Source: Nautilus pompilius (Eukaryota > Mollusca > Cephalopoda > Nautilida > Nautilidae). From it: DNA of 64,000 bases. This document shows, in pieces, positions 1-64,000 of the stretch. Positions within the stretch are counted from its first letter, which is position 1; each line of letters starts with the position of its first letter. Under the pieces are notes generated by a model. It saw only the letters and a program-made list of their open reading frames with translations, was not told where the DNA came from and made no database searches. The translations under genes were made by a program, and so were the position numbers. Location: positions 308,001 through 372,000 of the forward strand of contig JACATO010001004.1 of NCBI GenBank assembly GCA_018389105.1, read 5' to 3'.

Positions 1-569
<569 letters not shown>

Positions 570-2853
570 CCAAATAGCTGAACCCAGTAGCTTTTAATGC
601 TTCATCTGTATGGGTAAAGGTATCGCCTGACATGAATTCAGAAGGGACTTCAAATTCTGCACTGGACGCTGATGGGTTCGACTCACCTGGAGCTTCATCA
701 TCTTGATCAATAGGTTCGTCAGGTGCCAGACTTTCATTAATTATAAATGAGGCTGTAGGCGTCGTTGACAGAAGATATATGGTCGAAAACATCTTCTACA
801 TAGATCGGGTACTTCCTTCTCGTTTCTTGACATTTTTTTTTTTAGAAAAAAACCTTTTCACCCCAGGACTCCCTCTCCCCCTTTGATAAGGGCCGGTGTA
901 GGTAGTGATTATTCCCAATAATTATGGCGCCCTACTAAACGCATCGAACAGTGTCCAGGACAAATTTTAAGGTCAGTTTTGCGATTGTCAGCCAAAGGTT
1001 AAACCTCGATAAATTCCACGCCTTTAAATCACGATGTGTCCCCTAGCGGTGCGTGTCGGCCACGACGCCATCAACCCCCCCCCCACACCAGAAAACCGCA
1101 ACCCTGATATCGATCTGTATCAATCGTACATTAACAATATTTAAAAGTAAAAGAAACCATTCAGACATTTCCCGTTGCTGTTTGGGTTAATCCTTCCTAC
1201 CATCTACGTTTCGCCAAATTTTCTGCCGTTGTCATCAGAACCTTTTTTTTCTCTCTTTCTTTTTTTGTCCTGGTATACAGACGTTCGATATCTATATCGA
1301 TCTGTAGTAGATCTGGGCTTATTCAGTAGCTTCGGCTGATACTGATCGCAGGTTCAGTTGGTTATCAGGTCTTGAAACTGACCCCTTTTTTTAAAAAAAA
1401 ACCGTAACTGCTGCACCGCCGAGACACATCAGCCGGAAACAACCCTGCTGTGGAACTATCGTGGTTGGAAAACGTCGCTAGGTGTCGTGTGACTAGTGTA
1501 CTATTCTCACTAACCTTATAAAACGGGCAGATGGTGGGCACCTTCATCTCTTTCGCCAGATCCGTTTTTTTTTTTTCTAGTAAACTTCCTGTTTTCTGCT
1601 GAGTTTCTTCCCCTTTTCCGGTTGTTCTTTGAATTACCTGGTTAATATCATGGCCCAACCCCGTACACCGGAGATGCTTTATATACCGTAAAATCGCAGC
1701 GCTCTTCCAGGAAACAGAGTATATGAGAGTTGCCCATTTGCCTCTGAGACCGAAGGCCGTAAAGGGTGAATCTTTCAAAATGCCTCTCCCCACCCCGCCC
1801 CGTAGTCGGAAAAAGCTTCCCTAGTTTCGACCGTGAGTCTGCGGCTGGTAGGCGCAAGTAAAGTCGGAGCTGCGCACAGCGACACAGGATAGATGTATGT
1901 GCGCGGGCGAAGCGGAGAGTAAAGGGCGAGACCCGAGTGAAGATAAAGTAACATAACTGGAGCTTCGGATGAACCATAACAGCTTTCTTTCCCGTCTTGG
2001 AATAACTAACCAACCGAATAAAGGACCTCACTGTCACCAAAAAGAAATACGTAGGTTTTACAGCAGACAATTATAAAAATAAAAAAATTCTAATCTTTAA
2101 ATGATTTCATACAATCGTAGCACTTACTGAGAATCAGTTTTAAGACAGTTCCCCCACCCACCATTTGCATGAAGATCGAAGCGGGCATCGACCACAAAGG
2201 AGCCGATCGCCAATAGGCTTCGGTGTTATTTTACTAAATTAGGGGTTAAAAAAAAAATAAAGCGAGGAATCTGAGGTTGGTCAGTCCATCCATCGCACTG
2301 CACGTCATCTCTGGCTGCCCAAAGAAGTCTTCTGTCCAAGAAGAAAGCTGTAAGCTTCACTTGCCATCGTCTCGACGCCGTCGGGCTGTTGTTTGCCAAG
2401 TTCCCGGTGACCGCCATGGGCTGTTAACATTACTACATCAACGCGCTATTCAACGGATTTTTTGATAGATAGACGTGAACATTCTAGACGGGTTGCTTGA
2501 CAAAAGCCGTTGTTGTGGGCGAATCTTTAGCATAAGGGCAAAGTAAGTTTTGTACTCGTTTGTAAATGTGCAAATTTAGCTGGTTGCGTATCTATCTTTC
2601 TTAATACGATCCCCGCTCTATTTCGTTAGGGGATCTGTCATCTAACCACCGCATCCTGCAGGAAGTGGTGTCAACATGAAATATACATACACCGCTACAT
2701 CATAGAAAACAAGCCTCTGAACTCCACTGAGAGTCTACGTGACCATCTTGATCGAGAATTGGGGTTCAGGCGACTAAGGTCAATCTTACAGCAAATATTG
2801 AAGAAATATCTGAAAACCATTGAGAACAAACATCTGGACACGGTCAGCATTGA
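570..2853. other. anonymous sequence, no gene recognised
   Basis: Unique sequence with many T- and A-tracts and one C-tract near 1076-1084. Overlapping open frames of 60-140 codons exist on the minus strand at 1365-2070, but they lie in different frames, lack recognisable motifs and have no convincing splice pairs. I read them as chance. Confidence 0.45.
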
Positions 2854-2856
2854 TAA

Positions 2857-2975
2857 CACTGGTCAACACAATATTTTTGGCAGGAAAAGTGAGACTGGTT
2901 TCTGGGGTTTTCAAGGGCGCTGAATCCGAATCTGACATTTGTTTTTTCAAGTTGGCTCTAGTTTTGGAGATATCA
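2857..2975 (+). repeat. left terminal inverted repeat
   Basis: About 119 bp, matching the right end in reverse complement with scattered mismatches and a small indel in the AT-rich stretch after the first 12 bases. Its outer edge is defined by the adjacent TAA. Confidence 0.75.
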
Positions 2976-3326
2976 CAGGGGGGTCGTTCGTCTGAAATCA
3001 CCCATTCGCGACCATAACTAAACGTACAAAAAACGGCTAAATAGTGCAAAAATGTCAGATATTGATTTTTATGATAATCCAAAACCACAAAGACAGTATA
3101 AAATCTCAATCTAACAAGTTAAGTTAGATATAACATCATTTCATTTATTAATAAATGAACACTTTTCATATATTTCGAGAATATACAAAAAATTTGCTAA
3201 AAATTTGCTGAATTTTAATTCTCCAAGGGAAAAAAACATTTACATAATCAGTTATATATCATAAATTAATGCAAAGCATTATTATACACTAGATTCTTAG
3301 TTACAATGAACACACAAAACAATATT

Positions 3327-4301
3327 TTATTCACAAAAGTGAAATTGACGTTTATACGATTTTCGCTTGTGAGCAACTTTCGGGCAGTCTCTCAAAAGGT
3401 TCCAGCAGTAGTCTGCCATCATGTGCTCATCCCATTTGCCTTGATACCTCTCTTCCATTGTTTTGATGTCTTGATGGAATCTCTCTCCTTGCTCCTCACT
3501 GTAATCACCAAGATTACCAGGAAATCTGTCGAGGTGGCTAAACAAGAAATGAACTTTGATGCTCACATTTGCCCCTAGTTTTTCGTATGCAGTAAGCATC
3601 TTACGGACCAATTGCTTGTAATTGTCAGCTTTGTGATTTCCCAAAAAGTTTGGTCACTACATCTGTGAAGGACACCCAAGCATTTAACTCAACCATGTTC
3701 ATATGATTAGTGAAGTCAGAATCCCTCATGAGCGTTCGAATCTGAGGTCCATCGAAGATGCCACCTTTAGCTTTTTCGATGGAAAGACCTGGAAATTGCC
3801 TGCATATGTACTTGAAGCAATCCCCATCTTTGTTCAACGCCTTAACAAACTGCTTCATGAGCCCTAGTTTTATGTGCAATGGAGGGAAGATGATTCTATC
3901 CCTGGGTACCAAAGGCTCATTGATGACGTTGGCTGTGCCGACTTCGAGACTTTCTCGTTCTGGCCAGTTCTCCCTTCTCCAGTGCTGGATTCTTGCTCTG
4001 CTATCCCACAAACAAAGAAAGCAGGGATACTTTGTGTACCCACTTTGCTGACCAAGCAGAAAATTCACCATTTTCAAGTCCACACAAATCAGCCATTTAT
4101 GAGTGTTGTAATTTAGCTTTTCAAGAACAATTGGATACCATCATACTCTTCTTTCATCTTGGTAGAATGGCCAAGTGGTACAGGAGCAAACTTATTGCCA
4201 TTATGCAAAAGTACAACTTTCAGAAAATTATTATTTACTGCTTCTATATTGAAGTATTTCAGGGAGAATTTTAGCAGTTTAGGCTTATTTGAGGCTATCA
4301 A
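3327..4301 (-). pseudogene. degenerate conserved uncharacterised element protein
   Basis: Three minus-strand segments read as one protein: about 4301-4113, then about 4136-3625, then 3644-3327. The frame changes near 4130 and near 3640. Recognisable stretches in order are VVLLHNGNKFAPVPLGHS, HKWLICVDLKMVNFLLG, YTKYPCFLCLWDSRA, PPLHIKLGLMKQFVKAL, GIFDGPQIRTLM, LGAN.SIKVHFL.SHLD, SEEQGERFHQDIKTMEERYQ and DYCW. From memory this is a multi-copy uncharacterised protein family of arthropod, cnidarian and mollusc genomes; its biochemical role is unknown to me. The conserved CFLC pair and the ERFHQDI block are intact. The N-terminal part expected upstream is missing, because the inverted repeat starts almost at the first conserved residues. 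It lies wholly inside the inverted repeats, which supports carriage by a mobile element. The two frameshifts mean it is not functional as written. Confidence 0.75.
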
Positions 4302-4427
4302 TATCTTCTAAACTAGAGCCAATCAGACAAAACCAATGTTATATTCGTAATCAGCGACCTTCAAAACCCCAGAAAACACTCCTAGATGGTCTGCCAAAGA
4401 AAAAAAATAAAAATTTGTTGACCAGTG
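4300..4427 (-). repeat. right terminal inverted repeat
   Basis: Reverse complement of the left repeat. The last bases GTTGACCAGTG are followed at once by TAA. It is slightly longer than the left copy because of a T-rich insertion near its outer end. Confidence 0.75.
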
Positions 4428-4430
4428 TAA

Positions 4431-5615
4431 TGTAATATGTTCTATGGCTGCCTGCAGGTTCTTCACCATGGAGGTGATGCCTCTATCAAATACTGAAAAT
4501 GATTTTCTAATATTTATTGTAACTAAGCGAAATCCATGGTGATCAAATTATTATGGCAGAATATTTAAACTACAAAAGTAATAATTCATTAATTAGAAAC
4601 AAGGCAAACTATATACACTATGAATCTCAATGTTTTGCGCTAAAAATATTTAAAAAAAAACAAAAAACGCTTTGTATACTAGAAGTAGTAAGGGACTGAC
4701 CTTTTAGGCCTCTTTTGGCGCGTATTCACCAACATTTTCACTGAGGATTTATGGTTAAAAACATTTTGAAGCTAAAGTCAATTACTTACTATACCATCTC
4801 TGTAATTATAAATTGCATCGATAATACCAAATTTACTTGCAGAGGTTTTGCGATGTTGTCACAGGTGATCACGGCTGTTTAACAAGGATTCGGAAGATGA
4901 ATAATAGCAACAAGTCGGTTGGAAGGAATGCCGCTGTTCGCAGTTACCCCGTTCCGAGTTAAGGTTTCGTCATCCACACCATACAAATGAAGGGCCTGCG
5001 ACACGAAAATAAAGAGAAACCGGAGGAAATCGACTCGACCGGCTGGAAAAAGAAACTCAGGGGAAGTTTGCCAAACCGAACAGATCAGAAACACGCCGCC
5101 GACCGCAGCCGTCTAGTAGTCGAACCACTGGACCACCTGGCAGCCCGATTACTCTTTAATGTCCAACACCCCGATCTGCCTATTCTTGTCTTGGAAACCG
5201 CTGAGCAAAAAAAAAATAAATAAATAAACGTGTGCGAGATAATCCAGGGAGTATCAATAAAAAAACAGTTTGTGCGGAAGATTCCTCGAGAGAAGGCGAG
5301 CTCTCGTGGAAACCTGTCGAGGGCCTTATCAGGCTTCACACATCCACGTCCAGGAAAACTCCTAAATGCCTCTTTTTTTTCAACTTTTCACTCGATCTTC
5401 AGAAAGGTAGAACAGCAGCTGATTGAGTCGGTAAACTTGCGGAAGTGGGTTATTTTTAGCATTCGAATTGTAAAATCAAAGAGAAAAGCAAATTCTCAAT
5501 ATTGCGGAACTATTAAAATTTAGAGAGAGACATGTAAACGGCTCGATAGAGGAGGGCTTCCGGTAGGAAAATATGAGTGCGATTTCCTACCTTTTCTTAT
5601 AGCAGTAATTACTTT

Positions 5616-5617
<2 letters not shown>
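4431..5617. other. anonymous sequence, no gene recognised
   Basis: AT-rich to about 4860, then more balanced. Open frames on both strands at 4879-5523 overlap each other, have no motif and are likely chance. Confidence 0.45.
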
Positions 5618-5652
<35 letters not shown>

Positions 5653-5808
5653 CTCTCCATCTCTCTCCATTTCTCTTTCTCTGTGGCCTTTCGCGCCAGC
5701 GTCTCGCAGCGAGAGAAGAGGCATTGAGATCGTAGATCCCCCGAGCTGCTGCAGAATGCGAGAGCGAGCGTCTAGTCTAGAGAGAGCGAGATCAGATCTC
5801 TCCTCAGC

Positions 5809-5848
<40 letters not shown>

Positions 5849-5895
5849 CATCTCTCTCAATTTCTCTTCTCTCTCTTATTCTTCATCTCTCTCCA

Positions 5896-5958
<63 letters not shown>

Positions 5959-5982
5959 TGTCTCTTCTATCTCTCTCTATTG
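5618..5982. repeat. (CT)n microsatellites, two blocks
   Basis: Blocks 5618-5680 and 5801-5982 of nearly pure CT, interrupted by CCAT and TTCT variants. A 110 bp unique spacer between them contains an inverted GAGAG stretch (5757-5793). The Ser-Leu frame across the second block is not a gene. Confidence 0.95.
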
Positions 5983-6077
5983 GTCCTCGCTAAAATAGAA
6001 CTTGGTTTGGTTTGCGATGTGGATTTGTGTGTAAATCGATTGGAGAGTAGACAGTCATACATTTGGCCGATAGCACC

Positions 6078-6079
<2 letters not shown>

Positions 6080-6147
<68 letters not shown>
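6080..6147. repeat. (CA)n microsatellite
   Basis: About 33 uninterrupted CA units. The His-Thr frame through it is a repeat translation. Confidence 0.97.
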
Positions 6148-6149
<2 letters not shown>

Positions 6150-6992
6150 CTGTCCTAACCACCTCGATCTTTCAGCTCACACTCTGCAATAACTTGAGAT
6201 ACACCGAATGCAGGTATAGCCATCCATTTTTCTGCGTCTCGATAGTTGCTTATTTTTAACCCTGCCGCTAAGTTCGCGCAGTACCGCGTCAAATGGCACT
6301 GCTAGCGGGGTAGAGCAAGACGGGCTCCTCATAGATACCATCATCTGTTTAATATCCTAAGGCCGGCACTAGGAGCAGGCACAGAACTCATAATCACGGC
6401 ACCCTACGCTTACCAATTGTCGCAGCAGCAGCCTTAACATTAAATGTCTGTTTTCGGTTCTTGCCCTGAGGTCACTCGTTTGGACCAACAAGAATCCGCC
6501 TCATCACGCGAATATTCATTTCTTGAGCAGTAGAAACAGGACCGATCTTATTCCTCCCTCCTCCCTTCTTCCTTGAGGTTTTCCATCATAAACGACTCTT
6601 ATCCAGTAAAAGAAGGAGAGAAAAAAATCCTCTTAAATCTTTTAGCAATTCCCGACTGAGGAGCGGATTACCCTCGTATTAAAGTCTATCCTGCATGTGA
6701 TAATCGATCGCTCCCTATTTACCCCTATTTAACAGAAACGGAACTTTGAATCCTGCACAGTTTCAAAAACATTGTTAACGGAAAGTACCAGTGAGAGCCG
6801 TGATGACCATATAAACTTTCTGGAAGATGTCTTGGACTTCCGGAAATCGGTTTTTTTTGTTGTTGTTATCCTGCCCAGGTGTCTGTTTAAGTGGAATTTT
6901 ATGTGTGAAGACCGTTTTTTTTAAATACCTCTAAAACCCTTTGCCTCCTTTCCGTGTAACCTTAACAAAGTCACCATTGTTTGGCTTTCTAG
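6148..6992. other. anonymous sequence, no gene seen
   Basis: Unique sequence with short T-tracts. Its last bases form a good splice acceptor (TTTGGCTTTCTAG) for the exon candidate that follows. Confidence 0.4.
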
Positions 6993-7105
6993 ATGTATCC
7001 AAGAAGATTCTCTTTAATTTGCGAAAGGAAACCAGCAAAGAAATAGAAGCAGTCAGCAACAAATATTCCACGGTTGAGGTTTCAGACCCGATGTGTTTAA
7101 GCAAG
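6993..7105 (+). CDS. possible internal coding exon, function unknown
   Basis: This is a 113-base open segment between a strong acceptor (pyrimidine-rich TTTGGCTTTCTAG) and a strong donor (AAG|GTAAGA). After two leading bases it reads 37 codons in one frame, ending exactly at a codon boundary. It contains stretches such as VSKKILFNLRKETSKEIEA and STVEVSDPMCLSK. The peptide is charged, probably helical in its first half and carries one Cys. I do not recognise the family. Mixed third-position bases with mostly ordinary residues look coding. No partner exon was identified on either side, so a chance splice-bounded frame remains possible. Confidence 0.3.
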
Positions 7106-9046
7106 GTAAGATTTGTGTATTTGAATGCAGTGCAACCCGAGTTACCACGTGACTCAGGTGTATAGGGGAGCCTATCGTTTTCCCTTGTGAATTTTGGGAA
7201 ACCGTCAAGAGTCGTAGCAATGACTAATAACACTAGTAGTCACAATAGAAAAAACTTATTCGTGTCTTCCGTTGTACTGGACCGCCATATCGGGAGCGGT
7301 TTGCTAACCCTTGCCAGAGATTCCACGAAAAGACATGTCTGCTTCCGTAGATGCTACTCAAGAGAAGTCGGTACGGAAGACGGCAAAAAAAAAAGACATC
7401 TGCTGTCAGTAAGATTATCCGTTCACTGTTTACAATACACGACTGACCAACGCCATCCCTTGTGTTGGCGAGTCTGTAAGACGATTTGGTAAAACCAACA
7501 CTTTTCAGGTAGATTGGTGAACTGTTATCGCAGGTAGCGGAGGTAACGATGCAGTTACTCGCACGAGAAGGTTCTGCCATTGCTCGATGAAGTTGAATTA
7601 AATCTGATATTTTCTTGACAGTGTCACGTTCGCGCATCGAGGTCCGTACCCGTTTGGTAGTTTTCCGCATATTAATGAAAACGAAAAATTTACCAAGATC
7701 GAGAATGTAACAGATTGAGATCTAACACGTAAATGCATTTCTTCTGAAAAGACCTTGTAGACTCTGTGACAGATGATGTGACTCAATCGTAAGTAGTCTA
7801 AGGCAGGCACTTAGAAACGGTTATGCTCACAGTGTCCTGCTATTACATATAAGCATGATCTGAAGATATATTTTCTTAATGCAGATCAAGCCACGCGGAA
7901 AAGCCATTCCTTCGTAGAAACACGCTGGGCCATTATATACTTTAGATAAAGGTTTTACCAGTCGTCGGGTAGCCAACAGACGCCATGCGAGCCAAAGTAA
8001 ATAGTTTAGGGTTGTCGAGGATATAAGGAGACTGGAAGCTATGACGTTTTCTCCAACTCCAGATGCTCAAAAGTCAGCACTATCCTTCCCTTCCGGAATG
8101 GTTCGTCACTCATCCCGTTCAAGTCTGAGACATCTGGCGGCCGTGGGCACCCACTGGCTGGGGCAATGGGGATGTTTGGGGTGAAGTCGTCTCGTCAGGA
8201 GTCGTTTCCATGAACAAAAACAAGCGCTGGTAACCGAAAACACTATAACTATCACCTCAGAATCACTTTCCAGATAATGATGTCTCCCTCCAAGACGATG
8301 GAGTTTTTCGCCGTCGAATCAAACAAGTGCAGAAATGGTTATAGGAAAGCAACAACCAGCCAATTCAGTTCTGGTCATAAAGTTTGTTTTTTTTTTCCGG
8401 ATCTCAGTTGGAGCGGGAATGTTCGCGGGTCTAGTAGGGTGGGGAATCATTAAAAAGTGATCCACGCAGTCGAAACGAACTAAAACCGAGTTTAATGGCT
8501 CCGTGGGAATATCCAAAGGACAACTCGATCTGTCTTGCCTCACTGTCTATGCTTCAGACAATGAAGAAAGTCTGATTTTATACATGTAATAGCATGGAGT
8601 TTGAAGGACTTTCCGATTCGATTCTGTAGTTTCTTTGACCGACTGATGTTAGATAAAAGATGTGAATTCTGTTCGTATAACTTACGGTTAAATATGAGCC
8701 TTAATTCTAAATCGCTATGATGACGCAAAACCTTTGGTCCGCGGCTGTGTGTACGGAATTAGATACATGTGTGTGGTTTTGTGTACGATGTGCGTAGTTT
8801 ACGTGTCGAGATGAACGGATATCTATGGTTTAAAATGGCGGTAAAGCGCTGGCGTGTGACGACGCACACACTCAGGCCAAACCGTGAGCGACATCGTTCA
8901 AGCTCCGACCTCTGACGGGGGGGGGGACACTTCGATCTTAAGGTCGCCTCATCAAAGCGATCAGTCGCAGCCTCACGGAACACCCACCCGATGCCTGAAC
9001 AATGTGGCTGTTGCATGTTTTGTGCTCTTTCCGACGACTTATCCCG
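7106..9046. other. anonymous sequence, no gene recognised
   Basis: Unique sequence of mixed composition. It contains a G10 tract at about 8917-8926. Open frames up to 145 codons (minus strand, 7233-7670) show no motif. Confidence 0.4.
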
Positions 9047-9212
9047 CTTTGCAAGTCTGAAGAGAATAAATCGGAAGAGCTACCGAAGAGAAGAGCTGTC
9101 GAGGTATTTGCGGGGGTGTTAAATACTAATGGCAGCGGATACCCTCCCGCCAGATGTCGCTTCATCCGAGTGATATTCAACCCCTCCAGATTTCTGCAAG
9201 CAAGAATGTCAA
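9047..9212 (+). CDS. weak exon candidate, function unknown
   Basis: An open frame follows the acceptor-like TATCCCGCTTTGCAAG and ends at the donor AAC|GTAAGT. It begins SEENKSEELPKRRAVEVFAG and ends FNPSRFLQARMSN. It is rich in Arg, Glu and Lys. No homologue is recognised. The acceptor is only fair, and the frame continues past the donor, so this may be chance. Confidence 0.15.
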
Positions 9213-9960
9213 ACGTAAGTCCTGCTTCTAGAATGAATTATTCAATATTCGTCACTTTATAACATAATTACGATGGTTCCAACTTAATAATATGCGTGTC
9301 AAAATGCAAAATCAAAAGAAAGAACTTTGATTTTTTTAAAATTTGCATTCGATTATCTCTAGGTGGTATAATTGGTATGTATTCTGGGCTTCCCTGTAAC
9401 AAATGGCCGCGAAGTAATACAGCGGGGCTGTCTGTCTATACTCGCGAGACTTAGCGTCAGATACAAGCCAACATTAAGCGTATAATTTAATATAATTCCG
9501 ATATTAGCGACCTCAAACATGGGCCGACCCACCCAAGAGTTCCCTTGAGTAGATAAAAGAATTTTTACACGTCACTTTTCTTAATCGGATCTTCTCTGCA
9601 CCAGCGGTGGTTGTCGGAGAAGCGCCGGTTTGTTATTCCGCTCCCGTTTCCGGTCACGAGAGCCACCTGGCGTCAACTTTTTCGTAATGATCGGGGCCCC
9701 GACTGAATTGAAATGACGCGAACGTCGGTCGACTCCTCGGGGACGGGCTGGAGCTGAACACGCTAACAAACCAGGCCAGCGGTCGGGAGACCGAGCTTAC
9801 TGCTTAGTCGGACTAAGTGTATCAGCGCCTCTATCGGAAACGTTTGTCGGGATAGAACTCTTATAACCGTATCCGCTGTTACCTGGCTTCACTCGGGCAC
9901 CGCCAAGCGTCGGCTCACCATCGGACCTGAGCTAACCCGACCGCCTTAACGATGCGCTCT
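9213..9960. other. anonymous sequence; GC-rich second half
   Basis: No gene seen. From about 9580 to 9960 the sequence is GC- and CpG-rich, directly before a TTG run and the SINE cluster. Confidence 0.4.
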
Positions 9961-9987
9961 TTTGTTGTTGTTGTTGTTGTTTTTTTT
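9961..9987. repeat. (TTG)n/T-tract
   Basis: Seven TTG units running into a T8 tract. Similar CAA/CAG/TTG runs border the SINE copies in this window, so it may be a SINE tail relic. Confidence 0.7.
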
Positions 9988-10074
9988 AAAAGAGTCGACA
10001 TTGGACAGGGTTCCTGCAAACGCTGCGACCTAAACGCGGTTCTTTAATCGGTGTATTTTCTAACAGCAGCAGCA

Positions 10075-10345
10075 GCCGGCCCGGTGGGGCAGGTGGTAGC
10101 GGGTTAGCTCCGTAAGGGGACCGTTGCTCCTTACCGGGTTCGATCCCAGAGGAGGCTTGTCGCTGATGATCGCCATAGCGTGAAACAGCTGTACGGCATC
10201 TCCTTGGTGCCCGACTTGAGAGAGACCTCCCGGGTCCTTGGGGCCCACGGTGTCGGGGGACCGGGCCGCTTGTCGGCTCGACGAACATCTCTCAGTTACG
10301 AGGAGGACTCGGCATTTGGACGTCCAACTCTCTTAACAACAGCAA
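10075..10345 (+). mobile_element. tRNA-derived SINE, family A, copy 1
   Basis: A 271 bp unit whose near-identical partner lies inverted at 25489-25765. The head begins GCCGGCCCGGTGGGGCAGG. It has a tRNA-like A-box region (GGTAGCGGGTTAGCTCC) and a B-box match GGTTCGATCC about 50 bases later, the internal RNA polymerase III promoter layout. The body contains GAAACAGCTGTACGGCATCT and ends ACTCTCTTAACAACAGCAA. This copy lacks a few bases right after the B box and has an extra CGGGTCC relative to the other. Open frames over it are not genes. Confidence 0.8.
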
Positions 10346-10360
10346 TTGTGTTCTTTCTCT

Positions 10361-10613
10361 GAACAACAACAGTCGACATCAGCCGCCAGTGTAAGTCCGT
10401 TGTGTACATAGGCCTTCCACAGATTTCATGGGGAGTAATGGGCCAGTGCGAGTTGGCAGCGGGTAAGTAAATGTGAGCGTCCTGTACAGCTGTTTGAAGC
10501 CTTTTGGCTCTCAGCAGCAGCTGCAAGTACCTCCGACCCCCACCGAGGATCGAACCCGCAACCCTCCGGTTCACAAGCTAACTCGCTACCCGTTAGGCAA
10601 CGCCCGCTGGCCT
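10361..10613 (-). mobile_element. tRNA-derived SINE, family B, inverted
   Basis: On the minus strand the unit starts at 10613 with GGCCAGCGGGCGTTGCC. It carries the A-box-like GGTAGCGAGTTAGC, the B-box GGTTCGATCC about 35 bases later, and a body with AAACAGCTGTACAGGACGC. It ends with a GTTGTTGTTC tail near 10361. Its head and the AACAGCTGTAC body block resemble family A, so the two families look related. It sits tail-to-tail with the family A copy, about 15 bp apart. Confidence 0.65.
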
Positions 10614-11476
10614 ACAGCAGCAGTATTCACCTCTAAGAAAACGCTTTTCGAGTGCACGGTTATCGGACTTCTAAAGTCGCCGTCCGGTTTATCGTTAACC
10701 GTTTATCGACGGCTGGCCGCTTCTAAGACATGCGGTACGCCTGCTCACTGTCCCGTGGTTAGTTAAGGAGTTCAGATCCTTCCCTTGGCCGGTTCCAAAG
10801 ACAGTCTACAGGAAGCATTTCTGGTTTGTTGTTATTGTTGTCGTTTTTCTTTTCCAGATCATGGGGACCATAATATCACAGTAAATCCTCCCTAGCAGAA
10901 AACAATTCGATATTCGATTGGAAATGAGTCTGTCTTTCGGCCCGGAGTTCGTTCATAGAATGCTGTCTTATCGTCTTTGCGCGAACATCCCGGATAGTGA
11001 AATGCTGAGAGAGTAAATGCCATATCAAAACGGAGCAGCTTTCGTTAGCGGCCGGCGTGTGATGGCGGCCTTCCGAATATGGCGGCAATACGAACACGTT
11101 CACAGCGGTAAGCGGTGTAAGACGGAATCAATACTCCGGATATAGAGAGCTCCGGGCGTTCGGAATGGTTTTCGTCACAGTTGGAATAACCGGTTAGTTT
11201 AGGGGAGGAATATCTTTAATTGACGCGGAGAAATTCTCCGATAATTAAAAAAGGTGCTGAATCTTCTCAGCATGGAAGAACCTCCTGGTTCGTTCGTCGA
11301 TGCCGGCGCTGGCAGATTTAATTGGCTTGCAGACTTTAACACGGACGTAATGTTTCAGCGCCGACAGCAGGTGGCATTTCGATTCCATATCGAAATTTGT
11401 TTTGTTTTTTTTTTTTTTTAAATTGTTTTATGATAAATAAAATTTATTTTAAAACATTGGAAATAAACAAAAGTGC
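10614..11476. other. anonymous sequence, no gene recognised
   Basis: Unique sequence with moderate CpG. No splice-bounded frame of note was found. A T-tract lies at 11406-11419. Confidence 0.4.
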
Positions 11477-11690
11477 TGCGTGGAAGTCCGGTGGATAGTT
11501 GCTAAATTGCTACGGTTGAAAAGGCCTGGGTTCGAATTACGGCTGGAGCCGGTTGAACAGTTCAGTCTGCCTTCCTGGCTGGTCGTGCAAGCTTGTTCCG
11601 GCTTCCTTGTCTCTCTAAGGGAACCCCTCTTCCACACTTGTATTGATCCACCCACCCACCACCCACAATTTTTACTGTAGCCGTTGTGCA
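11477..11690 (+). mobile_element. probable tRNA-derived SINE, third type
   Basis: A tRNA-like head with A-box-like GTGGATAGTTGC and a B-box match GGGTTCGAATTAC lies at about 11490-11540, spaced as in tRNA genes. A non-tRNA body of about 150 bp follows, with a short CCCA run (11650-11670). No cloverleaf acceptor pairing to suggest a working tRNA was found. No second copy was found in the window, so the right end is uncertain. Confidence 0.45.
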
Positions 11691-13174
11691 CTGAAGGTTG
11701 TGCCGATCTCCGGTCCCGCCCTCGCACAAATCGCCGTTGATTATCGCCAAACAGTTTCAAAGTTGGACTCGTCTGTAAAGAGCACCTTTCCGCCAAGTTC
11801 GGTGCTTCCATCTCAGCCCTCGCTGTTATTTCCTCTTCTCAGAAGAGGTTTTCGCTGCAGCTACCCGTCCACGGAGACCACTTCACGCTAGCGTATGCGC
11901 TTTACTGTTCTCGAAGAAAAGGTAACACCCGTACAGGAAGCCGGGCTGTTTGCAGAAAGATCGCTGCTGGCTGGTCGTGTCCATAAAACCACTTTTCGGA
12001 GACTCTGCGCCTTCTTCCTCGACCGCGTCTACTGTCAGCAACACCAGTTTTGCATATCTTCCTCTGGCTCTTTTAACACCTCTCTCTCTCTCTCTCTCCG
12101 AAACATGAAAGTGGGGCTGCCACCCGCTGCATGGAGCAGCCTTCAATAGCCAAGACTTTGAGTTTTACACGTTTTTTTATGCAATACTTCCTTCTCTACG
12201 ATGATACCACAGCCTTTACTTCTATAGTCCGTCGCGAGTGAGGCACTTTTTGATTTCTTGCACGACAACCAATCACAGTGCGCTACGTCAGCACGTGACT
12301 GGACAACGGAGCGCTTTAACTTCACGTGACATGCCACTCTATCACGCGCTGTTTACCATATTTTTATACCCAGTTTTTCCCCTTTGTTTCCGTAAACTTT
12401 TCTCTTTCTTTTTTTTTTGACGATCTTCTGGATTTCTATTTCCAAGCCGGAGACTGGGTCAGACCTGGCGAATAATGGGAGGGGGCTGGTTTTCCTCCGA
12501 GATCGCCCCCACCAGCAGAATAACAGTCGGAGGATACGCGAAAGTCTAAGAGCTGCGCTTCAGAAACCGGAAGTAACAGCCGCACCCAGCGGAATTTCGG
12601 TGTCTCGAATTAATCGTTTTGTTTACGCCAAATAAAATGGATGAAAGTGGAAATATCGTTTCCAACACATTAATAAACGTATACATATATTGATTTATTT
12701 AAAATATAGCCTATTACGCAACACGAGGGTTAATTTTTTTTCCCGGCAACATGAAAAAAAGGGTTTGTGGGTTCGAAACCAGGTCAGACGGGCACCCGTC
12801 CGCACCGCGAGGGAATAACTCCGGTGCACGTCAAAAACAGAGCTTAATTCCGATAATGAGGAGGGAGAAAGATCGTCAAAACGTGGCTTCATTACTCAAG
12901 GTGACCGGAGAGCCCCTGAAGTGTCGAGTTAACCTCCGTAAACAACCCATCGGCAGCGCATCTTCATTTCCGTTGTCCGCCTGGTGCTGTCGCTCACCCG
13001 AGTGGACGCACGAATCAGTGGAGCGCAACTCGACGAAGAACGTAGTAATCTACGCACGCACTCCGCGCGGCCGTGAGACCGAAACAAAGGGTTTTATAAA
13101 GATACTCCCCTCTCCCTCCCTCCGCTTAGCAATCGGCAGACTAGGGCTCCTGCAAGACGGTCAAAATAGCTAAA
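11691..13174. other. anonymous sequence; CpG-rich 12470-13170
   Basis: A short CT run lies at 12079-12098. The stretch 12470-13170 is CpG-rich, and a GGGTTCGAAACC (B-box-like) sits at 12770 without a clear A box. An open frame of 140 codons (12751-13173) has no recognisable motif. Confidence 0.4.
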
Positions 13175-13227
13175 ATGGCGAGGCAGCCGTTTCCTAAAAC
13201 AAAAAGCGGAAACAATTTACGCAGTCA
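13175..13227 (+). CDS. possible first coding exon (ATG to donor)
   Basis: An ATG in the context AAAATGGCG (also resembling the YY1-type AANATGGCG promoter motif) opens 17 codons, MARQPFPKTKSGNNLRS. It ends at a consensus donor TCA|GTAAGT. The preceding 700 bp is CpG-rich, as expected near a promoter. The peptide is too short to assign, and no downstream exon was identified. Confidence 0.2.
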
Positions 13228-14023
13228 GTAAGTCAGAATATAGCCCCCTGCTGTGCCCAGTCAGGCCTGTGCTAGCGACGATTTCTGCGCCATCCGGACA
13301 AAGAATGCACAGGGACGTGTGACGTAACGGCTCCGCGACGTAACAAAAACAAGGGGGGATAACTAACATATATTTCGGTATTTGACTTTTATGGGAGGTT
13401 TTCTAGAATTCATTTTGCCTGACATTTACTCTTTCGTTTTCCATTTATTTTGACGGCGCTGGTATTTGTGTAGATAATCATTAATGTCTTGATTTCGAAT
13501 TTCTTGATTTTAAAGATTAAAGTATAAAAACGAAAGGGGGGAGGAAAAAAAGGAGTTAGAAATCAAAAGAATTTCTTTTATTTTTTTTTTTGGTGGAGAA
13601 TTCGGTGATAATGCGATAAAATCGGATAGTTCGGTATAAAGAGGGTGAACGAGAGGAAAACATTTATTCAAACTACTGAGAGAAAAAAAAGGAGCAAAAG
13701 AGGTGGTGGTAGGGGGGGCGCAGGACCCGATAGAGGGGGTTTATAGCCTTTCGATGATTGCCTGCTAAATAAACGTCAGAAAGGGAAATTTATCCTGGCA
13801 TAATTCCTCCCAGCTTCCGCCTCAGCGGTAAAGCCTGCGAGGTGACAGGGAAACTGGATTCTTGGTGATTTGTTGAATCTCTCTATAATAAGCTCAATCA
13901 AGCGTGAAATCAAATCTGGGGAGGTTCGAGTATTTGTCTGTTTTTAACCTTTCCTTTAGTTTATTTTTAGTCTATCTGTAGCATGTGGCTGTCGTTACCT
14001 GGTTTAACTTTCGAATCTACAGA
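13228..14023. other. anonymous sequence, no gene seen
   Basis: AT-rich with several A/T tracts and a GGTGGTGGTAGGGGGGG stretch near 13703. Nothing else is recognised. Confidence 0.45.
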
Positions 14024-14465
14024 ACACACACACACACACGCACACGCAATATATATTCCTTTTCTGGCGAGACGTAAAAAATAAGAGAGAGAGAGAGATG
14101 ATGAGAGAGAGAGAGATGGAGAGAGAGAGATGATTGATGATGATGATGATGCTGATGATGATGATGATGCTGATGATGATGATGATGCTGATGATGAGAG
14201 AGAGAGAGAGAGCGAGAGAGAGAGAGAGCGAGAGAGAGAGAGAGAGAGGATGATGATGATGAGATGATGATGATGAGAGAGAGGAGAGATGATGATGATG
14301 ATGATGAGAGCGAGAGAGATGATTGATGATGAGAGATGAGAGAGAGAGATGATGATGATGATGATGAGAGAGAGAGAGAGAGTGTGTGTGTGTATGTGAG
14401 AGAGAGATGGAGAGAGAGAGTGTGTGTGTGTATGTGAGAGAGAGATGGAGAGAGAGAGAGAGAGA

Positions 14466-14503
<38 letters not shown>

Positions 14504-14822
14504 GAGGAGAGAGAGATGATGATGATGATGATGAGCGAGAGAGAGAGATGATGATGATAATGATGATGAGAGAGAGATGATGATGATGTGATGATGATGA
14601 GAAAGAGAGAGAGAGATGATGATGATGATGATGATGTGAGAGAGAGAGATGGAGAGAGAGAGTGTGTGTGTATATGTGTGTGAGAGAGAGATGGAGAGAG
14701 AGAGTGTGTGTGGGTGAGAGAGAGATGGAGAGAGAGAGATGGAGAGAGAGAGAGAGATGGCGTTAGTAAAAAGAGAGATATGACGTCAGTACAGAGAGAT
14801 ATGACGTCATCAGAGAGAGAGA
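14024..14822. repeat. compound GA/GAT/GT microsatellite with CRE motifs at its end
   Basis: It starts with a CA run (14024-14047). About 740 bp of alternating GA runs, GAT triplets (some GAT/GCT blocks), and GT runs follow. The final part (14765-14815) has two exact TGACGTCA palindromes between GAGAGATA units, the inverted form of the CRE satellite seen elsewhere. The 288-codon minus-strand frame (Ser-Leu-His) is a repeat translation. Confidence 0.95.
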
Positions 14823-15514
14823 GAACCTTTAAGCATAATATCGTACAGCACGCCATACTATGTTGCAGTATATAACGAACCATTAAGCATCAAAGTTGAG
14901 CATATCACAACTTAATGTTAGAATTGTCGCTATAATATACTGAGGATATATTAGAGGAAAAAAAACAAAACACGAATAAGTAAGTTATAATTTTTAATTT
15001 ATATTTTAAAAATCAAAAATATAAATAAACCTTATTTAACTAATTAAATTAATTTTAAAAAATAATTAGAAAATGGGATGGAACAACAAATAACATTATT
15101 AGGTAGTATTTATAAATAAATATATATATCTGCTGACCAGATAAGTCAGGGAAGGGGCTCAGTAAAGCCAAGAAAGGGGTTTTATAAACCGAAGTAGAAA
15201 TTCGACTGTATTAAGTTTTCCAACAGTTGATCTGCACATTTCTGCTACTGAAAGACTACAAATTATTAGTTATTATTCTACACATCATCAAACACGTGCT
15301 CTGACACGTGGCTACGGCACTTGCTTCTATTCCACATATGAAACCTGACAAGACGAACAATAACGGTTCCGGGTTTCCTTTGCATTAGTTCTTGCCCGGA
15401 GACTTTCCGGGTATAGATATACTGGCTTTCAACTTCTGTGCCAGAGCGCGGACCGTCAAGAGGTCCACGTGTCCGAGCAATTGGCGGATCTAAACATTCG
15501 CTTTATGCCGAGCA
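14823..15514. other. anonymous AT-rich sequence
   Basis: Strongly AT-rich to about 15130, then balanced. No gene seen. Confidence 0.45.
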
Positions 15515-15636
15515 TAAGCCACTTGCAGGACTTGTTAACGGGTTTGACGCCATGACGATGTTAGGGGATAAGACGTAAGCCACTTGCAGGACTTGTTAAC
15601 GGGTTTGACGCCATGACGATGTTAGGGGATAAGACG
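15515..15636 (+). repeat. 61 bp perfect tandem duplication
   Basis: Two identical 61 bp units (15515-15575 and 15576-15636), each beginning TAAGCCACTTGCAGG and ending GGGGATAAGACG. No difference is seen between the copies, so the duplication is recent or an assembly effect. Confidence 0.95.
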
Positions 15637-16632
15637 CACAGAGGTAAAGAGGTAGAAGCTCAGATTTAGTTTTACGTTTACTGGAAAAGGTGAACAAAAA
15701 ACAAAGATGCGCTTTCAGTGAATGTACCGTTAAACAGACTGAGACATCGGACTTAGAGACGGGGGTGGGAAGACAACAGGCATATAGATAGATGCGCAAA
15801 AACACCTGCTAAATCGTAATGCTTCCTGTAAAGTACTGTACAAGCATCTCCAAGATTCGCCTTGTCGACATTCTTTTGGTACTGAAGCGGCTGCTTATTA
15901 AAGTAGAGATAGCAGAGTTAATCAGATTTCATGTATGAGAACAGTAATAAAACGTATTTATTAGTATCCTAAGCTCAGTTTACAAAGTTTGGCATCAAAA
16001 ATACTTTTACCGATTAAAATTCAAAACTTTTCGGCATTTAAATACTTTTTAATTTTACTTAAATGTTCCGAACATTTTTTTTAAAAAAAAAAAAAGAAGA
16101 GAGAAAGACATTTCCACAGCGATGCGCAGATGAAGAATTACGGATGCAGAGAAACGTTTCGGTTTCCGTACATTGTTATTGTCAACACTTAAAATGTTAC
16201 ATTCATCTAAAGACGTTTAAATGCAGATCTAATGAAGGTTTACAAATAAATGATAGTTTCTTGATGTGTAGAAAGTGGCAGGTTCTTTTACTTTTTTTAG
16301 CTATTTATAGTCAAAGGTACTGAAGACCATAATTTTAAATTAGCAAAAGCGTCTGCGCGGCTCGATATTGAAAATATCTGAAATAAAAGGATTTCTAAAC
16401 GAAAGAGATTGTCAAAAACACTGCTAACAGTAGTAGTGTAGATCAGACTGCAATTCGTGGCATTTCTTTCAAACACAGAGGAAGTGATCGTGGAACTTTC
16501 CTAAATTGGATGTTAGAACTCTTTCATTGATGACGGCGTTTTTGCTTCTTTCATTAGCCACCGGGTTGAAAGCACGTGATAAATCATAGCCAATCAAAAT
16601 AAAGTCCGAACTTTAATTTATTCCGGGCTGTT
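15637..16632. other. anonymous sequence, no gene recognised
   Basis: AT-rich between 15880 and 16460. An A-tract lies at 16083-16096. Nothing else is supported. Confidence 0.45.
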
Positions 16633-17157
16633 TCACTGTCGGTGAAAGAGTCGATCGGGCTGAAAAACTATCACCGGTCCCCCCCTCAACCGGAACAGCA
16701 TCGCATGTGATAATGTTAGCAACGCAACGACATCCACGGACCGTCCTCTCGCCGAGCATTGGCGGAGTTCCTCGTCGCAGCGATAGGTGGCGCCATTCCG
16801 AGAACGCCAGTTGAGAACGAGGTTGGCGGTGTCCGCGTTCGAATTGACAACCTGAACGAGAACTCCCCCGTGCACTGACACTTGCTCCTGGTGTTCTGAG
16901 AATACGTTCCGGGCTCGAAACACTCGTAAACAGTCCATACGTAATCCGAAACAGAACCTATCGATAAATCTCTCTCCCCCACCCACCGCGCAGCGAATTC
17001 GTTCCGCGCATTTATCCAAACTGACGTCCGGACACAGACAGACCGCTTGACTGTCGTCGCTCGAGATCAATCCGCTCACTAAATCACAGTCCACGGGGGG
17101 AAACCTGGGCTGATTCCCAAAATGCCGCCCGCATGTTCGCTGAACTATTCCTTCCAC
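16633..17157 (-). CDS. candidate Cys-rich extracellular exon, function unknown
   Basis: This is the longest open frame in the window that is not repeat-derived or SINE-derived, about 174 codons on the minus strand. It holds ten Cys in the first roughly 140 residues, including a tight pair in AVCLCPDVSLDKC followed by ERIRC, FCFGLRMDC and later YRCDEELRQC. Such spacing is typical of secreted disulfide-bonded domains, but I cannot name one. A GTGGGT donor-like site lies right after ERIRC (near 16983), so the real exon could be only the first third. The other minus frame (16716-16982) is also open and Cys-containing, which weakens the case. There is no signal peptide, and the open frame starts with GTG, so it would have to be an internal exon. 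Confidence 0.22.
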   Translation of the reverse strand: MEGIVQRTCGRHFGNQPRFPPVDCDLVSGLISSDDSQAVCLCPDVSLDKCAERIRCAVGGGERFIDRFCFGLRMDCLRVFRARNVFSEHQEQVSVHGGVLVQVVNSNADTANLVLNWRSRNGATYRCDEELRQCSARGRSVDVVALLTLSHAMLFRLRGGPVIVFQPDRLFHRQ

Positions 17158-17475
17158 AAGTATAGACTTATGCGTCTGCCTGTTTTCATTCTTTTCTGCT
17201 TATTTGCAGTATTAAAAACAAAAAAAAAACCCACATCGATTTCGGTGTTGTTGACAAAAACCAAATAATATATCACAGTCCGCGGGGTAAGGGGTGGGTG
17301 GAGGCTCCAGACTCTTCCCTCGTCTATTAATAAAAAAAACCAAAATCCATCGCCACAAATTACGAGTAAATCACGACGGCAGAGCTCCGACAAAGTGAAT
17401 ATTTATTCACCCGATGGAGGCCGCTTCGCGGCAACAGAAACTGGACAGTAAACGTAATAATGCATTTTTAAAATC
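17158..17475. other. anonymous sequence
   Basis: It contains a fine acceptor-like CTTTTCTGCTTATTTGCAG (plus strand, about 17190-17210) that is followed directly by stop codons. No gene supported. Confidence 0.4.

Positions 17476-17505
<30 letters not shown>
17476..17505. repeat. (ATT)n microsatellite
   Basis: About ten uninterrupted ATT units. Confidence 0.95.
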
Positions 17506-17506
<1 letters not shown>

Positions 17507-17993
17507 GGCTTCTGGAAGCATATCTTCCAATTCCAGGAAATCCTTAAATAAGAAAAATTATCCAAATATTTACTTCATTCCCGCACGAGAGTAACCGGAA
17601 GTCATCGGTCGGCAGATTGATGGGTTCCGGGCGGCCGCGACTTGAGAGCGGATCTAATGGCGGAGACCGGGTTCCAGAGCTTCCATGAGCAGGAGGAGCG
17701 CGTGTCTCAGTGGTGGTGTAGGGACGAGTCGCCTTCGGAGAGCAAAAGGCGGGGTTTGGACGATTTGTAACAAAAAACTGCTAACGGGTTTCCGTTAATC
17801 TGACGATCTGATCCAGGCCGGAAGCTAAAACGCCGTAACGGGGGGTACTTCCGGAACACGTGGTCACTTACCACCTGACCGCGTTCATGTAGTTCTGAGC
17901 GGCTGGCGACTGTGGACGGGGATCCGGGTTCGGCCCAGTCTGATCCGCGTGGGGTTTTCTTCCCGGTGTCACTCCTGTTACCTCCAAACAAAG
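17506..17993. other. CpG-rich stretch, possible promoter region
   Basis: Rich in CpG from about 17590 to 18180. It includes an ATG in AATGGCGGAG context (17658) that opens MAETGFQSFHEQEERVSQ and stops after 37 codons. On the minus strand a donor consensus GTG|GTAAGT lies near 17873. A CpG-island promoter is possible; no transcript can be drawn. Confidence 0.3.
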
Positions 17994-18097
17994 AAGCTCT
18001 GGCACGGATCATCCGGGTACTTCTGGTGGCGGCTAACCTTGGACTGGCCTTGGTCACGGCTGTGAAAGCCACCACTGCCCACCCAAACCGTGCCCAG
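17994..18097 (+). CDS. possible exon encoding a membrane helix
   Basis: Between a pyrimidine-rich acceptor region ending CAAACAAAG and a donor CAG|GTAACT, the plus frame reads about 34 codons. It contains LARIIRVLLVAANLGLALV followed by TAVKATTAHPNRAQ. The first half is hydrophobic enough for one membrane-spanning helix. The frame is also open upstream to about 17912. I do not recognise the protein. The minus strand of the same stretch is open too and has its own donor sites, so strand assignment is uncertain. Confidence 0.25.
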
Positions 18098-19250
18098 GTA
18101 ACTTACCTGGCCACCAAGGCGGCTGACGTTCCCATTCCACCCCGCCCCCTCCCTCCCAGCCTTCCGCCTCCTAGCTCATATATCACTGTATAACAACTTC
18201 GCGTATTTGTCATTTCAAAAAAAAAAAAAAAATAACATAATCGAGCAATTTTAGCGCTTTGAGTGTAGGCGTTATCGGTTTATTATATAATGCCATAAAA
18301 TGGACAAATAATAAGGAATAAAATAACATCTTTTATCTGCTCTGAATGACGGGAAATCGTTAATAAGACGCGGACGTTCCGACAGCTGGAACCGGCTGAC
18401 GGTCGTCATTAAAGCTGCCTGAGTGCAGACACGAGGAATGAGGCTGATGAGATCATCGGAACAATGTGAGAACTCGGTACACTTTACCTTTAAAAATAAA
18501 ATAAAAAAAGAGAGAGAGACATGCGCGTAAGTAAATGGTAAGACAATGCAAATACTGAGTAATGTAGAAAGATAATAATAAATTCCGTAATGTGGCAGTG
18601 CTGTCTCTTGATTCCACGGGTTTGTCGGTTGCTATAAATCGAGCTGTTCCATTCCAGCAGCTGGCCATCTTCGGTTTGTTGTGAGCGAGTCGTGGAAATG
18701 TAACGATGGGCGATGTGGACTATTTTCTGCTATCAGTGTCGATCCTCTATGGTCCGTGCCGTGCGCAGTCACACCGCCATTTTTTGTTTGTTGTGAAGAC
18801 ACGTGTTCTATCCACAGGACAGTCCGTGTATTTTTTTTTTTTTGTAGAGGCGGGCGATGGTATTTTAACAATATTATTATTAAATAAATGGGTGTGAAAT
18901 TTAAAAAGGAGCAGATATCTTCTCACCTGGATCAAATCTAGCCTACCCAGAAGTGGAGGGTAGCACGTGTGCGTCAAATTTGGCGAGATGTGCTTTCTAT
19001 CTCTAAACCGTTCATTTCTTTCTCTTTTATTGACACCATCATCATCATCAGGCTCCGAGTGGTGCTGGATCGCATTCAGGATCCACGCCCGTGATCCTTC
19101 CACGACATCCAGGAACGAACCTGCCGAAAATCCCTACGCCGACTTTGCATTTTTAGAGGTGGAAGAAAGTCGTCGAAGTTCACAGAGGAAATTCACACGG
19201 CCGACGGGGCAGGGGAAGCAGGACGGACCATCCCGAAGCATCGTTGTTGC
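18098..19250. other. anonymous sequence, no gene recognised
   Basis: It includes an A15 tract (18218-18232), a T13 tract (18831-18843) and a short ATC run (19037-19050). Open frames at 18681-19103 show no motif. Confidence 0.4.
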
Positions 19251-19300
19251 TCTCTCTCTCTCTCTCTCTGTCTGTCTGTCTCTGTCTCATCATCATCATC

Positions 19301-19348
<48 letters not shown>

Positions 19349-19371
19349 GTCTTCATCATCATCATCATCAT

Positions 19372-19408
<37 letters not shown>

Positions 19409-19539
19409 ATTCATCATCATCATTATCTCTCTCTCTGTCTCATCATCATCATCATCATCTCTCTCTCTGTCTCATCATCATCATCATCGCTCTCTCTCTC
19501 TCATCATCATCATCCTCTCTCTCTCTCTCTCTCTCTCTC
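19251..19539. repeat. compound (CT)n/(TCA)n microsatellite
   Basis: Blocks of CT alternate with GTCT and short TCA triplet runs at least eight times. It is the reverse-complement flavour of the 14 kb compound repeat but carries no TGACGTCA. The 266-codon frame (18967-19767) across it is mostly Ser-Leu-His and is rejected as a gene. Confidence 0.95.
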
Positions 19540-20884
19540 CCACCCCACCACTACTTGCGGTGGTTGCGTTTGTCCTGCCTAACACGGATCGACAAGAACA
19601 GGACGAACCCACCCTTCCATCACCGGTCTCGGAGCTATCCGTCCGGTCCCCGAAAGATTTTCTCGCTGAGACGATTAAGAAATTCTGCCCGTCGCATAAG
19701 CGCAGCGACCCGAGAAACCAGAGAATCGAGTCAGCTCAGTTGCAAAGTGTCTGCTAAACGGCGCTGAAACTTATTCTTCAGATTTTTGATGGCACATCGC
19801 CATTTCTCGTATTTAAATTGAAACTATGTACTCCGTTTGTCTGTTCTCTTGCGTCTTTCCTTTTTAAATGACGTGAGTTTTAAGTTTAAAGGTATCAACA
19901 CAAATTCACTTGCAAGTGTTAGCGATAGATTTGTTCCGTACGTACTATTTACACCTTCATCAGAAACTGTCTTCCTTGTTGCGAGAAAAGTGATAGCATC
20001 GCTTCGAACTCCGCAACATTCTTGCTTTTCTTGACCTTCAGATGTAAAGGTGGGGGGGAGGTCGTTCTCCTACTTGATGTTTTCCTTTACCCAACCTCGC
20101 TCGTAACAAGTGACCTGCCTCTTGTTTGGACAGCAAATTCCAGGCTGATCCTTGTCTTCCGTTCGTTCTCTAGATGACATTGTACTCAGCACACCTTCTT
20201 CTATAATTATTCCCTTCTGGTACCGACGTAAGTCGGGAGAGGGTGGGGTTGGGTGGTGTCTCGGGTCCACGATAGAGAAGTGTATTTCGAACTTTTCGTT
20301 GTTGTTGCAATCCTAAATATCATTTAGTAAAATGCACTGGAATAATTCGTGGCCCGGACTTTTCTCGTTTTAAAACTCGTCATGTTAAACTTTAAAAAAA
20401 AAGAGACTGAGCCCCGCCTGCGCATGTTGACAGATGGCTGAAGAAGACCCGAACAACTTCGAAACCCTGGTTCCGCAGAGGCGGGCGGGGAGAAATCGAT
20501 AAACTTCAGGAAGTCTGTTTTCAACAGATTTCCTTTGGGTGCCATGGCGGAAAAAAAAAAAGAAAAAAATAAAAATAAGGGGAAATTGGAAGGCCAGGCA
20601 GGATCGACAACGGTAGCCCGAGATCTCCATCGAATGGAAGGAACGAAGGGCGTTCGGTTGGGGGGGGGGGAGTTATATAAGAAATCAATCAGACTGCATT
20701 AACTGACGGAATATCAAAGAGAGGCGAGTGCTGCAGGGCTATTAACGGAATTCTGCCTCCGACACGGTCGGCACGCCGCCGTAGTGAATTCTTTTATAGA
20801 CTAGAAGTTGGCGAGGCAGTCTTACAGGGAACAAACAGTAATCTTATTTTAAAAGAAAAAAAAAGAAAAACACGGATATTCTAC
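19540..20884. other. anonymous sequence, no gene recognised
   Basis: Mixed composition, with A-tracts near 20551-20575 and a G10 tract near 20660-20670. No supported exon. Confidence 0.4.
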
Positions 20885-20900
20885 CGCGCGCGCGCGCGCG
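20885..20900. repeat. (CG)8 tract
   Basis: Sixteen alternating C and G bases followed by TGTA, a sequence type able to adopt Z-DNA. It is unusual because CG runs decay quickly where CpG is methylated. Confidence 0.9.
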
Positions 20901-22810
20901 TGTATCGGATATCTTTCGATTGGTAATGTTTCTGACGAATCCAGTTGGTTCTGAATCGGAAGTGATAGCTGTCTTCCTCCTGCCATCATTTCGCTACACG
21001 GCGAACGTTCTGGTCGTGGATGACGTGGGATTGAAATTACATCCGAGACACAGAGGGAACCGATAAGAGCCCCCAACCTATTTTTTTAAACAACCCGATC
21101 CTTTTATTGATATTTTCTTCCGGTTAAAAATCAGAAAACAGCATCTTCTGTTATTTCGATGCTTGCAATTTATTCTATTAGCATGCGGTCAATATCAGAA
21201 CTTTTCCTCTGCCTAAACAAACATTTGTATTTTGCTATGCAAGCGAATGTCTATCTGACAAATTATTCACGAAAAGGAAATAATAGTGTTGGCGTGTAAA
21301 GTTGTTGTTGGTGGGGGGGGAAGGAGGAAGAGACAAAAACATCACTTGATACAGAAAATCCGATGCTTCAAACTTTCTATAAACGATACACTTACTATCT
21401 CGATTTGAGAGTTTAAGTATTTCGAGGGTCATCGGATGGGGATCATCAAGGAGATCAAAGGTTCTGAATGTCTGGAGAGCAGCTAGTTAGTTATCATGGT
21501 CCTGGAAGGCGGCACGCAGAGATTAGGCGATCTTATTATAAAGTGACGAAGGCTTTAACGTGACTTGGTATTGAATAGAATATCTTACTACGATTAAAAT
21601 GGAAAAACCCCGTGAATCTGACGATACGGTCCTCAGCCGGTGAAATATACGTTAGTACCTATCCAACCCGTGTTTCTGTGATTAATGCATGGTATTTATG
21701 TCTTCAGCATTTCAGAGCTCACCTAGGGCTTCGTTCAGGTGTGTTATTAGGATGTCATTAACATCCTGTCATCATCGTCATCGGAATTCTGCTAAAAAGC
21801 AGGTCGGTGGCTCGTAGCCATGCATGTGAAATAAACCGGGCAGCTTCTCTGAGTGGCTCAGGTTACTCGATGGTTTCTTTTACAAATTGAACTGAGGATC
21901 ATCTGTAGTCAGACATAAGCAGTGCGGTTGTGATTGTGGGCTCACTAATTAAACACGAAAGGGGACAGTTTGAGGAAAAGGTATTAAATGATGAAGATTC
22001 CAACAGATTTAGTGTGACATCTTGTCATGTATGTATTTCCTGACAGTTTTAAGCCAATTATCATGTGCACTAGTCAGTTATGTATAAACTATTGTGTGTT
22101 CTATTGTTAAAGCTACGGTTATAGACATCCGTGTATATGCAATACTTTATTGGCAATTATATAATGCTATCCACCGGTTCATATATACATCTCCCCTTAT
22201 ACAAAACTTAATCTTTTAACGATTAGTCGGTGCCATAAAAGAGTTAAGACATCATCTTAGCAAATTATTCACATGCAATGTAATTCTATTGCTAGTAAAT
22301 GTCTTGTAAAGATGACTTTTTTAGGGTTTTTTTGTGAGTCACCAAGATGAACATTTGTGAGATGTTTATCTCTTATGGTATCCATCGTCACTGGCTCTTA
22401 CACATTCTGCGGGATGTCTCCATTCAGTTGGCAGTCGAATTTAATATAGAAATAAATACCCTTGCTTTAAAAGGAATCTTGAATTCATCTTTAATTACTG
22501 GCATGAGAACCACCAGAGTGTCTAGAAAGGGCTGTTCACACGCCATTATATACGAAAGGGGGTAAATTTGACGTAAATACCACCTTGAGATGGTCCTTAG
22601 GCGTCTCGTTTTTTTGGTCAGTCGTTGGAGGTAGAATACAGATTACTGTTCTTCTAGTGTAAAGTTACATTCCCAATGTTCCGTGGAGACTTCATTTGGC
22701 AGTCAGTTCCCAATTGAATTATAGCACCAGCTTTAAAGTGTGGTTAAGAAGCAATTTTCATGAATTCCAGTTCTGTTTTGATATAAATTAAAAATTTTGC
22801 CTCCTCTCAG
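20901..22810. other. anonymous sequence, no gene recognised
   Basis: Balanced to AT-rich. A GGTGGGGGGGG tract lies near 21310. Two loosely similar stretches containing TTTGGCAGTC or GTTGGCAGTC and GCTTTAAA occur near 22420 and 22690, too diverged to call a repeat. Confidence 0.35.
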
Positions 22811-22975
22811 CCATTCGTGGACCTAACAAAAGTAGGGACTCATACAGAACTAAGGAAGCACCTGTGTAGGTTCAGGGAATTCGACCAAGACCTACAGTTA
22901 AGGGTCACTCCAACTCACTATACTAGGAAAAACCCATCCACATTAATGTCAGAAATGAGATTTATTAAGTTACAG
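22811..22975 (+). CDS. possible internal exon, function unknown
   Basis: A 165-base segment lies between a strong acceptor (TTTTGCCTCCTCTCAG) and a donor CAG|GTAAAA. It is open for exactly 55 codons with phase 0 at both ends. It begins PFVDLTKVGTHTELRKHLC and ends STLMSEMRFIKLQ. The peptide is basic. I recognise no family. The exact 0-0 phase and good splice sites favour an exon, but no neighbouring exon was found. Confidence 0.25.
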
Positions 22976-25488
22976 GTAAAAGGAACGAAAACGTTAGCAT
23001 TTTATCGCAAAATATAGAATAAATAATTACTATCTCATAACAAACATTAACCAGCGCATCATGTGAAGAGCTTCAGATCGATGATGCATCAACGAACTAC
23101 TAATGTCTTCAGGGTTTCGGACGCGTTGCTCTGTATGCGATCTGAGCAATAGTCACTGGACTTTCTTTAACGACTTTGTTCTGTGAACTGGACCCCGCGT
23201 GACCTCCGACGAACTCTCCTCTCACAGAGGCGAATACCCGAGAAACCGCAAGTCTTAAAAAAAAAAATAACGGCTGGGAAACAACAGGGCAGATTATGAA
23301 CAGTTCTGAAGCAGTTTCTCTACGCGAGAAATATTTGTAACTGCAAGATCCCATTAAGGAGCTGGAAAATTCATTAGGCGTCAACCCCCGGGTGCCACCC
23401 GTTCGTTCTGCCAGAGAGTGCGTGATACGAATAGTTTGTTCAGCTGGCCCGCAGCATGTCCCACGTCCCTATATTGAGGACCCAAAACAGGGCAAGAGGG
23501 TGTGGGGAATCGTGCTATTCGAAAAACACGGAAGAGGTTTACGGATCGACTGGGATGATTTCCAATAGCATCGTCACCCCTTTATCGGCAATGGTCAGCC
23601 TCCTAACGTCACACGAGCCTTGTACCGACGTCGATTTAAATTATCCCAACTAACCCTAACCCGCCCCTGCTAACCGGCGGTAACACGAGCTTGATTTGTT
23701 CGGTTTAGCGTAAGTTTTCTTCCAGCGTGCAAGTCTGCGGACAAGAATAGGGGAGAAGCTGGTGAGGACGGAATAGCATCCCTGATGGCATTATAACTTT
23801 TTGGTTATAGGAATGGAAGGCTGCCTCGGGTTTTGTTAAGCTAAGGGCGAGCAGGGCTGATTTCTGGGCTCTCATTACCCATTTACAGTGATTTCTTTGG
23901 TGGCGAGAATTAACTATTTTATCGCATGTTGCAGCGGTAAATACCAGGATCCGTTTGTGGTGGGGATACAACAGTGTATATCCATCATTGGAACAAATCT
24001 GCAGGTAGGCAATTTAAAGAAGAGAGGGGGGAAGGGGGAGATGGTTTAAATGCAGTGAGAAAAGAGAAGCGGAAGATTTAAAAAAAATGAAGAAAGACCG
24101 AAGGATGCTAAGCGAAGCATTCACGAGCAACTGACACCCACAGAAGCTGCTAAGAGCTGGGCACCAGGTTAACAACAGGCGGGTATTGTCAACCCTTCTT
24201 GTGAATCGACAAGGACCGTGCTTCTTAAACCCCTTGGCCTTTTTATTTTACGTATGACCACAGAAATGTGGACCCTTACGTCGGAAGGATGCGAATCAAC
24301 CTGGCGAGTGCCACCTTCGAAAGAGTGCTTTCCTGTACTCACCCGGGGGTGGGGCAAGAATTTACGTGGACCACATTAATGATGCTGTTGGTCGTGTGCG
24401 ATAAACAAGCTAATCTTCAGCGAGGGTGTGAGATTCTTCCGCTTTCCTAATACGTTTTCTCAAGCATAGCTGACCCAAGGGCGCATTACCCTGTCTATTT
24501 CCCACCCACTTCTTCACCCGGGACCCTTGTCGAGCCGAGTCGGTCCGCGACAGTAGTACGTTCGACGAAAAACCATCTTTCTTTCTTTATTAATGAAATG
24601 AAGTATATAAAAAAAATAATAATAAAGACTCCATCTCCATGCGGTATTTGCGTGTAATGTAGTATCGTTTCTGCTTATTGACACGTAAGTATCGACGTTT
24701 TATAAACCCAGTCATTAAAGATGAAGTTAAGACCCCATTCACCTGCGAGAATCAAACTTTAAAAAAATATCGCACCTGTGGCGGCGCCGGAGGATGAGAC
24801 AAAACATAGAGATAGAGGAGAGAGAGAGAGAGAGACGCTAGGAAGCGATCCTCAACACAGCTGCGCGATTATCTGTCACTGGTGGACTTGTGGGTAATTT
24901 ATTAGTCTTAAGCAAGCCGGGATTGTCTAACTTGACAGTTGCCTGTCAGATCCGGTAGTTGCACCTTTTAACCCTCTCGACGGAATGTAATTATAGGGTC
25001 TGCTACGCGTTTGGCTGTGTAGCTGCATAGAAATAGGCGCAAAAGTAGCAAGGAAGGCATGTGAAATATACATTCTTCTTTTAATTTAATATACCATTAA
25101 AGCAACAACAACAACAAAAAGAAACTGGTCTGGCAGTGAATTGGCGGAGATGAGATAATCAAGCACGCCATCATATATATAATTTGCATCTCAACTTTAA
25201 GCGATGCCAACACGACTGCTGCCACTCACTCCACGGCCCCGGGTTTGGTAACTTAAAACTCAATTTAACGAATCCATTGTGCGGCATGTAATCGTACCCT
25301 CCATGAGACATTTATGCTGAATAAATTCGATCCATCCGAGGTAATCAATGCCTCAACTAAGGCGGTGCATCCAAAGGTATTTTTCGATGGACTCTAAGCT
25401 AGCTATGCCTGTCAAGACAAGTCTGAACTTCTAACGGAAGCGAGGATGGCCTTTTGTTAAGAAACGTAAGCGACTATGATTAACGTTT
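22976..25488. other. anonymous sequence, no gene recognised
   Basis: Unique sequence with short low-complexity bits: GA at 24817-24834, and CAACAACAACAACAA at 25102-25116. A strong isolated donor (CAC|GTAAGTATCG) lies near 24686 without an upstream open frame I trust. Confidence 0.4.
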
Positions 25489-25765
25489 TGCTGTTGTTGT
25501 TAAGAGAGTTGGACGTCCAAATGCCGAGTCCTCCTCGTAACTGAGAGATGTTCGTCGAGCCGACAAGCGGCCCGGTCCCCCGACACCGTGGGCCCCAAGA
25601 GGTCTCTCTCAAGTTGGGCACCAAGGAGATGCCGTACAGCTGTTTCACGCTATGGCGATCATCAGCGACAACTCTCCTCCGACTCCAACCTGGGATCGAA
25701 CCCGGTACAGGAGCAACGGTCCCCTTACGGAGCTAACCATCTACCACCTGCCCCACTGGGCCGGC
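25489..25765 (-). mobile_element. tRNA-derived SINE, family A, copy 2 (inverted)
   Basis: Reverse complement of the 10075-10345 unit over its whole length, with a few substitutions and small indels. The head reads GCCGGCCCAGTGGGGCAGG. The B box GGTTCGATCC is retained, and this copy has the extra bases after the B box that copy 1 lacks. It ends TTAACAACAGCAA, the same 3' end as copy 1, which fixes the family's 3' terminus. The 205-codon frame 25588-26205 largely overlaps it and is rejected. Confidence 0.85.
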
Positions 25766-26662
25766 TTTGTTGTTGTTTCGGGGTGGGGTTTATTCGAGTC
25801 GCAGGGGCCAGTCCGTCTGCGCGGGTCGAATCACTAATCGCCCGTGGGAGGGGGGAGGTTCTTTTCCTTTTCGGATCATCCGCCGGGATACAGATCGCGT
25901 GGCCTCCTTCGTCGCATCCAACTCTCCTTGCTCCCCGTTCCCCAAGATTAATGGCTGGAGCCGTTCCTGCTAAACTGAACTTTCCGACAGCTCCCTGGGA
26001 AAGAGAAAAGAGAGACAAAAAAAAAAATGTAACTTTACGTAAATTGAGAAGAACTCCATTAATTGTGTACCTGAGGAAAAAAACTCATTTAAATACGTCG
26101 ATAATTCAAGCGTGGCCTTCTAACTTAACATTCCGCTTTGATCGACTTGTAAATACCATTTATTTATCAGCCGGCCTGGAGCACAGCCTGGCGTTCGACC
26201 GATAGAGTAAACAGTTCTGAACTTTGCATTAAACTGTTGACTGTGGTGAAGCACCAGGATCTTGACTGCTGGAGTTTTCCTTTTGTCTTATGTGCGTTTG
26301 CAAACTCTGAATGCCGAAAGGTGCTGAGAGGGAAATGTACAGGATGGTTTGTAGCCTATCGCTTGTCTTAAATACACCCTTAAGGAACCGCTGAGAGAAA
26401 CTGGAATAATAACCGGATGGTGTCGAACATGCGCACCAACTAAAAGCAAGAAGATCCATTACCTTCTTTTCCCTTTTTGCTTATTTTAAAGGGTTTCCAA
26501 TCGCACCACCACCACTGCTGCGTGATAACCGACCGAAAAAGCACGGAGCCAGTTCGGCCACCTCTCAGCCAGTCTCTCACCCACCCGCAGGATTCCTCGA
26601 CGTCATGTCTTTACATTCCTTCCGGAAACCTCCCATTTTATACCCTCGGTTTCGTTTTTTTT
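25766..26662. other. anonymous sequence, no gene recognised
   Basis: Mixed sequence leading into the T/G tract that borders the tandem duplication. Nothing supported. Confidence 0.4.
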
Positions 26663-27444
26663 GGGGGGGGGAGAGGAAGTCAGCGTCACACTTCCGCCTG
26701 GGTCGGTACCTTCCTTGTCGAAGCCTTCAAGACCCGACGTCACAACCGAAGAATGCTCGGCCATATTTTGCGTTTGTTGGGCTACACGTGATATCGGTCG
26801 GTGCCTTCGTCTCACCAGGACTCGCTAAGAAATTAGAGCGTGTCCGGCATTTTCATGGTTACCAGAAACTAGCCGGCGAAAGCCTCTGGCGTGGTTTTAA
26901 ATGCGCACCTGTCACGTCAAGATGGAAAATGAAGGAAAAACCGGAGGTCTCATCTTTAAATACGGACACGTGACGCGGAAGTTAATTGTGACGTTAAGTT
27001 TTCGCTGATATTGAGGCCGACATACGTCACTTTATTCAGTGGAAATTATATTGTCGCTATAAATGACTACTATTTTATCACGGACCCCATTTCTATTCTA
27101 AGCGTAAGATACCTTGATAAAGCGATGTCTTTGTTATTAATTCCCTCTAACATTATTAATAAGTGACTGCATTTCTGGCAGCGATGAAGTAACTTAGTCT
27201 GGTTCCGTCTTTACGAAAAGGTGTCTATCCATGTTAATTAAAATTAGCAAATGTTACATTATTTTTTTTAAGGATAATAGAAGTGAAGCGAGTCTCTGGT
27301 AGCTGAAAACCACTATAGACAGTTGTTATCTGGAGGTTTCAGCCTTAAAAAATTCCTCTCCAACAAATCTACTAGAATTTTTCAAAGGCGTAACTAAAAG
27401 ATGAGAGCCAAATGAAAGGAGCTCATTAATAGCAAGGTTTTTTG
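26663..27444 (+). repeat. tandem segmental duplication, copy 1
   Basis: A 782 bp unit beginning in a poly-G tract with GAGAGGAAGTCAGCGTCACA and ending AGCAAGGTTTTTT. Its partner follows immediately. Each edge falls in a T-then-G homopolymer, so exact boundaries are ambiguous by several bases. The unit contains CACGTG and CGTCAC motifs but no recognised gene. Confidence 0.95.
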
Positions 27445-28227
27445 GGGGGGGGGAGAGGAAGTCAGCGTCACACTTCCGCCTGGGTCGGTACCTTCCTTGT
27501 CGAAGCCTTCAAGACCCGACGTCACAACCGAAGAATGCTCGGCCATATTTTGCGTTTGTTGGGCTACACGTGATATCGGTCGGTGCCTTCGTCTCACCAG
27601 GACTCGCTAAGAAATTAGAGCGTGTCCGGCATTTTCATGGTTACCAGAAACTAGCCGGCGAAAGCCTCTGGCGTGGTTTTAAATGCGCACCTGTCACGTC
27701 AAGATGGAAAATGAAGGAAAAACCGGAGGTCTCATCTTTAAATACGGACACGTGACGCGGAAGTTAATTGTGACGTTAAGTTTTCGTTGATATTGAGGCC
27801 GACATACGTCACTTTATTCAGTGGAAATTATATTGTCGCTATAAATGACTACTATTTTATCACGGACCCCATTTCTATTCTAAGCGTAAGATACCTTGAT
27901 AAAGCGATGTCTTTGTTATTAATTCCCTCTAACATTATTAATAAGTGACTGCATTTCTGGCAGCGATGAAGTAACTTAGTCTGGTTCCGTCTTTACGAAA
28001 AGGTTGTCTATCCATGTTAATTAAAATTAGCAAATGTTACATTATTTTTTTTAAGGATAATAGAAGTGAAGCGAGTCTCTGGTAGCTGAAAACCACTATA
28101 GACAGTTGTTATCTGGAGGTTTCAGCCTTAAAAAATTCCTCTCCAACAAATCTACTAGAATTTTTCAAAGGCGTAACTAAAAGATGAGAGCCAAATGAAA
28201 GGAGCTCATTAATAGCAAGGTTTTTTG
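27445..28227 (+). repeat. tandem segmental duplication, copy 2
   Basis: Identical to copy 1 apart from one C-to-T substitution (at about 27787), one inserted T (near 28004) and the length of the bordering G-run. The offset is 782 bp before the inserted base and 783 bp after it. Identity above 99.5 percent means a very young duplication, or a collapsed or expanded haplotype in the assembly. Confidence 0.95.
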
Positions 28228-28910
28228 GGGGGGTATCTACAGTTACCAATACTAGGGACTCATGTAGAAAAGGCCAGTTTTATTTTCTGCTTCAGCAGTT
28301 AATTTCCATTTGATTCAGGGTCTTTCCACCGGACCCACACCCAACCCCTGCCGCCGCCTGGCCGGATACCTCAGCCCCCTCAGTTCTCTTCTTCTCGGTT
28401 TTGTACGATCACCCGCTGTCTTCGAGTCGCTGCAAAGGCAACTACGCTTACTTCGTTTCCTCGCGAGTGGACGACTCACCGCCGGACAACACGTTCGCGC
28501 ACCTGTTCCTCTACACTGGTACGTGGCAGGCATCTCAAGATCTTGAATGTCCTTAAAATCGCGATCAGAATTAAAACCTCTCAAATGTCAAAGATAGACG
28601 TCGTCTGAAAGTCGCGCTGGAATGGCAGAACCGAGCAATAAATAAATAAATAAATAAAACAGAAAAAGTTGGCAATAAAGGGTTTGACTGCGCAACACAC
28701 TCTCCCGCCTGATGCAGGCGCGTGAATAAAATGCACCGATTCGTATGTAACACACGTAGCTTCCCGAGAAGATAAGACTTATAAATACCCTATCGGGTTC
28801 CATAACACAGCACTCCACTGTAGGTCGGTATCTGTCCTTGCTGGTTGTGTAAGGCTACTGATAAGATTTCATTACCCATAATCGACCTGGCGAAGTGCGA
28901 TAAAAATGAA
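28228..28910. other. anonymous sequence, no gene recognised
   Basis: The stretch 28310-28520 is CpG-rich and open on both strands, without motif. An ATAA run lies at 28636-28657. Confidence 0.4.
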
Positions 28911-28936
28911 TCTTTTTCTTCTTCTTCTTCTTCTTC

Positions 28937-28972
<36 letters not shown>

Positions 28973-29010
28973 TATTATTATTATTATTATTATTATTGTT
29001 GTTGTTGTTG
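28911..29010. repeat. compound trinucleotide repeat TTC, TTA, TTG
   Basis: Three adjoining trinucleotide blocks pass in order from TTC (about 8 units) to TTA/ATT (about 20 units) to TTG (5 units), each differing by one base. The 157-codon frame across it (poly-Tyr, poly-Ile, poly-Val) is rejected. Confidence 0.95.
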
Positions 29011-29456
29011 TACACAACTCTGTGATTCCGTTATGCGTGGACAAGAATTTGGCTCGGTTCTCCATAACATCTCACCACTCATGGTGCCCACCGGTGGCTC
29101 GTATAAGAAGCACCCGTTTAGCGCGGTGCTCTGACATGTGCCCGGGCGATGTCTCTTTGGTCAAAAGCAACAGACTACAGAGGATTCTAACAGTACCATT
29201 ATCTGCTGACTTAAATGTCTACCAAAGAATTCTAAAAATAACAAGCAAAATACATTTATTAAGTCTCAATGACCCCGATCGGACAGTAATATACCAGACT
29301 TTTCGGCCCAGGCGTTAGAATCGCTAGTTCTTCTTGTGTTCTCTTCCGGCGCTCATTTTTGCTAAGACCCAGAAAAAGTCTACCAAATGATTTATTTGGT
29401 GGAAGATCAACTTCTATTATCCATCGATTAATCAGAAATGAATCCGTCAGACCCTT

Positions 29457-29478
29457 TGTGTGTGTGTGTGTGTGTGTC
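29457..29478. repeat. (TG)n microsatellite
   Basis: Eleven uninterrupted TG units. Confidence 0.9.
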
Positions 29479-29828
29479 CATCGGTGAGCAAATAGTCAGT
29501 GCGCGCTATCACGACATTGAAAACAGGCTGGAATATGCCGGTATAGTCCCCTCCTGATAGTTAGCGACAGAATGTTGAGGATGTTGGGTTCGTCGCCGAC
29601 TTCTTGCCAATAGAATCGCAAAGTTTCCCGAAGCTTAGGGGTGCCCTCATCCGCGACACCAAGACGACAAAGGCGTACCTTCAACGTTTCTCAGCCTGAC
29701 GTTGCCGATTTCAAGACAAATGACCTCAAGAGCGGTTTACCTTTAGGTCCACCGACTTGGTTACAGGTGTATTACGAGTAACAAGACTCTTTTTATTGGA
29801 ATAAAACGTTTTCGTGTCGCTTGCTTAG

Positions 29829-30069
29829 AAGATATTCTGCAAGTGCTTCTAAGTATTGGTGGTGTGTACTCTTCGCCAATGGGTCAAGGTTTCTGCAATT
29901 TACATCTGAAGGGGTTACACCTGAGTTTGGAGAAGACATAACGATCTTCAATCTCTATGTCTTCAGCCCACAGTCAAGTACGGAAGAGAGAGTGTCAGAG
30001 TATTGGCTGCAATTTGACATGGTGGAAAGAAAAATTAGTGTCTGTCGAAGGACGTCTCAATTCTGTACA
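29829..30069 (+). CDS. weak exon candidate, function unknown
   Basis: An open frame follows the acceptor-like TCGCTTGCTTAG and runs past a modest donor ACA|GTAAAT. It contains KYWWCVLFANGSRFLQFTS and TIFNLYVFSPQSSTEERVS. It is rich in aromatic residues, suggesting a beta-rich fold if real. No family is recognised, and frames of this length arise by chance. Confidence 0.18.
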
Positions 30070-32360
30070 GTAAATTACCATTTTTCACTATTGTACTATT
30101 AGGGAATACCGAAATTAGATGCCCCTATATTTTTTTAGCGGGTCAGTACTACATACGACACCTCTTTTGTGGCCATAATCTGTCTGGAAAAGAAATCCAG
30201 ACATCCAACTTCTTCCCCGGGTAACCCAGCGATTCAGCATGAATCTAGTCGAGCAACCGTGCGATCAACTGCATCGACAGCTGAAAGCTGCTGCCCAGGC
30301 TATAGAATTTTAAAAAGCTCTCTCACGAGTTGGCTTATTGTCATGCAACTCGTAAATCTACACTTTTCCTTATTATTGTCGGTTTATAAAAGACTGCTAA
30401 AGGGTTAACTTACCACGAGTGTGAAGCGATTAGCGTACGGGTTTACTGTAGAATTCCTGAAATTTTTCGTTTTTCGTAGAGAAACATGAAGATTTTCTTT
30501 TTTCTCAACGACTCAGTGATTCCGGGTTTTTATTTCTGTATGTGTTATTCAGGTTCATAGGGCCCTTTAACCCTGACAAATAAAAAAAACAAACAAAAAC
30601 AACAACAATCAACGCGATCGGAATAATGTGAGAAACTCGAAGTTCGGTTTGCGTTCAATACAGCGACTCGACGGTACGCGAGTTCTGCTGTGACGTTCCT
30701 CTGACTGAGATACCGCGTCTCCTTTTGCCAATGTAGCAGCAGATTCATTGGCATTTCCTCCAGATATGATGTTACAGAAATCAGGCTGAATCGCGATGAA
30801 GAGATTATTAGCCTTGTTCATCCGAGCGATCTAAATGGGATTTAAATGTCGGCGTGGTCGGCGCGCGATAAGATTCCACGCACCGCGCCTCGTTATCGCC
30901 GACGTTTCTCCGCGGGATCTCAATGGCTTCTCTCAGAACTGAAAGGTCGAAAGTTAAGACTCCGTCTCGATTTACGCCGAGTCTTCGGAATTTGTTTACG
31001 CTACACAGGCGGGTAAGCAACGCGAGGGGTGTGGGGGGGGGGGTGATGTAGCTGCGAAACTATGGGTCCTATCTTTTTTTTTTTAATACGAAAATTTGTT
31101 CCACTAACCGCGTGTGATACGAACGGCTCCGTCGATCGCTGGCTTTACATGCTTGCCGCCGCCATCTTTTTAAAGAAATTATTGTAAGGTGTCAATGCGA
31201 TTATCATAGAGGTCTTTGATACGGACCCTGCCTCCGTACCCGATAAGACAAGGAGTTTACGTTATGCTCCATAATGTATGCGTCATTAAACAAATTATAT
31301 TCATAGATTATCAGTATCTCGCCTTTAAGCTTGAAAACTTTATAATAATAATAATATGTAAGCTTCTTGAGAGACTTAATAAGCCAAGCCGCTTCATCGT
31401 AAGGATATACGCCGAAGTAATCATTACAAATGAGACGACTGAAATGTTCAGCTGGCGGCAGACTGTGGTTGTGCAATCAGATAGCTGTGGCAAAGATCCC
31501 AGACATAGTCCGCTTGTTGGTCTTCTTCTTCTAGATGGTCAGTACGCACACGTCGCGGTGGATAACGGATGCATCCACAAGAAACAACCAGAGAGATAAA
31601 GAGAGAGAGCGGTTCTTCACTCGGCAGAGATCATCAGCATTTCGCTTGACCACTCCGTAGGTTCTTTGTGTATGGAAGCTCTGGCGTGTCAAGATGGATT
31701 CCTTGTGGTCGATCTCTTAGTAATGTACCTACCCGCCCCGTAAGGTGGCGGAGTAAAAGCTCTGCTAAAGAGATATGTATTTATTTCTCGCGAGTAAATA
31801 GGAGGAAATTAAGTTTCCTTAGGTGTATAGCTTGTGATCGGACCGATCCTCCGTGGCTTGGCGTGTTGTCGGGCCTTGTTCCGTGTTATAGTGGCAAAGC
31901 ACTGGGCTTTCTTTATATCCCAGCGGTACCGAGTTAGACTTGTTCAGCTGTCAGTAGCAACACGTTTGAGTGTCTCATTCACTAGCGACAAAACGCTGGG
32001 GCATTTTCCATATTACATTAGGAACACACTGAGCCTGTTTCATCATGTCTGCTGTACTCCGAGGGGATTAAGGTCTCGTATACGGTATCACGCTGAATTA
32101 TTCCTAGCAACAGTATGTGGCACTTGTATATCAGTATAACACGGAGAGATCGATATTGAATAACTGACACATTTTACAGATATTTAGAAACGAGTAAGCG
32201 GGAAATTTTCTGATTAATACATTAATTATCTGGCACGTATAAATAATCTGTTTAGGAATGTGCACGTCGAAGAAATTGATACATAGGGGGATATATGTTT
32301 ACCAACTGGAGCCATGACCCCTGGCATTCAGATTCATTACGTCATTACCCTTAAGTCGAG
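30070..32360. other. anonymous sequence, no gene recognised
   Basis: It includes a CAAACAAAAACAACAAC tract near 30591-30608, a G9 tract near 31037 and a T12 tract near 31073. Several motif-free open frames occur. Confidence 0.4.
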
Positions 32361-32612
32361 CTTTCTCTCTCTTTCTCCCCCTCTCTTTGAACTGACGTCA
32401 TCTGTCTCTCTGTACTGATGTCATATCTCTCTTTGAACTGACGTCATCTGTCTCTCTGTACTGATGTCATATGTCTCTCTGTACTGACGTCATCTGTCTC
32501 TCTGTACTGACGTCATCTGTCTCTCTGTACTGATGTCACATCTCCCTTTTTGAACTGACGTCATCCGTCTCTCTGTACTGATGTCATATCTCTCTTTGAA
32601 CTGACGTCATCC

Positions 32613-32650
<38 letters not shown>
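32361..32650 (+). repeat. CRE satellite array (32.4 kb)
   Basis: CT-rich DNA interrupted by six exact TGACGTCA palindromes and four TGATGTCA variants. Units alternate between TTTGAACTGACGTCATC and TCTCTGTACTGATGTCATA, about 22-25 bp apart. It ends in a pure CT run. Confidence 0.95.
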
Positions 32651-32652
<2 letters not shown>

Positions 32653-34758
32653 CAGTAGTTGTTGGGTTTCAGCGAGTTGCCGACTTCCTTCTTTGACATC
32701 CAAAGGCAGTGGACAACGTGAGAGGAACGGGATTCATGTATTCAGTGTCAAAGAATTAGGGGCAGGAGAGAAAGAAGTATGTGGCTCTACTATTAGGCCT
32801 CATTTTGAGCATATATACGGTATAACATTGTTAGTCTCAGATTTGGTTGAGGGGGGTCAAGTTTGAAGTAACTCGAGTACATCCACAGACACATTCAGGA
32901 CAGAATATCGATGGGTTATAACAAAGTAGAGGACAACCAGGAGCTTTTAAAAAATGGATCCCTATACATAACGAGTAATTTTCCAAAGAGTCGTTTAACA
33001 AAAGAAAACAAAATTATTAACGTTATTATCACCGGGTGGAAAGGTTCGTATAAACCGTCAGCAAGAGAGTAAGAGCTGGGACAAACAGAAATACGAGAAA
33101 GCGGACATAGGGGCTGGGCTTTCGCTTTTCTTCCACAATTTCCAACACCCCCCCCCGCGGGGCCTGCTAAATATTTGACGTGAAATTTAATTCTTTTCCG
33201 ATGTTGGCCTCTCGCAATTCCGCTCAGCACTCCTCGCGATCCTGACGGCTGGAGATCTGAACACTTTACTCTGACGTGCGGCTGACAAACACGAAATCGT
33301 TCCCTCTTGCTCTTCTTGCCCGACACGTAGAAAAGGACAGTACCGCAGCAGCAGCAGCAACAACAAGAATCCCGGAGCGCTGGTGAATCCGTGTCGTGTC
33401 GACGCTTCTATTTTGGAAGCAACACGAAGCCTTCCGATTAACAGATCGATTCGCGACGACGTCGATCCAACTGGGCAGCTCGAGTTTCTGCCCGCCTCTG
33501 GCGCTTTCCCTTCGAGCCCGCATATTCAGAGAGGAGGGAGAGATTGGGGAGGGGCAAACATCTGATTACTTATCGCCTTTTGTTTAAAAGTGTGCTTCCA
33601 CCGTACTTAGGCAACGCTGTCTGCTTCCGCTACCTGGTAGATTAGAAGGGCACTTCAGACTGATGATCCGTGATCGGGATTAGAAGATGGATGACAACAA
33701 ATCGCCGGCGTCTGATCAAAACCCCTCTGATGGATCTGAAAATTGCGAACCGCATTAAAGAATAGATCGAGAATTGAAACGTCGTCCTCTTCCGGCCCGG
33801 GAAACCCTTCGAAGGCTTTAATCACAGGGTCAGATTAGGTATTCGAACCATCTCGTCTCTCTCTCTCTTGACAACCAAGATCGTGTATAGCACTAATCCT
33901 ACCAGATCGCCTTTGAACAAATTTCTAGGCACCAACATTCTTCGAAACGATTGGGGTGTTCAGACCTGAATGTATTTCAAATGGCGACTTATGCTATGAA
34001 ACAAAGAAAACTACTGATGTTCTATCGTATATCATTAGGCTTCAGTACATCTATCAGCTTCGAGAGACGCACTTGCACATGGCTTTAACATCTTGATGGG
34101 TCATCTATTCTAAATCTCTTTCGATCTCTCTGCTAGCCATCACGTCATGGTCAGGTGCTTATATGGAATTCACCTCGTACTGTCCAAAAGAGGTATATTT
34201 GTATTTGAAGACGTTTAATGTCATCTGCCATTTGTGTGATCAGAAACAATCTGAACCGGATTGCATTATTTCATCGATATCGTTAACCACAAATATGCTT
34301 TCGTTTATCAGCGGAGTTCTCATTTTGTAGGTTCCATATTAAACTTGGGTGTCTCATACAGCGCTGGCTTGACGTCCCCCCCATACACTTTAGTCCCTTA
34401 TGCTTAAGAGTCATTCAGGTCACGTGACCACACAGGAATCCGCTAATGGCGGCAGTTTAGCTAATAAATCCCTCCGCGCCTTCGGTCTCGGTGGACGACC
34501 CTTTTGTGCTGTCAACGTATTTTTCGCCACAGCTGCAAGAGGAGAGAGAGTAGCGCCCTTAAGTACGGCAAGCATTTCAGCAGATTATCCAAACACGGCA
34601 GGGAGGTAGGGCGTGTGGTGGAATCCGGTTGTGCGGAGGGGGAGTGGGGACGGTTTCCTAAATAGCACCGTCGCGATGATTGGTTTACCATCGCGGACGC
34701 CATTCTTGCCTGGGTCTCGCCTCGCAGGCGAAGCGCGGAAAAGCGACGACAGCCCCCC
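32651..34758. other. anonymous sequence, no gene recognised
   Basis: It includes a CAGCAGCAGCAGCAACAAC run near 33345-33366. An AATGGCGGCAG (YY1-like) motif lies at 34444. Nothing assignable. Confidence 0.4.
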
Positions 34759-35001
34759 CTCTCTCTCCCTCTCTCTCTCTCTGATGACGTCACATCTCTC
34801 TGTAATAACGTCATATCTCTCTCTGATGACGTCACATCTCTCTGAAACAACGTCATATCTCTCTCTGATGACGTCACATCTCTCTATAATAACGTCGTAT
34901 CTCTCTCTGATGACGTCACATCTCTCTGTAATAACGTCATATCTCTCTCTGATGACGTCACATCTCTCTGTAATAACGTCATCTCTCTCTCTCTCTCTCT
35001 C
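34759..35001 (+). repeat. CRE satellite array (34.8 kb)
   Basis: Five units of about 42 bp. Each has an exact CTGATGACGTCACATC followed by CTCTGTAATAACGTCATA. Each unit thus pairs one palindrome TGACGTCA with one half-site variant AACGTCA (one copy AACGTCG, one with AACAACGTCA). Pure CT lies at both edges. The Met-Thr-Ser-Ser-Glu-Arg frames on it are repeat translations. Confidence 0.95.
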
Positions 35002-35652
35002 ACCTAATAAGGGAAAACCGCTCTCCAGGGCCTCAGAGCTTATTCGCTTCTCTACCACCCACCGTAGAAGATGACAACATCCTAACATTTGATAATTCAA
35101 AACGCCAACGTTACTCATCCCGCATCTCTACCGGTGAGCGAAAATTGATATTCGCATGACTTTCAGTTACTGCCATAAAGAACAGAATAACCACCCTTAT
35201 GCGGCATTAAATGGGAGCGGGATTACCGTCTTATGTAAATGCCATCTAGAAATGACGTTATCTTAAATACAGAACCAGGTATTAAAGACGAAGTCGAAGA
35301 AAAGGAGGGGGTTGATTGTTTTTTTTTTTTTTTTTAGTTCGGCGAACCTATTAAGGTTGAGAAGGCGCCGATTATTATTCTCTTCCCATCTCTCTGCTGT
35401 CCCGCAAATCGTTTTGGCCTACCTCCCTCCTTGGCGTATTTCCTTTCGCTTTTATTCGCCACTTGGTTGCGTGGGTTTCCTCCCACATCTACAAAGAGTA
35501 GGGGCTTCCTTTAACGCAAAACAACACACACGAGTAAATCGATGGTCCTCGGCTACCCCGCGGGTAGAGCCGAGACGTCCAGTTGGCAGCCGCTACTCTT
35601 GCTCTTGGGAAAAGTCCCCGACGCCACCCAACTAAACTCTCGTAATTTTGTT
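35002..35652. other. anonymous sequence, no gene seen
   Basis: It contains a T17 tract (35320-35336). No supported exon. Confidence 0.45.
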
Positions 35653-35672
35653 TATATATATATATATATATA
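35653..35672. repeat. (TA)n microsatellite
   Basis: About ten TA units. Other short TA runs lie at 38933-38944, 44706-44724 and 46572-46590. Confidence 0.85.
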
Positions 35673-38600
35673 ACCGACCCCTGGCGGCAGTTCCAGTTGG
35701 TCCAGAGACTGCTTGGGGTTATTTTCCAGACGAATGATCGATCAGCTGCCCTTACTAAGCAAAACCGCTTTTCTTTTTTGCCTCCTCCGATTCGCAATAT
35801 ACATTTTTTAAGTTTCTATTGTCACCGTCTGCCCTGTGGTTGTCGTTATCATTATTCCAATGAATAAATTGCCGGAAATTACGCGCTCGAGTCTTTTTTT
35901 AATGAAGACTAGTTTTATTAAAGTTTAAATCGAGCGATAACCCGGTTGGCGAGCGCCGACTCCATTAGTCGGATGACAGGGTCTTCCGGTTCTGTGTCAG
36001 TGTCCTTCGGCGACAGGATCTCAGCTTGACCAGTGGCACACCAAGAACCCGGGAAAGACTATTTAGATTAGTGCGTGGTTGACAGCTCTTCTGAAGCCCA
36101 CCACAGACCAGCTAACATCAGAAGACTGCAAGCTGCTGGTTGGGTGCTAGGGCAGCGAATGTACACCGTCTATAGAGATTTCAACAAGACCGCAGGACTT
36201 TACTGTAAGAAAGTCTTCTTTACCTCATCTCCGACGACTGCCACAGAGAACCAGAACACCATCTTTACACGGCATTTACTTTACCTTTCATGCGTTTAAC
36301 CAACTCATCACGTGATTGTATTTTAGGGGGGGGATTACGTCAGTCTTTGAATATTAGGTTTTGCCTAGTTTTTAATTTTTGCAGCCCAAATCAATAATTA
36401 ATATTAGATTTCCTATCGGAGTATTCTCTCTCTTTGGAAAAGGATCAGCGATATATATATCGATTTTTAGGTTATTTTGAGATGTGATGGCAGTTCCCCT
36501 TTTTTCAATCGGAATAATCTCCAGGTTTACCAGTTTCTCATACTGTCGACCTTGGAGCGTCGATCGTCGCCCTCGCCTCCTCCACACGAACTCGCCTTTG
36601 CTATCAGTATCGATCTCACGTTCTCACGTGGACGCATGCTGTTAAACCAAGTGTTTCGTGGCAGGACACCAGCTAAATTAGACCAAGACGGTATAATTAT
36701 TCTGGAAACGAAAGGAGAGTGGAGTTAAGGAACTTAGCGGATTATCGAGTTCGGCAAAGAAATGAGTTTTTTTGGGGGGGGCTGTACGTAAACGGATGCA
36801 CGTCCTTCAAAGATGAGGAATCTGGTGGACGGGCACCACAGCGGAAACTTCACGGGACGAGTCTACCACCTCTCGGGTAACATCTTTCGTTCCCTCGACT
36901 AACATGTAGACCGCTGAGCAGTTTCACTGCGTCTTTTCGGTTTAGCATCTTTTCTAAAAGTCAAACAGTGCATCCCATTCATAGGCTTTATTTGAGTGGA
37001 CCACTCACGTATTCTATGAAAGTGTAACAGTGGAGCTTTCTTCTGAAGAAGCTCTCGCTGCATGTAGCATTCTGCTGCTGTTGTGTGGCCCACTCGTTAA
37101 GAAAGGACCTGACTTAGGAAAACAAGAAATAAAGACAATGTTCTAAACTTTATCTTCAGTTTTCCCCCCACCCCCCAATTTATTTCAGGTAAGGAGACAG
37201 GACAACAGGACAAGTGGTGTGTAAGGTATTTATTCTATATCAGGTGGCCAGTCCTTGCCCACTGACCATTCATTACCTCACACCTCTTTCTCAACCGCCC
37301 TTCGTAAAACTGGGAAATTCGTGACCAACATTTACGATGTGCTTGGCCAAGTTCTGCCAGTCTTCACTGAAGGGTCTTTCCGTCTCTGCGCCCAGGTGGT
37401 CTCAATGATCCTCAATCGACTTAAGACCTGGGTCCATTGCTGGGCCAAAAAGTGGGGTAGCCGATACTCAGCGGGTGTCTAGCAGTGCCATCTATGAAAG
37501 TTAGCAGTTGTCTTCAAACTAAGCAATAACTGAGTCTGCTGGTACGCTTTCCTGATAATACCCTGCGTTTGACGCCACCCCGAAAGCGACTACCTGAGAG
37601 ATGCTTGCTTCTGTATCGTCGTGCCCCTTACTCAACAGACAGTTCGGCGTGAACCTTTTCCGTCAGTAGACTCTGCTGCATGTCCTCAGCTTCAAACCCA
37701 ATGAGTTGATTGGTTCAGAAAGACGCCGATATCTGTAGAGTTCATTCAACTGCGGACATCTTCGGTACCATAATTATGCAAATGGAGCCAACTAGCGACC
37801 ATTCCCGGAATTACTTACTCTCTTCCGGATTGTCCAAGCTCTTTCCTTGGATTATCGCCCAGTTGATAGCCGACGGTCACTTATCACAAGTTACGCGCGA
37901 ACACCCGGATTGACTGAGTCGGCTTGCAATGTAGCAGCCGCAGTCCCAGGTACTGTGAACTGGAGTCGAGGAATATCCGAGAAGACCGGACAACTTACCA
38001 CACGCACTGGCATCCCGGAAAAGCGATCGGCCAATCGACTAACGACCCCAGTACCTGTTAGTGTTAGGTAAACTGCGATATTCGGAGTAAGAAGCCCTGA
38101 CCACCCCGCCGGAGACCTCTCGCCCGCGAGGGTTACCCGTTAATTATAATAGGTGTCAATTACAAACGGTTTCTTGGATATTTAAACTGAGCCAGAAAAG
38201 GACGAAAGTAGACGGGCTTCCGCTTATCGCTGGGCCCCTATATTACACGAACGTCGGCGTAGCAGGAACCGGTAAAAATGTCAAGGGAGAAGCTTCGAAA
38301 TTAAGGTCTCGCTAACGCCGTCAGTCAGAGGACCGCTGTCTGCATCCGTTACTTACCGTTCTCGTTAAACCTCATCATCTCATCGATGCGTCTACCGGAC
38401 AAAGCCGGAAGTCTTGCACTACTTTAGAAATAAACAACAACAAAGCTACCTCCAAACCCGAGCCTGGCGACGGACTCACGAGGGTCACACACACACACAC
38501 ATCCTTATAATATATAAGATCCCCCCTTTTTTATTTGAAGCCGGGAATTAGCAGCTTAGATTTCAAAGCGTCATATCCCTCATCTTTGATCACAAGGCGG

Positions 38601-41600
38601 CATGAAGATTCGTCCTCTTCACGTTAGTCACGTCGCTCGCTGCGCACATTCGGCAACTTTAATTCGATATTCTCCAGAATTTTTTTACAATTCTAGAGCG
38701 AAATTTTAGCCATGGCTGTAAATGGTGTCCCTGCCCTCAGTCCTTTCCCAGTAAGGTGCCTCGCTATTCGCTGCCTTCTAGGTCCGTGGATCGACCACTC
38801 ATCAAAAGGTAACCATTACTTTACCTTTAATTACTGTCATATAGAACCAGGCGACTACGTCGGTGCGGGATCTTAATTAAAGATGTAGGATAGCGAATGT
38901 CTTATGTTAATTCCAAGTGATTAAAAAATAATATATATATATATAAAGCTACAAGTTCTTAAGCTTCCGAAGAGATACAAATAGACAATAGCAGATCTTC
39001 CTTTAAAATTTATTCTGTGATTTAACAATGGCGGGCTGTCTTTATCGGGCTAATAATTCTCTTATTTGAGGTAAGCTACGGTAGGAAAGCAGTAACATAG
39101 GTGTAGGTTAAATCGATTTATTTGCTAGTGCGTTTTGATTTCGTCGTTGTGTTTAGTTGTTTGCGCGTGGTGATCGAATCTGCTGATTATTTTCAAAGAG
39201 CTCTCTTGGCCGGGAAGTAATTTCTGCGAAAACGATCCGGAAGTGGGCTAAAGTGGTCCGGCTCACGTGGCTACTGGCGGGTGACAAGTTGCGGAAGCGC
39301 TGGCGAACCGAATCGCTACTTCTGGTCGGGGCTCCTGAAGGGGCACCTCCCTCCAGCTCTCCGTCAGTGGTCGGGCGCCGATCTGCTGGTGTTGAATATC
39401 GCTGACAGAAGTTGATGGAGCTGCAGTCGGCAGTAACGGATGGCCACGTCATCGGCCTGGTGGGTTCAGTCGGGCGGGTTAGTTACAGGAAACCCCGGGG
39501 CAATTTTGGGGTCGGGTCCCGACCATGCTCACCACCGGCCGTTCGTCAGGTCCCCATCGTAAGATCAAAGATGGACTCCTGGCTCCGTCGGTTAAGCGGA
39601 CCCGAGGGCCAATGCATGAATTTGTAAACTTTGTCAGTAAACTATTTCTGAGGGTTTCGCTTAAATACACATGGAAAATCAACGCAAGCACATTTCAACC
39701 ACTAAACTGTAGATTTGTACTAATATTTTTTTCTCTCTCCCACAGAACTGTAATTTGTAACGCCAGGCTTTACTGAGCCCCAGTATTTGAAATCGAATAG
39801 AAACGATTTACTCCGGGGAGAATAGTTTTCTAGCTGCACCGCGAGAAAATAGTGCCACGGCGCAGGAGTTCTGCAGTGAATACTAATAGAGTGTGGAAAT
39901 AAAGTCTTCGTAAGACAATATGGAACCTGGGAGGGGAGAGACGGCGGGTGGTTGTAACACTTTTCGAACAGATCCGTTTTATTCCGGAAGTATGTACAGG
40001 GAGATTGCGGTTCATCGGATGTAAACTACTAGAACGAGGAACCGATCACATAAAGTTGTTATGATGAGATAACGCACAACTTTAGCAAAATTCAAACATT
40101 TCCCCGTGTCGAAGTGTTGCAGTTACCCTCAGGTCCAGCCGAGCAGTAACACCATAATTACATACCCAAACAGTAATTTCCGTTGTGCACCAAACTGGGC
40201 AGAGACCTTTAACCAAGTGAAACTCCAACACTTTCCCTGTTAAAGCTGATTGCTCACTGGTGGCTTCAGGTACTCCGACTGGCAAAGTTGGATGGCGCTT
40301 CCTGAGCCTGCCCGGCCAATATGGTCCAGCACATTCGTTACCATACCACGAATCTGGAACCTCGTTGCCATGTCTTTTAACTAGCTCAAAAGCAAATATA
40401 TTAAGGTCCCTATAAAATATTCAAAAAAAAATTTTGACATTTTTCTGCTTGGTTTTCTAATTTCCTTGTTTTTTGCTCATTACTGAACACTTTTCTGTCT
40501 CTAGTTTAACCAACTCGGAGAGTTTGTTTGGCACTGGTTCTGCCATTAGCCGAACTGGTTCGAAGTAACTTGACAAATGCCATAATCACTTGCAACAGAT
40601 GGTTATTTGACGCTACTTCAGGTACAGCTGGCATCATAATATCAAGAGGAGTCTTATCTTTGTGTTTTTTTCTTCTTCTGTACTGAACGAGCCATTAGTA
40701 TTTACTTATTGATTGTTTTGGTTTATTTGAGCGTGATTGACAGAACTGGTACATCCAGGAAGATCTTGTACTGTATCGCAAACAGACGGCTAGAACTCGA
40801 AAGTCAACATGGCGTGTTCGGAGAATAGGGAGTAAGCTTATGGTAGAGAGCTGGACAGCGGGAAGTCAACAGCCTACTAGGCTATACGAAAATAATGTAG
40901 CCGAATTATCAAAAGTCCAATTTAGTGTACGGGAGAGTATTAGAATAAAATAGAGAAGAATAAAGTAATCTTATTTGTAACTTCTCTGAATACTGGAATC
41001 TTTATGAGCAACCAAGATCAGCAGAGAAACAACGGCAACGATGCCATTATTGTTTTGACTTGACTGTGAGGACTCTCATCATAATAACAAATACCGTATT
41101 ACCTGTTTACTAACCTGAATACTGTTAACTAAACGTTGTGAAATAACAAGTAGTTAAAGTTTGTTCGCTCTTTTCAGATTACAGTACACATTAGAGTGAC
41201 GTCACCTGACCTTTTAACCAGCGCCGCCATATTTCGAGTTGATCAGGGGCTGAAAGCTGAAGGGCCATTTTGATTACATGTTATGGTGACTAGCTATCGA
41301 CGCTTCGGAGATCCCAATAAAAGCTCATTAGAGCTGCAGGTTCAAAAGTTCACGAGTCTTCCCCGTTAAAAAGAACGCGAGAAATTCTAAATACGCCCTA
41401 CTTCTGCTTCAGTCCAGCAAGTTGCGGGCTGTACGGTATTTATGCGGAACTTACTGCGGCTCTCTGAGAGAGTTCGATACAAAGCGGAGATCAACGGGTC
41501 AGAATCCGCTTCATCAAATCCATGTATGTCTCGATAATCCTATTTCGCGACGCCTACTATGCTGTAAGAGGCCAAAATCCACTGCGTCTTTTCTAGAAAA

Positions 41601-41807
41601 GCGGTCATCGCCGTATTGGCTGCATTTCCTTCTTGATCCCTAAAGATCACGGGATTATACCCCTCGACCTTTTCAAGGGCTTATGGGTATAAATAGCTTA
41701 GCGCTACTGGGGCTGGCCTAATCAGTCGTCACCAAACGAATATATGCTTTTGCGAAATCCATCATTAATTTGTCCATTTCGATGCTGTCCTTTTTAATTA
41801 TAGTTCG
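35673..41807. other. long anonymous stretch, no gene recognised
   Basis: About 6 kb without a recognised gene or repeat family. A CpG-rich patch lies at about 39230-39620. A CAACAACAA run lies near 38432, a CA run at 38487-38500 and an isolated TGACGTCA at 41197-41204. Open frames at 36075-36299, 37255-37482 and 36899-37093 read like ordinary peptides but have weak splice sites and no motif. Confidence 0.4.
41197..41204. promoter_or_regulatory. isolated CRE palindrome
   Basis: Exact TGACGTCA outside the satellite arrays, in the context GAGTGACGTCACCTG, 25 bp before GCGCCGCCATATT. It may be a genuine bZIP site near a promoter or a chance match; about one is expected in the window. Confidence 0.3.
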
Positions 41808-42507
41808 AGAAAGACTCTCCTCCCAGCATTCCCGCAGGTAAAGACTCTCCCCCCCAGCATTCACGGAGAGAAAGACTCTCCTCCCAGCATTCCCGCAGAT
41901 AAAGACTCTCTTCCCAGCATTCCCGGAGAGAAAGACTCTCCTCTCCCAGCATTCCCGCAGATAAAGACTCTCTTCCCAGCATTCCAGGAGAGAAAGACTC
42001 TCCTCCCAGCATTCCCGGAGAGAAAGACTCTCTTCCCAGCATTCCAGGAGAGAAAGACTCTCCTCTCCCAGCATTCCCGCAGGTAAAGACTTTCTTCCCA
42101 GCATTCCAGGAGAGAAAGACTCTCCCCCCCAGCATTCCCGGAGAGAAAGACTCTCTTTCCAGCATTCCAGGAGAGAAAGACTCTCCTCTCTCAGCATTCC
42201 CGGAGAGAAAGACTCTCCTCCCAGCATTCCAGGAGAGAAAGACTCTCCTCCCAGCATTCCAGGAGAGAAAGACTCTCTTTCCAGCATTCCAGGAGAGAAA
42301 GACTCTCCTCCCAGCATTCCAGGAGAGAAAGACTCTCCTCCCAGCATTCCCGCAGATAAAGACTCTCTTCCCAGCATTCCCGCAGATAAAGACTCTCTTC
42401 CCAGCATTCCCGCAGATAAAGACTCTCTTCCCAGCATTCCCGCAGATAAAGACTCTCCTCCCAGCATTCCCGCAGATAAAGACTCTCTTCCCAGCATTCC
42501 CGCAGCC
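41808..42507 (-). repeat. 30 bp minisatellite, 23 units
   Basis: Twenty-three head-to-tail copies of a 30 bp unit. On the plus strand each contains CCCAGCATTCC, then CGCAGATAAAGAC or AGGAGAGAAAGAC, then TCTC. The two sub-types form blocks: GATAAAG types cluster at 42340-42500, and GAGAAAG types at 41980-42340. A few units are 32 bp because of an extra CT. Since 30 is a multiple of three, all minus frames are partly open. The longest runs 266 codons (42518-41718) as a ten-residue repeat like MLGRESLSAG, then ends in unique sequence. No signal sequence is seen, and the frame has no ATG before the first repeat unit. Coding is unlikely but not excluded. Confidence 0.95.
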
Positions 42508-44695
42508 TTGTCAAACAAACTCAGTTCAGTCCTGCAATCGGGTAACCAGCTTCCTGGAAGTTTCTATAATCGGTCAGAAACCATATCCCTTGCCACATCA
42601 TCAGGGCCGCGTGAAGGTGAATTGGATTTCAAGACATCCTCACCTTCAGTGGAACAGCTTATTCCTTTCCCTACGTCTTTGCCACATCCGCAGTAACAAA
42701 CATTAGCGCGCCATGTCTCCGCACTCATAGCGGCAAAGGAAACCACCCCTCTATCAACCGCAGAAGGTGCGAAAAGAGTGAAACAATCGGTGAAGAAAGC
42801 GTAAACGGTGACCGTAGTTCGAGCAAGCAAATTTGCCAACCTAACAGCGTAAATTATCGAACTGATGATTTGTCCGTAAAAAAAAAAAGTTTCACCCTTC
42901 CAAGGGGACAGCAGGTAAGTGGAATGAGAAATGATGAGCTTTCTCCGAAGAGACATGCAACACTCCCTAATCAGTTACCTCAGTGGTGATCACCGTGTTC
43001 AGAAGAATGCCTTTAATAGGGAACGCTGTGTAGGTACATCAAGACTTGACAGCGAGCAAATTTACATTGGTGAAAGCGCTAGCCGGACCGTTACTTATGG
43101 CGCTGAGTAATATGTGAGTGTAAGGTGAGCGAGCATCCTGCCATCATCACTTTGTCTCGTGCTCTGAGTGCCAGCAAGTGCCGTGAGAGGTGAGCGCAAT
43201 CTTGAGTCTGTCGATGTCTCCCACTTTGGCCGTTCGCTAGAAGACCCCGCCGCATCTCATTATAGCAGTGCAACATCTCCAGGGAAGCGCAATCCAGTCC
43301 TTCGCTTGACCGTCTCTGAGCCCGGTTTTTAGTCCAGTAGAGCGTCTTCTAAGTCAGTTGGGCCGCAATGTGAAGAGGGGTTCGTGTTCGGAATATTTCT
43401 GAACCGGCTTTGCCTTTGCACGAGGAATGGCAGTAAATGCCACAGATCCACGACGTTGGTTCTAAGCACAATGATCGACCTTCCGGAGCTTTGGGCCGTA
43501 CTTACGTTCTAAAGTACCCATGATACGTCCATCGCCGCCTGCTTTACAGATACTTCTTCTATTTACCATTTTTCTACTTCCTAATGCCAATTTAAAAAAA
43601 AACAACAACAAAAATCTCTATAATACCGAAAAATAAACAAACGCCTTTATTTAATCTTTTATTCCTTTCCCAGATATTATCGGTACTTTGTCCCATCGGA
43701 TTACTTTTCAGCCAGAAACGGGTTTGAGACTCTGCGGAATTTCTGCAGGCGATTCTTTTGTCCAGGATTCTGTGGGGCTCCAGCGACGTCAAAGTGACTA
43801 CAAGAGCACTGACTCCATCTCCACGGTACCTAATGCACGGTTGCTGCAGGCGCTAGTTACAGGTCTTCCTGTTCACGTGGTTCTGGAGAAACCCCGCTCT
43901 TTAGGTCAGAGAAAGTGGAAATAGCAGCGGGTAACGAGAAATACAAGTAAAACGAAGAACAGCAGGGCTAGGGTTAAAAACATGGCTATCTCTGTTATAG
44001 TAATACAAGGGGGGGGATTAGTGCGGAATTGCTATTGTCTTCACTGAGTTTGTGTGGCTACTTAAAAGAAACGATTAGAATAAAGTACGAGACGTTTAAC
44101 TTGGAAGTACGAAGAAAGAAAATACTTATCGACTGAATGAGACAGCGATTGGCTGAGGTTCTTCTTGGAAAGTTAACACACTCAAAGATTTCATAGCTTA
44201 AAACTGTGTCCATCTAATTGTATAACACAACTGTTCAGAAAAACTGTAGAATTTCGAAATTGACAAATTAGATGTTTCTCTTCTGTTAAAAGGCAGCATA
44301 ACGTAACTTTAGTTCAAATAAAACTTGGTTAGATTTGCATACACGGTTAGGGGTATAATGGCCAATAACATGCACTAAAGATGTTTTACTAGGCTTATTC
44401 GGAACATCACGGGGGGATCTTTCTTATATTTTTTAGGCGTTCGCGTATCATGGAAGACAGGAGTGCAGACAGCATTCTTTACTAGTATCTTAGGGTCAGG
44501 GTTAAGCTAATAATTCTAAGTTATTCCCTAAACAACGCCGGATTGTCCGACACCAGAGGGGCAGCCATAATGCGGCAGAGCTGTTGACTTTTCAACCACG
44601 AACCTGGATGCAGTCAATGCTACTGAAGGGAAGCGCGATCTTATAAAACGGTAGGCACAAATTGTACTTTATGAAACAATTTTAACCACACACAA
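42508..44695. other. anonymous sequence, no gene recognised
   Basis: A consensus donor CAG|GTAAGTGG lies near 42915 on the plus strand without a convincing exon before it. A-tracts lie near 42880 and 43592. No gene supported. Confidence 0.4.
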
Positions 44696-44724
44696 ACACA
44701 CACACATATATATATATATATATA
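44696..44724. repeat. (CA)n/(TA)n microsatellite
   Basis: A short ACACACACAC run followed by about ten TA units. Confidence 0.85.
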
Positions 44725-47700
44725 GTTGATCGATAAGGGGGAAATTTACGAATGCTTATAACGTATTTTGAAAGTGGATCCAAACTTTTAAAATTTTGCT
44801 TAAATTTCCGGACGTCTTCTTTAATGAATGGGGATAATTCGAAAGTCTTTCTGTCACCGTTGTGCATTTCGTAGCGAGTAAGCTTTCACTTCGGCGAGAG
44901 CCATTTGTTACGGAAACCCGCTTGCATAGGGTAAGAGGGTTCTTAACAGGGTGGCTAATAACAAACCATCGGGTGCAAGAATAGAATTGAAAGCAAAGAA
45001 AAAGGACATTACCTCCCTTGCTGTGGGCATTTAAATTCAGAGGCTGTTTTTTTCAATATGGCAGATAAGACGAGAGAAATACGTTAAGATCCCTTAAACT
45101 TGCTATTACCGCATGAAACCTGACATTTATTTATTTGTTATCTATTGTTAATACAGTTTCTTAATTGACATTTTTTTTTTCTGTTCTAATTTTAGAACCC
45201 GATGCGGGTCTGAAGGAAAACGAACGCTGAGCAATCGGCGAAAAGCAATATCCGTAGACATCCACAGGCAACTGGAATTGATGAAGATGCGGGATATATT
45301 TGTGCCGATAAGCTAGCGAAGATACCCTGGTGAGTCGACCGCACAGACCTGTGGCCTTCTTCGGAGCAGGCATGAGCCACAAAACATTGCAGTTTTCATA
45401 AACTCAGAATAAAATGAACTTAGGTTTTATATTTGGATTGTATACGATGTCTTAAAAACGGAGATATTATGTTTTGGTGTTTGCATACTATTAAGAAATA
45501 TTCAACATTTATACTATAGGAATACTGAAGGCTCCTTTTCTGTTTTTTTTAAGAAAACAAACAAGCAAGAAATCGCTTTTATATTTGCATCGGTCAAACG
45601 ACTAAATTTTGAAAAGAATCAAGGAAGTTTACTGTATCAACTACAATTATAAGATGTTTGTTAGATTACCACTCTGTTCACAAGAGATGCTACAGTGTGT
45701 GTTTTCGTCAAATGTATTAGTATTTTAATGAAGTTTTATTATGACCATCACATCAACTAAGAAGCAGATATTGTATCGAATATCCAACTATCATTTCACA
45801 CGGTCTCACCTATAATTTCAAAATTTAAATTCTGCTCATTAAAGAATTCCCAAAGTGTATTTTAAAGCGTTTCTCTACACGGCTTAACCTAGTTTGGAAC
45901 TGATTTCCCAGTGGCAGTGGTTTCGGTTTGCTGAACTACTTATAAATTTCATCTTAGCGAATAACTGAGGCAGTTATCGAATCGATAATTTGAAATATCC
46001 ACTTTCTCCAGAATAGGCGATATCATTATTCGATACTCTGGTGTACGGCATAACCATCTCCTAAACGGGATTCATGTCGGTGATAAATAGCCCGGTGACC
46101 TTTAAGTGAGAGGTGGGGAGAGGACTGAATTAAATGGGACGATAAAGACCCTTTGAGCTCTGATTACTTTGATTCTTTTTTTTTTTTTTTTGAACAAAAA
46201 TAATTAATAACTCAGGTGAACTTTAAAAACAAACAACAAAAAAACAAAACTTTTAGCACTTCGATCGGCGGATTGCGAGTTGGGTTACTCGTCTGGCATT
46301 CTTCCGACATTCGCAAAATTAAAATTATGACGGCCGCAGAAAAGCAAAAAAAAAAAAATCAAGCAAAACTAATATGAAATAACACATTAAAAACAGGAGA
46401 GATTATTATAGCCAGTCACTGCGATCAATAGATCCCAGCCTCTCCATCTTATCGGCCCGAGGAGCACCATTTTCTTCCGGAACGAGAAAAGAATGTTTTA
46501 GCCACACAACAGAACTTATCTTTGCCAAATCCCTTATACATGATTTATATCTATATCAGCCATTCCTTGCCATATATATATATATATATATTATTTTTTT
46601 TTTTTTTTTTTAAAGTAACAGCATCAATAGGGAATTATCAGTATTCGTCCAGGCGCCATTCTTTATCCGTCGCGTAGTTCGCAAGATCTCTGATAAGAAG
46701 TCGCTTCTCCTTCTTTTCTTTTGATGTTAGAAATGACGTCAAACTCTTTCACTTACACGTGACCAGGTTAGAGTCTTTCTAATTCGTCATGACCATCCCG
46801 CCAGCCCACCCACCTTTCTCCTTCGTGGTTAGTTAGACGGCCGAGAAGTATTAACTTAGCGTCTCTGACCACAGCCTGGATTAAATACCACCACGTGCGG
46901 ACGACTTCCGCCTGCGTAGGCAGTCAGTCCTACGTTCGAATAATCTGCCGGTGTTTACTGCTCTAGCGCAGGGAATCCATTTCAGGAAAAGAACGAGATT
47001 ACGTCCCTTCGGGGAGGGGAGGAGGGGGTCGGCTTACCTCCCCCTCCAGCGTTTGCATTCCGTCAGGGTTCGCTCGATTCCCTTTCCTTATGTGCTGATC
47101 AAGCGCAAAGAAACGGGGACGCGGCCGGGTTGTGTTCTTCGGGGAAAGGGGGCGATTGCACGACGGCGCCTCTGTCGCGCTTTAATATCGCTCCGACAAT
47201 GTGCTGATCCGATCGCCGCTGAGGGAATCTTCGACATTTGCCACATTTCTGTCTTTGTTTTCTTTTTCAATGTCCTCCCCCTCTTTCTCCCCAACCGGTT
47301 CGTTAACGAAGAGAGAAGCCACTGGCCGTAGTAATAGCCCGGTCTGTGGGTAGAGTGACACGTGACTTATTACGAACACTAAATGAAGAATCATCTTTAC
47401 TCGCTCTTTGTCGAGTCACGTTTTGAGGTACCGTCTCACGGGCCGACGGTGGTCAACCGGCGGACTGCTGGGGCTCTGGCAGGGACTTCCCATCTATTTG
47501 TGATCGGGGCTCCTCGCCGATGTCATACACTTAGTTCTAGCGCCGAGAGCTAATTGTCCTTGAAACAAACAACCACGAACGACTACCTAAAATTCAGAGT
47601 TTTCAAGTCATTCTGCAGTTATGTCTCGCGTTTTACGAAGATTTTATTGAGAAAAATGCACCGGCTGTAAAATAAAGAAAGAAATATTTTTTAAAATTTT

Positions 47701-47904
47701 TTTTATTACAAGTTAGAAGAGAAAAACTGGGCCTGGTTATTACAACGCCAGCAATTTATAATTAAAGGTGTAGCCTTACATACTCTACGTCATATTTCTA
47801 ACGTATAGATGACACTATAATCGACGTCATACATTTCGACCTTCATTGTGAATTACTAACAGTGTAACAGCGATTCCGGGTGGTCTACCGAACTTTTTAC
47901 TTAC
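44725..47904. other. anonymous sequence, no gene recognised
   Basis: AT-rich from 45380 to 46400 with A/T tracts, a T15 tract near 46177 and a TA/T stretch at 46572-46612. From 46800 to 47330 it is CpG-rich, with a 126-codon frame lacking motifs. An isolated TGACGTCA lies at 46734-46741. Confidence 0.4.
46734..46741. promoter_or_regulatory. isolated CRE palindrome
   Basis: Exact TGACGTCA in AAATGACGTCAAAC, outside the arrays and about 70 bp before a CpG-rich stretch. Function is not shown. Confidence 0.25.
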
Positions 47905-48359
47905 CAGAGAGAGATGATATCAGTACACATAGAGAGATGACGTCACTACAAAGAGAGAGATTACGTCAGTACACAGAGAGAGATGATGATGTCAGTACAA
48001 AAAGAGATATGACGTCAGTATACACAGAGAGAGATTACGTCAGTACACAGAGAGAGATTACTTCAGTACACAGAGAGATATGACGTCAGTATACAAAGAG
48101 AGAGATTACGTCAGTACACAGAGAGAGATGATGATGTCAGTACAAAAAGACGTCAGTACAGAAGAGATATGACGTCAGTACACACAGAGAGATTATGATG
48201 TCAGTACAAAAAGAGATATGACGTCAGTAAGTAGAGATATGACGTCAGTACACACAGAGAGATTATGTAAGTACAAAGAGAGATATGACGTTGGTATACA
48301 CACAGAGAGAGAGATGACGTCAGTAAAGAGAGAGAGAGAGAGGGAGATATAGAGAGAGT
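47905..48359 (-). repeat. CRE satellite array (47.9 kb), inverted
   Basis: GA-rich on the plus strand. It has seven exact TGACGTCA palindromes plus the variants TTACGTCA (three), TGATGTCA (three) and AGACGTCA. Spacers read CAGTACACAGAGAGAGAT or similar. It is the reverse complement of the same pattern seen at 32.4 and 54.7 kb. Confidence 0.95.
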
Positions 48360-49484
48360 TCGCAATATCAAGTAATTTTTCTCTTTTTTGGGTGTTTTTT
48401 AAATGTTGAGACCGCTGTTGCTCGGTTTCCAAGCCATCTAGTGGCAGTTTTCTTTTTTAAATGTCTGGTTCTTTGTCTTTTTTAATGACTATTTGCCGAT
48501 AGTTAAAAAAGCAAAGATTGACACAAGACACTTTCATAAGCGCGACCCTACTATAGAATTTGTCATTCTTCTCTACGCACATGACAGTCCAGCCTGAATT
48601 TCCTAAGCGGAGTCGCTTGCGTGGATATCTAAAGCGTTGCCAGAACGTGCCATTACTAGAAGCTGCGAGAGAGAGAGAGAGAGGTTGAATTATGCCAGTG
48701 CTCTGCTGGAGTGCGATGTAAGCTCATTTCCATACTTTCTTATTAATGAACCTTTGAGCAAACATCACCAGCGATTCTACACTGGCTGCGGCAAACGAAC
48801 TCAGCCATGCAGAATTTATTATAACTCGAAGAACTCCCGAGAATCTGATTTCACCGATCTGTAATAACAGATATATGTGGGTGTGCAATAGCACGGGAAT
48901 CAAGCTCCATTAATAACTCATCCGATACGAAAATCAGGAGGCGTTAAACGGTTTGTTTGGTGAAAACTTCGTTTAGGAAAAACAGTTCTGACGCTATCCG
49001 GACGGCTTTGGTGAAGCTACGTGTGGAGCCGGCAAATGCCGTGATGCTATTTAAAACAGATGAATGAATACGAGATAATTCCACAGACTAAAGATCGGGT
49101 AACACGACGTTAGTCTTCATTAACTGATAAAAGATTAGCAGTCTCTTGTAAACATAACTATTACATGATCTTTTATGCGAAATAAATGCTTAGAAATGTT
49201 TTTTTTTTCTTTTTGTTGCTAGATCCATTATTGTAAACCGCCATCAAATTCTCTTCACTTTTGGATCTTCTTATCTCCGTGGCAACAGAAATTCAGTTGA
49301 CCAACAGCCTAGAAACCGTTGGAGTTCTTCCCGTTTTGCTGCACTCGGAATAATGACAATTTTTATTTTAAATTGTTTGTAAGTAGTTAACCGGCTGTAC
49401 CTTAACTTCCCCGCCATCTATTGTTCGTAGAAGTAGTAGATTCAACCAGACACTTAGCACACACTTAACCTAATCCACAGCCCG
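48360..49484. other. anonymous sequence, no gene recognised
   Basis: A GA run lies at 48667-48682. Nothing supported. Confidence 0.4.
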
Positions 49485-49580
49485 TTGGAAAAATGCCAGC
49501 CAGGATCCGACCGAGGTCTGTCATAACGAATAAGAGGGCCAAACACTGCAGTCCTGCCACCTGGCGTCTCCTCCGCGCCG
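49485..49580 (-). mobile_element. possible SINE head (tRNA-like)
   Basis: The minus strand carries an A-box-like GGTGGCAGGACTGCAGTG and, about 37 bases later, GGTCGGATCCTGG resembling a B box. AT-rich sequence follows downstream (to about 49350). No second copy is in the window, so this is tentative. Confidence 0.28.
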
Positions 49581-50751
49581 CCTCTTCTCACGTCGTTTCG
49601 TCCCCAACCGTATCATCGCAAAAGAATCTGCTGCTGACCGAAAGCTTCAGTTTTCTCTCGGTACCGGGGTAGGGCAGCCCCCCTTCTTTCTCTTTCCCGA
49701 CGTACCAATACACCCAGTCTCGCCTCGTTATCCGGGATGATCGCTTCCCCCCCCGGTTCTTAAATGACAAACCTTTAAATATATTGGTAAGCTTCACAAG
49801 GCGTTTAATGGTTTCCCTATTCCACACTTCTTGCCTGCTGCATCCTCACAATGTCACAGCTATTCGGAATTTTATCAGGCTCCCGCTTTCTTACTTCCCC
49901 ACCTGTTCAATCGGTTCCTTAACGCTTAATACTTGCATGCTCCCATTTACTCAGCATCCTGCCCTCCCTTTAATTCCAGCAAGGCTCGCACTTTGCCACG
50001 CGCGAACTTCAATACAATCGCTTCCATTCCACCATTTAAAACACGTCCGAATAAACTCGGATCCTCACCATTCTTTCAATCTGGACGTACGTCAAGCAAA
50101 GACGGAATGTCACTGACGCTACAAGCGGAAGACAGACGGGGAGTCGTAGCCTAATGTTTGTGGTCGTTGTCGAGCTGTAAAACAAGCTGTCAGCCTATTA
50201 ATCACGTTCCAGGCCTCCTTTCTGATTTCACTGTCAAGAACTATAAGTTATAGAACTACGAGATTCGGAAATTGTGGTGCCCGATCGATTCATCCCACCT
50301 ACTGTGCGATTATGGAATCCTTAAAGATACCTAAGTGTTTCTTCTGTCCGATGCACTAGAGCCCGCCTCCCATCTTATTAATACCAAAAAATGTCCGATA
50401 AGGACGGTGCTGACCAACAAACTCCCTATACAATTGTGAGACCAACAAGAAGGTCGTCTAGCCATAAACTTTCTTCGGGAAAACAGATTTCTCTCATTTC
50501 ACCGTTTGTTTAAAGTGCTATCTTCCATTAAGCCTGGTCTACACCAATAACATGTCCCATATTTCAGATCAATTCAACATGCAAGTACTCATAGCTGCAT
50601 GTATATCAGTATATGACTGTTAAACATATATGACACAACACAGTACAATAACTTATGTTAAAGCTTTCATCACACGAGACGCTTTTGGTGAGTAGTTCAC
50701 AAATGTTATTTTTTTACTGTACTTTTATTTGTTAATTTGAACCAAAGTATA
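49581..50751. other. anonymous sequence, no gene recognised
   Basis: Open frames at 49784-50154 are motif-free. AT-rich at its right end. Confidence 0.4.
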
Positions 50752-50752
50752 C

Positions 50753-50783
<31 letters not shown>
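50752..50783. repeat. (TA)n(TG)n microsatellite
   Basis: Short ATATATAT run followed by about twelve TG units. Confidence 0.9.
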
Positions 50784-50872
50784 CTTGAAAGCTGAGCTTA
50801 ACATTAAAGACACCGACAAGAGAAAGATTAGATTGACGAGGTGTTCACGTGACATTTATTATTTGACAAATA

Positions 50873-50888
50873 TGACGTCATATAAATA
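50873..50888 (+). promoter_or_regulatory. CRE abutting a TATA-like box
   Basis: The exact palindrome TGACGTCA is followed without a gap by TATAAATA. Such direct abutment is unusual; natural CREs normally lie tens of bases upstream of TATA. No transcript is evident, so this is only a motif observation. Confidence 0.25.
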
Positions 50889-51818
50889 CCAAGTGAAGGT
50901 AGTTCTTTGCTTCCATATTAAAGATAGTAAAGATACACATATAAAATCCAGGTGATACTCGGTAATCATTAAAAAAAAAGATATCTTTCTTTTATTCTTG
51001 TAAAAAAAAAATTTTAATTAAGCGAAAGAAAACCTTCAGAATGTTTTTTTAACATTTTCTAAATCTGAAAAACAATTGAAAATTTATTTTTATAGGAGTT
51101 AATTTTAAGAAATATCAAATATTAAAAAAGCTGGGCAGAAAGGTATTAATTGATTATTACAGGTGCTCGGCGAAGACGCCAGCCTGCCGGTGAGGACGTC
51201 TCTCGTTTGTACTGGCAACATGCAGCTTAGACGTTAACCCTGCTTTGTGGGAAGAAGATCAGTCTCAGTTCCCACCCCCTTTTCGACCTACAACAAGACG
51301 AGGGTGGTGCCACCCTAACAAACACGCGCGTGCCCGCTGTCAGCAACAGCGGTTTTAACAACCAAAAAAAAAAAGCCATTAATTGAATTCAAAGAAAACT
51401 TACGAAAGTAATTATACACGTCACAGGGTCCTTTAGCCTCGCGCTTTAAAAAAGGGTACCACGTGGCCCGCTGTTTAACGAGTAGCTGGTCTAATGCGGA
51501 TTGAATTTGCCTTTCAGCAAGTGCTCTTCGTTTATTAAAGCGGTCTGTAAGAGAAAACGATCGCCTTCACCCCCCCAGGCTCTCATTATGTGGGGGGGGA
51601 CTCTATGCAATTAGAGTCTTCATCTGCTGGACGGAAAGTGAAATCAAAAACCGGATACGTATATTTATGCAAAGTATTCCACGGTAGGTTGAATAGCGCC
51701 AATCGTGTTATTACCCGAAATAATGCTGAAGGTAATCAATTTAAACTGTTAATAGATTCCGATTTAATGTCGGACTGAACACATCAAAACGAATTTAGAA
51801 GAATCCGAGACGTCCATC
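50889..51818. other. anonymous sequence, no gene recognised
   Basis: AT-rich to about 51160, then balanced. G8 tract at 51592-51599. No supported exon. Confidence 0.4.
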
Positions 51819-51917
51819 ATGGCTACACGCGAAGACGTAAAGAAAAGAGTAGATTTTCTTTTTATTTTTTGGGTTTCCGTTTTAGCCACAGTCGTTTTTT
51901 CCGGTGTATCTCTGTTT

Positions 51918-51958
<41 letters not shown>

Positions 51959-52061
51959 CCTCCCCATTATCGTCGTCTTTTGTTGTATTGTTTCAGTATT
52001 TGCCATTTTCTTTCCACGGCGGGGAGACGACACGATCCGTATTTACTTCAGCTTTAATTGA
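51819..52061 (+). CDS. possible small two-helix membrane protein with His-Thr repeat
   Basis: An ATG in good context (CATCATGGC) opens 80 codons starting MATREDVKKRVDF. Two strongly hydrophobic stretches follow, FLFIFWVSVLATVVFSGVSL and LLPIIVVFCCIVSVFAIFF, separated by about six His-Thr units encoded by the CA microsatellite (51922-51957). Arg-Arg-Gly-Asp-Asp follows the second helix and a stop comes soon after. The layout fits a short double-pass membrane protein whose loop has been expanded by a microsatellite. CA repeats often keep frames open and T-rich DNA often looks hydrophobic, so chance is a serious alternative. No family recognised. Confidence 0.2.
51922..51957. repeat. (CA)n microsatellite
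   Basis: About eighteen CA units, inside the small candidate frame. Confidence 0.95.
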
Positions 52062-54714
52062 TCGTGCAAAGAACTCGAGCACCGCCTTCGCGTGCTGTCT
52101 AAGTCCGTGACATTGGGCATTATTCGCATTCGAGACGATGGGCCGTCTGAGGCTTCGTGGCGGTCGGGGAAGGCGAAGACGAGTCGACAACATCCGGCTG
52201 TCATACCTGAGGCCCGAGGATGGGAATGGAAAAAGTCGGGAGGAGCGACCGACAAGGAGGGGGTTAGGGGACGGGTCGAGATAGTTGCTCCAGTCCTTAA
52301 TTTCCTCTGGCTCGGATGGGTTTGTTCGCCTGTTGCCTCGCTGTCGCGCGCGCGCGCGATCTTTCCCGGTGATGCGAACGTTCCGCTTCCGGATACCGTT
52401 TATGTACTTTGACTTAATGGACTTCGGCACTCCTTAGGTCCCCCCCTTTCGATAGCACCACGACGACGCTTTCACTCGATCGCCCGCCTCCTCGCGGTTC
52501 CATCAACAAGGATAGCGCCTTCCAGACGACTGTTGTTAATGGGAGGCTGGAAAACGTGGCGTCGCAGCGTAGTCGGAAAGTCTGGCCGCAACCGTGGGCC
52601 AGCTAATAGAAATAAGGATATTTGAAGAATATGTCCACTGGCCCCAAATTACCGTAACAGGGTTTGGTACATATTTTCCGGAAGTTATATTACAGTACAC
52701 GATTCTCTTCTGTCCGTGCATGATATCGGGACATTTTGCTGACTTCACGATATATTTCGCACTGTGTTAACCTTTTCCAGACCGACAGATAGTTGTCAGT
52801 TCTCTCAGGCCCCGCGCCGATTGACCAACAGCCGTTCGCTAGGCTTCCTCGGCTGCGCTCGTGAAGTTCGGCCAAGCCTTTTGGGTAACCTATAGTCTCT
52901 TAGAGGCAAACCGCGACAAAACGGGATTCGCTCAACGATTGCCATAGAGATGCAGAAGACCATTTCTGGCCCCGACACTAGATACGACGGGTTGTACATA
53001 TCACGCAAGTACAATGTAAATTCGGTTTTGTATTGCCTTGAGCCAGCCGGTGAGGATAAAGTGTGGATGAGTTCCTTCAACCACTTACACTGACTCAGAA
53101 CCATCAGTGAATGGGGGGGGACGAGAAAGGGGAGAGTGTCCCGTGAACGTTAGTATTCCGGTCATCTATGATGGCTGCTTTAAAGCGTCGCCCTCGTTAC
53201 GCCCCCAACCTGGTTTTCATTTGGCATATGAAAGAGTTAACAAAAGTTTCGTAAATGTCTTTCTTGGTTCTGGAAGGTTAGATTTGCCAGTTCTGAGTTT
53301 CGGGCAATTAGTCGACCATGTTTTCGGATATATATCCGCGTGTTTCTCTTCGACTGTAAAATGATTGGCGTCGCTCTTTACGAAGTCCGCAAGCCACGCA
53401 TCATTTCTACGTGACGTCATGTGACGGGAAGCAACTCTCGCGTGTCAGTTGCCGCTAATGAAGCATCTTCTGGGCACTTTCAAGTGAGAATCTCCTTAGG
53501 ATTCCTAGCCATCAACTCAGCGCTTCACCACAGTGGCAATCACCGTGATTGCTGGTGACTTGTCTCAAAAGGGCAGACGGAAACACAAAAAACAACTAAC
53601 ATCGGGGAAACCTCTTTGATCGAGGGGCGGAGTAAATTGCGCAGGGAACCGTCTTCTCCGAGTTAATATCTCCTCGGATCTGTTCCCGCGGATATTTACG
53701 ACTTCAAAGAAAAACTGTTTTGTAAAAAGAAAAAGAAAAAAACAAAAAACTCTGAACTTCCGCGCTACGTACCTTAGGGTAAAAGAATGTAATAATTTTG
53801 AAAAGAAATTCAACGGGAGCGTAATAATTACTCCGCTTTAGGGAAAGTTGAATATAAACATTTTTCTTAGCCTCGACGACCGAATAAATTTGAGAGAAAA
53901 AAAGACTGGAACTGTTTCGGTAAATCGCGAATTGCTGTGACTGGCAACCGTGTTAAATACGGCTGTGGTACATAGATTCGGAAAAAAAACAATGAAACTT
54001 AAGGGTTTAAAAGTTCGGTTGACTTTTTAACTACAGGGGAAAGAACAGAAAAGTGAAGCGCTACAAAGTCTAACGCTTAAAGTTTTCTAATCAGATTTTT
54101 GTTTTTGTTTTTTTTTAAGATTGTCGCAAAACTGGAATGATGAAGATCAAGGAAAAGACCGACAGCAGTTCGCGGTTGGTGAAAGTCGATTACCGCACCG
54201 AAGCAGAAGTTTAGAACATTGCGAGAAGAATCCGCACTCCGACAGCTCCAATGGATGAGGAAGTTTAAGGAAACCCTGTCTGTTCAGCTAATGGCAGAGA
54301 CCAATCAAATAGACCAGACCACTGCAGCATGATGGGGAGGTCGGGGGAAACAGCTTCGCCGCGGCGGCCCACGAGAGCTGAACGGTCCCTGAAATTCTTC
54401 GAGTGAGGTCGCACCAGCAAGGGCGAGTCTTAAAAGATACGCCAACAATTCCACACGGACGGGAACGTTTCCGAAGAACCTGCGTGCCTTTCAAAACCCG
54501 GCGTTCCAGCTCTTTTTAGAAAAGATCGGCCAGAGAAAACATTTTTAAAAGATTACCGACAGGGGCCGCGGTCCTCAGAGATTCGAAGGTGAGTCACGTT
54601 CCAACAACTGAATGTTTCCGCGAGCGGCCAAAATTTTTTGATCAAGTTCAAGCAACTCATCTTTTAGTACCAACAGAACTTCCTTTTTGTGCCGATCAGA
54701 ACACGATGTTAACT
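52062..54714. other. anonymous sequence, CpG-rich at left, no gene recognised
   Basis: From 52070 to 52560 it is GC- and CpG-rich, with a CG run at 52347-52358; this could be a promoter-type island. An isolated TGACGTCA lies at 53412-53419 in CACGTGAC-like surroundings. Open frames up to 145 codons lack motifs. Confidence 0.4.
53412..53419. promoter_or_regulatory. isolated CRE palindrome
   Basis: Exact TGACGTCA in ACGTGACGTCATGTGAC, outside the arrays. The flanks extend the symmetry partly. Function not shown. Confidence 0.25.
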
Positions 54715-55131
54715 GCTCTCTCTCTCTCTCTCTCTCTGTTTACTGACGTCATATCTCTGTGTACTGACGTCATTTCTCTCTCTCTGTATACTGACGTCAT
54801 ATCTCTCTCTGTATACTGACATCATATCTCTGTGTACTGACGTCATTTCTCTCTCTCTGTATACTGACATCATATCTCTCTCTGTGTACTGACGTCATTT
54901 CTCTCTCTCTGTATACTGACGTGATATCTCTCTCTCTGTATACTGACGTCATATCTCTCTCTGTGTACTGACGTCATTTCTCTCTCTCTGTATACTGACG
55001 TGATATCTCTCTCTCTGTATACTGACGTGATATCTCTCTCTCTGTATACTGACATCATATCTCTGTGTACTGACGTCATATCTCTTTCACTCTCTGTACT
55101 GAGGTCATATCTCTCTCCCTCTCTCTCTCTC
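54715..55131 (+). repeat. CRE satellite array (54.7 kb)
   Basis: CT-rich with eight exact TGACGTCA, three TGACATCA, three TGACGTGA and one TGAGGTCA. Two spacer types alternate irregularly: GTGTACTGACGTCATTTC and GTATACTGAC followed by GTCATATC or ATCATATC. Motif spacing is about 20-30 bp. It ends in a CT run. Confidence 0.95.
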
Positions 55132-56361
55132 CTAATTACAAAAAAAGTAGTTTTAAAAATACGAAAAAGAACTGTAAAAAAATAAATATCGTCGTACCAA
55201 AAACAAGAAAATTTCTGAAGGTAGTAATATAAAAATATAAAATGCTAAATTAATTCCAGTAATGACTTTTCAAATAAAATAAGAAGAAGACAGAAACAAC
55301 AATGGATTTCCTCAGGGGAAGTTCTCAGTTTTACGCAAATAACTGGTTTGCGTAGATTGCACCAAGGTTAAATGATTCCGTGAGCCGAAAGGCGGAGGAT
55401 CAATGGAGGGTTAGTGAGGGAGACCGGAGATAATTGTCATAATGGTCAAAAGCATGTTACGTCGATTACAGCTCCTCGTCTATACGTTTAATTAAAAGGT
55501 TCTGTAACAACGCACCAGTGTAATAAGTATCCCCGATGCTCTCCCCCTACATACGCTGTAATTTTACTTCACAGCGAAAAGCGCCGAGAAAGTTCCCAGC
55601 GGTAATTCATTTGCAGAACCAGGGGACGCCGCCTGGCTGACCCCGCCTCCCTTGGAGACTGCGCGTGCTGCCATCGTCCCGGACTAACGGTAAACGATCC
55701 AGCTCTCACCGACGTCTGCTTTTCTCCAGGAAAGAAATCTCGCAAATGAAAAATGAGTTGCAGGAGCCGCGTCTTTATATCCAGCGCCCACTGAGCTCTT
55801 TAAAGATGCAGCCGGAGTCCGGATTCTTCGATCAGCAGCGTGGTGTTTGCGCTGTTCGATTTCGACAGTAGATTTCCGGGAGCGGGGGATGTGACGTCAG
55901 AAGACGGATCGCGGTCGGTGTCGGGTAAAACGGGGCGGATGCATCCTCGTGCGCCTTCTTCTCCCCGCTCTTCGAACGCCACCCTCAAACATCCAGCGCC
56001 GTTCGGAGCAGCTGCCGTACCTGTAATTGTGGAAATTTTGAGTTAATTGCTTTGGGCAGACGGTCGTCTTTTATTGCCCGGATTCGCTTTTCTTGTTTCG
56101 TCTCGCGTATGGTCCACGTGAATGGGAATCTAATTTCCTCTTTGTCTCTCTCTTTCTTTTGTTGTTTTGTTCTGTTTTCTTATGGATCCTGGCTGCCAAC
56201 TCGCCGGTCGAAAACCGAGTACAGATTTCTGCCAGAAGTTGGTGGTGGAGCAAGAAATCAATTCTTGGAAAGAAAGGTAGGGGAGGGGGATGAGAGACGA
56301 CATCGCGGACCTTAAATGAAATCGCTGGCTTCGTAGACGGGATCTACCTCGCGGTGGTTAC
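55132..56361. other. anonymous sequence, CpG-rich 55560-56040
   Basis: AT-rich to 55500, then CpG-rich, including an isolated TGACGTCA at 55892-55899. Motif-free open frames up to 87 codons. Confidence 0.4.
55892..55899. promoter_or_regulatory. isolated CRE palindrome in CpG-rich DNA
   Basis: Exact TGACGTCA in GGGGGATGTGACGTCAGAAG within a CpG-rich 480 bp stretch. Of the isolated sites, this is the most promoter-like setting, but no transcript is visible. Confidence 0.3.
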
Positions 56362-56878
56362 TTTCTTCTCTCTCCATCTCCATCTCTCTCTGTAACTGAC
56401 GTCATCTCTCTCTCTTTGTCACTCTCTCTGTAACTGACGTCATCTCTCTCTCTTTGTCACTCTCTCTGTAACTGACGTCATCTCTCTCTCTTTGTCACTC
56501 TCTCTGTAACAGACGTCATCTATCTCTCTCTCCATCTCTTTCTCTGTAACAGACATCATCTCTCTCTCTGTAACTGACGTCATCTCTCTCTCCGTAACTG
56601 AGGTCATCTCTCTCTTTGTCACTCTCTCTGTAATAGACGTCATCTCTCTCTCTCTCTCTCTTTGTCACTCTCTCTGTAACAGACGTCATCTATCTCTCTC
56701 TCTCTCTCTATCCCCATCTCTCTCTCTCTGTAACAGACGTCATCTCTCTCTCTCTCTCTCTCTCTTTGTCACTCTCTCTGTAACAGACGTCATCTCTCTC
56801 TCTTTGTCACGCTCTCTGTAACTGAGGTCATCTCTCTCCATCTCCATCTCTCTCCATCTCTCTCTCTCTCTGTAACTG
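56362..56878 (+). repeat. CRE satellite array (56.4 kb)
   Basis: CT-rich array with spacers such as TTTGTCACTCTCTCTGTAAC. It has four exact TGACGTCA, several AGACGTCA (AACAGACGTCAT), one AGACATCA and two TGAGGTCA. The first units have a period of 40 bp; later units are irregular. CCATCTC runs occur at both ends. Confidence 0.95.
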
Positions 56879-57825
56879 CTAGAACCATTTCCCTTTTAGA
56901 AGACACCGCGCCAGAGACGTGCGCCAAACCGAAAACGATCCCGACCGGAGTCCGAACTCGGATTTTATTTTTTACTTTTCCCCTCCTCTCTCTCTCCCTC
57001 GCCCTGCCTGGCTCCAAGGACCTGCCAGTCTACAGATTTATGTTTACTAGAAACATTTACGATTAAATCGGTTCGGGTCTAAGAGCGATCTGTCTGTCCA
57101 GCAGCTGAATTGAAAGAGAACTCATATTTCGCCAGTAGACGCGATCTCGGCTTCCTAAAAAGGTAAGCGCGGCCAGGTGTGGCCGACCATAATAATTAAC
57201 AGGCAGGTAGATAACCAATCTTGGAGAAGCCTTCTTCTAAACCGTGGAAACTCGCGTTTCTTTCTGCGCTTTAATATCACCCCCCAACCTCCCAACGTTT
57301 GCGGCACAAATCACGGCGGCGGATCTCAGCAGAAAACTCTGTAAGGAGGAAAAAAACATTATTTATCACCAAATCCGACATTTTTAGCTCACGTTTTATT
57401 GCGCAATTTATCATCTGCACCAAAACAGAAGAAAATAATCTTTTTTTATTCTATTTTTTGAACGGATGAAGGCTTCGCTCAATAATAAATTTCGACTCCT
57501 TTTAACAAAACACGGGATGGAGTAATTCAGACTTTCAAATGAAATGAATTCTTTATAACCCTGATTTTGCCTGTTTTTTTGGGGGGGTTTGCTGCTCTGC
57601 TGACGCTTCTCTTCCTGAAATATACAGACTTTCTCCACCCTGCAGTTCAAATGCATCCCTATTGCTGCTGTACAGGTTGTGTGATAGCCTTCATCTCCAG
57701 GTCTTTGTATTTTAGGTTTTGGTTTCCCCGACTTCCTTGGCAGGGACATTTCTCTCTGTTGGCACAGTGAAGAGGAGGGTGTAGCACATATTCACTTACT
57801 TGACTATGATGTCCGTAGTCCTTAG
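56879..57825. other. anonymous sequence between two CRE arrays
   Basis: About 950 bp of unique sequence separates two CRE arrays. A strong donor AAAAAG|GTAAGCGCGG lies near 57161 and could end a non-coding first exon, but nothing else supports that. G8 tract near 57582. Confidence 0.35.
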
Positions 57826-59084
57826 TCTCTCTCTCTGATGACGTCACATCTGTCTGTAATAACGCAATCTCTTTCTGATGACGTCACATCTCTCTGTAAT
57901 AACGCAATCTCTTTCTGATGACGTCACATCTCTCTGTAATAACATAATCACTCTGATGACGTCACATCTCTCTGTAACAACGCAATCTCTTTCTGATGAC
58001 GTCACATCTCTCTGCAATAACGTAATCTCTTTCTGATGACGTCACATCTCTGTAATAACGCAATCTCTTTCTGATGACGTCACATCTCTGTAATAACGCA
58101 ATCTCTTTCTGATGACGTCATATCTCTGTAATAACGCAATCTCTTTCTGATGACGTCACATCTCTCTGTAATAACACAATCTCTTTCTGATGACGTCATA
58201 TCTCTCTGTAACAACGCAATCTCTTTCTGATGACGTCACATCTCTCTGCAATAACGTAATCTCTTTCTGATGACGTCACATCTCTCTGTAATAACGCAAT
58301 CTCTTTCTGATGACGTCACATCTCTCTGTAATAACAATCACTCTGATGACGTCACATCTCTCTGTAACAACGCAATCTCTTTCTGATGACGTCACATCTC
58401 TCTGCAATAACGTAATCTCTTTCTGATGACGTCACATCTCTGTAATAACGCAATCTCTTTCTGATGACGTCACATCTCTGTAATAACGCAATCTCTTTCT
58501 GATGACGTCACATCTCTCTGCAATAACGTAATCTCTTTCTGATGACGTCACATCTCTCTGTAATAACGCAATCTCTTTCTGATGACGTCACATCTCTGTA
58601 ATAACGCAATCTCTCTGATGACGTCATATCTTCTGTAATAACGCAATCTCTTTCTGATGACGTCACATCTCTGCAATAACGCAATCTCTCTGATGACGTC
58701 ATATCTGTCTGTAATAACGCAATCTCTCTGATGACGTCACATCTCTGCAATAACGCAATCTCTCTGATAACGTCACATCTCGGTAATAACGTAATCTCTT
58801 TCTGATGACGTCACATCTCTGTAATAACGCAATCTCTTTCTGATGACGTCACATCTCTCTGTAATAACGTAATCACTCTGATGACGTCACATCTCGGTAA
58901 TAACGTAATCTCTCTGATGACGTCATATCTGTCTGTAATAACGCAATCTCTTTCTGATGACGTCATATCTGTCTGTAATAACGCAATCTCTTTCTGATGA
59001 CGTCACATCTCTCTGTAATAACGCAATCTCTTTCTGATGACGTCACATCTCTCTGTAATAACGTCATCTCTCTCTCTCTCTCTG
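57826..59084 (+). repeat. large CRE satellite array (57.8-59.1 kb)
   Basis: About 1.25 kb of 37-43 bp monomers. Each carries CTGATGACGTCACATCTCTC and then GTAATAACGCAATCTCTTT. I count 31 exact TGACGTCA (57839 to 59038) and one TAACGTCA variant near 58770. Second-half variants include CAATAACGTAAT, ACAACGCAAT and AACATAATCA. A 390 bp higher-order repeat is visible: the ordered variants from about 57905 to 58110 recur at about 58295-58500. Frames over it read as Thr-Ser-Ser-Glu-Arg repeats and are not genes. Confidence 0.97.
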
Positions 59085-60659
59085 TACATGCCCGCCCCAG
59101 AGAAGAGTGATGCCACCATCCTTCATTGCCGTGATGTCCGCACTACTCGCCCACTGCTGGTAGATGGGTGGTAGTGTTTGCAGACTATTCAGAGGGATTT
59201 TTCCCTTTAAATTTCACTTGTCGGGCTGCCACGTTTTGCGAAAATTCGATTGCGTTAAATATCAATCTTCCTCTTAGCGAAAACAAAATTTATATAAAGG
59301 ATGCATCCCGTCATGGGGAAGAAGTAAACCTGAAACTAAACACTGGAAAGTCTCTAAGTGATTTCTAACAACAACGACAACAACAGCAGCAACAGACGTT
59401 TTACGGCGCGGTTGTCTCGGTAGGATGCATCAGCTCCACTGCTCTGTACACAGCAACCGTAAAATCTGCGAATCTACAATAGCCGCCGGTTTACACAATA
59501 GCTGCCCTCTCTTTCTCTTTAGCCGCATCGTCAGGTTTCTTTGCTGAATAGCGAAAAATCTTCGTAAACCGGTAGACATCTGGGCGATCACAGACGGTCG
59601 AGTTTTCTGGATGTGGCTCGAAAAATGGCCAACGTATTCCTGCCACGGACTGGAGGACGAACGCGTTGTTCAGATGCCATTATTCGTTTGGTACTTTGTA
59701 GGTGGCAGTCATTAAGGAACTAACGGGCGTGTCGTCGGTGGCGCGTAACTCGCTGATCCAGTCCACCGACTTTCGCATAGTTCCGCCATCAACTTCCGGC
59801 TGAATGGAAGCCCCGTCCATTTTTTTATCCTTGTCAGTCTGGTGACCTCCGTGACGTGAAGGAGACACCGGGTCAGCAGTGGTCACGTGTGAGCAAACCA
59901 GATGCCTGACGGGTATTTGTGAGAAGCCTTAGATTTGATCGCAATAAATTTCTTACAACTACTCTCTTTATTTCTTCAGTAAATACTCAAAAACCCCACT
60001 GCTTTCCCCACCCTCCGCCTGCTTCACAGGCTACTTCAGGGAGTAATGTCCCCTTCCTACCCCCCCAGCTCTCATATAAAAAAAAAAAGCCAACTCATTT
60101 TCTACTAACCCGATTGGTAGCGGCCGGTATTAGTCAGTCACTACTAGCGGGAAGGCCGACTAATGGCCAAGCGGAAGAAGGATGTTTGCGACTTCGACAA
60201 TGATCATAGCGGGCGGGCCAGCCTCCTGTAGAGAAGACTCAGATTGCTGATGTACACGACATGGTGGCTAACAGTTGGGCGCTGATAAAGGCCGGTGGTC
60301 AGAACGGTATTGCTCGACAGAAATCTTTCAGAGACGGTGGGAAAGCTTGTTAACTCGTGTGTGTGTGAAGAGCAGCGCTGTGACAAGCTAATGGAAATTC
60401 ACGCTTTATGCCTGCAATGAATAGCATCTCAACTACTGATCACGCCCAAGCGCTTTCGTGTAGCAGGCGGAACTTCTAGATGAAGATACGCGGAGAGGGA
60501 AAAGAGGGGTGAGAGCCAGTAAACGCAAGTTTCACAGTAAGTGGGACCGGACCAGCGCCAGGAATTTGGTCCTTGGATACTGTAATTTACGTTTTATTAG
60601 AATCAGCGGGATTTCTGAAAACATGGGAGTAAAAATCTGCCAGACTTTATCTTATCGCG
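59085..60659. other. anonymous sequence, no gene recognised
   Basis: A CAACAACGACAACAACAGC run lies at 59369-59387. A minus-strand frame at 59680-59910 (peptide pieces VDWISELRATDDTPVSSLM) looks plausible as coding but has no good splice sites. An A10 tract lies near 60080. Confidence 0.35.
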
Positions 60660-62325
60660 GAAGGCGCACTTGGCTGTAGCAACATCACGGTAAAGCCTTT
60701 AGATGATTCTGCGCACCAAACACCTGGCAGACGGGTGAAAACTTGTAAGGAGGCTGATTCCAGAGTCACGTAACCATTACTCGTTGTTAAGATTGGCGGA
60801 GGTACTGAGACTTCCCCACGTGACCGTACCGTCAATCGAGAGCGCTTCATCATAGCAGGAGACTTTAATGACGAAAACTTCATCAGTACCTTTCTGTCCC
60901 CAATGAACACTGGTCAACCGCTTACGCAGTTGCCAACTTCTCTGGCAGCTACATATTAGGTAAAAACTTCCATTGTAGCCCCTCCCCAAAACACCAGCCT
61001 ACACTATAGACAAAAAGCATATGCATCCTTATTTGCCATCACTACAGGGAACAGTGTGAATCTAACTTTGCCTTCATGTATAACTACGTTTCAGACTGGT
61101 GGGCACCAACTGCCTACATCGCATTAATGGCTAAAACCAAGCCCGAGTTCAGTATATATAGCGGTATGTGGCATCTCTTATTTTGTATGTAAACTCACAG
61201 AAGGGTTCGGGATGATTGCAGACTACAAGATGGCAGCTACCACTGCTACCCGCACCGAACGGGATGAAATGCTAAATCTAACACGAATGCAGTTGCCTTC
61301 TGGAGATTCCACAACCGCCTGGATTAGAGACGAGCTTTCACGGACATGATGGGGAAGGACAGGCGCTGTCCATTAACGAACAGCAGGCAGAAACTTTCAT
61401 AATAACGCTTCTTAGAACAATCCAGCTTTTGGACACAAACGGATCATAGTTGAACCTGATAGCGACTTCTCAGTGGCCGAAATAACCGATGCTACCGGAA
61501 AAACCTTGTACAGCAAAGCAGGATCTGATGAGATCAATGCCTTCAACCTCAACATTATGTCTGTTAAGATTATCTTAATACTAGCCAATCGCCATTGCTA
61601 CAGTTGGAGAGAGTGCCTATCTCCCAAGAATCATAGATTTTTAAAGATTTAACGTATGCTGATGATGATGATGATGCTACAAAACGTAATAGAAAATGGT
61701 TCCTGATAATGTCAAAGCTCGCTGAATCAGTTACCTACCAAGAAGACAAAGAAACCTGGTTAAGGATAACAACATTTCGGCTGCAAACATTTGGAAAGAC
61801 TTTCGGGTCAAACTCAGGCCGTGATACTGGACCCAGAAGACGCTTATAACAGGGTCAGTCTACCACCCATAGTAAACAAGATGGTGCACTTCGGGATGTT
61901 CGCGAAATGTGTTCGAAAAGTCGAGTCGTTCTCCGAGAGGAATTGTATCCTTAAACATGGTGAATAGCAATTAAAATGGATCAACATCAGCATAAAGCTG
62001 CCGTAGGTTTCCCCTTCAGCTCGTCAACAAAGTGAAAACCTCTGCTGATGACATCCTTGAGTATAGCAGCGGCCCTGATCTTAAAAGGATATGGCCGACC
62101 CTTGACTCGGTCAGGGACTGGCGCACTAGTAGTCAAAAGACAATCAACCCGAAGGAGGCCGTGCTCTCCACTGCACACTCAGCGGTCGGGCTACGCATTA
62201 AACAAGTGCTCATCTCCTGCGGTGCAGGCAGTCAAATTACCCTCCGTCAATAAACGTCAGGCATCTAGGGATCATTTTGGAGAGACGGCTCGTCCTCACC
62301 GGAACGCACGTGACCTGAGCTGATA
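60660..62325 (+). mobile_element. degenerate non-LTR retrotransposon (LINE), endonuclease plus RT
   Basis: In order along the plus strand: an apurinic-type endonuclease end motif FIIAGDFNDENF (GDFN at 60858-60869); the stretch FSVAEITDATGKTLYSKAGS with DEI (61449 onward), matching the KAPGPDGI region before the RT palm; LDPEDAYNRV (61827-61856), the first palm Asp motif; WINISIKLP then a TAG (62004-62006) where the LPQGSP glutamine is expected, then VSPS; SADDILEYSS (from 62041), the catalytic YADD box with Tyr changed to Ser; LDSVRDWRTSSQKTINPKEA; and HLGIILERRL (62262), the post-palm block. Frames shift several times and the spacing between LPQGSP and ADD is about 25 codons too short, so the copy is dead. 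It resembles Jockey/CR1-type elements; the clade is not assigned. Flanking TSD or poly-A was not found. Confidence 0.8.
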
Positions 62326-64000
62326 CCGGGCACTCTTAATGCTTTGTGGTTCTTACCCAGTGTTTGAAACGCGCAAGAATTGAGCTCGGGCCCTCGCCGT
62401 TGCCATGGTAATCAGGCAAAACGACTCATGTGCTCCGGGATACTTAGGAATGTTCTAGAGGGTTCAGCCTGGATAAACCTACCTCTCTTGAGCGTATTAG
62501 ATTACGAAGGAGTTGGGTAGCCCGCTGCTCTCGCTAGGATGAGGTACACTAACACTAAAAAATAAGACAGGTCGAAATAAGACCTCACTTATAAACAGCT
62601 GAGGCGGCCGGTCGTGGAACCGACCCAGCTCCCACCACACACACAAGCCCCCCAAAAGACCTACGTCCTCTAATCGAGGCCAGCCACCCGACGTTACGCG
62701 GAGACTGCAGGAGGGTTAACACGCGTCACATATACACCGCACCTACCCACCATCTACTACGTCAACCCGCGTTGCGGGCAGGCGCAGGTGTTACTCAGAA
62801 TGTGCTTTGAGTACTCTATTGGTGAGCAGAATTATCGATCTCAGCCATCGATGTACCGACTCGCCGGCCGGACAGAATCACACGACCAATCACCCGTAAA
62901 GGGAATAACGCATTTTGGAGGTCTGATGATTTACAGATCGGCCCAAAGGGGAGAGCTGTCGGGATCGGAGGAGACGAACGGCAGGCGGGCGCACTTCCGT
63001 CTTTACCTGTCACGACTTTCGGCATAATTTCTTTGATCTTTTCCAGGTGCGACGACGCTGACCGTGTAGTGCGGGGCTGAGGCGGATGAAGTAACAAATG
63101 AATTCTCCCCTAACTGTACCTAAATTTACGCTCAGGCGGACTTTAACAGGATTCTACGTAGAGGTAGTCTCATCATCCCAAGGGGACAATGAGACCCACG
63201 TGTAATAAGCAAAGTTAGTAGTACGTGAGATACACCCTTAGTCTCGATACACGCATATTGAACCGCAAGAACAATAGGATGATTCTCCCCCCCCCCGCAC
63301 CTCCAACCTTTATTTGTATTTTCTGTGCGGATGACAATATTCATAAACATTGCACATGGACCCTATTACCCTCCAAATCTGTATTACTCAGCAGATTGAG
63401 CTTTAGGGGGCTGTTTTATACAACTCTTTGTAACGACAAATCTGCATATCGCTCCAAAGCTTTGTGTTGTAACTGTAGGCCAGCAGGAGGGGATGTATCA
63501 AAGGTGTCAGAAGATTTAATAAAAAACTGACATTCTATACAGCGTATTAACCCAATTCCTGCTGGTACTCACTGTATTAATCCCTAGTAGCAACTGCTCA
63601 GCATGCCGGCCGTCGTTGACGCGATCCCAGCAGCAGCACATTGGGCAGCACTTGTCGTCGATAATATCAACTTTGGACAGCACCACTGCAAATGGTGGTT
63701 TCGGCCAATGGAGAAATAGGGAATTTTTTTTGCAAACTGCAGGCGGGTCTAGGGTTAATGTGTAGAAATAAACGGCTGCTCGACGGCTTCACCAAGCGAT
63801 CGTCTACACCGACCTGCGAGGGAACAATGGACGCCTATTAGTTCTCTGCTATTTTTGGCTTCGAGAATCTAACTTAAAGGAAATTTTGAAAAGTATACAG
63901 ACCCCCGCCATTTTTTTTTCCCCCTTTTAACATCAACTTAGGGAGGAAAAGGGAACCAGAAGGCAGTAAAATCAGCTAATTATCACCTTTAGAGGCAAAT
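62326..64000. other. anonymous sequence, no gene recognised
   Basis: Contains CA-rich bits near 62635-62645, a C10 tract near 63287 and a T9 tract near 63911. Open frames at 62788-63530 lack motifs. Confidence 0.4.

Follow-up and report, generated by a model that had tools for sequence, protein, structure and literature searches.

The window analysed here, a 64-kb stretch of the Nautilus pompilius genome, raises the question of why one and the same palindrome, the CRE octamer TGACGTCA, should recur in tandem arrays at seven places embedded in CT microsatellite: do the arrays share an origin and spread, is the motif selected, or did each array arise by itself? Our answer is that they probably belong to one repeat family whose dispersal is old and whose arrays have since been homogenised, each on its own.

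Exact copies of TGACGTCA number 68 in the window compared with a mean of 1.12 and a maximum of 5 in 100 dinucleotide shuffles, and 63 of them lie in seven CT-embedded arrays (A1 to A7 with 2, 6, 5, 7, 8, 4 and 31 copies, respectively), whose bounds were set by us and whose lengths sum to 3,243 bases. By sequence, the exact array cores are CREs. Units follow one another head-to-tail on a common plan, (CT)n - GTA(A/C) or GAAC - TGACGTCA - (T/C)A or T - (CT)n, and each of the seven arrays is bordered by CT on either side. A preliminary description of this DNA that spoke of about 63 exact sites at seven loci, of inverted arrays at 14.76 and 47.9 kb and of a CT run plus GTA(A/C) as the shared plan is borne out on all of these points; what we add is a variant in which GA replaces GTAC ahead of the intact core (in A3, A7 and one unit of A1).

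A1 (14749..14820, minus strand) consists of three units, including one of GA type and one of GTAC type, and a long, compound AG/GAT microsatellite has this array at one of its ends. A2 (32363..32652, plus strand) has ten cores, the four inexact ones all being TGATGTCA, at a spacing of 23 bp (25 in one case) and terminates in a 37-bp CT run, while A3 (34757..35003, plus strand) is built from a 21-bp unit and a 42-bp dimer, GA-TGACGTCA-CA / GTAA-TAACGTCA-TA, in which five of ten cores are exact. Core-like sites number 17 in A4 (47905..48358, minus strand), spaced 16-46 and mostly 21-26 bp apart, 15 in A5 (54716..55132, plus strand), spaced 21-29 bp apart and preceded by TAC in every case (15/15), and 12 in A6 (56368..56872, plus strand), where four are exact and five read AGACGTCA, the period is 38, the spacing 24-54 bp and TTTGTCAC half-units occur in addition. 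In A7 (57826..59083, plus strand), a 36-40-bp dimer, the exact CREs alternate with TAACGCAA-like cores. An edge at A2 resembles a splice acceptor, one at A4 a splice donor.

These seven loci are far from alone. Across the 727,640,739 bases (727.6 Mb) that we searched, the pattern TGACGTCATN{0,2}CTCTCT returned 46,929 rows and its backward-read counterpart 19; arrays occur at many loci and the family is real and dispersed genome-wide. The octamer itself is found 93,914 times versus 19,528 for the reversed word, an excess of ~74,000, and its density in the window is about 8x the genome average. With an array of the CRE/CT family in only one of 12 sampled 10-kb stretches, the window cannot count as typical. 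CRE followed by GA, which is the opposite polarity, accounts for no more than 428 rows in the genome and, with the core a palindrome, this single polarity argues for one ancestor. Polarity is also kept place by place: on contig C1, the initial 100 rows fall into 19 places within 718 kb, 12 plus, 7 minus and none mixed, five of the 19 having one or two rows only.

Relatedness is further seen in the sequence around the core. A flank rule, fitted after the arrays were seen, is obeyed by 62 of the 63 array cores versus 115 of 60,550 control positions, and A1 contains both unit types in the order of A3, with 3 differences between its unit pair and A3 in the first 48 aligned columns. Together with polarity, this strongly supports the earlier view of a single family rather than independent expansions. 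Copies of one locus created by the assembly are excluded, given that 1-kb flanks are unshared and that local alignments between different arrays reach ~66-92% identity. As in concerted evolution, arrays resemble themselves more than each other: among 115 inserts, similarity within arrays exceeds that between arrays by 0.22 (maximum 0.05 in 1000 permutations). A7 contains an exact internal duplication, 175 bases long at lag 390, and in 6 of 21 cases a unit is identical to the one 10 units away. In line with this, exact words taken from A2, A5, A6 and the A3/A7 type (A1 and A4 were left out) proved private or nearly so: genome copies of the A2 and A6 words lie only in A2 and A6 (3/3 each), four of five copies of the A5 word lie in A5 with one at another place, and the A3/A7 type is found at four loci on two contigs (A3 and A7 by their window names, C959:97 kb and C595:274 kb). 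Recent spread predicts identical distant arrays and therefore is not supported; since the words tested were exact, an older and diverged spread remains compatible. The preliminary proposal that the family spreads thus holds in part: old, diverged spread is what we infer, recent transposition or gene conversion is unsupported.

In the account that we favour, an ancestor of roughly the form (CT)n-GTACTGACGTCATAT-(CT)n would have reached thousands of CT microsatellites in the distant past, in either orientation along the chromosome and almost always copied together with its CT strand. The simplest route would be that CT tracts, as the shared homology, recombined or underwent gene conversion with one another; we infer this dispersal step, having seen neither an empty site nor a donor-recipient pair. 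Since then, slippage and unequal exchange have lengthened, shortened and homogenised each array where it stands, as the internal block duplications and array-private words show, and new types would hence arise per array and occasionally be common to a few loci (A3, A7, C959:97 kb, C595). The octamer would be a passenger of array copying; ATF/CREB may bind the arrays, an importance of such binding for persistence of the family being unsupported here.

Besides the atypical richness of the window, three observations count against this account. One concerns A7, where substituted cells amount to 1/246 in the CRE, 13/246 in the partner core and 11/248 in other fixed positions, which constraint could explain. 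Another is that CREs also occur outside the arrays: an exact-word scan of the window found five isolated copies, at 41197..41204 (without CT context), 46734..46741, 50873..50880, 53412..53419 and 55892..55899 (in GC-rich surroundings), and these are unaccounted for, with 0.79 (first-order) to 1.12 (third-order) copies expected outside arrays. Finally, there is a second CRE-bearing repeat, a fragment of which (TATGACGTCGATTATAGTG on the minus strand, 47813..47831) lies 74 bp from A4 and is seemingly unrelated to the array family; it carries TGACGTC, a coincidence not predicted by descent alone, and is flanked by similar inverted arms in the one pair examined.

All three bear on the rival that survives best, although we still consider it unlikely, namely that the octamer is selected and the arrays are ATF/CREB-bound regulatory clusters, each retaining some perfect sites. 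The isolated CREs and the CRE in a second repeat family would fit such a role, as would the alternation of intact and decayed cores in A3 and A7 and mostly in A2, which leaves one good site per dimer. For A7, cell-wise Fisher tests give 0.0016 (versus the partner core) and 0.0058 (versus other fixed positions); its copies lack independence, however, and the corresponding column-wise values are 0.57 and 1.0. Pooled over A2, A4, A5 and A6, substitutions affect 33 of 432 core positions versus 2 of 152 in the adjoining AC/TAC/AAC, a comparison restricted to sites that match at least 6 of 8 bases and made with a flank picked after seeing, since it looked fixed. Outside A7, exact cores make up 32 of the 67 core-like sites, and on contig C5, which is CpG-poor, six of eight core-bearing inserts read TGAAG. 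Pfam identified no gene among 110 of the 425 window ORFs of at least 55 aa (one weak Frag1 match, E 0.0039); ten window ORFs had no Pfam match at E 0.1, and Rfam and tRNA scans of the window returned 0. In most arrays of the window, decay of the octamer is no slower than that of the bases beside it; A7 is the sole array whose CRE is cleaner than its neighbours, and only by cell counts, which hints at selection there, and the earlier suggestion that the motif is selected finds no general support.

Slightly more doubtful is a mobile element, Helentron/HINE-like or other, that bears the arrays as its central repeats. In its favour are the similar inverted arms around the second CRE repeat and, in the part of the oyster study drawn on here, HINE tandem arrays beside a microsatellite with an orientation fixed relative to their flanks (PMC7492417). 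Against it, the shared flanks and target duplications that had been proposed as a check are absent: no 1-kb flank is shared among the 14 flanks of window arrays or by eight further flanks (C595, C959:97 kb, C5 and C1:8 kb arrays), target duplications at the ends of all seven window arrays stay at control level (fraction of controls at least as high as observed, 0.12-0.98), and none of the 22 flanks has the conserved ends that mark HINE/Helentron elements. The best cross matches are 25 bases (E 0.003) for window flanks, neighbouring-array overlap aside, and 30 bases (E 4e-4) for the further flanks, the latter to a window place outside array flanks. Moreover, both sides of the arrays are CT and not element ends. 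On these 22 flanks, a carrier is disfavoured.

About as doubtful is a scenario drawn by analogy, in which the CRE is the engine: ATF/CREB-family proteins bound to perfect CREs beside polypyrimidine would open chromatin and draw meiotic breaks, and repair would let arrays grow and spread into CT tracts close by. If true, this would be a selfish, TF-licensed recombination satellite with tens of thousands of CREs in a cephalopod genome. The analogy is the ade6-M26/CRE meiotic hotspot of two yeasts, whose heptamer ATGACGT is present in each of the seven arrays; as far as the portions of that work used here go, the yeasts have single or triple sites without an array family, and in budding yeast M26 is uncorrelated with natural breaks (PMC2677671, PMC3534124, PMC9775316). 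Of the ten-base motif ATGACGTCAT, which has been tested in budding yeast, A1 has one copy and A7 six. Foldback as a driver was rejected, single-strand DNA z-scores not being uniform over six segments (-2.5, -0.6, -4.7, -0.8, -2.2, -2.4).

Independent, convergent expansion out of CT microsatellites is very improbable: CT/CAT compound microsatellites without CRE do exist in the window (at 5.6, 14.1 and 19.3 kb), yet the identical palindrome, the GTA(A/C) and TA flanks common to arrays and above all the polarity counts refute it as main cause, unless some mechanism forces polarity.

Among known systems, the Cg_HINE arrays of the Pacific oyster are similar in being short, dispersed, microsatellite-associated and molluscan; in the sections consulted, monomers of 100-500 bp were surveyed and 50-100-bp flank stretches are similar, whereas nautilus units are 19-42 bp long with no shared ends in 22 flanks (PMC7492417). 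Microsatellite-associated DNA families of Lepidoptera, spread by RTE retrotransposons, are likewise dispersed and tied to a simple repeat but, as that source partly sets out, what they have in common is the 3' end of a retrotransposon next to the SSR, whereas the nautilus arrays share a short unit that alternates with CT within the tract (PMC2887409). Tribolium TCAST-like elements also form short euchromatic satellite arrays with a proposed regulatory role; they are homologous to a major pericentromeric satellite, and abstract and opening of that paper mention neither a CRE nor CT embedding (PMC3411249). A literature search with six family words had no match among 5.39 million papers, a search for Nautilus and satellite gave no such family in the titles of the 12 of 282 matches listed, 'tandem repeat' is absent from the body of the article on the Nautilus genome (PMC8257504) and family words had 0 matches in viral contigs.

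At 730.58 Mb, a size with which the 727,640,739 bases searched here agree, that genome was the smallest of the cephalopods then sequenced (PMC8257504), and ~74,000 excess copies of one perfect TF site are a very large load for 0.73 Gb. The effect of such a load could be to draw off or rewire cAMP/ATF signalling; it could, instead, show a canonical TF site massively multiplied without consequence, and either outcome would be informative. Satellite-like arrays are dispersed here with no element ends found, and their fixed polarity and private words make the spread testable across Nautilus and Allonautilus.

Sampled stretches are either CpG-depleted or not. That two organisms are mixed in the assembly is disfavoured because both CpG states occur on C360 (0.22 over 10 kb, 0.90 over 2 kb) and on C595 (0.81 in the array stretch, 0.26 immediately beyond) and because the CpG-poor C5 bears a family array. 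As for the organism, the hemocyanin domain PF14830 has 14 matches, seven on each of two contigs, and is found in 0 of 14 control genomes; on this result a vertebrate host, considered as well, was rejected. The best single-unit chains for one hemocyanin unit are 4yd9_C and 1js8 (squid and octopus). Cephalopod hemocyanins lack FU-h, and seven functional units without it make this a hemocyanin of cephalopod type, for which octopus would qualify too.

The window carries 68 exact copies of the palindromic cAMP-response-element octamer TGACGTCA (CRE), compared with a mean of 1.12 and a maximum of 5 in 100 shuffles; five are isolated and 63 lie within seven tandem arrays, in agreement with the preliminary description, which had counted about 63 sites in seven arrays, two of them inverted. 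These arrays are A1 (14749-14820, minus strand), A2 (32363-32652), A3 (34757-35003), A4 (47905-48358, minus strand), A5 (54716-55132), A6 (56368-56872) and A7 (57826-59083). On the CT-rich strand they follow the plan (CT)n - GTAC/GTAAC/GAAC/GA - octamer - TA/CA/T - (CT)n, and both ends of all seven are still CT. Cores mostly lie 21-29 bp apart (36-42 bp in dimers and in A6) and, as expected from CT slippage, the spacing varies by steps of two in most arrays.

Scanning the genome (727,640,739 bases, 2558 contigs, the window being C959:308001-372000) with TGACGTCATN{0,2}CTCTCT gave 19,088 + 27,841 matches against 15 + 4 for the backwards pattern, counts in which some matches read the same core a second time (13 of 100 among those listed). 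With 46,929 matches, the dispersed CRE family proposed earlier is real and larger than had been stated. Alone, the octamer has 93,914 copies and its reversed control word 19,528, the latter probably overstating the background since it lacks CpG and the genome is partly CpG-depleted. Octamer density per Mb is 129 on genome average, 1,063 in the window and 92 in twelve sampled 10-kb stretches (11 in 120 kb), so that the window is CRE-rich relative to both; one sampled stretch holds a CT-CRE array and two hold arrays of another CRE-bearing repeat. On contig C1, the 100 matches listed fall at 19 places (12 plus, 7 minus, none mixed), five of which rest on just one or two matches; extrapolating very roughly from this one contig and the first matches listed, there may be ~9,000 CT-CRE places in the genome.

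Independent expansions from CT microsatellites explain these loci poorly. For a palindromic octamer, separate origins should yield both polarities equally, yet the opposite polarity (CRE then GA) has 191 + 237 matches genome-wide, a ratio of about 110 to 1 that supports a single family. Unit types, too, are linked by descent: A2, A4, A5 and A6 are of GTAC, GAAC or GTAAC type, and A3 and A7 repeat a dimer of one intact CRE (GA-TGACGTCA-CA) and one decayed CRE (GTAA-TAACGTCA or TAACGCAA), while A1 holds both a GA unit and, 21 bp on, a GTAC unit, and differs from A3 at three of the first 48 aligned columns.

The preliminary description had further seen the family as spreading (by transposition or gene conversion) or selected. 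Had transposition been recent and genome-wide, identical words would be expected at many loci. In exact-word searches from A2, A3/A7, A5 and A6 (diverged copies are missed), the 35-base A2 word and the A6 word each have three copies genome-wide, all inside their own array, and the A5 word has five, four in A5 and one on contig C990. Of 19 copies of the A3/A7 dimer word, 17 lie at three loci of the window's own contig, C959 (97, 343 and 366 kb), and two on C595; at C959:97 kb and on C595, full A3/A7-type arrays sit inside CT tracts with unrelated flanks. The tested words being private or nearly so, recent spread is not supported, and the arrays appear to evolve in place, with a few loci rarely sharing variants. 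An old family would fit the genome paper (PMC8257504), which describes an old DNA-transposon burst without recent TE expansion in Nautilus pompilius. The assembly in that paper measures 730.58 Mb, the smallest cephalopod genome then sequenced.

Nor did we find a carrier element. Comparison of the 1-kb flanks of the seven arrays, with overlap among the adjoining A5-A6-A7 flanks set aside, gave only short matches (best 25 bases, E 0.003), and eight more flanks (arrays on C595, at C959:97 kb, on C5 and at C1:8 kb) gave one 30-base match (E 4e-4) that falls at a window site other than an array flank; target duplications were not above control level at the ends of any of the seven arrays. The arrays have a common polarity, array-private variants and no common flanks among those compared. 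An ancestral unit probably spread via recombination between CT tracts, after which slippage and unequal exchange would have acted within each array. Concerted evolution is evident: among 115 inserts, those of one array are on average 0.22 more similar to each other than to those of other arrays (maximum of 1000 permutations, 0.05), and in A7 an exact 175-base block recurs at lag 390 and 6 of 21 pairs of units spaced ten apart are identical.

General selection on the octamer is not supported either. Sites with at least six of eight octamer matches number 107, 63 of them exact (32 of 67 excluding A7), a threshold that cores decayed further, such as A7's TAACGCAA, do not reach. Core substitutions in A2, A4, A5 and A6 affect 33 of 432 positions (4/80, 13/136, 7/120 and 9/96) versus 2 of 152 in the adjoining AC/TAC/AAC, a flank picked after inspection and, like the core, counted over non-independent copies. 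In the C5 array, TGAAG is present in six of eight core-bearing inserts. A hint of selection comes from A7, where substituted cells number 1/246 at the intact CRE, 13/246 at its partner core and 11/248 at other fixed positions. These deficits reach significance when cells are counted (0.0016, 0.0058) and lose it when columns are (0.57, 1.0).

The boldest reading, by analogy, is that the array CREs may act as meiotic hotspots like yeast CRE sites. Passages of PMC2677671 and PMC9775316 describe fission-yeast CRE sites as hotspots via Atf1-Pcr1, and parts of PMC3534124 report ATGACGTCAT as a budding-yeast hotspot via Cst6, with no correlation with natural breaks. All seven arrays contain the fission-yeast heptamer ATGACGT, whereas the ten-base budding-yeast form occurs only in A1 (once) and A7 (six times). 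We class the family among the dispersed minisatellites or satellite-like repeats; among the matches listed in open-licence literature, we found no description of CRE units embedded in CT and lacking carrier ends at such scale.

Unlike the CT-CRE arrays, a second CRE-bearing repeat resembles a terminus of a non-autonomous DNA element. Its 16-base core pattern ATGACGTCRATTATAG (1772 matches genome-wide, 2 in the control) occurs singly and as arrays of several periods; among the matches listed it is often single, sometimes in close inverted pairs and sometimes in 30-42-bp tandem arrays, and the one inverted pair examined, on C97, has similar inverted arms of about 57 bases. As TATGACGTCRATTATAG it lies at window 47813-47831 (minus strand), 74 bp from A4, and in stretches L142 (9894-9999), L147 (8049-8315) and L162; two of the twelve sampled stretches carry it, as 42-bp and 30-bp arrays.

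CpG observed/expected is 1.0 in the window. Among the twelve sampled stretches it falls to 0.20-0.42 in seven, a strong depletion (TpG 1.17-1.34), takes a mixed value of 0.60 in one and lies at 0.86-1.10 in four. Contig C360 shows both states (10 kb at 0.22, 2 kb at 0.90). This mosaic, apparently even inside one contig, suggests extensive mosaic germline methylation domains; for octopus, part of PMC9476566 gives <10% methylation, mostly in gene bodies. CT-CRE arrays are found in both states (C5 and C1/C959).

As to the host, the molluscan hemocyanin domain PF14830 has 14 genome matches, seven each on C557 and C1362, which could be paralogues or haplotypes, and none in 14 control genomes. One hemocyanin unit scored 613.6 bits with a 4yd9 chain, 593.3 with 1js8 and 486.5 with 8tnv, and at most 371 bits with other single-unit-length chains among the matches listed; we take 4yd9 to be squid, 1js8 octopus and most other matched chains gastropod. 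FU-h is absent from cephalopod hemocyanins according to a passage of PMC7931591.

Elsewhere in the window, the right edge of A2 (32614-32657, plus strand) has a CT run of 37 bp followed by TTGCAG, which is splice-acceptor-like, and the edge of A4 (47892-47912, minus strand) reads CTGGTAAGTA, which is donor-like; no gene to match them was found in the window. An open frame of 171 aa (3625-4140, minus strand), without a Pfam match, presumably resembles a transposon-type protein. An inverted pair 90% alike (10074-10344, plus; 25492-25766, minus) is a probable SINE, judging by its tRNA-like box-B motif GGGTTCGATCCC. Tandem repeats comprise a duplication (26656-27450 and 27438-28233; offset 782 bp, identity 99.6%), a perfect 61-bp duplication (15515-15636) and a 30-bp minisatellite (41807-42502) of about 23 copies, both strands of which have long open frames.
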